64,000 nt of DNA from assembly GCA_022478985.1 (NCBI GenBank), contig JAKSZP010000167.1, forward strand, positions 97,572 through 161,571. Direction: 5' to 3'. The stretch's first letter is position 1. The number at the start of each line of letters is the position of its first letter. Source of the DNA: Massospora cicadina (lineage: Eukaryota; Entomophthoromycota; Entomophthoromycetes; Entomophthorales; Entomophthoraceae). The position numbers were made by a program, and so were the translations under genes. Below the pieces are notes generated by a model. The model saw only the letters and a program-made list of their open reading frames with translations. It was not told the origin of the DNA and made no database searches. Shown here in pieces: positions 1 to 64,000 of this stretch.

Positions 1-2064
1 TGACAATGTTCATCAAGTACATGCTGGTTTAAATGCCCATGTTGGCAATTTTTGAAAATTATACTTGGACATAATTGAAGTTGAAATAACTATCAAAAGT
101 TACCAAAATGCATCAATGCTACCTTGATAGTTCAGATGCAGATATGGTGTAAGTGTTCACTCCAATCCTGATCTGTACCAGGCCATTGAGGCCTTTCATC
201 TTATACTGTAACCCATGACCAGAAGGCAAGGTCCCTAGTGAATGAGAACTTCAACATGAAAGTGAATTAAGAAGTAATGGACGTTATACTACACAGCCCA
301 CGTCTGAAGGCCCCAGGCCCAGATGGTTTCCCATTTGAGGTGTATCATGTGGATCCCGTCGCAGTTACAAAGGCCGTCAGCCCCTCTTATTGACCCTCTT
401 GGCTTATGGGGGAGTACTTCCTGAAGCAAGATCAATTATGACCCTTTCCCATAAAAAAGCGAGCTGAGAGGGCCTTGCAAACTGGTGACCAATATCACTA
501 TAAAACAATGACCACAAACTGCTTACTAAGCTTCTAGCAAACTACACGACTAAGTGGGAAACACCACGTCTTAACACAGCTCAGCATGGCTTTATCCCAT
601 GGAGATCTCTTTGAAACAATTACATTGAGCTTCTGGCAATCCTGTCAGCTACCTCATCTTAAACGCATGGTTTTGTGGCGCTTCTGAATTTGGAAAAAGC
701 ATATTATCAAGTAAATTGGAAGTATCTGGACGCCTCCCTATACCGCCTCCACATCCCACCACAAGCTAGGACATGGCAATCAGCGCTTTACACCCAGCTT
801 CACACTAAGGTACTGTCCTCAACAGGCTTTACATCAGCGGTTATAATTGAACAGGGTCTCCGCTAAAGGGATCACTGAGCCCAATCTTGTTCAACATAGC
901 TTTGGATCCTCTTCTGCCCTACTCTAGGAATGACTGGTGGGTATTCAGGTTCCTGGGAAACCCCCACCTGCACCATAGCCTTTGCGATGACACAGCAGTG
1001 GCAGTTGGATGTAAAAATGACCTAGACCTGGGCATGAAGGCCCTGGATCGCTGCTACAAGGCGTCCAATGCAAAAGTTAACACTTCTAAAACTATTATAG
1101 TGCAAGTTGGTACCTCATCGTTTCCTTCGCCTTTTAGTTTGGAACCTGCCTGGGACAGCTTTTGACATCTAGGTGTCCTCACCACACCACAAGGGGTCGC
1201 AATCAAGGATAATGAGGACCAACTTGCTCAATGCAATAAACTCTCATGTAGCTAGCTGGAGCTGTCAGTGTATCACCCCCAGGGGCGCGCCCTGATGACG
1301 AATGTTTTTTTCTATCAAGGCTATGATTCCTCGCTCATGTCTACCCTTTTACAGACAATTTTTACATGAGGTTGAATGTGATACTTCGCTGTTATGTATG
1401 GGGATTCAGTCAATCATCCACAGCTCTGACTACAATATCCTGACCCTGCAGTGAGGGGGCTTAGATCTTTTGGACACTAGGTCTCATTCCACTTCAATAA
1501 TGACAATACCTTAAGCCCATCATTTGCTGGGATATGGCTCCGATGCCACAATGAGCTCCAGCCTTATGCCAGGTTTTAGCAGCCTCTTTAGGGCTCCCAC
1601 AAACCTTACCAACAGCTGTGGGAGAATGGCTAATAAATCATCCAGGCCACCGCCTCAAACTCTCATAAAGTTTTTACTAGGATCAGGCTCTCCTTACACT
1701 TAAGAGGGCAGGGGTACAGTTATACAACGCCTTCCCTTATAAAAGGAGTAGCCCTAGGATCAGACCCCAGCATCAAACCCTGGTCCACAATGAGAAAATT
1801 GTTATCTGCCACATCCACTCTTTGGACATACTTCCAATGCAGCCTCGTCTCCTTGAACTTTTACCCCCACTTTGAAATGCGATCTAAAGGCGCTCTGGAA
1901 GGAAGCTACCAACCTGTTCTCTCAGCAAAAATGGCAAATATGCTGTGGCTTTTTCTAAACTGCTCATAAATGACAGGGGTTTGAACTGGTCCCAACTTCC
2001 AGCACAAGAGTTTCCCGTAATGTGAAGAGCTTGAAGACACCCACTTCCACCACTTCTTTACTTG
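1..2064 (+). mobile_element. Ancient decayed LINE (L0), 5' portion with RT remnants
   Basis: This is a heavily mutated LINE ORF2 on the plus strand. Near 310-345 the frame reads KAPGPDGFPFEVYH, which matches the pre-RT motif of the younger LINEs (CPGPDSIPYEFY). At 675-866 NLEKAYYQVNWKYL corresponds to DQQKAYDRVNWEYL, with the catalytic Asp replaced by Tyr. At 887-1165 ILFNIALDPLL and CDDTAVAVG stand for LLYNFSLDPLL and the FADD active site. The C-terminal region continues to 2064, where gypsy element G1 splits it; the rest lies at 34144-34545. It is far more diverged than L1-L5 and so is the oldest LINE here. The 5' end is outside the window. Confidence 0.75.
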
Positions 2065-2152
2065 TGTTGGAATCCAGAGCAGGTTGATTGCTTGCAGGTG
2101 CTTTCGAGCCCTGGATTTTAACAATATTATTTTTCATAATATGTTACTCTTT

Positions 2153-4069
2153 TTTAGTACTAGTGGTGTCCAACCCAAAAGAAGGAGCCACCACACATCT
2201 TTATTCACAAATGGGCCAAACAAAGGGATTATCATAAAATAAAAAATGTATAATATAGCCCCTAGGTTATCAGCCTAGGAAGCCATATCAGATGGTGAGG
2301 AAGCTTTAAGGAAACTTTTGTCCAGCGCCCGCTTTAGCTGGCGGACCATGGCAGACAGCATTGGAATGGGAGCATCATCGACATGGGGCATAATGAGGTA
2401 TAGTTGGGGGTTTTCTTCATTAATGAGGCCAGCAGTGTTGATCGCCTCAACATATTAGGAAAGTTAATGCTTAGCAAAAATGATGAAAGCTGGCACACAA
2501 GTAAATGACTTGATGTGCTGGCAGGTTTTGGGATAATTGAGGTCAAAAGAGAAGTTTCTGCTGCATTGATGCAAGTGCGGCTTTCACTGAAAGTAAGCTC
2601 CTCAGTTTTGTAATTTGCATCTTACTCAAAATCATGAGGAACTTGGGGATAGAAATACCCTCAAGAAGGGATCCATTGCCCCATGGAGTTGCTGGAGGAG
2701 GAGGGTGTTGGTCAGGGCAGCCGCAGCCGCAGCTGCAACTGCCATTTTGTTTATGTTTATAAATGGGAAACCTGTTTTTTTGTACAAAAACAGCGAAAAT
2801 GCGATTTAGAAGAGTCAACAAAGAACTCCTCAAAAGCAAAATCAGGTTTCACATGGTATGGACATTTGTCCTCATCAATCCATTCGAGAGCCTCAAATGG
2901 ATTGGATTCAGCCAGCGCTGGGACAGCCACAGGAATTGGGGCTGTGGCTGGAGCTGATTGGCCACATGCTGTTGATTATGGCAACTTAGCTGAAACTGGT
3001 TCAGCCATCAACTCAGGATTCTGTAATCTGGTTGAATTTTCAAAATTTTTAAATTTTCTTAAATTTTGATTGGCCATCACTTTGAAAGCAGCGCTAGAAT
3101 TCCCCAACGTTGGGGGTGAAAGGATTGAGCCCCATTCAAAAAAATTGGGGTGAGGCAGCCACCGGAGCAGCGCCTGAGCCCTGAGTGGCGGACACAGCAG
3201 AATTGGCAACTGTGGGTCACTTGCGCTTTGAGTGGTCAAGCTCAAAGCAAAAGGGGCAAATGGCATGACCGTTATTGAGGCGTGCCCATAATGGGTGATC
3301 AGGGGCATATCTGATCACAGTGCAGGGGGAATTGCGAGGTGATAGTCATAATGAAATGAGTGTATTGTTGCAAAGGTGAAAGTCCCTGCCAACTGATCTG
3401 CCCCATTGGGAATCACAAACTGCAACACAGAGTCTGCGCAATAAATGGCCAAACCCTCCATGAGCTTGTGGGGGAGGCATTGGGGGGAATGGAAATAGGG
3501 CAACCTGGCGAACTGGACAACCAAAGTGGCCTCATCTGGGAGCTGGGTGTGAATGGTGGGCAAATGATTTTTTAAAAATTAATTGCAGCTTGGCTGCTGC
3601 CACTGCATCAGCTTCAAAGCAGAAGCTAAGGTTGAAGTACCCCTTAAAGGGGAAGAAGTCAATATAGCCAGCAGGTTTGAAAACCACTGTGGCCATCTTG
3701 ATGATGGCTGCACTTATGTATAGAAAGGAGATTCTCATATTTGACCGGGAGGCTGAAACACAAATTGCTCCGTGGGAGCACCAAAGGGCTCTGTAGTACT
3801 GCCTGAGAGCTGTTGAGGTTGTGGGCCAAAACTGAGGGGGACATAATGCCCAGTAGCGTTATGAGGGCTAGCAGAGCCAGCCTGGGTGCACATCGGCGGC
3901 GGCTGAAAGATGCCAGATGGCAGCACACCACCACCCCAAGCAGGGGCAGCAGGCGTCAGTGGCATCAACATTGGTAAGTTTTGGCTAAATTGAGCAGTTG
4001 TTTTTATATTTTTTTAAAATCCAAATTTGGCTTCAATTTGGGTATCAAAGCAAAAGAAAGCTAGCAGAG
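2153..4069 (-). mobile_element. ORF1-only non-LTR retroposon H1 (1917 bp)
   Basis: The element is flanked by an exact 10-bp TSD, gttactcttt, at 2143-2152 and 4070-4079, inside the G1 3' LTR. The empty-site sequence can be checked against the other G1 LTR near 28200-28240. On the minus strand it ends in a short A run after an AATAAA located about 55 nt upstream. It carries one LINE ORF1-like reading frame and no room for endonuclease or RT. It is closely similar along its length to H4 (56716-58626). Confidence 0.85.
2275..3971 (-). pseudogene. H1 ORF1-like (gag-like) zinc-knuckle protein, frameshifted
   Basis: The start at 3971 is the ATG that aligns with the H4 start. The N-terminus is Pro/Ala/Gly-rich (TPAAPAWGGGVLP). 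Next comes a block FFPFKGYFNLSFCFEADAV and LPDEATLVVQFARLP, then HKLMEGLAIYCADSVLQFV. The block order resembles the RNA-binding region of the larger LINEs' ORF1 (HLKDGLIVYGKIESFEMQRF). A CCHC-like knuckle, ICPFCFELDHSKRK, is readable near 3210-3255 in a shifted frame. The last conserved part ends CCLPWSAS in one frame, or with a stop at 2275-2277 in the best-aligned frame. Several frameshifts are needed, so it is a pseudogene. The presumed role is binding the element RNA. Confidence 0.7.
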
Positions 4070-4744
4070 GTTACTCTTTAAGCGCGAGAAACTTACTTAC
4101 CAGGGGATTTTTATAGTATTTAAATCAAAATATTAAAACCCTTGAAATGATAAAAAACTGGATTTTTATATTATTATTTTATTGTTGGTGAGGGGATAAG
4201 AAGCAAACCCTCTTACAATTACACTACTTAGTATTTAAATGAACAGAAGGCTTGATGTGTATAGGCGAATAATTCATTATTAGCTTCAAGCTTAATAGGT
4301 AATATGGGAGTTTGACCTATTGGAGCTCTTGAAACTTGCCTCGCTTTAGTCAAAATGGCCTATGGAGGGTTGATAGTAAGTATGATAAGCCTGTGAGGTA
4401 AAGATTTGATGAATTTGAGCCAATCACCGTGTGGAAATATAGTTTCACCTGGTGTAACCCTCTCCAGGCCTATAAAAGGGCCCAGTATCCGCGTTTAAGT
4501 TTGAACTAAATTGGATATAGGACATGAGGGACCTCCAAATGGCTCCCCTGATTATGCATGCGATTTGGTGTAATTCTATTAGAAATTGTAGGCCTGTTTG
4601 GCTGAGGAATTGGATTAATCGCCTTACTATGAGAAGCTAGAAATCACTTAGAATTGGATAGGCCTTTAATAAATTAAAAATCAGAGCTATTCTCCTCTGA
4701 ACTTTTTTACTTACTAATCAAACAACCGTTTGTCCTTATTACTA

Positions 4745-5523
4745 CTTCAAGAATGTTGGGGGAAAATAGGGGCGGAGAAACTGATTATGCACATGGTTAA
4801 TTGTGATTCTGATAGCAAGAGATTCTATAAAATATTCATCATCCTTTTTATAGGTGATGATAAAAGTTACCTCCCAGATAGAGCCAAAAGCTTCTCAATC
4901 CTAGCAGTGATGCAATTAAGGTAGTATAATACCAAATCAGAGAGTTGAAAAGTGGGCAAGGGAGGCCTAGACTCATTGGCGGCCTTGCACTCTTGAGTGA
5001 CAGTTTTAGCTAAGTTAGCCATAACCTCCAATTGTAGCTGAATGATGTTCTGGCCCAATATCCTCATGTCCTTGTCAGAATCATCAGGATTACTATTAAA
5101 GTCTTCTTTGGCTAATAGAGCATGTATCCCAGGTTGTTGCCCATTTAGAATGTGGAAGGAAGAAATTTTGAAAATCCAATGGTAGCTAATGCGATATTTC
5201 ATAAGAGCACTAGGCAGAAACTAATCCAAGTATAGAGAATCAGATGTGGCCATTTTTCAAAGTATAGATATCAAGGTCTTATTAGCTCTTTCAACGGTTC
5301 CATTGGTAGAGGGGTTGTAGGGGGCTGAAAAAAGCTGTTGGGCTCCTATAGCAGTAGCTAGCATCTTGACCACTCTAGAGGTGAAGTTCTTTCCAATGTC
5401 ACAGAGGAGGACTTGGGGACATCCATAACGAGTAAAATATTCTTGTGGAGGAAAGCGGCTGTAGCTTTTGCAGTTTGGGAAAATGAGACAATGCATAATC
5501 CATTTTTGTGAAGTTATCAATAC
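4745..5523 (-). pseudogene. G1 integrase, catalytic core and C-terminal part
   Basis: The minus-strand frame begins VIDNFTKM at the NA insertion point and continues with FTRYGCPQVLLCDIGKNFTS (core, second catalytic Asp) and APYNPSTNGTVERANKTL, which holds the conserved Glu. A C-terminal region ends near FLRPYFPPTFLK and a stop. The N-terminal half is 16.8 kb away at 22335-22690 because NA inserted between codons of this gene. Frameshifts break the frame. Confidence 0.88.
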
Positions 5524-6031
5524 TATCAGGTTTCCACTAGATGTGCTCGATGGTGGTAACACTGGGAAACCAATATTGTGGCTGACTGCATGGAGCTGTG
5601 GTCATCCGAGAAGACAGGGATTACTTTAGATGAAAGATTGGATGAGATTTTGTTCACTAGAATAAAATAAGAACTTAAATAATATAAGATGAATATTGAA
5701 TTCTGCTGAAAATGTACTTTACTAAAAGTAAAACAGTACTATTTATATTAATGTTGAAAGTATAAGGGGAATCATGATTCATTGAAAATGGTGAATAGTG
5801 ATTCATCAGTCATTCTTGAAACACACGTGGCCTGACTTCACCACGTTTCACCTGGAAGTTCAGCTGAACTTCTTGATTTCCTAGAGATAGCTTCATAGCA
5901 TAGGTTAAATTATCATTAACATTAAGTAGGATGAGTCAAATTTTATCTCTCGTTGCAAACACTTTTGCAACCTATTCAATTCAATTCTAGGTAAGTTTGA
6001 TTATCCTTTTGAGGAGATTAGTGCGCACCCA

Positions 6032-7418
6032 ATGTTGGGTAGCAGTTGGGCAAACAAAGTTAAGGGCACAAGAGCAGGCCCCACACCAACCAAGTTTCAT
6101 AAATGCCCAGCGATACTGGTGGCCTAGATAAAATTAGTAGTAAAAACTGGTGGTTAATGTTTCCCCAAAATGTTGGCCTTGCAGGCGCGCTGAAACCAGT
6201 TCATCAATATTCTGCACTCCCAGACACTGTCGTTGGTGGAAAATGGAGTGTAAGTCTACCTGAATATACAACAAATGGCGCTTTGGGAGAAGTTTTGTGG
6301 ATAAGTACACACATTTCCCAAATGCTGTGTAAGTAACACAACATCTCATGCCTTGCAGTTGGCTGGATCTTGTGTTCAAAAACATATATGCAGAAGATGA
6401 AGCCACAAAAGTGCGGGAGGTGGTGGACCTTCCAGGTGGTCAAGGGGTAGTCAACACAAAGTGCATTCGCTGAACTAAATCTAACCAAATTTTCGTAACT
6501 TTAGACTTCCTACCTACAACAAATAAGCGCACCGTGATGGAGGACCACCTGAAGGCTGAGCTCACTGAGTATGAGGAAACACAATCCTTTGAGATGCAGC
6601 GCTTTATGCTCATGCTGGACCTGTGCATGGGCAAAGCGATTGCTGTTTTCACCCCAACCGTGGGGGTAGTACAAGATTTGATCCAGATTCCCCACACTTC
6701 TTTGTGGAGATTGATGGGCAAGAATCACACCTATCTGGGTCGCCATAGTTAGCACACATCCTTTCTGTACTTTTTGACATACTTTTGACCACAAGGCCTA
6801 TACCTGCTCCACCAAGGAGGGCATTACAAAAATGAAAACATCCTGGGTGCAATGTGCGTTGCAGTCGCCCACTATGAACCAGCATTTGACACTGACACAG
6901 CCTTCTGTGGGGTACGCCTATGTGCTACATTCAAATGAAACATGTGTCCCTGAAGGAGCGCAAGAAGGTCAAGCAGGCCCACAGAGCAGCGGCCAAGGTG
7001 GCAGCCACGGCTGAGTCTATGATCCCAACCACCCAGCTACAGGAGGACATTGAATCGTTTGCTGTGGAAGTGTCTCAAAAATCTTCCACCAATCTGATTG
7101 GGCTGCCCAAGCTTATGACCTGATGGGTGAGTCAGATTCATCCGCCCAATGCCACCAAGCCCCAATTGAAACTGAGTTGCCCACCAATATCCCTGTCAAA
7201 ATTTCGTTAACATGCGAAGGTGCACTGCAAGTGTACACCACACAAAAAAAGAATTCCAAGGGTGGAAGAAAACAGAAGGTGAAAGCCAACATCAACCCCA
7301 CCGTGAAAGCTACCCATAATGAGCCATACTCCATAGCAAAGAATACCCACACTGCCATACAGCAACATGCTGAAAAGAGAAGGCTGAAGGGCATGGGTGC
7401 CCTTCCCCACGCACCTAA
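6032..7418 (+). pseudogene. LINE L1 ORF1 (gag-like RNA-binding protein)
   Basis: The start ATG at 6032 gives MLGSSWANKVKGT, aligning with MSGSSWASKVRGT in L4 and MSGSSWASKARGA in L3. The middle is frameshifted. A decayed CCHC knuckle lies around 6752-6815 (FDHKAYTC in place of FGHKAHACP). The Lys/Ala-rich stretch KKVKQAHRAAAKVAATAES at 6920-7120 follows, as in the sister copies. The end is taken as the TAA at 7416-7418 inside a palindrome just before the ORF2 ATG, by comparison with L4. Confidence 0.75.
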
Positions 7419-7424
7419 GGTGCA

Positions 7425-10400
7425 ATGGGGGAGCCTTTACTATAGGGATATTGAACATCGCTGGACTCAGGGCCTCACCGTCCAGGGCTAGGAAACTGAG
7501 TTAATTTAAAAAACAATTTACTCATGGACATTCTGGTCATTCAGGAACCCAATGTCCACGCGGTGCAGAGGACACATGGGCAACCATGCTCCTCCCTTCC
7601 TTTTCCTTTTGGTCATCGCTGTGGGGTGCTTATTCATGTGACCCATAATTTTTAAATTCATATTATCTATTTTGTACCTCGATGACCATGTCCTTGTTGT
7701 ATCCTTTTCATGGGATGATGAAGTTCACACTGTCATTAACATATATGCCCCAACCTGTGCACGAGCTCATCAAGAATTCTTCTTAGCCATTAGTTCCCTC
7801 CCGCTTCCCTCTAACCCATTTGTTGTAGGCGACATGAACTGCTGGATCAACCCAACCACTGGCCGCTTGCCCTCGTCGCCTATTCCCCTGCAAAGGCATG
7901 TAGAACTTCACATTCTAAAAGCCAATTTGGGGTTTTTTGATACTCTGCCGCCTCATGCACCGCTACTCCCAAACATGTCTCGTCCCCATGTGCATAATGA
8001 ACAACTGAGGTCTATGTCCCACATTGACCTTATTCTCTTACCGTTGAAATTTGAGTCCCAAATTGCCCACTTTACAATGACAAAACTCAATTTATCCAAC
8101 CACAGGATGGTATCAGTTTCCTTCTCTTTGTCACATCCAGTGGCACAGGCGCCAAAGTGGTGCAAACTTCACCCAGCTGAGATCACGTCGCCCAGGCTCT
8201 CCTTATGGGTGGACACTGTAACCTCAGCTCCGAAATTCACCACACTGTTATGTGCAGACCCACTTTCCACCTTACCAGCCTTCAAAGCAAACACCATCTT
8301 CCAGGCATGCCACATCTCATCACATCGCTCTCAGGATGTCTCAGCAGTCATCTTTCACATTCTGTCAGAAGTGGACCACCTGAAGTCCAATGCCCAGCGG
8401 CAGGCTACAGCCCAGCTTGGGGTTATAAGCGGGCAGAAGAGTCCACTCACCTCAACGCACTTGTAAGATAAAATAAGAATCGGGTTTGAGTTCAGTATAA
8501 AGCAAAGCATATAACAGTGGGTGGCACATGTTCCGCTTACTTTTTTTGAAAAGTCTTCACACTGCGCCAGAGCTTAGCCTGAACACAGGTGCGGTGACCA
8601 AACCACTCCATCTCAGATACTCCAGCTGAAGTGGCAATTGAAGTACAAAATTATTACTCCAAATTGTATTGCTACAATTCAGTTCAACAAGCTGAAATGG
8701 ACAATTTTCTCAAAAGTGCACATATCTGCACCACTTCCCACTATATATGTCTTGATGAATTTAATTTCTCAGGACGAACTCTGGTCTGACATTAACGGTG
8801 CACTGTACAGAAGAATGCCCAGGTCCAGACAGGATTCCTTATGAGTTCTATAAGAAATATTCCAAATATTTTTCCTCCATGCTGCTTGCCTCAATGAACC
8901 AATGCCTTATGTAAATGCGCCTCCTCCATGGAGGACAAGAGGCCTACACAATAACGTTGTACAAAAAAAGGAAAAGCTGGACTTGCCAACTGGCGCCCCA
9001 TTTCTCTCACTAACACAGACACAAAAAAATTTTACTAAAATCATGGCAAACCGCCTAGGGATAGCTGCATCAGCTCTCATTTCCCCTGAGAATTTGGCTT
9101 CATTCCTAAATGGTCTATTTGGGACAACATACACACCATAGCTATGTCTGCCAATCCACGGATTCTGAGCAATTGCTTTTTTAGACCAGCAGAAGGCCTA
9201 TGATAGAGTCAACTGATTACCTCTGAGCCTGCCTCCAAAAGTTCCACCTCTCCTATCATTTCATTAATTGGATGATGTTGCTAACAGAATAATCCACAAT
9301 GGCTGTGTGGCCCTGGCATCCTAATGGATGTATTTCTCCCTCAAAGGGGCCTACGCCAAGGGGACCCTCTAAGCCCACTTTTGTATAACTTCAGCCTTGA
9401 CCCACTTCTTCGCAATGTAAATGTCAGCCTTACTGGTGTTCATGTGTAAGGCCAAGCACCAGTCAAGATGTTGGCGTTTTCTGATGATTATGCGGTTGGG
9501 GTATCTAACAATCATGATGCACGTGCGCTTGAAGATACTATCTAGGTTTACTCCAGGGTAAGTAATGCTGCACTCAACGCCTCCAAAACTGAAATCATTC
9601 TCCTTGGTCGGTGTCAAGCCTGCTGGGCCCCAGCGCCCTGTTTCCTACCCGCCTCGTCAGCTAGCGCACGAGTTAGCTTGCCTTGCCTTGCCCACCCCAC
9701 ACCTCCCTTCTTATGCTCCCTTTGTGCCAAGCCCCACCGCTGGTCCAGTCCGCCATTTGGGGGTATGATGGAGGCAAGAGGGTACGCCTCAATGGTGATG
9801 GAGCATCAAATACTGGACAACTTTACAAAACACATAGCTTCCCTCAAAGCCCGCCATACCTCCTTTACAGGCAGGGTAGTGCTAGCCAACTCTATGCTCC
9901 TTCTAAAGTTTGGTTTGGGGCCAAACCCATCGCTTTTACCCTAATTTCTTCAATTCATTATACGCCCTTCTGCAAGGGTGGCTTTGGTTAGGCCGCTACC
10001 GCCAGTGCTCCTGGATGTCATGTCTGGCCCTCGCCTTAGTAGTGGCATGGGCCTGGCCAACTATGAGGTTCATGCCGCCAAAATACTTGGCACCTGGATC
10101 GCTGCAGTCACCAACCCAAAGGTCTCAGCCCAGCACTGGTCCTGCGCGGCTGTCCAACTTCTCCTGCACCCTGAGCTTCAGCAATCCTATCCACCCCCAT
10201 TCTCTGTTAAAGTACCTTGCCTCACACCCTTCGGCAGCAGGACCACATGGGACGTCGCCCACTTCAAAGAATTCTCATCTTCATGTGGAGCTCTGAGTGG
10301 AGAATTTGCGTCAGTAAGCATACTGCCCAGAGGGGATGCCCTACTCCTCAGTTCACACAAGAAGTACAAGGACAACCCATTCTGAATGGAGTGATACCCA

Positions 10401-11110
10401 TGAGGTCCCCTATCATAGCCAGGATGAACTAACTAGACATGTTGGACATCCCCTACTCCTTTGATACCCATAAAGCCATTTGGAAGTACGCCCACCACCC
10501 TCTTCTACAGCCGCATATTTGTTCCCATGTGTGGCGCTGCAAGAGATAGTTCTACCATACTGTCAAGAACTCTAACATTTTTCACTCATCTTGTGTCATG
10601 TGTGACCATTATGGAACTTTGGAATAACGCCCAAGAAGAGTGCCCTCCCTCAAAAGTAATCTGGCGTGAGGTTCAGCATCTCTTTTCCAGGATCAGGCAC
10701 ATCCCTTCAGCTTATCTAATGACATCTTCACCTTGTCCTTGGTTTCCCCTATACCACCTTCCCTCTGAGCTTTAGTGTTTGCAATCGCTATGTGAACTAT
10801 CCACACAGTTGCCTTGGATGCTATCTCAGGTTCTACTCCAACCCTCCAGGAAGCTGTACGCCAGTTCCAGTCGCACCTTGTTGACCACTTTCAAGCTTGG
10901 ATGTTTGGGTACCTACCATCCCGCCACTGACAGTTGGTCTCATCCTGATTTCCAGTATGGTTCATCACTTCAGACCCCTTCCTTCATATGTGTTCTATAG
11001 TGGCGCAAGCCCCTACAAAAGTAACCCCCCTTCCATTTTTTGGCATTTCCGCTGGCAACAGGAGATAGCGTTTGCTTCTCTGGGGTGCCCTTCTCTTGCT
11101 GATGTTTGTT
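7425..11110 (+). pseudogene. LINE L1 ORF2 (APE endonuclease - reverse transcriptase - zinc finger)
   Basis: The ATG at 7425 follows GCACCTAAGGTGC and leads into GILNIAGL in a shifted frame. Endonuclease pieces in 7672-8466 are INIYAPTCARAHQEF, VGDMNCWI and SHIDLILLPLKF; the catalytic SDH is SNH here. RT pieces are IMANRLGIAASALISPE (about 9040), LDQQKAYDRV (about 9180), a polymerase box AFSDDYAVG (about 9475) and a GPVRHLGV-type segment further on. A C-terminal Cys/His region lies near 10560-10640. Many stops and frameshifts make it non-functional. Confidence 0.85.
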
Positions 11111-11529
11111 TCATTAGTTTACAGATCAGAAGTGTCCATCCCCTGGTTGGCCTTCCTCAAATAAAATTTAAAACATTAAGTAGGAGCTCTTCCAATAGTC
11201 CAGGTGTAAAGGTCCAATTTGTTGGCTCCCAGAATGAACAGCTGATACAGATATTAGGAGCTTTAAGCAACAGATGGAAGAATTGGGTGAATGTGGCCTC
11301 GTAATTAGGTAAAAATAATTTGAGCATAAGTAAGATGATTTTAGGTCAAATTTGGAGTAAGTCAATTAATATCCCGAATTTAAGATATGATATGATGATG
11401 TGGGATCAAGCCTTAATTTAGGACTTATTGAAATAACTTAATAGTTTGAAGGCTATGTACCACATGCTCACATCTGCTGATCTTCTCCCCTGGACAAGGC
11501 TTGCACCTTGTAAAGGTAGAATCCTGACA

Positions 11530-12157
11530 TAGCCCCCTCAAGCCTTGTCCAAGGGGAGTAAGTCTTGGTCCATGAAGATATAATTGGCCCAATTAGTATT
11601 TGAGGTATTCACGATATATTTTTGTTGTATATTAGCTAGTAAACTTTATTAGGTCCCTTGACTGATGTATCTTTACTCAGGACTAAAAAATATTAATCTG
11701 ATGTTGGTTGGTTAAGGTCTGAGCTGGCTCAGATTTGTCAGGACTGGCAACATTTCAAGCTGCAAACTGATCCAGGTAATTTATATGCTCCATTCTGATA
11801 ATATTTTGCCCAGATTTTGGAGGAGAGTTGTTGACATCGATGGATGAATATTAACATTGAGGAATCATTGGGCTCATTGATTCCTAAGCTAAAGTAAGTC
11901 CCAGTTAATTTATCCAACACTTTTGGCAATTCAAGGTGCTGGATGTATTTGGAGTATCCACATGGCTCTCATGGCTTAATTTTAACATCAAGTTCTAAAA
12001 ATTTAGCTCTTAAGGCTTAATTCTAGCATTGAGTTTATTATTAACTCTATAGGCTTAATTTTCGAGCTAAGTACTAGCTTTCAACTTTTCCTAAAGTGAT
12101 TGGAGCTTCTGTGGGTCCCTTGAGACTTAATTTCTAGTTGGGAAATTAGCTTGCAAC
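11530..12157 (-). other. NA internal region, part 1, with repeated TTAAGCC-type units
   Basis: This is non-LTR sequence of NA between its 3' LTR and LINE L2. From about 11960 to 12157 there are imperfect units of about 35-75 bp, each with GGCTTAATTyyAG followed by TTGAG or TAAG and then an AATTAGCTCT-type element; the array continues at 15381-15565. A short open frame at 11738-11929 (minus, 63 codons) has no recognisable family. I see no pol coding here. Confidence 0.55.
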
Positions 12158-15100
12158 CCCACGTCCACAACGGCCAATGAAGGTCTATGACCCGCATCAA
12201 CATTATCCTAACGCTGGCGAAATTCCAACCCCACATATCCCACTTCAAAACAACAAAAATGGAATTCTCTGACCATTGACTGGTCTCGTTAACCTACCAC
12301 CTACCTGTCACAGCTGCTAAGGCCCCACATTGGTGCAAAATCCGCCCCTCCGAGCTCACGTCGCCAGGGTTTTAATGTGGGTGGAAGCGGCAACTTTGAG
12401 AAAGGAGTTTGTTGCACCAATTTGCGCAGACCCCATTTCCACATGGTCAACTTTCAAAGATGACACCATCCGCCACTCTCGCCATCTCTCCTCCAGATGC
12501 TCACGAGCCACATTGGCGGTCATTTCGCGCGCTCTGGCAGAGCTTGCACACCTGAAGTCAAATATCCCAGCTACAGGATACAGCTCTGCATGGGGCCAGA
12601 AGTGGGTGGAGGCAGCTGCCCACCTCAAAGCACTCGAAAGGCAACACAAACATCAGGATTGTGTTCAGTACAGGGCCAAACGCATCACAAAAAGTGACAA
12701 GTGCACCGCACATTTCTTTAAAAAAGATTTGCACCACACCAGAGCGTGGCCTGCACACAGGTGCAAAGATCAGATGATTTCATTGCGGATACGCCAGCCA
12801 AAGTGGCAATTTAAACGCAAAGATATTACTCCGAGTTATACCGAGCCAAACTAATTCTAGCTGGCCAAAGTGGCGGAATTTCTCGACTGAGCCCACATCT
12901 GCACCATTATCTGATAACCAGAAATAATGAATTTGATTACTCTAAGTGTATTATGGACAGCCATTCGCGGTGCACCAAACTGAAAATGCCCAGGCCCAAA
13001 TGGCATTCCATATGAATTCTACAAAAAGTAATACAAATATATATCCTCATTGCTGCTCGCCTCAATTAACCAAGGCCTGTTAGAAACGCGCCTCCTACCA
13101 GGAGGACATGAGGCCTTTACCATCACACTCTTCAAGAAAGGGGATAAGCTAGACTTAGCCAACTGGCGCCCCATTTCTTAAACAAACTCAGACACTAAAA
13201 TTTCAACAAAAATCATGGCTAACCGTTAGGGACTGTAGCATCTGCCACCATATCTCCAGAACAATTAGGTTTCATACCTAGAAGATCAATATGGGATAAT
13301 GTACACTCTGTGGCTAATGTATGTCAATCCACAGCCTCTGGGGCGCTTGTATTTTTGGACCAACAGAAGGCCTATGATAGAGTAAACTGGGAATACATCA
13401 TGGCCTGCCTCCATCAGTTCCGCTTACCCCCCCCGCTTCATCAACTGAGTGATGCTGCTCACGGAATCTGCAACGATGGCAGTACGTGGCCCTAGCTTCC
13501 TAACGGAAGTAGTCCGCCCTCAAAGGGGCTTGAGACAAGGGGACCCCTCATCCCACTCTTATATAACTTCAGCCTTGACCCACTACTGCGAAACGTGAAT
13601 GCCCAACTCACTGGGGTCCATGTGCCAGGCCAAGCCCCAGTCAAGATAATGGCGTTTGCAGATAATTTTGTGTGTTTGGGGTGTCTAATAATCAAGATGC
13701 ACGCGCGCTTGAATCTCTCATCCAGGAGTATTCCCGGGTAAGTAGTGTGGCACTGAACGCTTCCAAAACCGAAATCATCCACCTTGGTTGGTTTCAGAAC
13801 TGCTGGGCCCCCGCAAATTAGTTTTTAACCTGGCCCATCTGATCGCCCACGTCCTCGCCCTACCAGCTCAACACACACCGACACACTGGGGCTACCCTTC
13901 GTGCCACGTCCTACTATAGGACTGGTACACAATCTGGGTGTGTGGATGGAGGCAGGAGGATACGCATCAGCAGTAATGGAAGTGCCATATTCTGAACAAC
14001 GTGATGAAGCGAATCGCCTCTCTCAGAGCCTACCCTACTTCCCTTAAAGGCAGGGTAGTTTTAGCCAACTAGTATCTCCTCTCCAAATTCTGGTTCGGAG
14101 CCCACGCCATCCCCTTCTCACCAAGTTTCTTCAAATCCTTGTATGCCCTGCTGCAAGGATGGCTTTGGTCAGGCCGCCCTCCACCAGTATGGCTAGAGGT
14201 CATGTTTGGCCCTCATCATCATGGTGGCATGGGTCTGCTCGACTTCAGAGCCCATGCTGCCAAGATCTTGGGTACCTGGATAGCGGCCGTCACCGCCCTA
14301 CGCTCCCCCTCCCAACACTGGTCCCGCACAGCCCACTCCAACTTCTCCCAAGCCTTGGGCCTCAACAACCCATTAAACCCCCACTCCCTGATGAAATACC
14401 TCGCATCACACACATCAGCCACAGGCCCACACGGGACTAAAACCCACTACAAATGAATCCTACTCTCCATGCGGAGCGCTGAGTGGAGAATTTGTATTAG
14501 CAGACACACAGCCCAGAGAGGCCGCCCCTCTCCTCAGTTCACAAAAGAGGTACAGGGGCTACTCATCCATGATGGCGAGATCCTCACTAGACCCATGTAC
14601 TATCCAGGGTGGACTACCTGGACATGATGGACATCCCTTATTACATTGAGACCCAAAAAACTATTTGGAAATACGCACACCATCCTCTGTTGCAGCCATA
14701 AGTCTGCTCCCATGTGTGACGCTGCCTGAGGCGGGTGTATCATACAGCTGAGTGCTCTAACGCTTTACACTCATCCTGTGTCATGTGTGGCCAGTATGGA
14801 ACGCTGTTCCACCGCCTGGAGAAGTGCCCTACCTATAAAGTGATATGGCGCGAAGTTCAACGTCTGCTAGGCCAGGATCAAACGCATCACTTCAGTTTGT
14901 CAAGAGATATGTTTGCTCTATCAATGACCTCCTCTCTTCCACCCTCCCTCCGTGCTTTGGTGGTTGTAATCGCCATGTGGACCATCCACACGATTGTCTT
15001 AGATGCCATCGCAGGCTCCACCCCCACCCTCCCAGAAGCTGCCCTCAGATTCCGGTCTCATTTGGTGGACCACTTTCAAGTGTGGATGTTTGGATACCTC

Positions 15101-15304
15101 CCACCGCGTTGCCAACAGCTGGTCTCCTCCTGGTTCCCAGTTTGGTTCATCAAATCAGACCCCTTCCTCCACACGTATTTAATTGTGGCTACGGCCCCTT
15201 CACACGTTCCCTCCCCTCCCCATAAGTGGCGTTCCCGCTGGCAACATGAGATAGCATCGCTTCTCTGGGGTGCCTTCCATGTTACTAAGTTTTGTCTCTT
15301 CTGA
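12158..15304 (+). pseudogene. LINE L2 ORF2 fragment (endonuclease tail, RT, zinc finger)
   Basis: It begins in the endonuclease C-terminus (MEFSDH, near 12255-12275). RT pieces include LDQQKAYDRVNWEYI at 13350-13400, LRQGDP-like and NFSLDPLLRNVNAQLTG near 13565-13610, with the FADD box changed to FADN. The C-terminal frame 14735-15304 (189 codons) holds CVMCGQYGTLFHRLEKCP, a C-x2-C-x7-H-x4-C zinc-binding motif like the zf-RVT region found after many LINE RTs, then VIWREVQRLLGQDQ and AMWTIHTIVLDAIAG. It is frameshifted and therefore inactive. Confidence 0.85.
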
Positions 15305-15368
15305 GTCATATTTGGAAGTGTCCATCCCATGGTCAGCCTTCCTCGCAATAAATAAATTAAAATAAAAT
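12158..15368 (+). mobile_element. 5'-truncated LINE L2 (3.2 kb)
   Basis: It is flanked by the 12-bp TSD ttagcttgcaac at 12146-12157 and 15369-15380. It starts inside the endonuclease domain (the counterpart of about 30365 in L4), so the 5' 2 kb is missing, as expected from incomplete target-primed reverse transcription. The 3' end carries AATAAATAAATTAAAATAAAA. It sits in the NA internal region. Confidence 0.92.
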
Positions 15369-15380
15369 TTAGCTTGCAAC

Positions 15381-15696
15381 TTTTTTTACATTGATTGGAG
15401 ACTCTATGGGGCTCTCAAGGCATGATCCCATCGTCAAGCTTGGAAATTAGCTCTTGAGGCTTAAATTTATTGTCAAATTTGAAAATTAGCTTTGAGGCTT
15501 AATTCAGTTATTGATTTATGAAATTTAGCCCTCAACTCTTCCCCAATTGGTCAGTTTGATTAGTTTGTTGAGGCTCATTGGTCAAGTTTTAATTGCCATT
15601 TGACACTTTTGGGTACAAACAGGCAATAGCTTCATTTCCAATTTCTGCTCTGAAACAGCAGAGGGGAAACGGCCTCATAATTTGAATTTCAATCTT
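15381..15696 (-). other. NA internal region, part 2, end of the repeat array
   Basis: The imperfect units continue from 12157 after removal of L2: gattggagactctatggggctctcaagg here pairs with gattggagcttctgtgggtcccttgag at 12100-12126. Two GAGGCTTAA units follow, at about 15450-15500. From about 15565 to 15696 no gene or repeat is recognisable. Confidence 0.55.
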
Positions 15697-15709
15697 TAAA
15701 TTTATTGTG

Positions 15710-18700
15710 GGGAAGGCCGACCATGGGATGGACACTTCTGAATATGACTCGGACGAGACAAAGCTCAGTACCAGGTGAGGCACCCCAGAGAAGCGATGCT
15801 ATCTCTTGTTGCCAGCGGGAACGCCACTTATGGGAAGGGGAGGGAACGTGTGTAGGGGGCGTAGCCACTATTGAGCACGTGTGGAGGAAGGGGTCTGATT
15901 TGATGAACCAGACTGGGAACCAGGAGGAGACCAGTTGCGGCGACGTGGTGGGAGATATCCAAACATCCACGCTTAAAAGTGATCCACCAAATGAGACCGG
16001 AATCTGTGTACAGCTTCAGGGAGGGTGGGGATGGATCCGGCGATGGCATCCAAGACAATCGTGTGGATAGTCCACATGGCGATTGCAACCACCAGAGCAC
16101 GAAGGGAGGTTGGGTGTGGGGGAGGCCATTGATGAAGCAAACATATCTCTTGACAGACTGAAGGGATGTGTTTGATCCTGGCCTAGCAGACGTTGGACTT
16201 CGCGCCATATTACTTTAGAGGTGGGGCACTTCTCCAGGCGGTGAAACAGCGTTCCATACTGGCCACACACGACACAGGATGAGTGTAAAGCATTAGAGCG
16301 CTCAGCTGTACGATAAACCCGCCTCAGGCAGCGCCACACATGGGAACGGACTTGAGGCTGCAACAGAGGATGGTGTGCGTATTTCCAGATAGTCTTTTGG
16401 GTCTCAGTGGAATAAGGGATGTCCATCATGTCCAGGTAGTCCACCCTGGATAGGACTTGGGGTCGAATGGGGATCACGCCATCATGGATGGGTATCCCCT
16501 GTACCTCTTGTGTGAACTGAGGAGAGGGGCGGCCTCTTCGGGTTGTATGTCCACTAATACGAATTCTCCACTCTGCGCTTCGCATGGAGAGTAGGATTCG
16601 TTTATAGTGGGTTTTGGTCCCGTGAGGACCTGTGGCTGATGTGTGTGATGCGAGGTATTTCATCAGGGAGTGGGGGTTTGATGGGTTGTTGAGGCCCAAG
16701 GCCCGGAGAAGTTGGAGCAGGCCGCGCAGGACCAGTGTTGGGATGGGAGTGTGGGAGCAGTGACGGCCGCAATCCAGGTGCCTAGGATCTTGGCGGCATG
16801 GGCTTTGAAGTCAAGTAGGCCCATGCCACCATGATGATGAGGCCAAACATGACCTCTAGCCATACTGGTGGAGGGCGGCCTGACCAAAGCCAACATTGTA
16901 GCAAAGCATACAGGGATTTGAAGAAGCTTGGGGAGAAGGGGATGGCGTGGGCTCCAAACCAGACTTTGGATAGGAGCATAGAGTTGGCAAGAACAACCCT
17001 GCCAGTGAGGGTAGTAGGGTGGGCTCTGAGAAAGGCGATTTGCTTCGTCACGTTGTCCAGTATATGGCCCTCCATTACTGCTGACGCGTATCCTCCTGCC
17101 TCCAACCACACGCCCAGATGGCGTACCGGTCCTATGGTAGGTCGCGGCACAAAGGGGAGCACCAGTGGAGCGGTGTGTTTTGAGTTAGTAAGGCGTGGAC
17201 TTGGGCAAGCAGCTGGGCTGGGTTGGGAACTACTTGCTGGGGCCCAGCAGTTCTGAAACTGACCAAGGAGGATGATTTCGGTTTTGGAGGCGTTCAGTGC
17301 CACGTTGCTTACCCGGGAATATTCCTGGATGAGGGCTTCAAGCGCGCGTGCATCTTTATTATTAGACACCCCCACCATGCAATCATCTGCAAATGCCATC
17401 ATCATGACTGGGGTTTGGCCTGGCACATGGACCCCAGTGAGTTGGGCATTCACATTTCGCAGTAGTGGGTCAAGGCTGAAGTTGTATAAGAGTGGGCTGA
17501 GGGGGTCCTCTTGTCGCAGGCCCCTTTGAGGATGGACTACTTCCGTTAGGAAACCTGGGCTGCGCACAGCCATTGTTGCAGATTCCGTGAGCAGCATCAC
17601 CCAGTTAATGAAGCGGGGAGGTAGGCGGAATTGTTGGAGGCAGGCCCTAAGGTATTCCCAGTTTACTCTATCATAGGCCTTTTGTTGGTCCAAGAATACA
17701 AGTGCCCCAGAGGCTGTGGACTGACACACATTAGCATAGTATGCACGTTATCCCAAATCGACCTTCTGGGATGAAACCGAATTGTTCTGGAGAGATGGTG
17801 GCAGATGCTACAATCCCTAAACGGTTAGCCATGATTTTTGTTAAAATTTTGGTGTCTGTGTTTGTTAGAGAAATGGGGCACCAGTTGGCTAAGTCTAGCC
17901 TATCCCCTTTCTTGAAGAGTGTGACTGTAAAAGCCTCATGTCCTCCTGGTAGGAGGCGCATTTCCAACAGGCTTTGGTTGAGTGAGGCTAGCAGCAATGG
18001 GGATATTTATTTAAAATATTTTTTGTAGAACTCATATGGAATGCCATCTGGGCCTGGGCATTTTCGGTTTGGCGCACCGCGAATGGTAGTCCATAATTTG
18101 TTTGGAGTAATTAAATTCATTATTTCCGGGTATCGGAAAACGGTGCAGATATGAGCTCTGTTGAGAAATTCCGCCATTTCAGCTGGCTGAATTGGTTCAG
18201 CTCGGTATAACTCGGAGTAATATCTTTACATTTCAATTGCCACTTCGGCCGGTGTGTCCACGATAGAATTATCTGATCTTTGCACCTGTGTGCAGGCCAC
18301 GCTCTGGCATGGTGCAAAATTTTTTTTGAAGAAGTATGCAGTGCACTTGTCACCTTTAGCAATGTGCGTGGCCCTGTATTGGACACAAACCTGATGTTTG
18401 TGTTGCCTTTCAAGTGCATTGAGGTGTGCTGCTGCCTCCACCCACTTCTGGCCCCATGCAGGGCTATATCCTGAGGCTGGAATATTGGACTCCAAGTGGG
18501 CCAATTCTGCCAGCACGTGCGATATAACCGCCGATGTGGCTCGTGAGCATCTGGATGAGAGATGGCGATAGTGACAGATGGTGTCTTATTTGAAAGTTGC
18601 CCATGTGGAAATAGGGTCCACACAAAACGGTGCAACAAATGATTTTGCCAAAGTTGCTCTTCCACCCATGTGGAAAATCCTGGCGACGCAAGCTCTGGGG

Positions 18701-19446
18701 GGCGGATTTTGCACCAATGTGGGGCCTTTGCAACTGTGGTGGGTAAGTGGTATGTTATTGAGACCAGTCAGTGGTCGGAGAATTCCATTTTTGTTGTTTT
18801 GAAGTGGGAGATGTGGGGTTGGAATTTCGCTGGCGCTAGAATAAGGTCAATGCGGGTCATGGACCTTAATTAGCCATTGTGGATGTGGGGATGCATCATG
18901 TTTTTGAGCAGTGGGGCATGTCGTGGCAGTGCATCCATTAACCCAAGGGTGGCTTTTAGAATGTGTAGTTCTACATGACCCTGTGGGGCGTGGGGTGAGG
19001 GCGGCCACCGGTCCATTGGTGAGGTTAGCCAACAGTTCATGTCACCGATTAGGAAAGAATTGGGGGTAGCAGGAGGGATTTGACCAACGAGAAAAATTCC
19101 TGATGCTCTTGTGCACCGTTTGGGGCATAAATGTTGACAAATGTGTAACATTGGCCCAAGAGAAGGTGACAACGAGCACTCGGTCATTTAGGAATGTTTC
19201 TGAAGATGTAAATTTGAAAAAATTGTTTTTCCAAATTAGCACCCCACAGTGCTTCAACCAAAAGGATAGGGATGGTAGGAGCATTGTTTTCCAAGTATCC
19301 TTGGAACCTCGTGGACAGTGGGTTTCCTGGATGGCCAGGATATCCACGGGTAAATTATTTTGTAAAAAACTTAGTTTCCTAGCCTGGGATGGGGAGGCCT
19401 TGAGTCCGGCGATATTCAGCATCCCTAGAGTGAAGGTTTCCCCCAT
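15710..19446 (-). pseudogene. LINE L3 ORF2 (APE endonuclease - reverse transcriptase - zinc finger)
   Basis: The ATG at 19446 directly follows the palindrome GCACCTAAGGTGC. The endonuclease starts LGMLNIAGLKASPSQARKLS, then LPVDILAIQETHCPRGS (catalytic Glu), GDMNCWL and KWNSPT in place of EFSDH. The RT is best preserved at 16782-17729 (315 codons): LDQQKAYDRVNWEYLRACLQ, a QRGLRQEDPLSPLLYNFSLD box with Gly changed to Glu, and the polymerase active site MAFADDCMVG. The C-terminal zinc motif CVVCGQYGTLFHRLEKCP lies in 16016-16699. Frameshifts near 16670-16800 and 17730 break it. Confidence 0.88.
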
Positions 19447-19452
19447 TGCACC

Positions 19453-20864
19453 TTAGGTGCGAGGGGTGGGCCCCTGGCCCACCAGCCTCTTCCAGGTCCC
19501 CACGGGCTTTCACAGCAGCACGGGTATTAGAAGCAACGCTATTGGGGTTTTTGTTAATTTTTGTGGAAAGAGTCGCGTTGGCTTTGGCCTTTGCTTTTTG
19601 TTTTCTTGACGTCGGACGAATTTTTTGCGGTGCGGATAAGTTTGGTGCACCGTCGAGTGGGGCAAAAAAATTTTTTTGGTTGGGATAGGTCCTAAGTCAG
19701 TTTCAATCGGGGCTTGGGTGCAGCGATTGGGTGAGATCAAATCTCCCATTGGATCCTCGGATTGAGTGGCCCATTCAGCTTGGGCCTCCCAATCTGATTG
19801 GGTGATGGATTCCCGAGTTGCTTCTGCCGCGAAGGTCTCCATGTCCTCCTGGCGTTGTGAGTGTGGGATGGTGGTGGTGACCTTGGCCGCTTCCTTGGCT
19901 GCAGTCCTATGGGCCTGCTTGGCCTTCTTCCACTCCTGCGGGGAGATGGGCTTTACCAATAGGTAGCAGCCTTGTGCTCCCCACGGGAAAGCCTCTTTGG
20001 TGCTTGCAGTTGGTTCATAGTGCGCCTCTCCGCTGGCCATGGCTGCTGAGGGGTGCTCTTGGAATGTAACGCCCTCTTTAATGGGGCACGCATGTGCCTT
20101 ATGGCCAAACACGTCACAGTGGGAGCAAATGGGGGGCGCGCTGTCCACGGTTACCTGGAATAGGTGGGTGGTGTGCCCTGCGATGTCAATAAAGGTGGAG
20201 TGCAGGATCTGGGTTAGGTCCTTCGCAATCTCCTCAGATGGGGTCAGAACTGCGATGGCTTTGCCAGTGCACAGGTGTGGTATCAGCATGAAACATTGCA
20301 TTTCGAAAGATTGTATTTCGCTGTATATGGCGAGACCATCTTTCAGGTGTTGCTCAAAATGTCACGTTTTACCGTAGTAGGCAAAAAGTCAAACGTAAGG
20401 AAAATTTGGTTCGATTTTGTCCATCTGGTGCATTTAGTTTCGACGACCCGTTGCCCTTCGGGGAGGTCAACCACTACGCGCACCACTGCAGCCTCATCTG
20501 CTGCTATTTTGCTTTCAAAACCTAGGTCCAGCCAACCGCGTGACATGGAGTGAGGTGCAACTTACACCGCGGTCGGGAAATTTTGTGTACATCTTCATAA
20601 AATTTTTCCCATAGGGCCGTTTTTTGGATGTCCAGATACACACGGACTCCGAATTCCACCGACAAAAGTGGCTGGGAATGTGGCATATTGATGTACTGGT
20701 TGCATTGTGCTTGCCATGCAAGTATCTCTGGGGAAATTGTGACCGCCAGTTTTTTTAAAATTTTTTTCTATTCCGCTGGATTCTCCGGGGCATTTTTGAA
20801 TGTTAGAGGCCGCGGGCCTTCTGCCTGCTCCTCTTGCTTTGCTTGCCCAACTGCTCCCAGACAT
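19453..20864 (-). pseudogene. LINE L3 ORF1 (gag-like zinc-knuckle protein)
   Basis: The start MSGSSWASKARGAGRRPAAS at 20864 is shared with L4. The frame 19510-20301 is long (263 codons) and begins inside the RNA-binding region (FMLIPHLCTGKAIAVLTP), followed by the CCHC knuckle ICSHCDVFGHKAHACP (C-x2-C-x4-H-x4-C). Then come a Lys/Ala-rich helix (EWKKAKQAHRTAAKEAAK) and an acidic, Thr/Pro-rich tail. The likely role is coating LINE RNA. An in-frame break near 20350-20550 splits the N-terminal third. Confidence 0.85.
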
Positions 20865-20976
20865 GGGTGCAGACTAATTCCCTCTATGAGATTATCAAAC
20901 TGGATTTAGTCTTGAATTGAATGGGTTGCAAAAGTGTTTGCAACGAGAAAGAAAAAATTTTTTGAATTTCAATCTT

Positions 20977-21563
20977 GTCACCTAAATAAATAGAAGTGTT
21001 AGTATTAAAATTAAATTTTTTTATTAAAATTCGAGAACTCTGATTATTTTGATCTTTTTTGACTGGAGGACGAGTTGTATCTTGACCAGTTTCTTTTTGG
21101 TCTTGTTTAAAGCCAAAAGTTTATTAAACATAACTTTCTAATCACAGTAGACAGGTTTTAGCATCCAATAGTCATTCCGCTGTATAGTATTTTCAAAAGC
21201 TTCATCTCTCCTAGCATCCCACATCCTCTTGAAACGTGATGTTTGATCCTTTTAATAAAATATTTCCTTTTTTTATACTTTTTCTTAATAATGTTAGCAT
21301 TTTTGCTCAATGACATCCTTTTCAAATTCTTCAGGCGTCCTTAACAGGTCAAGCAAAGGTTTCAACTGACGAGGAGTTATGAAGTGCACGAAGTCTTCTG
21401 GAATACACTCAAAGGGTTTCTATAGAAAGTTGGTCACCACTGTCACTGTGTCTTGGCCATTCCAGAGGAGGTATTGCAGAAGATTGGTATCTAGAGTGCT
21501 CACTGTAGATTAATTTTCTTCATCCAAGGTTGAGGTTAACTCCTCAGGGTGCGCCTTGAAAAT
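20977..21563 (-). pseudogene. NA coding remnant of unknown identity
   Basis: Directly downstream of the NA PBS, minus-strand translation shows a protein-like stretch with few stops: LLQYLLWNGQDTVTVVTNFL, stop, KPFECIPEDFVHFITPRQLK, PLLDLLRTPEEFEKDVIEQK, then after two or three stops RMWDARRDEAFENTIQRNDY and FNKLLALNKTKKKLVKIQLV. It occupies the gag position but shows no zinc knuckle and no motif I recognise. It could be a private gag-like protein of NA or captured host coding sequence. Confidence 0.45.
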
Positions 21564-21581
21564 CCCCTGTAGTGAGCACCA
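21564..21581 (-). other. NA primer-binding site
   Basis: The minus strand reads TGGTGCTCACTACAGGGG, beginning with the TGG that pairs with a tRNA CCA end, and starts two bases inside the LTR. It differs from the G1 site by one base (TGGTGCTCACTACAAGGG). The matching tRNA was not identified. Confidence 0.8.
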
Positions 21582-21583
21582 GA

Positions 21584-22329
21584 TATTGGGTTTCTGCTAA
21601 ATGTTCTCACTGATGCTAATGCTTGGAAACCTAATATGGTGGCTGACTGAAGGAGGCTATGGTAAGCTGAGAAAACAGGGCTTCTTTAGATGAAAGGTTG
21701 GATGAGACTATTTTCATTAGAATAAAAAAGAGCATAAATAAATTAAGTTGAATATTATATTCTTCTGAAAAGTACTTTACTAAAAATAAGACAGTACTAT
21801 TTTTAGTACTGTTAAAAGTATAAGGGAATCATGATTTATTGAGAATGGTGAAGAGTGATTCATCAGTCATTCTTGATTCACACGTGGCCTGTCCTTGATC
21901 GCATCCCACCTGGAAGTTCAGCTGAGCTTCTTTTTCCTGGTGATAGCTTCATAGGATAGGTTAAATTTGTATTAACCTTATCTCGGAGCTCTTTCAATAG
22001 TCCAGGTGTAAAGGTCCATTTTGTTGGCTTCTAGAATGGACAGATGATACAGATATTAGGAGCTTTAGCCCACAGATGTTAGAGTTGGGTGAATGTGGCC
22101 TTGCAATTATATAAATATTCATGAGCATAATTAAAATGAAGATTAGTCAAATTTGGAGTATTTTGATTAATTCCCCAAATTTAGGATTTGACATAATGAT
22201 GTGGGATCAAGCCTTGATTTAGGATTATTGAAATAACTAAATAGTTTGAAGGCTATGTCCTACATGCTCATATCTAATGATCTTCTCCCCTGGACAAGGC
22301 TTGAACCTTGTAAAGGGAGAATCCCAACA
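21584..22329 (-). repeat. NA 5' LTR, uninterrupted (746 bp)
   Basis: The minus-strand ends are TGTTGGGATTC and AACCCAATA. Its halves match 11185-11529 and 5524-5930 respectively, which proves that L1 sits inside the other LTR. A TSD base set (attac) follows at 22330-22334, and the integrase codons of G1 resume there. Confidence 0.92.
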
Positions 22330-22334
22330 ATTAC

Positions 22335-22690
22335 CTCCAGTATGTAACGATTCCCATTGGTAGTTTGGGATAGAGGTCCTACCACATCTAAACTGATTAT
22401 GTGGAAAGGTTGCTGAGTGGTAGTGGGTTGGTATTGGTATTTGATCTGGAAGCAATATCTCTTCATACAGGTTAAGCAAGCGTCCAAGACTTCAATGATA
22501 GATTTCATGATGCCTTCCCAATAGTTCCATTCCTTGATCCACTCATGTGTCCTCCTCACTCCACCATGCCCAAGTGTAGAGTAGGGGTCCAAGTCTACTG
22601 GTAACCGTTCTGAAGGTCGCAGATAGGGCAGCCATTTTGCTCCTACCTTCTTATATAATTTTCCGCTTTCCACCTTAGTGTTTCAGGAAT
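22335..22690 (-). pseudogene. G1 integrase, N-terminal zinc domain and start of core
   Basis: The frame at 22260-22673 reads KLYKKVGAKWLPYLRPSER, then the HHCC zinc-binding region (GHGGVRRTHEWIKEWNYW ... CLTCMK), then the core start FHIISLDVVGPLSQ with the first catalytic Asp, and NGNRYILEVI. It runs into the NA LTR at 22329. The remainder of the core is at 4745-5523. Confidence 0.9.
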
Positions 22691-23457
22691 GTCATGCTAG
22701 CATTATCTGGACGTGGTCATCATCTCAGGCCTTGGGTGTCATTAGGAAATCATGTAATCTCTCCGCTTCACTGTTGTTCAGATTAAGGATAAGCAGCAAG
22801 TCAAGCCATCCACATTCATATGACGCATCCCAGCTTGGTGCTCAAAATTTATATCATAATGTTGAAGTTTGAGGGCCCAACGGGACAACCATCCGGAGGG
22901 ATCCTTCTTATTTTGTAGCCATTTTGAGTATGTGTGGTCAGTAACTACAGTAAATGAAGTTCCATATAGGAAAGGGCGATAATGTTTAGCAGCTAGTAAT
23001 ACAGCCAGGAACTCCTTCTTTGTAACAAGTTGTTATGTTCAGCTTTTGACAACATCTTGCTGAAGTAGGAGACCAGATGATCTACGCCATTACTGTCCAA
23101 TTAAGCCAGGATGCCTCCAACGGCATAGTCTGAGGCATTGTTGTATAATATGAAGGGTTTCCTATAGTTTAGAGGCTAGGGCGTTGCTAAAGAAATCTTT
23201 TTAACGTTTCAAATGTGGTCGCTTGTTCTGTACCCCTATAAAAAGGGATGTTTTTAGCCTATATTCAGAAGAGAGGCTCACTGAGTTGGGCTACTTAGGG
23301 GAGGAACTGATTGTAGTACCCCATCATACCCAGAAATGACTGGATGTCCTGGAGGTTCTTAGGGCAGGCATTTTAGAGATAGCTTTGACCTTATCTTGTA
23401 AAGGTTGGACTTCTTCTTGAGAGATGGTGTTGCGAAATTGACCTTTGGCTCCACTAG
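22691..23457 (-). pseudogene. G1 RNase H region and RT-RNase H connection
   Basis: Minus-strand segments read SQEEVQPLQDKVKAISKMPA and a FLGMMGYYNQFLPS-like stretch near 23310-23440 (the connection region after the RT), then FLYGTSFTVVTDHTYSKWLQ and LSRWALKLQHYDINFEHQAG near 22830-22980, typical of gypsy RNase H. Several frameshifts and stops are present. Confidence 0.8.
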
Positions 23458-24870
23458 TGTGTCAGGCCAACTAGTATGAAGACTGGTGGCCCTTTGCTGT
23501 TTCACCTTCATGGGCATACCAACCCTATACTATCTACTTCTACCTCACTGAGTATTAGCTGCTATGAGGTAAAAGTAAGATAAGGAGGAGGTATGGGAGC
23601 TGGCAGCGCCAGCCACTCCAGGCATGATCGCCCACACCTATTGGGGATCCCTAACCTATCCACTTCTACCTCACTGGGTATTAGCCTCTACAAAGTAAAA
23701 GTAAGAATAGTTCAAGAGAGATGTTTACTAGGAGGGAATGAATCAACTATTTATACTACTTCCAGGGCTACTGTACCCAAGTACTCTTTGGCCAATGCTG
23801 CCAGAAAACCCATTGGCCTCTATTCCAAACCTCTATCAGATCATAAACCTTTTTTCATTCATCCTCATAGCAATTTCCTCCAGATCTGCTAATCTGATCA
23901 CCAAATAATTAATATTAGTTCAATCCATCCTCAGCATAAGTTGCTGGTCAATCATATATAAATTGTATATAAATAGGACATCAAGCATCCTCGGCATGAG
24001 TTGCTGGTGCTCTGAATTAGTTGCACTTTCCTAAACAATTCATATTAAATACATCATCTATCCGAAAGAATATCCCACAATCATTTCTTGTGGCAGTTGG
24101 CGCAGGGATAAGATTTTGCCAACTCGAACTATAACTAGTGAACTTATTGTTAGATGTTGGTAACTGAATACTTCAGCATTCCACTGGAAATCCCATAATC
24201 ATAATTTGATAGATGCGCCAAACTGCGAATCTTCTGATTCTAAAACGATTATTATTTTTATAACATTAAATAGTATCAAACTAGGCGATTATTTGGCAAT
24301 AACACCCAACTAACCAAAACCCCTAATTCAGATACTATTGGAAGGATTCATCTGGTTAAAATTCTGACAGATGGTTTAAACATTTTGTGGACTTGGTTGA
24401 TTCTGTCAAGCTGGTTTACAGGGTAAACCCCACTGAGCTATGGATGATCAATATGAGTATTGCTGGCCCTTGATATATAAGAACAATATAGTGTTAATAA
24501 AGAAGTTATTGCCTGGTGATACATATTTATTTAATAATAAACTTAATGTCTACTTCAATTAGCCTTTCTTACTCTTTTCTCTCTTCATAAAACCTTCCCC
24601 TTCTCATTCAAACGCTCAAATCTTAATCCTCAGTATTCCTTGGTGGATTCACATGCTCCTCTTAGTAATTCCCTACTCACTGTAATCTAAGGGTTTCATT
24701 ATAACATTGAGGCTTTGGCAAAATCCCTTCAATTTGCCAAGCCATAATTGCTTCAATCAATTCACTTTGCAATGACATAATCTATTGCTCAATCTTGATT
24801 CTTGCTTAAAAACTAAATTACTATCTTCTGGAACTATAGCTTATCATCCAGTCATATTGAAATCTTTACA
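23458..24870 (+). repeat. LTR-like insertion (possible solo LTR) inside G1 RT
   Basis: This 1.4-kb block separates LDFLRHAI (RT, near 24871-24900) from SGAKGQFRNTIS (near 23440) in the minus-strand G1 frame, so it is an insertion. On the plus strand it starts TGTGTCAGG and ends TTTACA, with a TATA-like GATATATAAGAACAATA at about 24470 and AATAAA at about 24497, as expected of an LTR. No coding sequence, PBS or second LTR was seen. No convincing 5-bp TSD could be read, so the boundaries and the solo-LTR reading are tentative. Confidence 0.5.
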
Positions 24871-25640
24871 GATGGCATGTCTAAGGAAGTCTAGCTTCTT
24901 TTGGAAGAAGGTGCACTTTGACATTTCAACTTGATGTTAGAAGCCCGCAGGCATTGAAAGACTTCTTTTAAATGATTGAGATGATTGATGAGCATTTCAG
25001 AAAAGTTAGTGATTTCATCAAGATAGATAATCACACAGCTTGGCTTGAGGTCCCACAAAATGTGTTCCATTGCATGTTGGAAGGATGCTGGCACATTGCA
25101 CAGCCCTTGGAGTAGGCGGCTAGGCTGAAATAAGCCTTTACTACAAATGAGAGCACATTTCTCCTGATCTTGGGGAGAAAGATCCATTTGCCAATATCTG
25201 CTGGCCAGATTATGGCTGAGAAGAATTTTTAGCTGGAGAGTTGTGCAAGGGCATCATCTATATAGGGGATAGGATAGAGATCCTTTTTTGTGAGGTTGTT
25301 CAATTTGTGGTAGTCCATAACTACCCAATGATCTCCAATTTTTCTTTTTGATCATCAAGAGAGGGGGCGCCCAAGGGCTTTGGGACGGTACTAATAGCCC
25401 AACGTCTAATAACTGCTTGAGTTCAACCCTCATTTGCTGCTCTTCAACCTTGGACTTACAGTAAGGTTTAGATCAAATAGGTTGAGCATCACTATCATCA
25501 ATGGAGTGGCTTCACCCCTTTCATATGCCCATAATCTTTGTCAGTTGTGGTGAAAATATTACCATAGGTCTCAAATAGAGATTGAACTTTCTAAAGCTCA
25601 TCTTAGATTAAATCATCTGAAATTTGGACGTTAGGCAGAG
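24871..25640 (-). pseudogene. G1 reverse transcriptase
   Basis: The minus strand reads LLVPSQSPWAPPLLMIKKK near 25340-25410, RYWQMDLSPQDQEKCALICS (25140-25200), GLFQPSRLLQGLCNVPASFQ and CVIIYLDEITNFSE near 25010-25040. The polymerase box is YLDE where YLDD is expected, so one catalytic Asp is lost. The fingers and palm order is typical of Ty3/gypsy. The 3' end is cut by the LTR-like block. Confidence 0.88.
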
Positions 25641-26139
25641 TACACACCAACTGATCAGTGGTTTAACCCATATCCAACATTGACCCAATAAAGTGGATGC
25701 TTTCATTCGCGTTGAGGGGAATTAGAAAAACTTTCCTATTTCTTGATGCTTTTTGACAATGATGTGTTTATTAGTAAGGTACCCAAATAAATACTAATGG
25801 TTCATTGATAAGTGGGGTCTAGTATACTCAGCAACACCAGAGGGTCTAAAGAGCTTACTCCTCATTGCTAGTTATGTGCAACAGACAGGCTTGGGGATCA
25901 TTAGCATAATGTTGGTAACGACCACCCTTTGTTCATCAGCCTTTATTACTGTTTCCTCTGAAGCATAAAAGGGAATGCCCTCTGAAGCATCCACCAGATC
26001 AGGAAACTTTTTTGTGTTGAATTTAGAGGTTTTGTAGAATAAAGGTAAAGCAAAGAGAGGGTATTCAACTAATCAGGAGTATTCTTTTTTAGGTTCTTTA
26101 TTGGTAAAGAATAGTGGGACTTTATAACCAAGTAGTGTA
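25641..26139 (-). other. G1 protease-RT spacer, decayed
   Basis: The minus strand between protease and RT contains only short open stretches with many stops. It is expected to encode the linker of the G1 polyprotein; no motif is clear. Confidence 0.45.
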
Positions 26140-26430
26140 AGATAACACAGTGTCATGTTGATTATACGGTCATATCTAATCAAAAAATGCGTGTCAATAA
26201 GCATATCTTAAGTGTTAGTGTCCAGGGCCATGGCGGGAGATGACAAGATGAACTTTTTAATCCTAATAGGCATGGAGGAGTAGGCTCTGATAGCATGGGT
26301 GTTGTTGGGACCCGCCGGTCCAAACTCCTGCATACTCTCGAGATTAGGAGCTAGCTTAATCTTCTTGATCAACTTGGAAGAGATAACGTTAACAGGAGAT
26401 CCAGTGTCCAAGATAGCCTTAACCTGGACT
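26140..26430 (-). pseudogene. G1 aspartic protease
   Basis: The frame at 26208-26411 starts in the motif MDTGSPVNVISSKLIKKIKL, the retropepsin D-T-G-S signature, followed by GPAGPNNTHAIRAYSSMPIR. The same layout is found in G5 (VDSGAPINIVSTKLVKRVKI) and, decayed, in G2 and G3. It would cleave the G1 polyprotein. Confidence 0.85.
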
Positions 26431-28080
26431 TTTGAATCATGACCTCTACATTAGTTATGGTCCCGCCAAAGTTAAGGGGGAGAGCTAATACTTCCTTAAG
26501 ACGGAGAGTAGAGGCAAGGTTTTTAGCTGTCTTGGGTAGTTAATTTTAATGGACTGTAGGGTGTTGACATGATGAATTGGTCGGATCAGCGAAGCAATAA
26601 CCTGGTCAACATCTCTAGTGGTATCAATAACATCAGAGCACCCTAACACTTGAGTAAGGTAGTTTTCTTGAGGTATCAAGGCTTTATCTACCCCTTCAGG
26701 GTTCAGCTGTTCAGGTATACCTATTTTAGCTGGGGCTCCTAGGACATAATAACCAACGTCTTTATACCCCCTTAAGACTCGTCATCTGAAGGGTTGTCAA
26801 CACACATTGGGTGAATGCTAGAAGAGCAGTTGGAGGTGGAGGCCATAACTTTAGTAGCTGTGGGGCCATCTGCAGCAATGATAATTAAAGAAGCAGGAAG
26901 CTTAGCTTGAGCAGCCTTCTCATTGAGCCCATGGTTGATGGGAGCAACTGTCACCATAGGAATAGGTTTGGGATTCCTCATGGCTACAGGTTTTATATTA
27001 GAGTTAGCTGAAGGAGATAGCTTCGTGGAGGGGTATGCTCTAACTACGCAAGCTTTGGGTTAATCAGAGGCTGTGAGCCTTGGGGAAACAGGTGGTTTAA
27101 TTTTATCAATCTGGTCCTTAAACTCATTGTTGGTAGGAAGAATGTCACCTGAGAGAGGGGTTTAGGATTAGGAGCAGGCTTTGTGAATAAATTGGAGAGA
27201 TTTATTAGATAGCACAAGCTGATCTTGGTGGCAAGGTGGGGGTAGGGAGCGCTGCCCCATTGAAGATGTTGCACTATGACTTAATGGCTTGAGAATCTCA
27301 AGCTGGCTAGGCGAAGGAAAATCAGGGTTGAGCTTCACCGCAGGTACTGGGCTTAAAGTAGTAACCAGCATAGGGGTCAATATAACCTCCTTTTGTGGGG
27401 CTTCAGTTGAAACTCCTCAATGGTATGAAGCTGGGGGTTCACCACAGCTTCAGTTATTTTCACGCAGGCATGAAAATCAACAACGTCTAACAAAGCCTCT
27501 TTTATGTCATGGATTTTTTAAAGTTTCACTTCACTGAGATGATATGCCGTGTTAAAGAAGGTTGAGAAGCTAACACAGTTAACATGGCTGCGGTGGCATC
27601 ATCCAGTTTTAGCATGTTAGATGCCAAAAACCTCTGAGCACCAAGGTAGAATTTCTCAGCAAAGGCAGTGATCCGCTCACCTCATACATACTAAAGCGCA
27701 AAAACGTTTATCTTTCCTGGTTAGACTCTGCTTGGAGCCAAATTCAGCTATAAGAGCTTCCTTAACCTCATCCCAGGTGTGTAGAGTATCATATAAGGGA
27801 CCATCATTTCTTGGGCTAGGAGATTCAACAAGGAAGGATGTGCTTGACCTTCTGGTGGTCAATCGCTCCTTCCATGGCTGCTTCATAAATGTATAAGACA
27901 AAGCAATGCTACCCTTGCCAGGGGTGAACTTGTCTTAAGGGACATTTAAATGGGCGCTGTTTGAGTCTTTTAAGTCATAATAAAGCGCTTGCTATTTTTT
28001 AAAGGGCAACATTTCTCGATATACTATAAGGGAGAGTGAATAGTGTTAGTCACTTTATCGCCCTCCATTTTTGGTATAGC
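26431..28080 (-). pseudogene. G1 gag and gag-protease linker
   Basis: The minus strand at 27677-27901 contains ALSYTFMKQPWKERLTT-like sequence and TWDEVKEALIAEFGSKQS, matching the retrotransposon gag core (a Trp-x-x-x-x-x-x-L-x-x-x-F-G pattern also found in G5). Downstream are VVDFHACVKITEAVVNPQLH-type segments and a low-complexity Pro/Ala/Ser linker (26772-26981). I did not find a clear CCHC knuckle. The frame is broken in several places. Confidence 0.7.
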
Positions 28081-28097
28081 ATTGCGGTGTAAAGGTA

Positions 28098-28115
28098 CCC
28101 TTGTAGTGAGCACCA
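28098..28115 (-). other. G1 primer-binding site
   Basis: The minus strand reads TGGTGCTCACTACAAGGG, two bases after the 5' LTR end (TTCAACA). NA and G5 have nearly the same site, so these elements use the same primer tRNA or derive from a common stock. Confidence 0.85.
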
Positions 28116-28385
28116 CTTGTTGAAATCCAGAGCAGTTTGTATGCTCGCAAGTTTTTGAGCCCTAGATTTCAACAATATTATTTTCCAGAAAAGTTTAATC
28201 TTCAACTGCTGAAATTTACTTATCAGGGAATTTTCTTGTACTTAAATAATAAATGTAAAAAACTTTGGGATTAATAAAAAGTGGGGATGTTTACTTTTCT
28301 TTCTCGTTGCAATCACTTTTGCAACCTATTCAATTCAAGACTGAATCTAGTTTGATAATCTCTTAAAGGAGATTAGTCTGCGCCC

Positions 28386-29794
28386 ATGTCAGGGAGCAGT
28401 TGGGCAAGTAAGGTAAGAGGAACAGGAGGAAGACCCGCGGCCTCCAACGTTCAAAAACGCCCCAGAGAAACCAGTGGAAAAGACAAAAAATTTTAAAAAA
28501 CTGGCGGTCACTATTTCCCTGGAGATACTCACATGGCAAGCACGATGCAACCAGTACATCAACACGCCACACTCCCAGCCACTTTCATTGGTGGAATTCA
28601 GAGTATGCATGTATCTGGACATCCAACAAATGGCCTTATGGGAAAAATTTTGCGAAGATGTGCACACAATTTTCCTGACCGCGGTGTACATTGTACCTCA
28701 CTCCATGTCATGCGGTTGACTGGACCTAGGTTCTGAAAGCAAAAAGGCAGCAGATGAGGCTGCGGTGGTGCGCGTAGTGGTCGACCTCCCTGAAGGGCAA
28801 TGGGTCATCAAAACCAAATGCACCAGATGGACAAAATCAAACCAAATTTTCCTCACGTTAGACTTTTTCCCACTACGGTAAAATGTGACATTTTGGAACA
28901 ACACTTGAAAGATGGTCTCATCGTATATGGCAAAATAGAATCTTTTGAAATGCAACGCTTCACGCTGATGCCACACCTGTGCACCGGCAAAGCTATCGCT
29001 GTCCTGACCCCAACTGAGGAGATCGTGAAGGACCTAACCCAGATCCTGCAATCCACTTTTATTGATATTGTAGGGCATACCACCCACCCATTCTGGGTGA
29101 CTGTGGACAGCACGCCCCATTTGCACCCACTGTGATGCGTTTGGCCATAAGGCGCACGCGTGCCCCATCAAGGAGGGCGTCACATTCCAAGAGCACCCCT
29201 CTGTGGCCATGGCCAGTGGAGAGGCGCACTTCAAACCAACCGCAAGTACCAAAGAGGCTTTCCCGTGGGGAGCACAAGGCTGCTACCTACTGGTAAAGCA
29301 AAACTCCCTGCAAGAGCAGAAGAAGGCCAAGCAGGCCCGCAGGGCCACGGCCAAGGAAGCGGCCAAGGCCACCACCGCTATCCCACACTCAACGTCAGGA
29401 GGATATGGAAACATTTGCAGTGGAAGCAACTCAGGAATCCATCAACCAATCAGATTGGGAAGCCCATGCCAAGTGGGCCACTCAATCTGAGGATCTGATG
29501 GGGGATTCTATCTCACCCAATTGTTGCACCCAAGCTCCAGTCAAAACTGACTTGGGACCTATCCCAACTGAAAATTTTTTTGATCCACTCAACGGTGCAC
29601 CAAATCTATCCGCACCGCAAAAAATTTATCTGACGTTGGGAAAATAAAAAGCGAAGGCTAAAGCCAATGCAACTCTTTCCACAAAAATTAACAAAAACCC
29701 CAATAGCGTTGCTGCTAACACCCGCACTGCTGTGAAGGCTCGTGGGGATCTAGAGGAGGCTGGTGGGCCCAGGTGCCCACCCCCTCGCACCTAA
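28386..29794 (+). pseudogene. LINE L4 ORF1 (gag-like zinc-knuckle protein)
   Basis: The start is MSGSSWASKVRGTGGRPAAS at 28386. The RNA-binding block is HLKDGLIVYGKIESFEMQRF, then CTGKAIAVLTPTEEIVKDL. The CCHC knuckle ICTHCDAFGHKAHACP is encoded at about 29115-29171. A basic Lys/Ala stretch and a Thr/Pro tail follow, ending KARGDLEEAGGPRCPPPRT and the TAA at 29792-29794. This stop lies in the palindrome before the ORF2 ATG at 29801. Frameshifts occur near 28735 and 29135. Confidence 0.85.
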
Positions 29795-29800
29795 GGTGTG

Positions 29801-32800
29801 ATGGGGGGAACCTTCACTTTAGGGACGTTGAATATCGCCAGACTCAAGGCCTCCCCGTCCTGGGCTAGGAAACTGAGTTAATTACAACACAACTTACCTG
29901 TGGATATCTGGCCATCCAGGAGTCCCAATGTCCACAGGGTTCCAAGGAAACTTGGAAAACAATGCTCTCCCCATCCCTATCCTTTTGGTCGAAGCACTGT
30001 GGGGTGCTAATTTGGAAAAACAATTTTTTAAATTTTTATCCTCAGAAACATTCCTAAATGGCCGAGTGCTTATTGTCATTTTCTCGTGGGCTGACGTAGC
30101 ACATGCAATCATCAACGTCTATGCCCCAAATGGTGCACACGAGCGTCAGGAATTTTTCTCATTGGTCAGATCCCTCCCGCTACCCCCAGACTCTTTCCTA
30201 GTCGGCGACATGAACTGTTGGCTAAACACACAAACGGACTGGTGGCCTTCCTCACCCCACGCCCCCCAGGGTCACATAGAACTGCGCGTTCTAAAGGCTA
30301 CCCTCAGACTAATGGATGTGCTGTTGCAACATGCACCACTGCTCAAAAACATGACGCGTCCCCATGTCCACAACGGCCAACTAAGGTCCATGACCCGCAC
30401 TGACCTTATCCTAATGCCGGCGAAATTCCAACCCCACATCTCCCACTTCAAGATAACAAAAATGGAATTCTCCGACCACCAACTGGTCTCACTAACCTAC
30501 CACCTACCTGCCATAGCTGCTAAGGCCCCACATTGGTGCAAAATCCGCCCCTCTGAGCTCACGTCGCCAGGATTTTCCATATGGGTGGAAGCGGCAACTT
30601 TGGAAAATAGTTTGTTGCACCACTTTGCATGGACCCCATTTCCACATGGGCAACTTTCAAAGATGACACCATCCGCCACTCTCGCCATCTCTCCTCTAGA
30701 TGCTCACGAGCCACATTGGCGGTCATTTTGTGCACTCTGGCAGAGTTGGCACACCTGGAGTCCAACATTCCAGCCACAGGATACAGCTCTGCATGGGGCG
30801 AGAAGTAGGCGGAGGCAGCCGCCCACCTCAACGCACTCTAAAGGCAACACAAACACCGGGTTTGTGTTCAGTACAGGGCCACATGCATCACAAAAGGCGA
30901 CAAATGCACCGCACATTTTTTTAAAAAATTTGCACCACGCCAGAGCGTGGCCTGCACACAGGTGCGAAGATTGGATGATTCCATTGCGGATATGCCAGCC
31001 AAAGTGGCAATCAAAACAAAAAAGTATGACTCTGAGACGTACCAACACAATCCAATTCAGCCGGCCAAAGTGGTGGAATTTCTTGACCAAGCCCACATCT
31101 GCACCACTTTCCGATACCTGGAAATAATGAATTTGATTACTCCGCGAATTATGTTGCCATTCGCGGTGTACCAAACCAAAAATGCCCAGGCTCAGGTAGC
31201 ATTCCATATGAGTTCTACAAAAAGTACTTGAAATATATATCCCCATTGCTGCTCGCCTCACTTAACCAAAGTCTGTAGGAAACACGCCTCCTACCAGGAG
31301 GACATGAGGCCTTTACCGTCATACTCTTCAAGAAAGGGGATAAGCTTGACTTAGCCAACTGGCGCCCCATTTCTTAAACAAACATAGACACCAAAATTTT
31401 AACAAAAATCATGGCTAACCGTTTAGGGACTGTAGCATCTGCCACCATCTCCCCAGAACAATTCAGTTTTATACCCAGAAGGTCAATTTGGGATAACATG
31501 CACAGTGTGGCTAATGTATGTCAATCCACAGCCTCTGGGGCGCTTGTATTTTTGGACCAACAGAAGGCCTATGATAGAGTAAACTGGGAATACCTCATGG
31601 CCTGCCTCCATCAATTCCGCTTACCCCCTCGCTTCATCAACTGGGTGATGCTGCTCACGGAATCTGCAACGATGGCAGTACGTGGCCCTAGCTTCCTAAC
31701 GGGTGTAGTCCGCCCTCAAAGGGGCTTGAGACAAGGGGACCCCCTCAGCCCACTCTTATACAACTTCAGCCTTGACCCACTACTGCGAAACGTGAATGCC
31801 CAACTCACTGAGGTCCATGTGCCAGGCCAAGCCCCAGTCAAGATAATGGCGTTCGCAGATGATCGTGTGGTTAGGGTGTCTAATAACCAAGATGCACGTG
31901 CGCTTGAAGCTCTCATAAGGGAGTATTCCCAGGTAAGCAACGCGGCACTGAACGCTTCCAAAACCAAAATCGTCTCCTTGGTCGGTTTCAGAACTGCTGG
32001 ACCCCAGCAATTAGCTCTCAACCTGGCCCATCTGCTCGCCCACATCCTCGCCAGACTAACTCAACACACACCACCTCACTGATGCTCCCATTTGTACCAC
32101 GTCCTACCATAGGACCAGTACGCCATTTGGGCGTGTGGATGGAGGCAGGCGGATATGCGTCTGCGGTAATGGAATGCCATATTCTGGACAACGTGACAAT
32201 GCGAATCGCCTCTCTCAGAGCTCACCCTACTTCCCATAAAGGCAGGGTAGTTTTAGCCAACTCTATGCTCCTCTCCAAAGTCTGGTTCGGAGCCCACGCC
32301 ATCCTCTTCTCACCAAGCTTCTTCAAATCCTTGTATGCCTTGCTGCAAGGATGGCTTTGGTCAGGCCGCCCTCCACCAGTACGGCTAGAGGTCATGTTTG
32401 GCCCTCATCATAATGGTGGCATGGGCCTGCTTGACTTCAAAGCCCATGCGGCCAAGACCCTGGGCACCTGGATTGCAGCCATCACCGCCCTTACACTCCC
32501 CTCCCAACACTGGTCCCGCGCAGCCCGCTCCAACTTCTCCCGCGCCTTGGGCCTAAACAATCTATCGAACCCCCACTCCCTGATGAAATACCTCGCATCA
32601 CACACATTGGCTACAGGTCCTCACGGGACTAAAACCCACTACAAACGAATCCTACTCTCCATGCGGAGTGCTGAGTGGAGAATTCGTATCAGAGGACACA
32701 CAACCCAGAGAGGCCGCCCCTCTCCTCAGTTCACACAAGAGGTACAAGGGCTACCCATCCATGATGGCGTGATCCTCATTCGGCCCCATGTCCTATCCAG

Positions 32801-33494
32801 AGTGGACTACCTGGACATGATGGACATCCCTTACTCCATTGAAACCCAAAAAACTATCTGGAAATACGTACACCACCCTCTGTTGCAGCCTCAAATCCGC
32901 TCACATGTGTGGTGCTGCCTGAGGCGTGTGTATCATACATATGAGCTCTCTAATGCTTTACACTCTCCTGTGTCGTGTGTGGCCAGTATGGAACGCTGTT
33001 CCACCTCCTGGAGAAGTGCCCTACCTCTAAAGTGATATGGCGCGAAGTCCAACGTCTGCTGGGCCAGGATCAAACGCATCCCTTCAGTCTGTCAAGAGAT
33101 ATGTTTGCTCTATCATTGGCCTCCTCTCTTCCACCCTCCCTCCATGCTTTGGTGGTTGCAATCGCCATGTGGACCATCCACACAATTGTCTTAGATGCCA
33201 TAGCAGGCTCCACCCCCACCCTCCCAGAAGCTGCCCACAGATTCCGGTCTCATTTGGTGGACCACTTTCAAGCATGGTTGTTCAGATACCTCCCACCGCG
33301 TTGCTGACAGCTGGTCTCCTCCTGGTTCCCAGTCTGGTTCATCAAATCAGACCCCTTCCTCCACCGTGTTCAATTGAGGCTACGGCCCCTTCACACGTTC
33401 CCTCCCCCTCCCCATAAGTGGTGTAGCCGCTGGCAACAAGAGATAGCATCGCTTCTCTGGGGTGCCTTCCATGTTACTAAGTTTTGTCTCTTCT
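29801..33494 (+). pseudogene. LINE L4 ORF2 (APE endonuclease - reverse transcriptase - zinc finger)
   Basis: The ATG at 29801 gives MGGTFTLGTLNIARLKASPS. The long frame 29928-31127 carries the rest of the endonuclease: INVYAPNGAHERQEFFSLV, VGDMNCWLN, SMTRTDLILMPAKFQPHI and MEFSDHQLVSLTY with the catalytic SDH. The RT at 31411-32082 has LDQQKAYDRVNWEYL, RPQRGLRQGDPLSPLLYNFS and MAFADDRVVRVSNNQ (FADD intact). A shifted frame 32082-33035 continues through LGVWMEAGGYASAV and YALLQGWLWSGRPPPV. The C-terminal Cys/His motif is damaged. A handful of frameshifts separate otherwise good domains. Confidence 0.9.
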
Positions 33495-34143
33495 GAGTCA
33501 TATTCAGAAGTGTCCGTCCCATGGTCAGCCTTCCCCGCAATAAATTAAATTAAAAAAAGTGGGGATGTTTATAATATTTTTATTAGTGTTGGCGAGGGGA
33601 TAAGAAGCAAACCCTCTTACAATTGCACTGCTTAGTATTTGAATGAACTCAAGGCTTGAAGTGAGATAGGCGAATAATTCATTATTAGCTTCAAGATTAA
33701 TAGGTAATATGGGAGTTTGATCTATTGGAGCTCTTGAAACTTGCCTCGCTTTAGTCAAAATGGCTAATGGAGGGTTGAGAGTAGATATGATAAGCCTGTG
33801 AGGTAAAGATTTGATGTATGTGAGCCAATTACCATGGGAAATTAGTTTCACCTGGTGTGACCCTCTCCAGGCCTATAAAAGGGCCCAGTCTCCGCGTTAA
33901 AGTTTGAACTAAATTGGATATAGGACATGAGGGACCTCCAAATGGCTCCCCTGATTATGCAGGCGATTTGGTGTAATTCTATTAGAAATTGTAGGCCTGT
34001 TTGGCTGAGGAATTGGATTAATTGCCTTACTCTGAGAACCCAGATTTCACTTAGTTTTGGATAAGCCTTTAGTAAATTAAAATTAGGAGCTATTCTCCTC
34101 CAAACTATTTCCACTTACTAATCAAACAGCTGTTTGTCTGACA

Positions 34144-34545
34144 ACTTTCCCCCTCATAGCCCCTTTATGGAGCAAGTTCTGCAAATTATCTGCAAGCAGA
34201 ACCCTGGTAGTGCACCCTGTTCAGAACTTCATGTTCAACCTCTTACTCCCCATTGCTCCTAATTAAGGGCCCTGGAATTTGGCTTAGTGATATGGACTAT
34301 TTATAATTCATACCTTCATGCCACTTTTGACTACACTCTGTGGATGCTGCCCCGTATGATCACCCACTTTCATGTTCATTTCAAGATGGCTCTGAAAGTA
34401 TTTACCATGTCGCCATTGGCTAATAGATTAGTTCAAGCGGAAACCTGGCTCTGGCAAAGCTTCCCCCACCCTTTTTTGACACCTCCACTTACACCTTCCT
34501 TCACCTCAAACTTTTAGGAGCTCAGGCGTGATTAAATAAAGATTG
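34144..34545 (+). mobile_element. Ancient LINE L0, 3' end
   Basis: This is the continuation of 1-2064 after excision of G1. The frame 34287-34517 reads VIWTIYNSYLHATFDYTLW and MITHFHVHFKMALKVF, aligning in spacing with AMWTIHTIVLDAIAG ... HLVDHFQAWLF of the younger LINEs. It ends near GATTAAATAAAG (34531-34543), the LINE-type AATAAA tail. Confidence 0.65.
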
Positions 34546-34559
34546 GTGTATCCACCTTT

Positions 34560-36620
34560 AGATGGGACCACCTAGTGCTAAAAAACATGAAAGCAAATTT
34601 TATAGCTGCTACCCAAGAAGTAGTTAATATGTAAACCCTGTTGAAAGATGAACGCCACCATGTCTCTATTATGTTGGACTATTTTAATGGTCAATCCAGT
34701 GCATAAACTGCTGATATTATCATTGAAGAATGATAACCTCTTTTGTTGGAATCAGATACCAAGGGCGATGAGGAACTAAATATGCATGAATTGCCTAAGG
34801 TTTTTACCTCTTTTCTGGGCGTTAGAGATTTTGCTCATCCAGACAATATGGCGACTCCCCCCGAGCATTCAGACCTTATTTGCTAAACTCTGGTCCATTC
34901 CACAGGCAATACTAATGTTTATCCTACTCAGGTTCCCTTAAGCTCTTTACATGGGACACTCCAGAGGTTCAAGGGATGTTTGCTTCCACATCTCATCTTT
35001 TTTACTTAAAATGTGTTGGACATCTGCTATCTCAACTTCAGCAAAAGAATGGTGGAGATAAAAAAGAGTCCTAATTCAACAAATACGATTGGCCAATTAC
35101 ATTTCCGTTCTCAAGTAATATAAATCTAAATAAAAATAATGACAATATTGGGTAAAGTCCCTTGCCAATCCTCTGTGGAACCCTGCGAATTAGGGAAAAA
35201 CTTCTCCAAATACCAAATGGGGTTTAATCTCAAAATGAAGTAATTGATTTCTCCAACCATGCAGGCTATTCTGGGACATCTATCAAAGGGTACTCCCCCA
35301 GCCACATCTAGTCCCATTACAACACCTAAGCGGGGACCCTCTTTTTATAGGCTTGGCGGAGGTCCCCCAAGGTGCAATAATTTTAGCTAATGGGGATTAT
35401 CTAAAATATATTAGATCATTACTCCATGGGTACGTATTGCCTACCACTCATTCCCCATCCATCACTCAGCTAAATTGAAGCGAGTTTTACAAGCTTCAAT
35501 AGGCTGAATTCACATATTTCTTATTCAATTTGTAAAATGCTGTCCCAAACTTACCAATGAATTCCCCTTGGCCCTCAATACCATTTTAAATATTGAATGG
35601 TCAGATATCAAGAGGGTTTATTTTTCCCCATGTGGCGACACTAATAAAAAATTATAAAGCCCAACTTTCTATTTATTAGTGTTTTTTCCTTTTTACTAAA
35701 AAAAATTTTACTGTGAAATCCATCAGCGTCTAAGCACCAACGAGCATAAAAAAGCTGGCTTCCCACAGGATGTCATCTAGGAGCAACATAGGCTCATTAA
35801 CCTACAGCCATGAACCTCAAATTCATGTTAACCCTACTAACCTACCAAAGCTTATGAGAAGTTGGATGTGCACAATTTTACTAGTCTCTTTGAGATTAGT
35901 ATGGTTGGAGTATCGAAGAATGGTAAGTTGGCATTAATAATGATCTTTCAGTGTTCTGAAAGCTGAAGGTAGTTATGTTTAAACAACAGAAGGTTGGCAT
36001 TACCTACTGCAATGCTACGGAACTTCTTTTTTGGAGTTCAACTGGGGTAGGGCATATGACCACATGGAAAACAGAGCTCCTTAACACTCTTAATACTAAG
36101 ATGAAATTTGAAATCATTTTCTGAGCGCTTTTATTTGGAGGTACAAGCACTATCTGATATTAAGAATATTAATGAGTTTGCACTCAGATCTCTCAGTAAA
36201 ATTACTGTAAGCCTTAGGAAGACTTTATTGAGTTATGATTCCCATTCTAATTGTGAAGAACAGTATACCCATATGGTTAGTTATATCCAGTATAATGACA
36301 TCACTATTGAGACACCTAACAAGGTTAATGAGAGCCTCGTGAAATGTGGCCTTGTGGCCTCTCCCCAAAGAAAACATTCCCTCCACGGTATGGTCCTTAT
36401 TCAGATAATCCTGATGATATCCAGATTACCTGCAATTTTTGCAAAGAAAATTGGTCCATTATGCCAACTATTGTCATAATAAAAGTTTTAAACTCATGGT
36501 TCATTCTGTGAACCCTGTGGAAGATGTAAAAGTTGGAAAAGACAGGGCGTAGTAGAATTGGATTTTTTACATCTGCCTCCTCCAGAAAAATCCCAGGTGA
36601 GAACAAATCTCTAAAGCCTC
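34560..36620 (+). pseudogene. G2 gag, decayed
   Basis: The best part is 36108-36479 (ERFYLEVQALSDIKNINEF), followed by a CCHC knuckle that needs one base correction, CNFCKK then GHYANYCHNK, near 36430-36490. Upstream (34590-36100) many short frames with stops read in one direction (for example SSLHGTLQRFKGCLLPHL), consistent with a long degraded gag. No ATG can be chosen. Confidence 0.5.
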
Positions 36621-36859
36621 ATTCCATGAGATGAGAGAAATGATGCCAAGTTGCCTTCAGCAGTTTAAATTACAATGAATGACAGCGTAGTGGTAATTAC
36701 CCATTTACAGGAAAAACGTGAAGTTGAGTTGGTGGGAAAAGTAGTATCAAAGCTTTATGTTTAACATTTAAATCATCAAGCTTCCAATCCCTTCTTGTGA
36801 GGCCCCCAGGTTGACCAGGGTCCAAGTGGCTGTACCCATTGAGGCTTTGAAAGAATCTC

Positions 36860-37298
36860 CTTCTGTTATTCAAAGTCTTCAGTTTTCAGACAATTGAAAA
36901 AATTGTATTCCTTAAAATAAATCCTACTGTTGCTTATTTTTCTGAGTGTACATATAATGATATAAATGTAAATAAGCTCAAAGTCCAAGCTATTGTAGAC
37001 AATAGGGCACCTATTAAAATGTGTACAGTTGACTGGTAAAAAAACTGAGGCTTTCCTCATACATAGATCAAAAATCTATATACTGCCAGCCCTCATACCA
37101 CAAGCTTACCAAGGAGCGTGCAGTGCATTGCCGCTGCATTTCTGATCACTAGTAATCTCAACTAATGTCATTGTTTTTCCTAACCAAAATCATAAATTTC
37201 TAATTGGTACCACATTTATGAGGATATCTAGTCAAAGCCGATTTTGAAGAAAAGATGTTAGAGTTATTGGGTCTAACTCTTCCATTATTTTATAAATT
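36860..37298 (+). pseudogene. G2 aspartic protease, decayed
   Basis: The plus strand near 36945-37040 reads YNDINVNKLKVQAIVDNRAP and IKMCTVDW, corresponding to VNWVRVRTIVDSGAPINIVS in G5; the active-site DSG is DNR. The frame degenerates after 37060. L5 interrupts the following region at 37313. Confidence 0.6.
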
Positions 37299-37313
37299 AA
37301 AAGATAAGGCCCA

Positions 37314-40240
37314 GACACGTGGGTGGAAGAGGCAACTTTGGAAAAATCGTTTGTTGCACCATTTTGCGCGGACCCCATTTTCACATGGGCAACTTTCAAA
37401 AAAGACACCATCCGCCACTATCGCCATCTCTCATCCAGATGCTCACGAGCCACATCGGCGGTTATATCGCGCGTGCTGGCAGAATTGGCCCACTTGGAGT
37501 CCAACATTCCAGCCTCAGGATATAGCCCTGCATGGGGCCAGAAGTGGGCGGAGGCAGCAGCCCACCTCAACGCACTTGAAAGGCAACACAAACATTAGGT
37601 TTGTGTCCAATACAGGGCCACATGCATCACTAAAGGCGACAAGTGCACCACATACTTCTTCAAAAAAATTTTGCACCACGCCAGAGTGTGGCCTGCACAC
37701 AGGTGCGAAGATCAGATAATTCTATCGTGGACACACCAGCTGAAGTGGCAATCGAAACGCAAAGATATTACTCCAAGTTATACCAAGCCGAACCAATTCA
37801 GCCGGCCAAAATGGCAGAATTTCTCAACAGAGCTCATATCTGCACAGTTTTCCGAAACCCAGAAATAATGAATTTAATTACTCCGAACGAATTATGGACT
37901 ACCATTTGTGGTGCGCCAAACCGAAAATGCCCAGGCCCAGATAGCATTCCATATGAGTTCTACAAAAATATTTTAAACACATATCCCTATTGCTGCTAGC
38001 CTCACTCAACCAAAGCCTGTTGTAAACGTGCCTCCTACCAGGAGGACATGAGGCTTTTACAGTCACACCCTTCAAGAAAGGGGATAGGCTAGACTTAGCC
38101 AACTGGTGCCCCATTTCTCTAACAAACACAGACACCAAAATTTTAACAAAAATCATGGCTAACCGTTTAGGGACTGTAGCATCTGCCACCATCTCTCCAG
38201 AAAAATTCGGTTTCATCCCCAGAAGGTCGATTTGGGATAACGTGCATACTGTGGCTAATGTGTGTCAGTCCACAGCCTCTGGGGCACTTGTATTCTTGGA
38301 CCAACAAAAGGCCTATGATAGAGTAAACTGGGAATACCTTAGGGCCTGCCTACAACAATTCCGCCTACCTCCCTGCTTCATTAACTGGGTGATGCTGCTC
38401 ACGGAATCTGCAACAATGGCTGTGCGCAGCCCAGGTTTCCTAACGGAAGTAGTCCATCCTCAAAGGGGCCTGCGACAAGGGGACCCCCTGAGCCCACTCT
38501 TATACAACTTCAGCCTTGACCCACTACTGCGAAATGTGAATGCCCAACTCACTGGGGTCCATGTGCCAGGCCAAACCCCAGTCAAGATGATGACATTTGC
38601 AGATGATTGCATGGTGGGGGTGTCTAATAATAAAGATGCACGCGCGCTTGAAGCCCTCATCCAGGAATATTCCTGGGTAAGCAACGCGGCACTGAATGCC
38701 TTCAAAACTGAAATCATCCTCCTTGGTCGGTTTCAGAACTGCTGGGCCCCAGCAAGTAGTTCCCAACCCAGCCCAGCTGCTCGCCCAAGTCCACGCCTTA
38801 CTAACTCAAAACACAATGCACCACTGGTGCTCCCCTTTGTGCCGCGACCTACCATAGGACTGGTATGCCATCTGGGCGTGTGGTTGGAGGCAGGAGGATA
38901 CGCGTCAGCAGTAATGGAGGGCCATATACTGGACAACGTGACGAAGCGAATCGCCTATCTCAGAGCCCACCCTACTACCCTCACTGGCAGGGTTGTTCTT
39001 GCCAACTCTATGCTCCTATCCAAAGTCTGGTTTGGAGCCCATGTTATCCCCTTCTCCCCAAGCTTCTTCAAATCCCTGTATGCTTTGCTACAAGGATGGC
39101 TTTGGTCAGGCCGCCCTCCACCAGTATGGCTAGAGGTCATGTTTGGCCCTCATCATCATGGTGGCATGGGCCTACTTGACTTCAAAGCCCATGCCGCCAA
39201 GATCCTAGGCACCTGGATTGCAGCCGTCACTGCTCCCACACTCCCATCCCAACACTGGTCCTGCGCGGCCTGCTCCAACTTCTCCCGGGCCTTGGGCCTC
39301 AACAATCCATCAAACCCCCACTCCCTGATGAAATACCTCGCATCACACACATCAGCCACAGGTCCTCACGGGACCAAAACCCACTACAAACGAATCCTAC
39401 TCTCCATGCGAAGCGCAGAGTGGAGAATTCATATTAGTGGACATACAACCCGAAGAGGCCGCCCCTCTCCTCAGTTCACACAAGAGGTACAGGGGCTACC
39501 CATCCATGATGGCGTGATCCCCATTCGACCCCAAGTCCTATCCAGGGTGGACTACCTGGACATGATGGACATCCCTTATTCCACTGAGACCCAAAAGACT
39601 ATCTGGAAATACGCACACCATCCTCTGTTGCAGCCTCAAGTCCGTTCCCATGTGTGGCGCTGCCTAAGGCGGGTGTATCGTACAGCTGAGCGCTCTAATG
39701 CTTTACACTCATCCTGTGTCGTGTGTGGCCAGTATGGAACGCTGTTTCACCGCCTGGAGAAGTGCCCCACCTCTAAAGTAATATGGCGCGAAGTCCAACG
39801 TCTGCTAGGCCAGGATCAAACACATCCCTTCAGTCTGTCAAGAGATATGTTTGCTTCATCAATGGCCTCCCCCTCCCAACCTCCCTTCGTGCTCTGGTGG
39901 TTGCAATCGCCATGTGGACTATCCACACGATTGTCTTGGATGCCATCGCCGGATCCATCCCCACCCTCCCTGAAGCTGTACACAGATTCCGGTCTCATTT
40001 GGTGGATCACTTTCAAGCGTGGATGTTTGGATATCTCCCACCACGTCGCCGGCAGCTGGTCTCCTCCTGGTTCCCAGTCTGGTTCATCAAATCGGACCCC
40101 TTCCTCCACACGTGCTCAATAGTGGCTACGCCCCCTACACACGTTCCCTCCCCCTTCCCATAAGTGGCGTTCCCGCTGGCAACAAGAGATAGCATCGCTT
40201 CTCTGGGGTGCCTCACCTGGTACTGAGTTTTGTCTCGTCT
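37314..40240 (+). pseudogene. LINE L5 ORF2 fragment with a 655-codon open RT frame
   Basis: The frame 37643-37999 holds the pre-RT motif CPGPDSIPYEFYKNI. The frame 38155-40122 is uninterrupted for 655 codons and starts in RT: IMANRLGTVASATISPEKFG, LDQQKAYDRVNWEYLRACLQ, QRGLRQGDPLSPLLYNFSLD and MMTFADDCMVGVSN (FADD intact). It continues through GRVVLANSMLLSKVWFGAH to the zinc motif CVVCGQYGTLFHRLEKCP and VIWREVQRLLGQDQ. The last 240 codons or so end in a shifted frame (39783-40163 holds the normal C-terminus AMWTIHTIVLDAIAG). Lacking ORF1 and endonuclease, it cannot move alone. Confidence 0.92.
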
Positions 40241-40298
40241 GAGTCATATTTGGAAGTGTCCGTCCCATGGTCGGCCTTCCCCGCAATAAATTTAAAAT
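37314..40298 (+). mobile_element. 5'-truncated LINE L5 (2.99 kb), youngest-looking ORF2
   Basis: It is flanked by an exact 15-bp TSD, aaaagataaggccca, at 37299-37313 and 40299-40313. It begins after the endonuclease domain, so about 2.3 kb of 5' sequence is missing. The 3' end is GGTCGGCCTTCCCCGCAATAAATTTAAAAT. It sits between the protease and RT of G2. Confidence 0.95.
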
Positions 40299-40313
40299 AA
40301 AAGATAAGGCCCA

Positions 40314-40899
40314 AAAGGTTTGAAATCTGGGGTTTGACAACCTTGTATATAAAAAATGTATAGTGCAAATTTACTTTCTAGGTGCTATGTGGCCATACTT
40401 GGCAATTACCAAATCAGATTGTGGAATCTAAGGTTTATCCATACACTAAATTATAACCTAACCATTCCAGCGGGTCTTCAATTCATAATGGGGACTGAGA
40501 TTAACTTAAAAATTCCCCAAGAATTAAATGGCGAGATAATCACTCAAGTTTGGAAGATCAAACTTGGAACAGGTCGCTGCACTTAGGTTTATCCTTCCAG
40601 ACCATGGGAAAGTCCAAGTGCTTTTAGATATCTGTATCCTTGTTCTGTGCAAATTAAGTGACATCATATAGTCGCTTTTGTTCATATTTTATCCATTATA
40701 AGAATCAAGTATTTATGACTTTGGAAAATAAGTGAACTGGGACCCAATGGCAATGAGCGTCAATTAAAATTGTTCGCTAGTACCTTAATAATGCCTTTCT
40801 GGGTAATCAGAGATTAACTTGAATTAGTGTTGGCCCTATTCAAGAAGTATAGTATTATTTTTGCTAAAAGATGCCTATGATTTGGGTTAAGCACAATGT
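40314..40899 (+). other. G2 protease-RT spacer, decayed
   Basis: After the L5 TSD, G2 sequence resumes. A short frame at 40356-40586 contains TIPAGLQFIMGTEINLKIPQ, possibly the polyprotein linker before RT. No domain is recognisable. Confidence 0.4.
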
Positions 40900-42193
40900 T
40901 TATACTAGATCGATATTGTAAATTCCTTTTAATTTGCCTCCATCATATTAGGCACAACAAAGGCGGTTGAAGTTATTAAACGTAAAATCAACAAACTCAA
41001 TCAGCAGTGTATGTTAGTGCCCTCCAAGAGTCCTTGGGCAGCCTGTGTTGTTTTAAAAAGAATAAAGGATTAGATTGAGTGAAAATAGACTATCAACAGC
41101 TCAACTATATAACCAAGAAAGATTCCTACCCTTTATCCTAAAATGATGCATTAGACACTTGGACGCGCACAGTATTTTATGCTATGGATTAAATATGGGT
41201 GTATTGGCAGATTGAGGTGCCAAAGGAGGAACAGGAGAGTGCGCTATGATTACTACTTAAGGTCTTATACCAGCCCACTAGTATGTTGCAAGGATGTGTA
41301 AAGCCCTGGAAACATTCCAGCACACTATGGATGGCATAATTTTTTTGATTTTCTCCTGTGTAAGTTTTTATATGATATAAATTTTTTTACAGAACGTTTA
41401 CATAGCATTTGCAGCATTTAAAAGAATATTTCCGCCACCTGGCTAAGGCTGATCTGAAAAATCAAACCCCATAAGTGCAATTTATTTAACAAACAACTTG
41501 AGTATCTGGGGTTGGTCATTGGCAAACAATGCTTATGACCATCCCGCTAAGGTTAAGGATATCAAAAAAATGTCACTGCCAAGTAACAAGCGTGATATTC
41601 CTGGGATTTTAACAATACTCAGCTACTATTACCAGCTTGAGAAGAACTTTAGTAAAACAGGTGAACTGTTGTCCCACCTTCTCAAGACTGGGTACCGTTC
41701 AAATGGATAGAAGACTGACAGCTGGTATATAGCCTGCTAATAATATGCCTAACCCAAGCGCTATATCTGATGTACCTAGCCTTTGATAGCCCATTCATTA
41801 TTCAAGTGGAGGCATCCCTCACCACCATAGTGATAAGTTAACTCAGTTTAATATTGAGGGGATAACACTACATTGCTTTCTTCATCCAGATGATAATATA
41901 CTTGAATGAAGTTATACTGTTACATAAAAGGAGTGCCTATATGTCATTTACTCTTGTAAATTTCATAGGTTTAATCCTTGGGGTGCATTTCTTGTGGTAA
42001 CTAACCATGCCTTTCTACACTTCTTACATAATCTTAAGGAACTCAAAGGATGGTTGGCCCACTGATCCTAGAAATTACAAGCCTAAAACTTTTAAAATCA
42101 ACACCAACCTAGTGTTAAGCTTTAAAAGTGGATGGACTCTACCATCTTCCCACTGTAGCCTTAAAGGACAAAACAGGTAACATATTCTATGAC
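40900..42193 (+). pseudogene. G2 reverse transcriptase and RNase H, decayed
   Basis: Near 41075-41130 the plus strand reads VKIDYQQLNYITKKDSYPL, then FYAMD and VYWQIEVPKEEQES around 41170-41240, matching the gypsy RT palm start (DYxxLN, YAMDL, GYWQI). The frame at 41498-41710 (DIPGILTILSYYYQLEKNFS) is the connection region (FLGLxxYYRxF in family members). From 41760 LAFDSPFIIQVEASL marks the RNase H start. The YLDD box is not readable. Many stops. Confidence 0.65.
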
Positions 42194-42208
42194 ATAATAA
42201 TTACTCAG

Positions 42209-42506
42209 AGGGGGTGGAAGGTGAGTCAGTAAGGGCTTATGGCTACCAACCTGAAGGTTGCAGGTCCGATTCCCACCATTTGCACATTGATCGGGGTGCC
42301 AGCCAAAGATAGCTATTGGCGGTTAGTAGGTCTAATAACACGAAAACCTTACCCATGATGTAACCAGAAAAATTTGAGTCCTGATCTGGAGGTGGAAAAA
42401 CTTTCTTTGACAGAGTTGACCCTGTTCAGGTTTCATTTCATTTCTTTCTTTCAGTAATGCCTGTCCCCTGGTCAGCTTGCCTTGGTTAAATAAAAAAAAT
42501 AAAAAA
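42209..42506 (+). mobile_element. tRNA-derived SINE copy S1 (298 bp)
   Basis: The flanking TSDs are ataataattactcag (42194-42208) and ataatgattactcag (42507-42521), 14/15. The head has a pol III A box-like TGAGTCAGTAAGG at 42222-42234 and a B box GGTCCGATTCC at 42263-42273. The body is unrelated to LINE coding sequence. The 3' end, GTCCCCTGGTCAGCTTGCC then TTGGTTAAATAAAAAAAATA, resembles the LINE 3' terminus. Confidence 0.88.
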
Positions 42507-42521
42507 ATAATGATTACTCAG

Positions 42522-44018
42522 CAATATGGTAAAGAACCTGTTAAGGTTCAACGAACGTTGAACAAAATGATGCAGTTTACTTTTGTTGAGAATAAAGATT
42601 GTACAAGGTTATTGACAAACAACCCTTTTGTTCACTAGGCCCATTGAACAGATGGACTTGATTATCACCGCCTATAAGTCAACAGGGCATGGTCAATATA
42701 TTCAAATACTCGACTAATTTAGGATCACATTAATATTAGGATTAAGTGTCTTATGATATCCATGAGACTCCCAGTTGCCATCAAGAATGCCAAGCTCAAG
42801 CACCCTACCAGAAGTACACTTCCTATCAATCAGATAAACCCAATTTTCCTGGCAAAATATCTTTATTGACGTTGTGAGGCCCTTGGCTACTACTTCTGGG
42901 CAATTAAATATTTCATTGTAGGGGGGTGGAAGGTGAGTCAGTAAGGGTGTACAGCTACCAACCTGAAGGTTGTGGGTTCAATTCTCACCCTTCACACATC
43001 AATCAGGGTGCAAGCCAAAGGAAGCTATTGGCGGTTAGTAGGTCTAATAACACAAAAACCTTACCCATGACATAACCAGAAAAATTTGAGTCCCAATATG
43101 GAGGTGGAAAAACTTTCTTCAATATAGTTGACCCTGTTCAGGCTTCAAGTCATTTCTTTATTTCATTTCTTTCTTTCAGTAATGCCTGTCCCCTGGTCAG
43201 CTTGCCTCTGTTAAATAAAATATTTCATCATGGCCATTGATCACCTCACCAAGTGGGTAAAGCCAAAGCAGTCAGAGTCTTAGGGGCCATGATTACTGCT
43301 ACGTATTTCCTTAAATATATTATTTACTGGCATGGATGCCACCAATTTTTATTGACTGACAAGGGAACTAATCTCATGTTCCAGATGATTGCTAAGCTTA
43401 ATGAATTAATGGGTATAAGAGTGTATTATCTCCCCTTATCATCCCAAGATTAATGACTCCATCAAGTGAGTTAATGGTACTCTTGTTGGTATTTTAGTAA
43501 ATTAGTTATAGAAAAACGTCCAGCTGGAACTTTTCTTTCCTTACGTTGTATTTGCATACAACATAGCATACACTCAGCCATGGGTCACTCTATTTGCGTT
43601 ACTTCATGGGTAAGCAACCTATGCTGACCCACTTTTTGTACTCCTTTATTTACATTAGAGAGCTTGAGTCCTAGCAGATACCTTAGTTAGCTCGCACAAA
43701 CATTAGTTCAGCTACAAATATCGCCTACTCCAACACGCTGGCTCAGAGAACTAAGGCTAGAGCACGTAATAACAAAGTCTTCCAGAGATTACCTACTTTT
43801 GGTGTAGGGGAACTGGTTTGGTATTGTGACAATATGGCTTTGGAAAAACTAGAAGACTAGCACATATTTAAGAAGTCATTTGATATCATAAAGGAGACAT
43901 ATACGGTTGCCTAAAATATGAAAAATTCCACTAAAGGCCGTCTTATCAATTAAGTGCATGCTAAATTACATAAAAAGTAATACCCACTATTGTAATTTCG
44001 TGAGAAAATTCAATAATC
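42522..44018 (+). pseudogene. G2 integrase, interrupted by SINE S2
   Basis: The N-terminal zinc region is decayed (SCHQECQAQAPYQKY near 42770-42830). The core begins IFIDVVRPLATTSGQLNIS (42855-42915), is split by S2, and resumes IMAIDHLTKWVKAKAV at 43229. It then reads WHGCHQFLLTDKGTNLMFQM (second catalytic Asp) and VYYLPLSSQD. A later stretch, LPTFGVGELVWYCDNMALEK near 43790-43850, is C-terminal. G3 cuts the gene at 44018. Confidence 0.8.
42917..43217 (+). mobile_element. tRNA-derived SINE copy S2 (301 bp)
   Basis: The TSD aaatatttcat lies at 42906-42916 and 43218-43228. The head matches S1 (GGTGGAAGGTGAGTCAGTAA), with B box GGTTCAATTCT at 42975-42985. Conserved body motifs are TATTGGCGGTTAGTAGGTCT and GAGGTGGAAAAACTTTCTT. 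The tail is GTCCCCTGGTCAGCTTGCC then TCTGTTAAATAAAA. Removing it rejoins G2 integrase coding sequence (LNIS-IMAIDHLTKW). Confidence 0.9.
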
Positions 44019-44471
44019 AGGCGCTACAAAGGCTACAAAGTTATTAGTTTAGTTGCATTAATGGATTCCAATCAAAAATTTGACCTTAGTTAACCAAAAG
44101 GTAACTACATGAGACAAAGTATCTGGTGTTTTATTAGTTAGAATTTAGAGATATAGGAGAGGACTTAGTAGATCTTTGTAAGGATTTTAGTGCTTCAAAG
44201 TAGGTAAGATCTTATCTATTAGGGGACCAATATGGCTGATTATCCCATACAAAACAATTTTTGTTAGATGAAATCAACCTTCGCCTCATGGGATCAACCC
44301 TTTTGAAATGCTTAACCTCCTTGGAAGGTTTAGCGCCTTCAGGAGGATGAGACTAATAACTCTGAAGAATTGATCATTGGTCTAAAACATAACTGGATAT
44401 ATCTGGCGGATTTTATAATCTTATTAGTCCAAGATGCCAAACCTCAATACGGATTAGAATTGGTCATTGCA
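44019..44471 (-). repeat. G3 3' LTR (about 450 bp)
   Basis: It aligns with 54203-54703 along its length, including TTTTATTAGTTAGAATTTAG, GGATCAACCCTTTTGAAATG and TATATCTGGCGGATTTTATA. Minus-strand start is TGCAATGACC against TGCACTAAAC in the other copy. It is shorter than its partner by about 50 bp because of small deletions. Confidence 0.85.
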
Positions 44472-44579
44472 GTTGAAATTTCCAAAGATGCCTCCCTCAA
44501 TATCTTGCCTAGGGGGGCACATACTTACAAAGAAATCTACTATGGACTCTATTGATAAGAGTTCCAGTGTTATCAGCTG

Positions 44580-45599
44580 AAATGGAGTATTTAATACCCT
44601 GACGATAGATTATTCAATAGGGTCCAGACAATAAGGTATTGAGTTTGTAAATTTGTCCTCCAGATCTATGATGATAAAAGAGTACAAGATCCCTGATCTG
44701 ATATTTTAGTAAAGTAGGTCGAATCACATTGGTTCTAGTTCCCTCTTTTAAGGTTGTAGCAGCAAGAGAACTCAAGGCTAAGGCTTGTATTCTGATAATC
44801 TCATCAGCTAACCTTCTCATAGCTAAATTATTGGCTTATGGGGTAGCAGTATCAAGTATAGTTTGTACACTGGAGGGTAAAATAGGATCCTGACCATACA
44901 GAGCCTTGAAAGGAGACATTCCAATTATACAATAATAGCTAACCCTGTAAGCTAAAATTGCGCTAGGTAAGTATATATTCCATCTACTAGGGTCAGTTGA
45001 AGCCATCTTTTAAAATGGCTACCAGGGTACCATTAGCTCGTTCAACAGCACCATTAGTATAAGGATTATAAGGAGCTGTAAATGACTGATAGGTACCCAT
45101 CAATTTAGTAAGCTCAAATACTAACTGTGAAATGAAATTGAACTCATTTTTAGATGATAGTACTTTTAGTATACCATATTGGGTGAAAACTTGCTTAAAA
45201 AGAAGGACGCAGTAGACTTAGTGGTGACAGTGGAAACAGAGACAGCCTCAATCCATTTGGTAAAATGTTCAATAGCTAAAATGATATAGCGGTGTACATA
45301 AGTAGCAGTAGGAAGGGGACCGAATACATCAATACTCATAATAGAAAAAGGTTCTGAAGGTCCCACAATTTTATGTTGATAAATCGGATTACCACTATGA
45401 TGTTTTTGGCAAGTGAGACAAGTTTTTAACACATCATGCACAGTTTCCATCATAAAATCCCAATAACATTGATTTTTCAACAACTGTAAAGTCTTCACGA
45501 CAGCTCCATGCCCCACATCTTGATGAGTCTCCATAATGGTATTAGTCCTAGCAGAAGGCTGAATAAAAGGTAGCCATTTAGATCCCAACTTTTTATAGA
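44580..45599 (-). pseudogene. G3 integrase (zinc domain, core, C-terminus)
   Basis: The frame at 45166-45588 reads GSKWLPFIQPSARTNTIMET, GHGAVVKTLQLLKNQCYW, CLTCQKHHSG (HHCC region), then FSIMSIDVFGPLPTATYVHR and EHFTKWIEAVSV (core with first Asp). Downstream, 44900-45160 has a TQYGI...S-type core and 44614-44820 the C-terminal part (LKYQIRDLVLFYHHRSGGQ). The codons KKLG just before are duplicated around H2. Stops separate the segments. Confidence 0.88.
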
Positions 45600-45836
45600 T
45601 TTTTAAATTTTATTCTAGGTACACCAACCAGGAGTCAGAAATTGCCAATACTTAATGAGAAAAAGAACTGAACAAAAGAATTGAATGGATCAAAAACCAA
45701 AAACCAACCAAAATAAAAAGCCAAAATAAAATTCCAACCAGGAGGAAAGTGGAATACCGCTAACCCACCATGGAAGAGGGTGAGGGGGATTGGGCACCAC
45801 TTCTAAAGACATCTTTGGCTAGTAAGCATCACTGTA

Positions 45837-47718
45837 TTTTATTTAACCGAGGCAAGCTGACCAGGGGATGGACAGTATTGAAACTAAAAACTATAATATG
45901 AATTGACCGCCCTTTTGGGCAGTGAGACATAAAAAAAAAAATTAACCTACCAGGTTGCACAGCGGCGAGCTGCTTATCTTGTCATGGTGGAGGTGGAAGG
46001 GGGATTGGGTGGGTCGTCATCAGGCTCAGCATTGTAGAAGCGGAGCAATGCTGAGAGCAGGGGGTTGGGGCATCCGCGGGATGAGGGTCAAGATGAAGTA
46101 TATAGTTGTTGAGATTGACAATTTGGGCCTGGATTAAAGCCTCTATGAGTTCAGCAATGTGGTGTTCAGCCTTGACGTGAGCATCAAGAAGATGTTCTAT
46201 CTTTGAAGTATCTGCTCTTGTGGTGCGTTTGGTTGGGGAATAATCTGCAAGTTCAGCAATATGCTTGACAGCGGTGGTGGCAGTTTTATGTAGTTGTTGG
46301 ATTTCTTCTTTTGTGGTAGGAGGAAAATCAGAGAGGAACAAAGGGGGGTGCAGCCCTTTTTTAATTCTGCGACAGATTTTGAACACATTTTGCAGATACA
46401 GGGATTATTGATACAGACCAACACATCCTCGGCAAGTTGGTGATCACTTTTGGGAAAAGGTGGGTTTGGGTTTGGGGACGTATCAGTTGGTTGGGGCTGG
46501 GCCATCAAAGTCTTAATTTAGATAAGGTGTTAAATAAATTGATTAACTCGGCGGTGGGTTGTTGAATCAGATTTGGTCACTACATCCAATAAATTCCAGG
46601 GATTTTGGTTGATTCAGGAAGATCAGGTGGTAGGTGATTTTGGTTGGTTAGGTTTTGGGGCAGGAGATTTTCTGTATTGCAAATGGGTCCAATCCTGCTC
46701 CTGATTGGTTGTCATGGGTGTATATTGGCCAGCTTGAGTTGAGGTGCTAGATTTTGCTTCTGATTCTAGTGCATGGCATGTGGGAGTGGGGGCAGCCAAA
46801 ATCCCCACTCAAACGCTGTTGTGTGGCCTCATGGGTGGAGTTGGCTATGTTTTCAGAGTATGAATTATATAGGCATGCCTTTTTGTTGTAGTCCAATTCA
46901 TAACATAGGGGGCAAATTGTGCGATCATTGTCAGTGCAGGCCCAAAGTAAATGGTTGGGTGCTGATAGAATACAGGCATGTGGTGGGATATTCTGTGCCA
47001 AGTTCATCTGGTGGGGGGTAATGGCGACCATTGCCTGAGGTGCCACAAGGCGTCAGCACCACTTGGGACAATGAATTGGAGGATAGGGTTTTTGCATATG
47101 TGTACAACCCTGACATAAACTCCTCATAGAGTGTTTGAGGGGGAAGGTGTGAGGGGATGTTTGCAAAGGTTACCACAAGTGTGGTATCATCTGGGAGGCG
47201 TGTTTGGGTGGTGGTAATGAGGGTGTTTTTATAAAATTAATTGCGTAGCTGCTGCAGCGTCTGTGGCCTCTTCAGTGGGAATACCATACCAAAACAGCCC
47301 TTGTACAGAAGTCAATAAACCCTGCTGGCGCAAAGGTGGCCGCAGCCAGCTCAATTATTGCTTTGTCAGCATATGGGAAGAGGCATCAATACTCAATGTG
47401 GAGGCAAAAGCGAATATTGGATCAGGGTAGGGATAGGGGGTGGGGGTAGTTTGGGTGGGTTCATGCGTGATGGAGTGCTAAGTCCCTTGGGGGCATAGCA
47501 GCCAGATGTATTTGGAGGATTGGATGAGCCAGTCTGCACACTTTTGCATGCTGGGTGGTAAACACTAGCAGGTGGAGCACCGCTACCCCATACTGGGGCA
47601 GCAGGTGGTGGATCAGAGGACATAAATTTGGAGATTGGTGTGGTGAGGTGATGGAATAATTTGACTTGTCTTTCTAAAATTGCTTGAAAGCAATGTTAAG
47701 CAGAAAGAAAAGCTAAAT
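45837..47718 (-). mobile_element. ORF1-only non-LTR retroposon H3 (1882 bp), nested in H2
   Basis: It is flanked by an exact 12-bp TSD, agcatcactgta, at 45825-45836 and 47719-47730, placing it in the 3' tail of H2. The minus-strand 3' end, CATCCCCTGGTCAGCTTGCC then TCGGTTAAATAAAA, is nearly the same as the SINE tails and related to the LINE tails. It carries one ORF1-like frame. Confidence 0.88.
45982..47623 (-). pseudogene. H3 ORF1-like zinc-knuckle protein
   Basis: The start is MSSDPPPAAPVWGSGAPPAS at 47623, parallel to the H2 start. A central block AAATFAPAGFIDF is near 47330. The knuckle region reads TICPLCYELDYNKKACLYNS (the CCHC His is Tyr). The C-terminal part at 45982-46386 is helical and His/Ala-rich (AEHHIAELIEALIQAQIVNL, then NNYILHLDPHPADAPTP), homologous to H4 AEHQLAQYVEAMDTASL ... 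VADAPTP. It needs several frameshifts to join. Confidence 0.72.
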
Positions 47719-47759
47719 AGCATCACTGTAGTCATTGTAAAAATGGACAAAAGTGGAGA

Positions 47760-49340
47760 TCCAGGGTGTGGGCATTAGCGTGGTGGGACTGTAGGTGGTT
47801 GAAAAGTTGGTTACCTTCCTCAAGATCAGCTTGGTAGACAGCTTTAACAAATTTCGCTATGTGGTGTTCAGCTTGAATGCAGGCTTTGGGAAGTAGGGAA
47901 ATTTTATTGAGACTTTGTCAGGTGATTATTGCAGATGGGTCAAAATCTGCTAATTGTGCCACATGCATGACCGCATCAATGGCCTCAGTGGCCAATTTTG
48001 TGATTTCCTCCTGTACTGTTTTGAGGAAATAAGGGGGAAAATCGACTATACTCAGCCCATGTTGGAATTGAGAGATGTATTGGGCCACCGCTTTGCATAG
48101 GATTGGGCAATGGGGTGAGGCCACCGCTGCTAAGGCGAGATGGTGGTCACTTTGGTAAGGGATGGCATTGGGTTTAGGAGTGAATCGCTTTGGGGATAGG
48201 GATTTGTCAAAATCAGAATTGTAAAATTCAGCCCAAACACACTTAACTGGGCCAAGAGGTTTACTGAAGTCCTCATTAATGACAACGTTACCTGATTTGT
48301 CAATCTCAGCCAATAATTCTCATGGATTTTGGTTCACAGGAAGAGTAAATGAGGACTTTGGGTGTGCAGAACTCTAATGGGCTGCTTGGGCTTGAATGGT
48401 GGTCCAGGCTTGTTTCTGATTGGTGTGGGTGAAATTCACTGGAATAATGTGGGTGAGTTTGGTGGGGGCAAATTTCCCACTCTGGCCCATCAAATGAGAA
48501 CATTGAGCGGGAGGGGCAACAAAACGCCTATTTGTAATCTGCTGAATATGGCTCAGAGGCCACTCCAGAGGAAGTGGCTTGAGGCATAATTTTTGGAATG
48601 GTTGAGTTCAAAACAGAAGGGACAAATTTGCCGACCATTATCCACCTGAGCCCAAAAGAAATGCTCAGGTGCCACAGCGATACAAGAATGGGGGAGTTTG
48701 TTAGGCTATGGCAGGGTGGTGAGGGATTATGGTGGTAGTGGCGCGAGGTGCAGCAAGGCGCTCTGCTCCAGAAGGAATGGCAAAGACAAGAGTGGGCTGA
48801 GTCTCATAAAGCCAGAAGCCCTGCCATCAACTGATCTTAGAATAATTGGGGTGGTAGGTGAGATGGGAGGGATTCAAAGGACACCACTAAAGTGATGTTA
48901 GAAAGAAGATGAGTTCAGGTGGTAGGTTTAGGAGTGTTTTTGTATATTAGGGTAGTAGAAGCTGCTGCTGCAGCATCCTGCTCCGTTTAGAAGCCAACAT
49001 CAAAATTGCCCTTAAATAGGTGGAAATTTAATAAAGCCATCAGGTGCAAATGCAGCCATGGCTACTTTGATAATTGCCTTGTTGGTATATGGGAACAAAT
49101 GCCCGTAGTCAACTATTAGGCAAAATCAGATGTTGAAATGAGGGAGGGCGAGAGGATGGGGCAATAAGGGTGGATGCGCGCCAGGTGGAGCACTAATTCC
49201 CGTGGGGTGACAAAATGGCCTGAAGAAGATGGTGGGCTATTAGACCCTGTGCAAATGCATTTACCCGCAGGGTGGAAAACGCTAGATGGTGGAGCATTGC
49301 TATCCCACATTGGAGCAACAGACGGTGAATCCTCAGACAT
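47760..49340 (-). pseudogene. H2 ORF1-like zinc-knuckle protein
   Basis: The start is MSEDSPSVAPMWDSNAPPSS at 49340. After frame changes, a zinc-knuckle remnant QICPFCFELNHSKNYA lies near 48580-48640. The frame 47918-48313 reads PNAIPYQSDHHLALAAVASP and AIDAVMHVAQLADFDPSA, a C-terminal helical region shared with H3 (TTAVKHIAELADYSP), followed by AEHHIAKFVKAVYQADLEEG near 47810-47880. No enzyme domain is present. Confidence 0.7.
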
Positions 49341-49432
49341 TTTTAAAAATGGGCATGGCCATATGACAGTGGAAAATTAAGCGCTTTTTTCTTTTTAAAA
49401 TCACTTGAAGTGAGATTGAGCATAAAGAAAGG

Positions 49433-50340
49433 TCCCAACTTATTATATAGAGAACCTTATTTAATTTGATTGTCCTTGGTTAAAGATTGTAGCTTTGCCA
49501 TAATGTCCTTAGATTAACAGTACCATAGTTTGGGTCTGCTAATTAAGTCATAGATGCAATCCTCTTCAGCAGAGAATAGAGTCAGTATGGGTAATTAAGA
49601 GAGTCCATCAGCATTTTGGTGTATAGTTCCAGTGCAATGGTGAATTGAAAGGTCATAATTCTGAAGTTTTAGAGCCCATCTAGCTAAACGTCCATCATGA
49701 TCCTTCATTTGTTGTAAACATTTTAGAGATGTAGAATTGTGATGATAGTAAAATGTTTTCCATAAAGGTAAGGGTGAAAATTCTTGATGGCTGATAGGAC
49801 TGCAGGGCACTCTCTCTCAGTAACATTATAATTGCGTTCTGTTTTGGGAAGGGTTTTACTATAAAAAGTGATAGGGAGAACTACTAGATTGGAGTCATGC
49901 TGAGCTAGGATAGCCCCAATACCTACATCACTGACATCTTTAAAAAAAGAAAAAGCTATAAAAAATCAGGGTGAGCTAAAATAGGGGCACTAACTAAGGT
50001 TTGTCATAAAAGTTCAAAAGCTTGCTGTTTCTATTCTTCTCATTAAAAAAGCTTCCTTGTGTAATAAATATATACTAAAGGGTTCCACAATTTCAGAAAA
50101 ATAGGGGATGAATCGTTAATAATAACAAACCTTCCTAAAAACACTTGAATATCATGCAAGCTCTTAGAAACAGGCATGTCCATAAGGCTTGAATCTTATT
50201 AGACAAGGGTAAAATCCCTTCATGTTTAACCTTATAACCTAAAAATTCCATTTTGGTTTGAAAAAGCACACTTAAATGGTTTAGGCTTAAGAGAAGCTTG
50301 GCGCATTCAGCCAAATACTTCTTTTAAATGGGCTAAGTGC
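49433..50340 (-). pseudogene. G3 RNase H and connection region
   Basis: The minus strand reads SLHDIQVFLGRFVIINDSSP (connection region, near 50120-50180), then CPAVLSAIKNFHPYLYGKHF (49740-49800) and RLARWALKLQNYDLSIHHCT (49600-49700), which are RNase H motifs. It ends GSLYNKLG at the H2 insertion, the first codons of the integrase linker. Stops are present. Confidence 0.8.
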
Positions 50341-50830
50341 TCATTAAAAGTATAAGAAAAAATTGGTAACATCATCTAAAATAAACTAAAATGCAAGAAA
50401 GTTTCAGATCGCCAAATAAGCCATCCATGGCCCTTTGAAAAGCATCAGGAGCATTACAAAGCCCCTGAAGCATACTAGTAGGTTCAAATAACCCTTTAAT
50501 AGAAATTAAAGCACATTTTTGACGATCTTCAGGAGAAAGTTCAATTTGCCAGTAACTACTAGCAAGGTCCATGGCCAAAAAAATGTGATCCAGACAATAA
50601 TCTTAATGAGTCATTGCTGTGAGGTAATGAATATGAATCTTTCTGGGTAAAAGCATTAAGACGATGATAATCCAAAGAACTCTATGACCTTCATCCTTTT
50701 TTCGGATAATCAGTATAGTGGAAGCCCATGGACTTTAGGAGGGCGTTTCTAGCCCAGCTTCAAGGAGTTGTTTTAATTCCACTGTACTTGAGCCTCCTCA
50801 ACTTTAGACTTTTGATAAGGCCATGCTCGG
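50341..50830 (-). pseudogene. G3 reverse transcriptase
   Basis: The minus strand gives ELKQLLEAGLETPS, SPWASTILIIRKKDEGHRVL, then MAMDLASSYWQIELSPEDRQ, CALISIKGLFEPTSMLQGLC and NAPDAFQRAMDGLFGDLKLS. The polymerase box is lost (CILVYFR then a stop instead of YLDD). It is otherwise a typical Ty3/gypsy RT. Confidence 0.88.
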
Positions 50831-51830
50831 ATAGGGAGAATATCCCCATCTTTACCTGATGTTGTACATTTTTCATTAACCCAAAATCTCCTGAGCCATT
50901 GGCAAATATATCTGCATGCTCTTCAATTAGAGCCTCAGCTGCTTGTTGTTGTTCTGGAGTAATTGAATTCCCATATTCAACTTTGACTCTAGCAATGATA
51001 GGGGGGTCATCTAACCCAAAATCACGTAGCTCCCCACATCCAGAGACAGATAATATTTCATTTACAGGAGTAGGCCTTACATAAGTGATAGTACTATTCC
51101 GATTCAATTTCTTAGGTCAAGAGGTAAGATTAGCTAATAAAACTAAAATAGTTCCATTATATGCGGATCAAGGATACTGAGACAGGTTAAGGCCTCTAGA
51201 TGGGAGGGGTTAGAGTTACCTGAGATCTCTAATAAATAATCAGTTGCCACTAATACTTGTACTTCAGTATCAATTATAACTTGAGCTTTAGGAGGAATTG
51301 TAATTGAGTTATTAGAATATAAAGGCATTCCTTCAGAAGCACAGACTGATGGAGGCGGAAGAATAGTCTTAGGTCCTAATATTTGATATTTAAGACAAGA
51401 GGTAGAGTTAAGGTATTCCAATAGACAAACATTTCATTTTAGATTGCCCTTATCATTTGAGACATCCTGTAAAATTAAAGGTACTTGGTATCCAATTATA
51501 GAAAGATATTATCCTTATGGAGAATAACGCATCAAAATCAATAAGAAATTTGGTTTCCAAAAGCAAGTCATAGCAGTTATTGTCCAACACTACTGAAGGG
51601 GCTGAGATAATTCATTTTCCAAAGCGCATTGGAAGGGAAGTATAAGCTCCTATGGATTTAGTATTTGAGGGACCAGAAGTTACATAGTTTTGAGAGTGGT
51701 TTAAATCCAGCACAACTTTAATTTTTGCATAAGCTGAATGAGATCACAGTTATGAGAGATCCGTGTCAATTATAGCTAACACTTTTACTTTATGTGCCAC
51801 GACCTCCACTTGAGTCATATTAGTACCAAA
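50831..51830 (-). pseudogene. G3 aspartic protease and protease-RT linker
   Basis: Near 51740-51790 the minus strand has VLAIIDTDLS (the active-site D-T-G appears as D-T-D), followed by TSGPSNTKSIGAYTSLPMRF, parallel to the protease segment of G1 (GPAGPNNTHAIRAYSSMPIR). The frame 51143-51421 (ILPPPSVCASEGMPLYSNNS) and 50760-51107 (AEALIEEHADIFANGSGDFG) form the linker that leads into RT. Confidence 0.72.
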
Positions 51831-52029
51831 ATGCAGGATTAAAAACACTGAAGGACTAATAGGTCAAACTGAATTAGAAGATGAAACAGAAACGCAAGAA
51901 TAATTAGTATCTTTGTTGACTAAATCATCAGGATATCAAGTTCACCTGGAGCAGAGATCACATAACAGTCTTTAAAGGTATTAAAATTTTGAGAATGAGG
52001 CATAGGAGGTATGTCAGCACAGGGAGCCT

Positions 52030-54180
52030 CTTGCCCTATGCTGACTCCTCTTTTTCAACTCATCAGCTTGCTTCTTCCAACATTGTTGTTGCATATGACT
52101 GACTAAACCTCAGTATCTGCAAGAATCCTTCTTAGGTTTAGGTTTGGGTTTAGGAGGCACCGCATGGACATAGGAGCGAGGTTTATGAGCAGAAGATGGA
52201 TGCACCATCCTATTAGGAATCTCTATTAATGCCTCTTTTATGTAGATACTAGTTTGAAAATTACCTTTAAGAGATATCAAATGAAGTAACAGCTGAGTAT
52301 GAGAAGCAAACGCTCTCATCACAGTCAAAATGGCATCATTTTTATAATAGAATCACAAGTAGCGAGAATCTGGGCATCATGATAAAATCGCTTAGAAATT
52401 CTTGAATAGATTCTCCTTGCTTAACTTGGATGCTCATGAAGGCTTACTTTTGATTAGACAGGATTTGTTCACTTAAAAATTCCTTAATAAGGGAAGTTCT
52501 CACTTGAACCTACGTCTGACAAACCTTAAGGTGAGGGACCATAATTCTAAAGTAAATAAACTTAAACAAGAAGTAATATGCCGCACTTTTTGTTGATCAG
52601 TTACTCCATCCATCGCTCTCTCATATACAAATAAAAAGGAGAATACTACCTTAATCTGGCTCATAATTATATTTAAAGTTATGTTTGAAAGAGACAGGCA
52701 TATTGCTTAATATGTGAATGCCTGATACCGGGACTGGATCAGCCTCAGAAGGTTTAGACTCATGGATAGGGACTTGAGTTTTAATTTGATCAACTTGTTG
52801 ACAAATTGTTAATATCATCTTATAAGTTATGAGCCCATTGAGTAAGGTGATCATCAAAAAGAAAATTGATTTAAGTTAGAGATTGAAGCGAACATCTCTT
52901 CTTGCTCTTTCTCAATTATTCCATTATTAGCGGTTAAGCAGTCCATGGTCATGGATAACATTGCAAAAGGTGTTCTTTGAGCTGTTTGATTAGCATTGCA
53001 TAAGCATTGAGCAATGTCAACACCATCCAATAAATTATTTAACGAAGAATACAGATTAGTTGGGTGGCCTTCCAAAGTAAGAAACATCCCTGGGCTATGG
53101 CTCATACTTGGTTTTCTAAATCTTGAACTCTAAGTACCAATTAGTTCTGAGCTTCAGAGTCAGGAAACAAAGTTTGAGGGCTGGGTGGACCTGAGGATCC
53201 CAGGGGCCCTTGAGGACCGTCATGACCTACAGGCTCAGGGGGACCCTGTTGGCCAATGATCCCTGAGGACCTCGCTCACCAGTAGCCCTAGTGTCACAGA
53301 GGGAGAACTAGGGAACCTAGAGGTTTAGGAGGGCCCATAGGACCAGGTCAACCTTCACAAATATTATCCACAACTCAGACAAGTTGTTGAAGTAGCTTGT
53401 CTAGTTCAAAAAAGCGTACCTCATATTTGGTTCATAACTGTCCTAGTTGAATAGTAAACTCCTCTTCAAAAGTAGTTATTCAACGATGGATAAATTTTAA
53501 TAGAACCTCAGTAACCTAATGAGATACTTCCTGACTTAAATACCTCACAACTCCATTATTAATTCTAACAAGTTGGTGTGCAAATCATTAATTACTTTCA
53601 ATTGTCAATCATGGTCTCTTAATTATCACAAACAAAGTTAGAAGCAGGTTCATAAAAAGATGATAGCTAAGAATGAAACTGCTGAGCCATAGTCAACTGG
53701 CGTTGAATCTCCAGATTATGTAGCCCCAAGATCTAAATCAAATGATAAATGGCAAAATGCACATACTTCTGAGATACTTCTCCCTTCTGGCAAACCTGAC
53801 TTCAGTATGTTAAAATACAGCTTGGTTATATAATTTCATCATGTTAGATGATACCTTAGATGCTCATTCTTGATTGGGATGTGCTCCTGGATGAGTAGCC
53901 CCTTTTATTAGATCTTTAACTGTTTCTGCTACATCAGCAGGCTGAAAGTGATAGTCTGTTTGGTTAGGGCCTTCAATATTAAAATCATAGATGCTTGAAT
54001 TTAAAGATTTTTAATATCAGCAGAAGGCACCTCCTGCCTGTTGGTATGTACCCACTGCTAGATGCTCTTTAATTCCTCTGAAGTGGGACTACCTTTGTTG
54101 AAAGTATTAATTATAGTTAAATTATGTTTTTACCAGGTAGCCTCAGAAGCAGACCTGAAAGGGAGCATCAGTATTGGAGT
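52030..54180 (-). pseudogene. G3 gag with CCHC knuckle remnant
   Basis: The minus strand at 52030-52330 contains SSAHKPRSYVHAVPPKPKPK, then a knuckle CRY-stop-GLVSHMQQQC, that is C-x2-(C lost)-x4-H-x4-C with the second Cys codon now TGA, then WKKQADELKK. Upstream frames at 52651-53105 (SLNNLLDGVDIAQCLCNANQ) belong to the gag body. From 53110 to 54180 the sequence is decayed with no clear domain. Confidence 0.6.
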
Positions 54181-54202
54181 TTATTGAGAAATTTCAAGTT
54201 TC

Positions 54203-54703
54203 TGGCGCTACAGAGGCTACAAAATTGTTAGTTTCATGGCGCTAGCAAGAGAATGAAAAAATGCAACGAAATTATTAGTCTTTGTTGCAATAATGGATTC
54301 CAATCAGAATAATGAATTTTGACCTTAATGTAACCAAATAGAGACTACTCAAGGCAGAATATGTGGTACTTTATTAGTTAGATTTAGAATTATTTATAGG
54401 TCTAGATTTTTGTAGAGATCTCATGCTTGAAATGAGGTAAGATCTTTGCTGTTAGAGGACTAATATGACGGATTATCTGATTTGATACAATTTTTTAGAT
54501 GAGATCAACATTCACCTCGTGGGATCAACCCTTTTGAAATGCATAATCTCCTTGGAAAGATTAGCCTTTTCAGGAGGGTAAGACCAATAATAACAAAGAG
54601 TTGATTGTGGTCTAAAAGAGAATCAGGTATATCTGGCAGATTTTATACAACCTTATTAGACCAAGTTGTCAAACCTCAATCTTTATTAGAATAGTTTAGT
54701 GCA
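54203..54703 (-). repeat. G3 5' LTR (about 500 bp)
   Basis: It aligns with 44019-44471. Minus-strand ends are TGCACTAAAC and TAGCGCCA. The G1/NA/G5 type of primer-binding site is not present after it; the following bases are GAAACTTGAAATTTCTC. Confidence 0.85.
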
Positions 54704-55075
54704 GAATAATTCCAACAGGAGACTGGTAAAATGATAGTAAGATCAGTGAGCTCATATATGCTTAGATTCATGGCTGGGTACTACTCAACATATCAGGAAA
54801 GACATTTAATGTAATGGATTAGGAGGCACCTGATCTGTACATTGCTTCAGATCAGATAGCGTTCAATCTGAACATGGTCTTGATCCAAAGGGCATTAAAC
54901 TCAGAAAGGTTAGAGCTGGGAAGATTCGCCATCCCAAACCCAAATTACATCCATGGAATGATGTTGGGCTTATGCACGGCAAGGATGGTGATCCATTAGG
55001 ATGGGGAATTTCCGCTAATGATGTGTTGGATGGTGCTCAAAAGAGCTTAGCTGTGGAGGAGCTTATTCCATACTA
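54704..55075 (+). pseudogene. G2 pol C-terminal tail
   Basis: G2 coding sequence resumes after G3. A clean stretch of about 75 codons reads SVQSEHGLDPKGIKLRKVRA, GKIRHPKPKLHPWNDVGLMH and ISANDVLDGAQKSLAVEELI, ending at a TAG at 55073-55075, about 15 bp before the polypurine tract. Position and basic character fit the C-terminal tail of an integrase, but no named domain is visible. Confidence 0.6.
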
Positions 55076-55089
55076 GCAGGGCACTATTT

Positions 55090-55421
55090 AGGGGGGATGT
55101 TACAGCCCTGAAGGGCAGTTGCGTCTTTTATGAGGAAAACGGAAATTGAATAAAGGAAAACTTGCTTGCTAATAGGAAATATTATAATATTAAAAATAAT
55201 TAAGCGGATTAGATCAAAAATATGAGCTCAACCAGTGAGCTTGGTGTGGCGTTGGCATCATTCATGGCCCTTTCCTGGTCCCAGACTATGCTGTTGATGT
55301 GCAGCGTCGTGGGTACAGTGGTACAAGAATATGTGGCAATGACGAGGCATGGCGGTTGGGTTCAGGGATGGGCTTCTGCAGGCCTGTCCCTAGTATGGTC
55401 AGTAACATGGCTCTTACTGCC
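55090..55421 (+). repeat. G2 polypurine tract and 3' LTR start, cut by G4
   Basis: AGGGGGGA at 55090-55097 is followed directly by TGTTACAGCCC, the canonical polypurine tract and LTR start. The LTR runs to 55421, where the G4 LTR begins. A 70-codon frame at 55222-55434 with hydrophobic stretches lies here but is probably chance. The rest of the LTR should lie beyond the window. Confidence 0.7.
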
Positions 55422-56534
55422 TGTCAAAATCTGAGGATTGCTCGCTTGAAAATTGATATCCTGCACACTTATTCAGCTCGAAGTTTCTCCAGATAATCAT
55501 CAATATGGCCAGTGGCTTACAGTATATTCGTCGTTTAGAAACTCACTAGGCCTATTAATATAACCCTGAGGCTTCTGGTCAATTTCAGGCGTAATTTTCC
55601 TGACATATTTGGGAACTTCTTACAAGGCGGGTTTCAATATAAACTGGGTATTTGGTCCTTCCAGTTTGTCAACCCTTCTCCAAAGAAAAGATTCAGTTTA
55701 GAAAACCAGAAAGAGATGGAGTAAAAAACTATTTATCATAAGGTATTACTTGATGATCAGTCATTAGGCCAGGCGCCGGTATGTAAACCTCTAAGGCATC
55801 TCCTGGCCACATTCAAGCACAAAATTTCAACAGATATTTTACCACCTCAGTTCGTCCCTTGAACCGATATGACTGAGCCTTTTCTTAGGTTTATTGGTGG
55901 CAAAATACTCTCAAAATTGGGAGGATTTCAGGTACAAAAATTGCGATAAACGAATGCAAAATTGTCCTAGGATCTTCAGGATCTGAGTTTGGTCATACTG
56001 CTGACGAAATACACCTTTTGTGAAATTCTTGTCCTGATTGAAGTAAATGATGTACCCCTAATCGGGATGTTGGCAGACCTCTCTCTCAATAGCACTAGGT
56101 ACTTACTTTCAGACAGTCCATGCAAGTGCTATCATGCTGATTATGCAGATTGACATACAAATTTTGCCCTAGGGTATAAAATTGATTATGTTTATTCGTT
56201 CATCTGATGGTCCAGGTGATTTTTAGATGTTAACTTTGGGTCAGTCCCAAACAATATTGTATACAAGTTAGTTGATTGAGTTCCTGTTAGTTGGGACCAA
56301 TTGCTAAAATTTTATGCTTAGGAAGCTGGCCATAATATGTGAGCGTATTCAGCTCAAGCGCTCTGATAAAATATTTGATCAAATTGCCATTGAGATATTC
56401 ATCCTGAATTATATATAATTGCAATAGGCTTTTGAGGTGAGGGTATAGGTGTTAGCTCAAGCGTTAAAGGGATAATCAGCTCAATCTGATGGTTGTCAAA
56501 GGTTTATTTTTGAGTCAACTATCAGAATCTGACA
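55422..56534 (-). repeat. G4 3' LTR (1113 bp)
   Basis: The ends form an inverted repeat: plus start TGTCAAAATCTGA, plus end TCAGAATCTGACA (11/13 match when folded). On the minus strand the LTR follows CAAAAGGGGGAAAA, a good polypurine tract. No partner LTR is in the window, so the left limit rests on the inverted repeat. Confidence 0.7.
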
Positions 56535-56715
56535 TTTTCCCCCTTTTGACTCAAACATAAGCCCTAAGAAACCTGATTAGCCTTTGTTGGTCTGTTATTA
56601 TTGGCCTGAATGTTTTAAGTAGCATGGAGATGGGTTTTCTATTTGTTAACTTCATCCCAAACGCCTGATGAGTCAAAACTCTGATCCTCTTATTGTTAAT
56701 TTCAGCTAAAATGCT
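56535..56715 (-). pseudogene. G4 integrase extreme C-terminus
   Basis: The minus-strand frame reads ILAEINNKRIRVLTHQAFGM, KLTNRKPISMLLKTF and QQRLIRFLRAYV then a stop, just before the polypurine tract. It continues from 58627-59103 once H4 is removed. Confidence 0.6.
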
Positions 56716-58626
56716 TTTTTTAACACTAGTGGTGCCCAACCCAAAAGGGGGAGCAACCATGCATCTTTACTTACAAATGGGCCAAACAAAGGAATTAACA
56801 TAAATTAAAAAAAATCTTAATATAGCCCCTAGGTTATCAGTCTAGCAAGCCATATCAGATGGTGAGAAAGCTTTGGGTAAACTTTTGTCCAGTGCCCGCT
56901 TTAGCTAGCGGACCATGGCAGACAACATTGGGGTAGGGGCATCAGCGACATGAGGCATAAGGAAGTATAGTTGTGGGTTTTCTTTGTTAATGAGGCTGGC
57001 GGTGTCCATTGCCTCAACGTATTGAGCAAGTTGATGCTCAGCAAAAGTGATGAGAGCCGGCACACAAGTAAATGACCCGGTATGCCATTGGGTTTGGGGA
57101 TAGTTGGGGTCAAAAAGAGAGGTTTTCGCTGCATCAAATGCAAGCACGGATTGCCCCAAAAGCGAGTTCCTCAATTCCATATTTATCATCCTCATCAAAA
57201 TTGGAAAAGAAATTTGGGATGGGAATACCCTCAACTAGGAATTCCATCATTCCATGGAGATGCTGGCGGAGGAGGGTGTTGACAGGGGCAGCTGCGGCTT
57301 TCACTGCCATTTAATTGATATTTTTATAATTTGAAAAGCCACTTTTAAAGTAAAAGCAGAGGGGTGCGAATTGGGAGGATCAATAAAAAACTCCTCCAAT
57401 GTGAAATCTGGCTTCACAGCGTATGGCTGGTCACTATCATCAATCCAATTGAGACACTCGAATGTATTAAGCTTGGCTAGTGCTGGCCCAGCCACAGGAG
57501 TTGGTACTGTGGTGAAACCAGATTGGCCATAAACAGTTGACCATGGCAGCTCAGCCAAAACTGTTTTAGCCATCAACTCAGGATTCCGTAACCCAGCCAA
57601 ATTATTCAATTTTTAAAAAATTTAAAATTTTGATTGGCTGCTGCTTTTGAAGCAGCGCCAGAATTACCTGAGGGTGGGGGCGGGAGGATCACACCCCATT
57701 CAAAAAATTGGGGTGGGGCAGTTGCTGGGGTGGTGCCGGAAGGAGGGGCAACAGAAGTGGTGGAGGTGGAAACCATGGGGCATTTGCACTTAAAGTGGTT
57801 AAGCTCGAAGCACAAGGGGCAGATGGCACAGCCATTTTCAACGCGCACCCAAAAATGATGATCAGAGTGGACCTGATCATGGTGTGGGGGGAATTATGAG
57901 ATGGATGTCACAATTAAATGGGCGAATCATTGCAAAGGCATGAGGGCCTGCCAGATGATCTGCCCCATGGGGCACCACAAACTGCAACATGGGGTCTGCA
58001 CCATAAATTGCCAAACCCTCCATGAGCTTGTGGCAGAGGCCTTTGGGGGAAAGGAAAGAGGGTAACCCAGCGAACTGGACCACCAAAGTGACCTCATCCA
58101 GGAGCTGGGTGTGAATGGTGGGGAGCAGAATTTTTATAAAAATTAATGGCAGCTTAGATGCTGCCACTGCATTGGCTTCCAAGTGGAAGCTGAGGTCAAA
58201 GTACCCCTTAAAGGGGTGGAAGTCGATAAAGCTGGCAGGTTTATTAACCTCCATGGCCATCTCGATGATGGCCACACTTGCATATGGGAAAAGGTTCCCA
58301 TATTTGACCCAGAGGCTGAAATGAAAATTGCTCCGTAGGAGCACCAAAGGCTCTGGAGCACCGCCTGAGAGCTTGCAAGGCGGTGAGCCAAGTCCCAAGG
58401 GGGGACATAACGCTTGGTAGCGTTGGGAGGGCTAGCAGAGACAGCCTGGGCGTGCTTCAACGGCGGCTGAAAGATGCTAGATAGCAGTGCACTACCACCC
58501 CAAGCTGGGGAAGCAGTCATCAATTGCATTGTCATTGGTAGGTTTGGGCTCAAGCAAGCAGTTGTGTTTTGGTTTCTAAAAAGATCCAAATTTTGCTTCA
58601 ATTTAGGTATCAAAGCGAAAGAAAGA
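56716..58626 (-). mobile_element. ORF1-only non-LTR retroposon H4 (1911 bp)
   Basis: TSD-like repeats are ttcagctaaaatgct (56701-56715) and ttcagcctaaatgct (58627-58641), 13/15. It is closely similar to H1 from end to end (for example TATAGCCCCTAGGTTATCAG and GCGGACCATGGCAGACA in both). The minus strand ends in ...CACCACTAGTGTTAAAAAAA. It is inserted in G4 integrase. Confidence 0.85.
56842..58535 (-). pseudogene. H4 ORF1-like (gag-like) zinc-knuckle protein
   Basis: The start at 58535 gives MTMQLMTASPAWGGSALLSS. The frame 57877-58398 reads KPASFIDFHPFKGYFDLSFH, LEADAVAASKLPLIFI, LLDEVTLVVQFAGLPSFLSP and HKLMEGLAIYGADPMLQFVV. The knuckle is ICPLCFELNHFKCKCP (C-x2-C-x4-H-x4-C) at about 57780-57822. 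The C-terminal frame 56905-57234 reads LITFAEHQLAQYVEAMDTAS and FLMPHVADAPTPMLSAMVR, closing near a TAG at 56842. Length would be about 560 codons. Two or three frameshifts only, so this is the best copy of the family. Confidence 0.78.
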
Positions 58627-59103
58627 TTCAGCCTAAATGCTCATTGTGTCTGAAGTTGGATCCTCTTCCCTACCTCAAGTGTGAACTAGAATATTAATTA
58701 GAATAAAACTATTATATAAATATTTTTTTGCTTTTGTTTTTGTTTGTTTTTGTGTTTTATTTCAACTTTTTCTTATCTTATTTGGCCCACTTATTAATCC
58801 TTCTTAGGAATTTTGCATGGACTCAGTTGTATATATGGCCAGTCCTAATATCCTTGATTGTGTATATAGACTTGGACGTTTTTAATCACTTCAAATGGCC
58901 CAACCTAGATGCAATCTAACTTTTGCAATTGGCCTAATCCGTGGGTGTTGCAAAATAGAACTTCGTCATTAACTTTAACTTTGGCCAGTGGGTAGCAATT
59001 CTCTAAGTATTTTTGATGGGCCTTTTTTCTTGGCAAAACTGTTGTCAAAGGCTTGAGCTTGTAGTTTGATTAAAGCATCCACAAGCTTCTCAACATACTG
59101 AGG
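58627..59103 (-). pseudogene. G4 integrase C-terminal domain (GPY/F type)
   Basis: The minus strand reads YVEKLVDALIKLQAQAFDNS, KVKVNDEVLFCNTHGLGQLQ, then after one stop VGPFEVIKNVQVYIHNQ, the G-P-F/Y signature of Ty3/gypsy integrase C-termini. It is cut on the right by the G5 LTR at 59104. Confidence 0.8.
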
Positions 59104-60392
59104 TGTTGGGATTTTTGCCCATATTCCAAGCCTGCTAGATCACCAGGAATCGCTAGGGGATAATTCCCTAAGGCAAAGTGAATTGGAAATTAGTTGGCCC
59201 AAGTTTTGGAGTAATTACATTCAGGGGATTTTGGGATATTCTCCTGGTTGTACCCATCGGAAATCAATTTATATGAATACTTAAGATCTCATTGGCTGAG
59301 TTGCCAACGAAATAGGGGCATCTGATAGTGATCAACTATCAGGTGTATCAATCAGGATTGGTTGGGTTTCGTCACTGACTGATTAGAATGAATAGCAAGT
59401 TGTGAGGCGAGTGATGCCGCCTGCAACTAGAGAATCAATCAGTTAGTGAGTGACCTTCCATAATGGGTAATATGTCCCATTACCTAAGCAGGTCGCTAGC
59501 CAATCATGGTTGGTTTGCTTGGATTGAGAGGAAAACGTTAGGGACACGTTTTTTAACTCTTTCCCTTTAGGTATTGAGGATGTCCAAAGATGGAATCCTA
59601 GCCAGGATGGGGAAGACCATCACTGCTGAGACGAGGATGGGTGATTCATTGGCAACGACTGCCATTTCATCAAAGTGGTGTCAAATGAGAGTTAGAAGAA
59701 CAAATCCCCACTACAAATTCCCTAGTAAACACTATAATAAAAAACAGCATTTAAAATAGATATAGATGAGTTCGACTTTCCATTTGGTTTCACCCATCCT
59801 GGGGTTGATACAGGTGATAAGGATTTAATCAGTCAGGTGGACCAAGATCCTTGTATGGCAGGAAGCCAGAAGATAAAGAAAAACAGCATTTAGCAGAAAA
59901 CAGTATTTATGAGATAAAAAGTTCTATAGTTGTTTTTATCCACTATACAGTTTAATTAGTAAACTATCATCATCTTCCATTGTGCTATTCTTCTCAAGGA
60001 TATTATTGCTTTGTGCAATAATTGGAAGACTTTTAGTGAAAAGAGTAAATATCTGAGCGGGGATCTAAAGAAGAAGGAGACACAATTGAGGATTGCTGCT
60101 GACTGTGTGTTGGACTGAAGAGACTTTCACCAGAGAATCTCAGCGAAGATTGGGTTGGACAAAATGAGGGAACGGATCCCTAGGATCACAAAATCTTAAA
60201 TATTTAATTGGGAATACTGGCCAAGCGTTGGGCCAATATATAAGAATTCATACTCAACTATGGATTTTAGTCATCATGCTATTATCAATCAATAATCTAT
60301 TATACTATACAATGCGGATGAAGTGCACAAGAAATCTGAACCTGTGCAGTAAAAAGATTACTAGGGCTGTTTGCCAATAATACCCCAACTAA
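59104..60392 (+). repeat. G5 5' LTR (about 1.29 kb)
   Basis: It starts TGTTGGGATTTTTGCC and ends ACCCCAACTA, an imperfect terminal inverted repeat. It has a TATA-like CCAATATATAAGAATTC near 60233. The partner LTR is outside the window, so the end is inferred from the inverted repeat and the PBS. Confidence 0.7.
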
Positions 60393-60409
60393 GTAAATTT
60401 TCACCTGTT

Positions 60410-60427
60410 GATGCTCACTACACGGGT
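60410..60427 (+). other. G5 primer-binding site
   Basis: TGATGCTCACTACACGGG matches the G1 site TGGTGCTCACTACAAGGG at 16 of 18 positions. It lies about 17 bases after the presumed LTR end, further than usual, so either the LTR is longer or the leader has changed. Confidence 0.7.
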
Positions 60428-60451
60428 AGTTGAGTTGAAGAATTTATAAAA

Positions 60452-61720
60452 ATGTCATACAAAGATGAGTTATGCAAACTGTGGACCAAGTTAGCCACTT
60501 TGAATCAGAATGCCCTTAAATCAGCAGACCATCAGGAATTCACAGCCTTGGAAGAACGAGTCACCAAGGTTAAGGAAGGGATAGATAATGTAGCAAGCTT
60601 TGGGAATGAGTTACTTGGGAAAGTAACTTCATTAAATAAGAAAGAAGGTGACCTCGTTTGAGAGGTCCTATTCCTGAAACGGAGTGAGAAGCGGATCACG
60701 TTCATTTGATAATTTCAGTGTGGATATAGAGCGACTAATCAAATAGGTGGAGGAACTTAAAGCTCACAAATGCTCTTGTGAGCCAGATAAGGCAAGCAAT
60801 GCTGAAGAAAGAAGTCCGCGCATGATACTTGGGTTTTTTAATAACTCAAGGAACATGCCGCCTGCTTTTGCTGCCATTTTGGAGATGGCGCCCAAAGTCA
60901 CTCCTCAAGTTAGCCAAGTGGCTAAACTAAGAGAATTGGTCAGAGATAACTTGGAGGAATTTAAGGCAACGCCAAAATTGCCAACATTCCATTGGGATAA
61001 CGCCCCAGCATTTTTCCGACTGTTCAACATGACCATGTATGGCTATGGGGACCATCAAAAGGCGTTGACGGTCATAAATTGCCTATACACCGACTTTCAG
61101 AACTTAGTGTTACCTCACCTGGAGAGGGACATCTAGTCATATGCTGAGGCAAAGGCAGCCATCATGAAAGAGTTTGGGAGTCCGACGCACATGTAAAATC
61201 ACAAACAGTAATTTATGGGAATCCAGTTCCATAAAGACGAGTCTCTAGCTAGCTTCGCGGATTGATTTTACCAGGAGTCGCAGATCCTGGTCAGAGCAAA
61301 AGTACTGGATGACTTTGATGCCAGAATCGTCTTGCAAGTGGACCTCTGGCCCTATAACAATCCTTATTTCATGATGTCTTCCATGTTTGTGATGGGAATA
61401 ACTACCTCACAAATGGTAGATAATTTGAAGATTTTGGGAGCGACATTTGATGCCCCAAATAGAAGCTTTAAATCTAATCTGGTGTGCAATCTTAATCCTA
61501 CAAATGGAAATGAAGGAGCTAAAGAGATGACCAATTGAACTGAGAAGGAAATAATCCTGAAGAATTCAGACAGTTGAATAAGAAGGAAAAGGTCTGCTAT
61601 CAGTGTGGTTGGAAAGGACATTTTGCCGTACACTGTAAGAAGCTAATGGATTGGATCAACATTGTCCAAGCTAAAGAGTCAGCAGCCACCAAGGAATTGG
61701 GAAAGGGGCCTGTGGCCTAG
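60452..61720 (+). pseudogene. G5 gag
   Basis: The start ATG at 60452 gives MSYKDELCKLWTKLATLNQN, with a coiled-coil-like segment (EERVTKVKEGIDNVASFGNE). After a stop and frame change at about 60661-60747, 60747-61136 reads LPTFHWDNAPAFFRLFNMTM, then AEAKAAIMKEFGSPTHM, the gag core. The CCHC knuckle VCYQCGWKGHFAVHCKK lies at about 61592-61642. Stops at 60661, 61136 and 61538 break it; otherwise the domain order is complete. Confidence 0.85.
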
Positions 61721-62129
61721 ATGGGGAACAGTCTAGAGCTGCGGAGAAGCCTGTTCCTCCCAACGTTATGACCAAGGAAACTGATATCAGTGATCTGTTT
61801 GTAGATGACAAACAGGATCAGCTTTATCAAGTGGTCAATTTGGATGTAAATGCCATGACCAGAGCCAGGGTGAAGAGAATCGACCCCAAGATAATCAAAA
61901 AAGTTTCCCAGCCATACATCTGAAAACTCTTATACAAGATTTGTGCTACCAAGAATCCTGAAGAATTATCTAATGTTCGATTAGATGAGGCCAATTTTTC
62001 AATCCCCCTCAGCATGATAAAGGAATCATTTCCTGATTTATTAGTGCAAATTATTAACACCCTCTATTCAGCCAATAACACCGCTATTCACTCATTAAAC
62101 ACTATAATGCAATACTCTGAGTGTACATA
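61721..62129 (+). pseudogene. G5 gag-protease linker
   Basis: The plus strand reads TDISDLFVDDKQDQLYQVVN and LYKICATKNPEELSNVRLDE, typical of the acidic spacer before a gypsy protease. No catalytic motif is present. Open for most of its length with few stops. Confidence 0.55.
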
Positions 62130-62375
62130 AATTAACATACAAGTGAATTGGGTAAGAGTGAGGACGATTGTTGACAGTGGAGCACCCATCAATATTGTCT
62201 CGACCAAGCTGGTAAAGAGGGTGAAGATCTCGCCAGACTTGGAACATAAGAAGGAATACAGGACAGCTGGGCCAAACACCACCATCTCCTGTGGAGTGTA
62301 TAGCGAGTTGCCACTATCATTTGGGTCGTTGGTGGTATCTGCGTCAACAATAGTTTTGGGTAATTAAAACTATGA
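62130..62375 (+). pseudogene. G5 aspartic protease
   Basis: The frame 62143-62367 reads MNWVRVRTIVDSGAPINIVS with the active-site D-S-G, then KLVKRVKISPDLEHKKEYRT and AGPNTTISCGVYSELPLSFG. It is intact over the readable core. Homologous segments occur in G1, G2 and G3. Confidence 0.88.
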
Positions 62376-63414
62376 CATTCTAATTGGAACAGAGTATCTA
62401 CGCAAATACTGAGTTAAATGTAACTTTGAGGATAATACGTTTACCATATTGAATCAGACGTTATCATTGGTATATCATAAGAATGTAGAAGCTCCATTGA
62501 ATCAGAGAAACAACTTCATTAATCTAATATACTATGATGGCATTGTCCCAATTTGGTACCAATTAGCTGGTAGGAAGCGACAAGAAATGCTGGCGGAAAT
62601 CCTAGAGAATTGGGGAATTCCACTGAGGATCAAGAATAAGAAGACCATACCGCCAGCATTGCAGATGATAGTTGACATGGGGTTGACATTGGAGATACCT
62701 GAGCTGTTGTATGGGGAGGTTGAAAGCCCCTGGAAGAAGTCCAGAGTGGAGCCTTGGGTGGCTCCTTGGATACTAATGCTGGTCCATGGAGAAATTTGAG
62801 TTCTCCTAGAAAATTTAAGTGAAAAACTGATGAAGGTCAAGAGGAATCAGATCATCACGTTTGTTCATCTGATCCTATTGGCCGAATTGAGGAGATTCCA
62901 TGATTTTAGGACTCTCAACGAGATGGGATTACCAGCCAGGGTAACCAAAAGCATCAACCTTTTGGTTGATCAAGAGCAACTCACTGATCTGTTGGAAGGC
63001 TAGCAATAGGAAGTGCTCAAACTATTCGAAAAGTATCAGGAAGTGTTTGCTCATGATGACCACGATTTGGGATGTGCATGTGACATGATCCACAAGGTTG
63101 ACACTGGGGAAAATTTGCAAATTAGGATGAGACCAATCTGACAATTGAAAGCCACCAAAGCGATAGTGGAGGATGAAATCAACAAACTAGTGAAGCATGG
63201 GCTTCTAGTTATGTCGTCAAGTCCCTGGACAAGTCCAATTCTGATCATGAAGAAAAAGGATGGATCCAACTGGGTGGTGATTGACTACCAGAAGCGAAAT
63301 AAAATTATGAAGAATAATTCATATCCCCTACCAAGGATTGATAATGCATTATATTGATTAGGATAAGCAAAGTATTTCTATGCAATGGATCTGATCTCAG
63401 AATATTGGCAGATT
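62376..63414 (+). pseudogene. G5 protease-RT linker and reverse transcriptase (5' half)
   Basis: The linker at 62449-62799 includes MLAEILENWGIPLRIKNKK. RT starts near 63145: LVKHGLLVMSSSPWTSPILI, KKKDGSNWVVIDYQKRNKI, YPLPRIDNALY then KYFYAMDLISEYWQI at about 63368-63412. The palm YLDD box is missing because L6 interrupts the gene just after YWQI. Confidence 0.88.
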
Positions 63415-64000
63415 GTTTTTCTTTCTCAAAAAATCACTTTAGTTACTACAATTCGATTCTAACAGCAAATTTTGATAATCACACACAGGAAAGATGGGCG
63501 ACTTTATTAATAAAAATAATACAACATGGGCGAGCGTTGCAGCGAGTGGTGCGCTTAACGGTGCAACTAAGGGCAAGAAACGCCCTGTAGGGGGACCAGG
63601 AATCCAATCTGCAAAGAAATCACAAACTCAGACACCATCTGGGTTTATGGTATTCACTGTAAAGCACGCGCAATATATGTACATTCAGTTCAACTAACCC
63701 TTATCAAAGGTGGAACATGGGATCAGATTCTTCCTTGGGGATGAGTCACCAACCCTGTGGGAGAAAACATTTGAGGCACAGCCCTCACTTTTCCCTCACG
63801 CGGTGTATGTAGCCACCAACAACATGGGCCATGGCTGAATCAATATGGGTTTCAAAACAGCTGATGAAGCTGATGCCACAGCAAAAGTCTGTGTGGAAAT
63901 TGCCCTCCTCAAGGGCAAAAAATTGTGTGCACCGCATGCACCCGATGGAACAAAGTGAAAACTTTGTTCATTTTTTTTGACTCGCTCCCCACCAACCTTC
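63415..64000 (+). mobile_element. LINE L6, 5' part of a third LINE subfamily
   Basis: The G5 RT frame stops at about 63414. The next bases, TTTTTCTTTCTCAAAAAATC then ACTTTAGTTACTACAATTCG, resemble the leader of L1/L3/L4 (TTTCTCGTTGCAATCACTTT, then TGCAACCTATTCAATTC). The ORF1 start follows at 63494. The 3' end and TSD are outside the window. Confidence 0.7.
63494..64000 (+). pseudogene. LINE L6 ORF1, N-terminal part
   Basis: The start ATG at 63494 gives MGDFINKNNTTWASVAASGA and GKKRPVGGPGIQSAKKSQTQ. The layout follows the L3/L4 ORF1 head (short Ser/Trp/Ala motif, then a Lys/Pro/Arg/Gly-rich stretch), but the sequence is clearly different. Later, HAVYVATNNMGHG, stop, INMGFKTADEADATAKVCVE matches the region around the VRVVVDLPEGQRVVETKCTR block of L3. 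One stop near 63697 and another at about 63837 break it. Confidence 0.65.

Follow-up and report, generated by a model that had tools for sequence, protein, structure and literature searches.

According to the accounts cited here, LINEs restricted to ORF1 occur in mammals, a slime mould and flies (PMC5753468, PMC3627910, PMC5391098, PMC5537684). HAL1, a mammalian non-autonomous derivative of L1 that encodes ORF1p only, is described in these sources as an element thought to need ORF1p in cis and ORF2p in trans (PMC5753468, PMC3627910). In Dictyostelium, TRE5-A.2 is reported to be a non-LTR element that has no ORF2 at all and moves in trans with the help of TRE5-A.1 (PMC5391098). HeT-A of Drosophila telomeres is described as a non-LTR element that has gag, lacks pol and is presumed to use the reverse transcriptase (RT) of TART or TAHRE (PMC5537684). 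The half-LINE is therefore an already known kind of element, of which HAL1, TRE5-A.2 and HeT-A are examples. Here we describe four elements, H1 to H4, in a 64,000-nucleotide stretch of DNA (the window) from the cicada-killing fungus Massospora cicadina, in whose genome L1 LINEs are reported to make up 6.3% (PMC11105155). Judging from their sequences, H1 to H4 are very probably defunct members of a lineage of L1-like LINE that is non-autonomous and encodes ORF1 only, a half-LINE whose RNA would have been copied in trans by a LINE ORF2 protein.

All four elements lie on the minus strand, measure between 1882 and 1941 bp, have A-rich 3' ends and are flanked by target-site duplications (TSDs) of 10 (H1), 15 (H2), 12 (H3) and 15 bp (H4), which bears out the preliminary description of complete 1.9-kb elements with these features. 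H1 (2153..4069, 1917 bp; TSD copies at 2143..2152, GTTACTCTTT, on the 3' side and 4070..4079 on the 5' side) shows 76% DNA identity over its full length to H4 (56716..58626, 1911 bp; TSD copies at 56701..56715 on the 3' side and 58627..58641 on the 5' side), and both are complete. H3 (45837..47718, 1882 bp; 3'-side TSD copy at 45825..45836, AGCATCACTGTA, and 5'-side copy at 47719..47730) is nested in H2 (45598..49432; TSD copies at 45583..45597 on the 3' side and 49433..49447 on the 5' side), whose net length of 1941 bp is the span minus H3 and one H3 TSD. The TSD places the start of H2 at 45598, previously given as 45600, and leaves its end at 49432. H2 and H3 have in common a 520-bp block with 64% DNA identity. 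The two TSD copies were identical for H1 (10/10) and H3 (12/12) and differed slightly for H2 (14/15) and H4 (13/15); when 40-bp segments from 1000 random window pairs were compared, 2, 1, 1 and 6 pairs were as good as those of H1, H3, H2 and H4, respectively. Joining the flanks of H2 with one TSD copy restored a gypsy integrase frame (..SLYKKLGSKWLPFIQPSAR..) that resembles the one in another gypsy copy (22260-22682). H2 thus lies within a gypsy element and H3 within H2, so that half of the four insertions are in other transposons. The count of four elements holds for TSD-bounded copies; since H1 and H4 belong to one subfamily, the copies represent three lineages rather than four.

Each H copy is filled by a single frame with a Pro-rich head, a conserved core, a CCHC-type knuckle and a helical tail. 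The earlier claim of one frame per copy stands when the frame is read across frame changes and stops, every copy being broken, with 14-20 frame changes per pairwise alignment. The longest intact piece (57880-58431 in H4, minus strand) contains the conserved core at 57880..58368. C-terminal regions were recognised in H3 (45985..46404, minus strand), where the AEHHIAEL motif is found, and in H2, where the first intact piece covers 47921..48319 on the minus strand. The CCHC knuckle that had been ascribed to the family keeps all four of its C/C/H/C residues in H4 only (57777..57826, CPLCFELNHFKCKC, a position read from the sequence); on the same minus strand, the knuckle region of H1 (3215..3265) is interrupted by a stop where the last Cys would be, that of H3 (46871..46922, CPLCYELDYNKKAC) has Tyr in place of His, and that of H2 (48588..48632) needs a frame change to reach the final Cys.

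We asked what the broken frames reveal of past coding constraint. Frameshift-aware protein alignment gave sense scores of 507 for H4/H2, 479 for H4/H3, 458 for H1/H2, 435 for H1/H3 and 822 for H2/H3, against antisense scores of 220, 194, 144, 155 and 435 for the same pairs and no more than 111 in codon-shuffled controls (5 per pair). The H1/H4 pair says little on coding, because its antisense score (1530) nearly equals its sense score (1736). Protein identity among the three subfamilies is 32-47%. Differences between subfamilies were unevenly distributed over codon positions (for example, 273:213:363 in 559 codons of H4/H2), in counts that are biased towards coding because the alignment prefers protein similarity. 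The plain H1/H4 DNA alignment had no clear overall codon periodicity in 13 segments, as expected of dead copies, and one of these segments (750-900) was skewed at 28:15:11. Constraint, for which the preliminary description proposed a dN/dS check, is seen between subfamilies and has no clear counterpart in the codon periodicity of H1 versus H4. These comparisons indicate that the H ORF1 protein was conserved between subfamilies, and between subfamilies only, as would result from selection during spread.

The window also holds several LINEs. Two are full-length and L1-like, LINE-C (15697..20960, minus strand, 5264 bp, 16-bp TSD) and LINE-D (28294..33553, plus strand, 5260 bp, 18-bp TSD). The other three lie on the plus strand and have approximate ends: LINE-A (6103..11180), a diverged relative; LINE-B (12150..15385), which is 5'-truncated or degraded; and LINE-E (37250..40305), which is 5'-truncated and has its longest intact RT frame at 38155-40122. 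The RT of the window LINEs matched RVT_1 in Pfam with an E value of 2.7e-24, and their endonuclease match was weak. Among the matches listed for the LINE RT (120 of 142), the named relatives were mostly from plants, with a few LINE-1 ORF2/TX1 entries, plus Mucoromycota. Viral contigs gave no match to the LINE RT or to the H4 core. Two SINEs, each with a tRNA-like head by eye and a 3' tail in common with H3, lie on the plus strand at 42209..42508 (SINE a) and 42917..43219 (SINE b); the 9-bp TSD of SINE b is weak, its 9-mer occurring four times in the window.

The half-LINE reading had formerly been drawn from anatomy and is now backed by homology to LINE ORF1. Alignment of an H core profile (4 copies) with a LINE ORF1 profile (3 copies) by hhalign gave a probability of 95.7, an E value of 9.7e-9 and a score of 60.5 over 143 columns, compared with scores of at most 22.1 in 200 column shuffles and 13.0 with the reversed profile. 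Two annotated Massospora cicadina proteins are close relatives of the window LINE ORF1. Against these two, the H profile gave an E value of 5.5e-10 and a score of 69.8 (100 shuffles, at most 19.9), and the intact H4 piece alone gave E values of 7.8e-5 and 0.002; since the targets are annotated proteins, the target side of this comparison is free of frame choice. The core is followed by the knuckle in the same order in H and LINE ORF1. We conclude from these sequence comparisons that the core and knuckle of H share ancestry with ORF1 of the window's 5.3-kb L1-like LINEs. The C-terminal region of H did not match the ORF1 C-terminus of LINE-C and LINE-D (E 0.53), nor did it match the 655 residues of the LINE-E ORF2 frame that cover the RT and the C-terminal part (E 0.07, probability 0.8). 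No LINE carrying an H-type C-terminal region was found within the window, and the direct parent of H is therefore unseen there.

Pfam searches detected no endonuclease or RT in one piece of each of H1 to H4 or in read-throughs of three copies, H4, H3 and H2. Together with the dissimilarity of the C-terminal region to the LINE-E RT frame, this agrees with the earlier statement that the elements lack both enzymes. No RRM was detected by Pfam in six segments at E values up to 10, and a profile search of the PDB started from H4, H3 and H2 gave no match at E <= 1. AlphaFold models of the H4 core (9 rows) and of a LINE-D ORF1 piece (3 rows) were of low confidence, with mean pLDDT values of 39.7 and 38.8. 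By eye, the octamers KGYFDLSF in the H family and RGWLDLGF in LINE-C stand out, which we take to resemble the RNP1 motif. An RNA-binding function of the H protein is predicted from its homology to LINE ORF1 and from a knuckle that is intact in one copy only. With H4, H3 and H2 as queries, none of 7997 scored candidates qualified as a homologue of the H frame at E <= 0.01, a result that says little because the same database gave only two LINE ORF1 proteins and broken frames are rarely annotated.

The ends of the elements point, in part, to the LINEs as well. In all four H elements and both full-length LINEs, the sequence TTTCTTT begins within the element, 2-10 nt from the 5' end that the TSD defines; this motif, which was picked after the ends had been seen, occurred by chance in a 22-nt segment in 0.4% of 50,000 draws. 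At the 3' end, the tail of H3 matches that of SINE b at 35/40 nt (0/3000 random segments as good), and the tail of H2 is closest to that of LINE-A, at 23/28 nt (1/3000). When the A-rich end was removed, the H2 match dropped to 76/3000 and that of H3 remained at 1/3000. The tails of H1 and H4 had no significant likeness to seven LINE/SINE tails (2911/3000 and 521/3000 random segments as good, respectively). Two of the three H subfamilies thus have a 3' tail in common with a LINE or SINEs. As for a shared 3' stem-loop, the folds of eight tails were weak, and covariation (8 rows) gave no support, with 85.0% paired and 356 of 500 shuffles as high.

Three other origins were weighed. The H copies may be independent internal-deletion derivatives of autonomous LINEs with an H-type ORF1, each having lost ORF2 separately, much as HAL1 families are reported to have arisen several times independently in mammals (PMC5753468). 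This overlaps with the reading as one ORF1-only lineage, in that both describe half-LINEs mobilised in trans and differ in origin, so the likelihoods that we attach to them are not exclusive. We consider separate deletions unlikely, given that the three subfamilies, 32-47% identical in protein, agree in architecture and differ in length by no more than 60 bp, and that their C-terminal region is without match in the RT and C-terminal part of the LINE-E ORF2 frame.

Conservation of the protein between subfamilies in the absence of an RT, in a window where L1-type machinery is present, would also be compatible with retroposition, by a LINE, of mRNA from a host gene that originated by domestication of a LINE ORF1 (like L1TD1). 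Neither the LINE 5' terminal motif at all four H ends nor the LINE- and SINE-like tails of H2 and H3 would be expected of a host mRNA, and several source genes would be needed to account for three diverged subfamilies within 64 kb; we rejected this origin as highly improbable. The gag-like order of core and CCHC knuckle, and the gypsy elements in the window, could instead suggest a non-autonomous LTR-type element (gag-only TR-GAG or LARD). LTR elements usually have TSDs of 4-6 bp. No long terminal repeats were seen around H1 to H4, where flank comparison yielded TSDs alone, of 10-15 bp, and these long TSDs, the A-rich 3' ends and the homology to LINE ORF1 led us to dismiss an LTR-type origin as scarcely credible.

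Under the preferred reading of H1 to H4 as half-LINEs, a live H RNA would have been translated into its own ORF1-type protein, comprising the conserved core, CCHC knuckle and helical tail, and this protein would have coated the RNA in cis. The ORF2 protein of a co-resident L1-like LINE would take the 3' end of the H RNA, nick the target and copy the RNA by target-primed reverse transcription. The H elements were thus probably mobilised in trans by the ORF2 protein of LINEs in the same genome. The recognition signal for H2 and H3 is probably the 3' tail that is also present on LINEs and SINEs; H1 and H4 would rely on the A-rich end only or on the tail of a LINE subfamily outside the window. More tentatively, and at slightly under an even chance, we may be looking at a long-lived, self-sustaining ORF1-only fungal LINE lineage, in which selection acted on an ORF1-type protein with its own C-terminal domain while three or more subfamilies diverged. 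These would have had a stringent-type 3' tail in common with tRNA-related SINEs and L1-like LINEs, and a single ORF2 protein would have served all three classes of element in one genome.

The likeness to HAL1 is that of one ORF1-only, non-autonomous LINE derivative to another, a kinship of kind only, with no claim that H descends from mammalian L1 ORF1. H differs from HAL1 in its fungal host, in an ORF1 type with a CCHC knuckle and in a C-terminal region unmatched in the LINE parts compared. TRE5-A.2 is described as a derivative of its partner that, like TRE5-A.1, inserts upstream of tRNA genes, whereas H has diverged from the LINEs observed here and is found inside other transposons in two of four insertions; HeT-A, as described, adds to chromosome ends, whereas the H elements are internal insertions with TSDs. 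The L1-like LINEs of Massospora cicadina resemble H in a homologous ORF1, the same 5' terminal motif and a 3' tail in common with H2 (through LINE-A) and H3 (via SINEs), and differ in their length of 5.3 kb, their RT and weak endonuclease match, and another ORF1 C-terminus. The fungal H family, whose C-terminal region has no match in the parts of LINEs that were compared, appears to be new.

A fungal family of this kind would suggest that the division into ORF1 in cis and ORF2 in trans arises widely, and it would permit testing of the part that ORF1p plays in cis. That LINEs, SINEs and two of the H subfamilies have a 3' tail in common hints that an L1-type system recognised 3' ends stringently; the L1 of mammals is described as relaxed, and stringent cases have been described in a green alga and in one L1 lineage of plants (PMC3747384). 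The genome of Massospora cicadina is reported to be 1.5 Gb in size and to consist of 92% transposons (PMC9584336), and H-type elements could easily sit among the unclassified repeats of so large and transposon-rich a fungal genome.

H1 (2153-4069), H2 (45598-49432, with H3 inside), H3 (45837-47718) and H4 (56716-58626), the four half-LINE insertions in the window, all lie on the minus strand and are nearly constant in length (1917, net 1941, 1882 and 1911 bp, respectively). Their target site duplications (TSDs) measure 10, 15, 12 and 15 bp, in keeping with the 10-15+ bp of the preliminary description, and match at 10/10, 14/15, 12/12 and 13/15 positions; random 40-bp pairs equalled these matches in 2, 1, 1 and 6 of 1000 draws. 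The ends assigned previously coincide to the base with the TSD-defined ends for H1, H3 and H4 and lie at most 2 bp off for H2. The target of H2 was a Ty3/gypsy integrase (45166-45609 and from 49433 onwards), and joining the flanks with a single TSD copy restores a frame similar to the window's second integrase copy (22260-22682). Since the gypsy element is split by H2, and H2 in turn by H3, gypsy is the oldest of the three and H3 the youngest. A 50-bp repeat (82% identity) adjoins H1 at 2102-2151 and recurs at 28153-28202, ~90 bp before LINE-D.

At least five LINEs of L1-like type share the window with the H copies, among them the complete LINE-C (15697-20960, minus strand, 16 bp TSD) and LINE-D (28294-33553, plus strand, 18 bp TSD). 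The longest intact LINE frame, in a truncated copy, encodes a clear reverse transcriptase (RT; Pfam RVT_1, E 2.7e-24); matches to an endonuclease (E 0.0094) and an ORF1 zinc knuckle (E 0.0087) fell below Pfam cut-offs, and the CCHC motif of ORF1, CSHCDVFGHKAHAC, is easily recognised on inspection. Part of another LINE ORF1, cut by the window end, lies at 63874-63999 (hmmsearch E 1e-6). Of 5421 candidates compared with the LINE ORF1 read-through, two passed E <= 0.01; each is a Massospora cicadina protein, with 85% identity across 64% of the query in one case and 72% across 59% in the other. The host is probably this species, a close relative being less likely. For M. cicadina, an entomophthoralean fungus, a mean GC of 41.13% (43.6% in our window) and 92% transposons are given for the published assembly (PMC9584336), and it is described as the only one among its relatives to carry 6.3% L1 LINEs (PMC11105155).

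Alignment of a profile built from the H1-H4 cores with one built from three LINE ORF1 cores gave a match spanning 143 columns at probability 95.7 and E 9.7e-9; its score of 60.5 compares with 22.1 for the highest among 200 column shuffles and 13.0 for the reversed profile. When all six frames of the window were searched, the top two non-H rows for the H core profile were LINE ORF1 frames (E 0.0047 and 0.013), and the profile also matched the two annotated proteins from M. cicadina, which are closely related to the window's LINE ORF1 (E 5.5e-10, score 69.8; 100 shuffles <=19.9). The H frame is thus a homologue of LINE ORF1, which bears out the earlier description of these elements as LINE-like. 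The final ~260 residues of the H frame had no match in the ORF1 C-terminus of LINE-C/LINE-D or in the RT and C-terminal part of the ORF2 frame of LINE-E (approximately 37250-40305, plus strand). In the protein database, the H4, H3 and H2 frames had no relative at E <= 0.01 among 7997 scored candidates. ORF1-only LINEs are an already known kind of element; no fungal one was reported among the matches listed in open-licence PMC literature (titles and abstract openings), which does describe a peptide-encoding non-autonomous retrotransposon of powdery mildew (PMC6022598).

The single frame claimed for each H copy can be followed across stops and frame changes, but it is intact in none of the four. 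The read-throughs of H4, H3 and H2 (563, 550 and 539 residues) show the order described previously, namely a Pro-rich head, conserved core, CCHC-type knuckle and C-terminus (AEHHIAEL in H3, or similar), with a variable middle ahead of the C-terminus; all four knuckle residues are present only in H4 (CPLCFELNHFKCKC). Frameshift-aware alignment of all six pairs gave 66% identity over 624 codons for H1/H4, which form a single subfamily, and 37-47% over 548-574 codons for the other five. These five scored 435-822 in sense vs. 144-435 in antisense, and codon-shuffled controls (5 per pair) reached <=111. The H1/H4 pair scored 1736 in sense vs. 1530 in antisense and is thus uninformative on coding; its plain DNA alignment gave no clear codon periodicity, and its differences are transition-rich (297 transitions, 155 transversions). 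Differences by codon position (for example, 273:213:363 for H4/H2 and 245:166:334 for H2/H3) lean to a codon pattern because the alignment favours protein similarity, and antisense scores are the fairer control. Our reading of these sequences is that the H source genes were under constraint while the subfamilies split, and that the copies then decayed freely after insertion.

TTTCTTT lies close to the 5' end in all four H copies and both complete LINEs, starting 2-10 nt inward of the TSD boundary; a 22-nt segment contains it by chance in 0.4% of draws, for a motif chosen after the ends had been inspected, and the H evidence amounts to three cases since H1 and H4 belong to one subfamily. At the 3' end, the H3 tail matches that of SINE b at 35/40 nt (0/3000 random segments as good; 1/3000 minus the A-rich part), and the H2 tail matches that of LINE-A (approximately 6103-11180, plus strand) at 23/28 nt (1/3000; 76/3000 minus the A-rich part). 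The H1 and H4 tails had no significant LINE or SINE tail match (2911/3000 and 521/3000), and a common 3' stem-loop was unsupported. SINE a (42209-42508) and SINE b (42917-43219), both ~300 bp, are 87% alike over 244 nt and share the tail that matches H3; their TSD-like flanks are 12/13 bp and a weak 9-mer, respectively. Their tRNA-like heads were recognised by eye, and ARAGORN reported no tRNA in them.

The H copies are shown to be insertions that bear an ORF1 homologue, and no RT was found in them. Most likely, H RNA would be translated into its own ORF1-type protein, which would pack that RNA in cis, and the ORF2 protein of an L1-like LINE would reverse transcribe it in trans. That the RNA was packed in cis, copied in trans and recognised by its tail we infer by analogy with HAL1 (PMC5753468, PMC3627910), TRE5-A.2 (PMC5391098) and HeT-A (PMC5537684).
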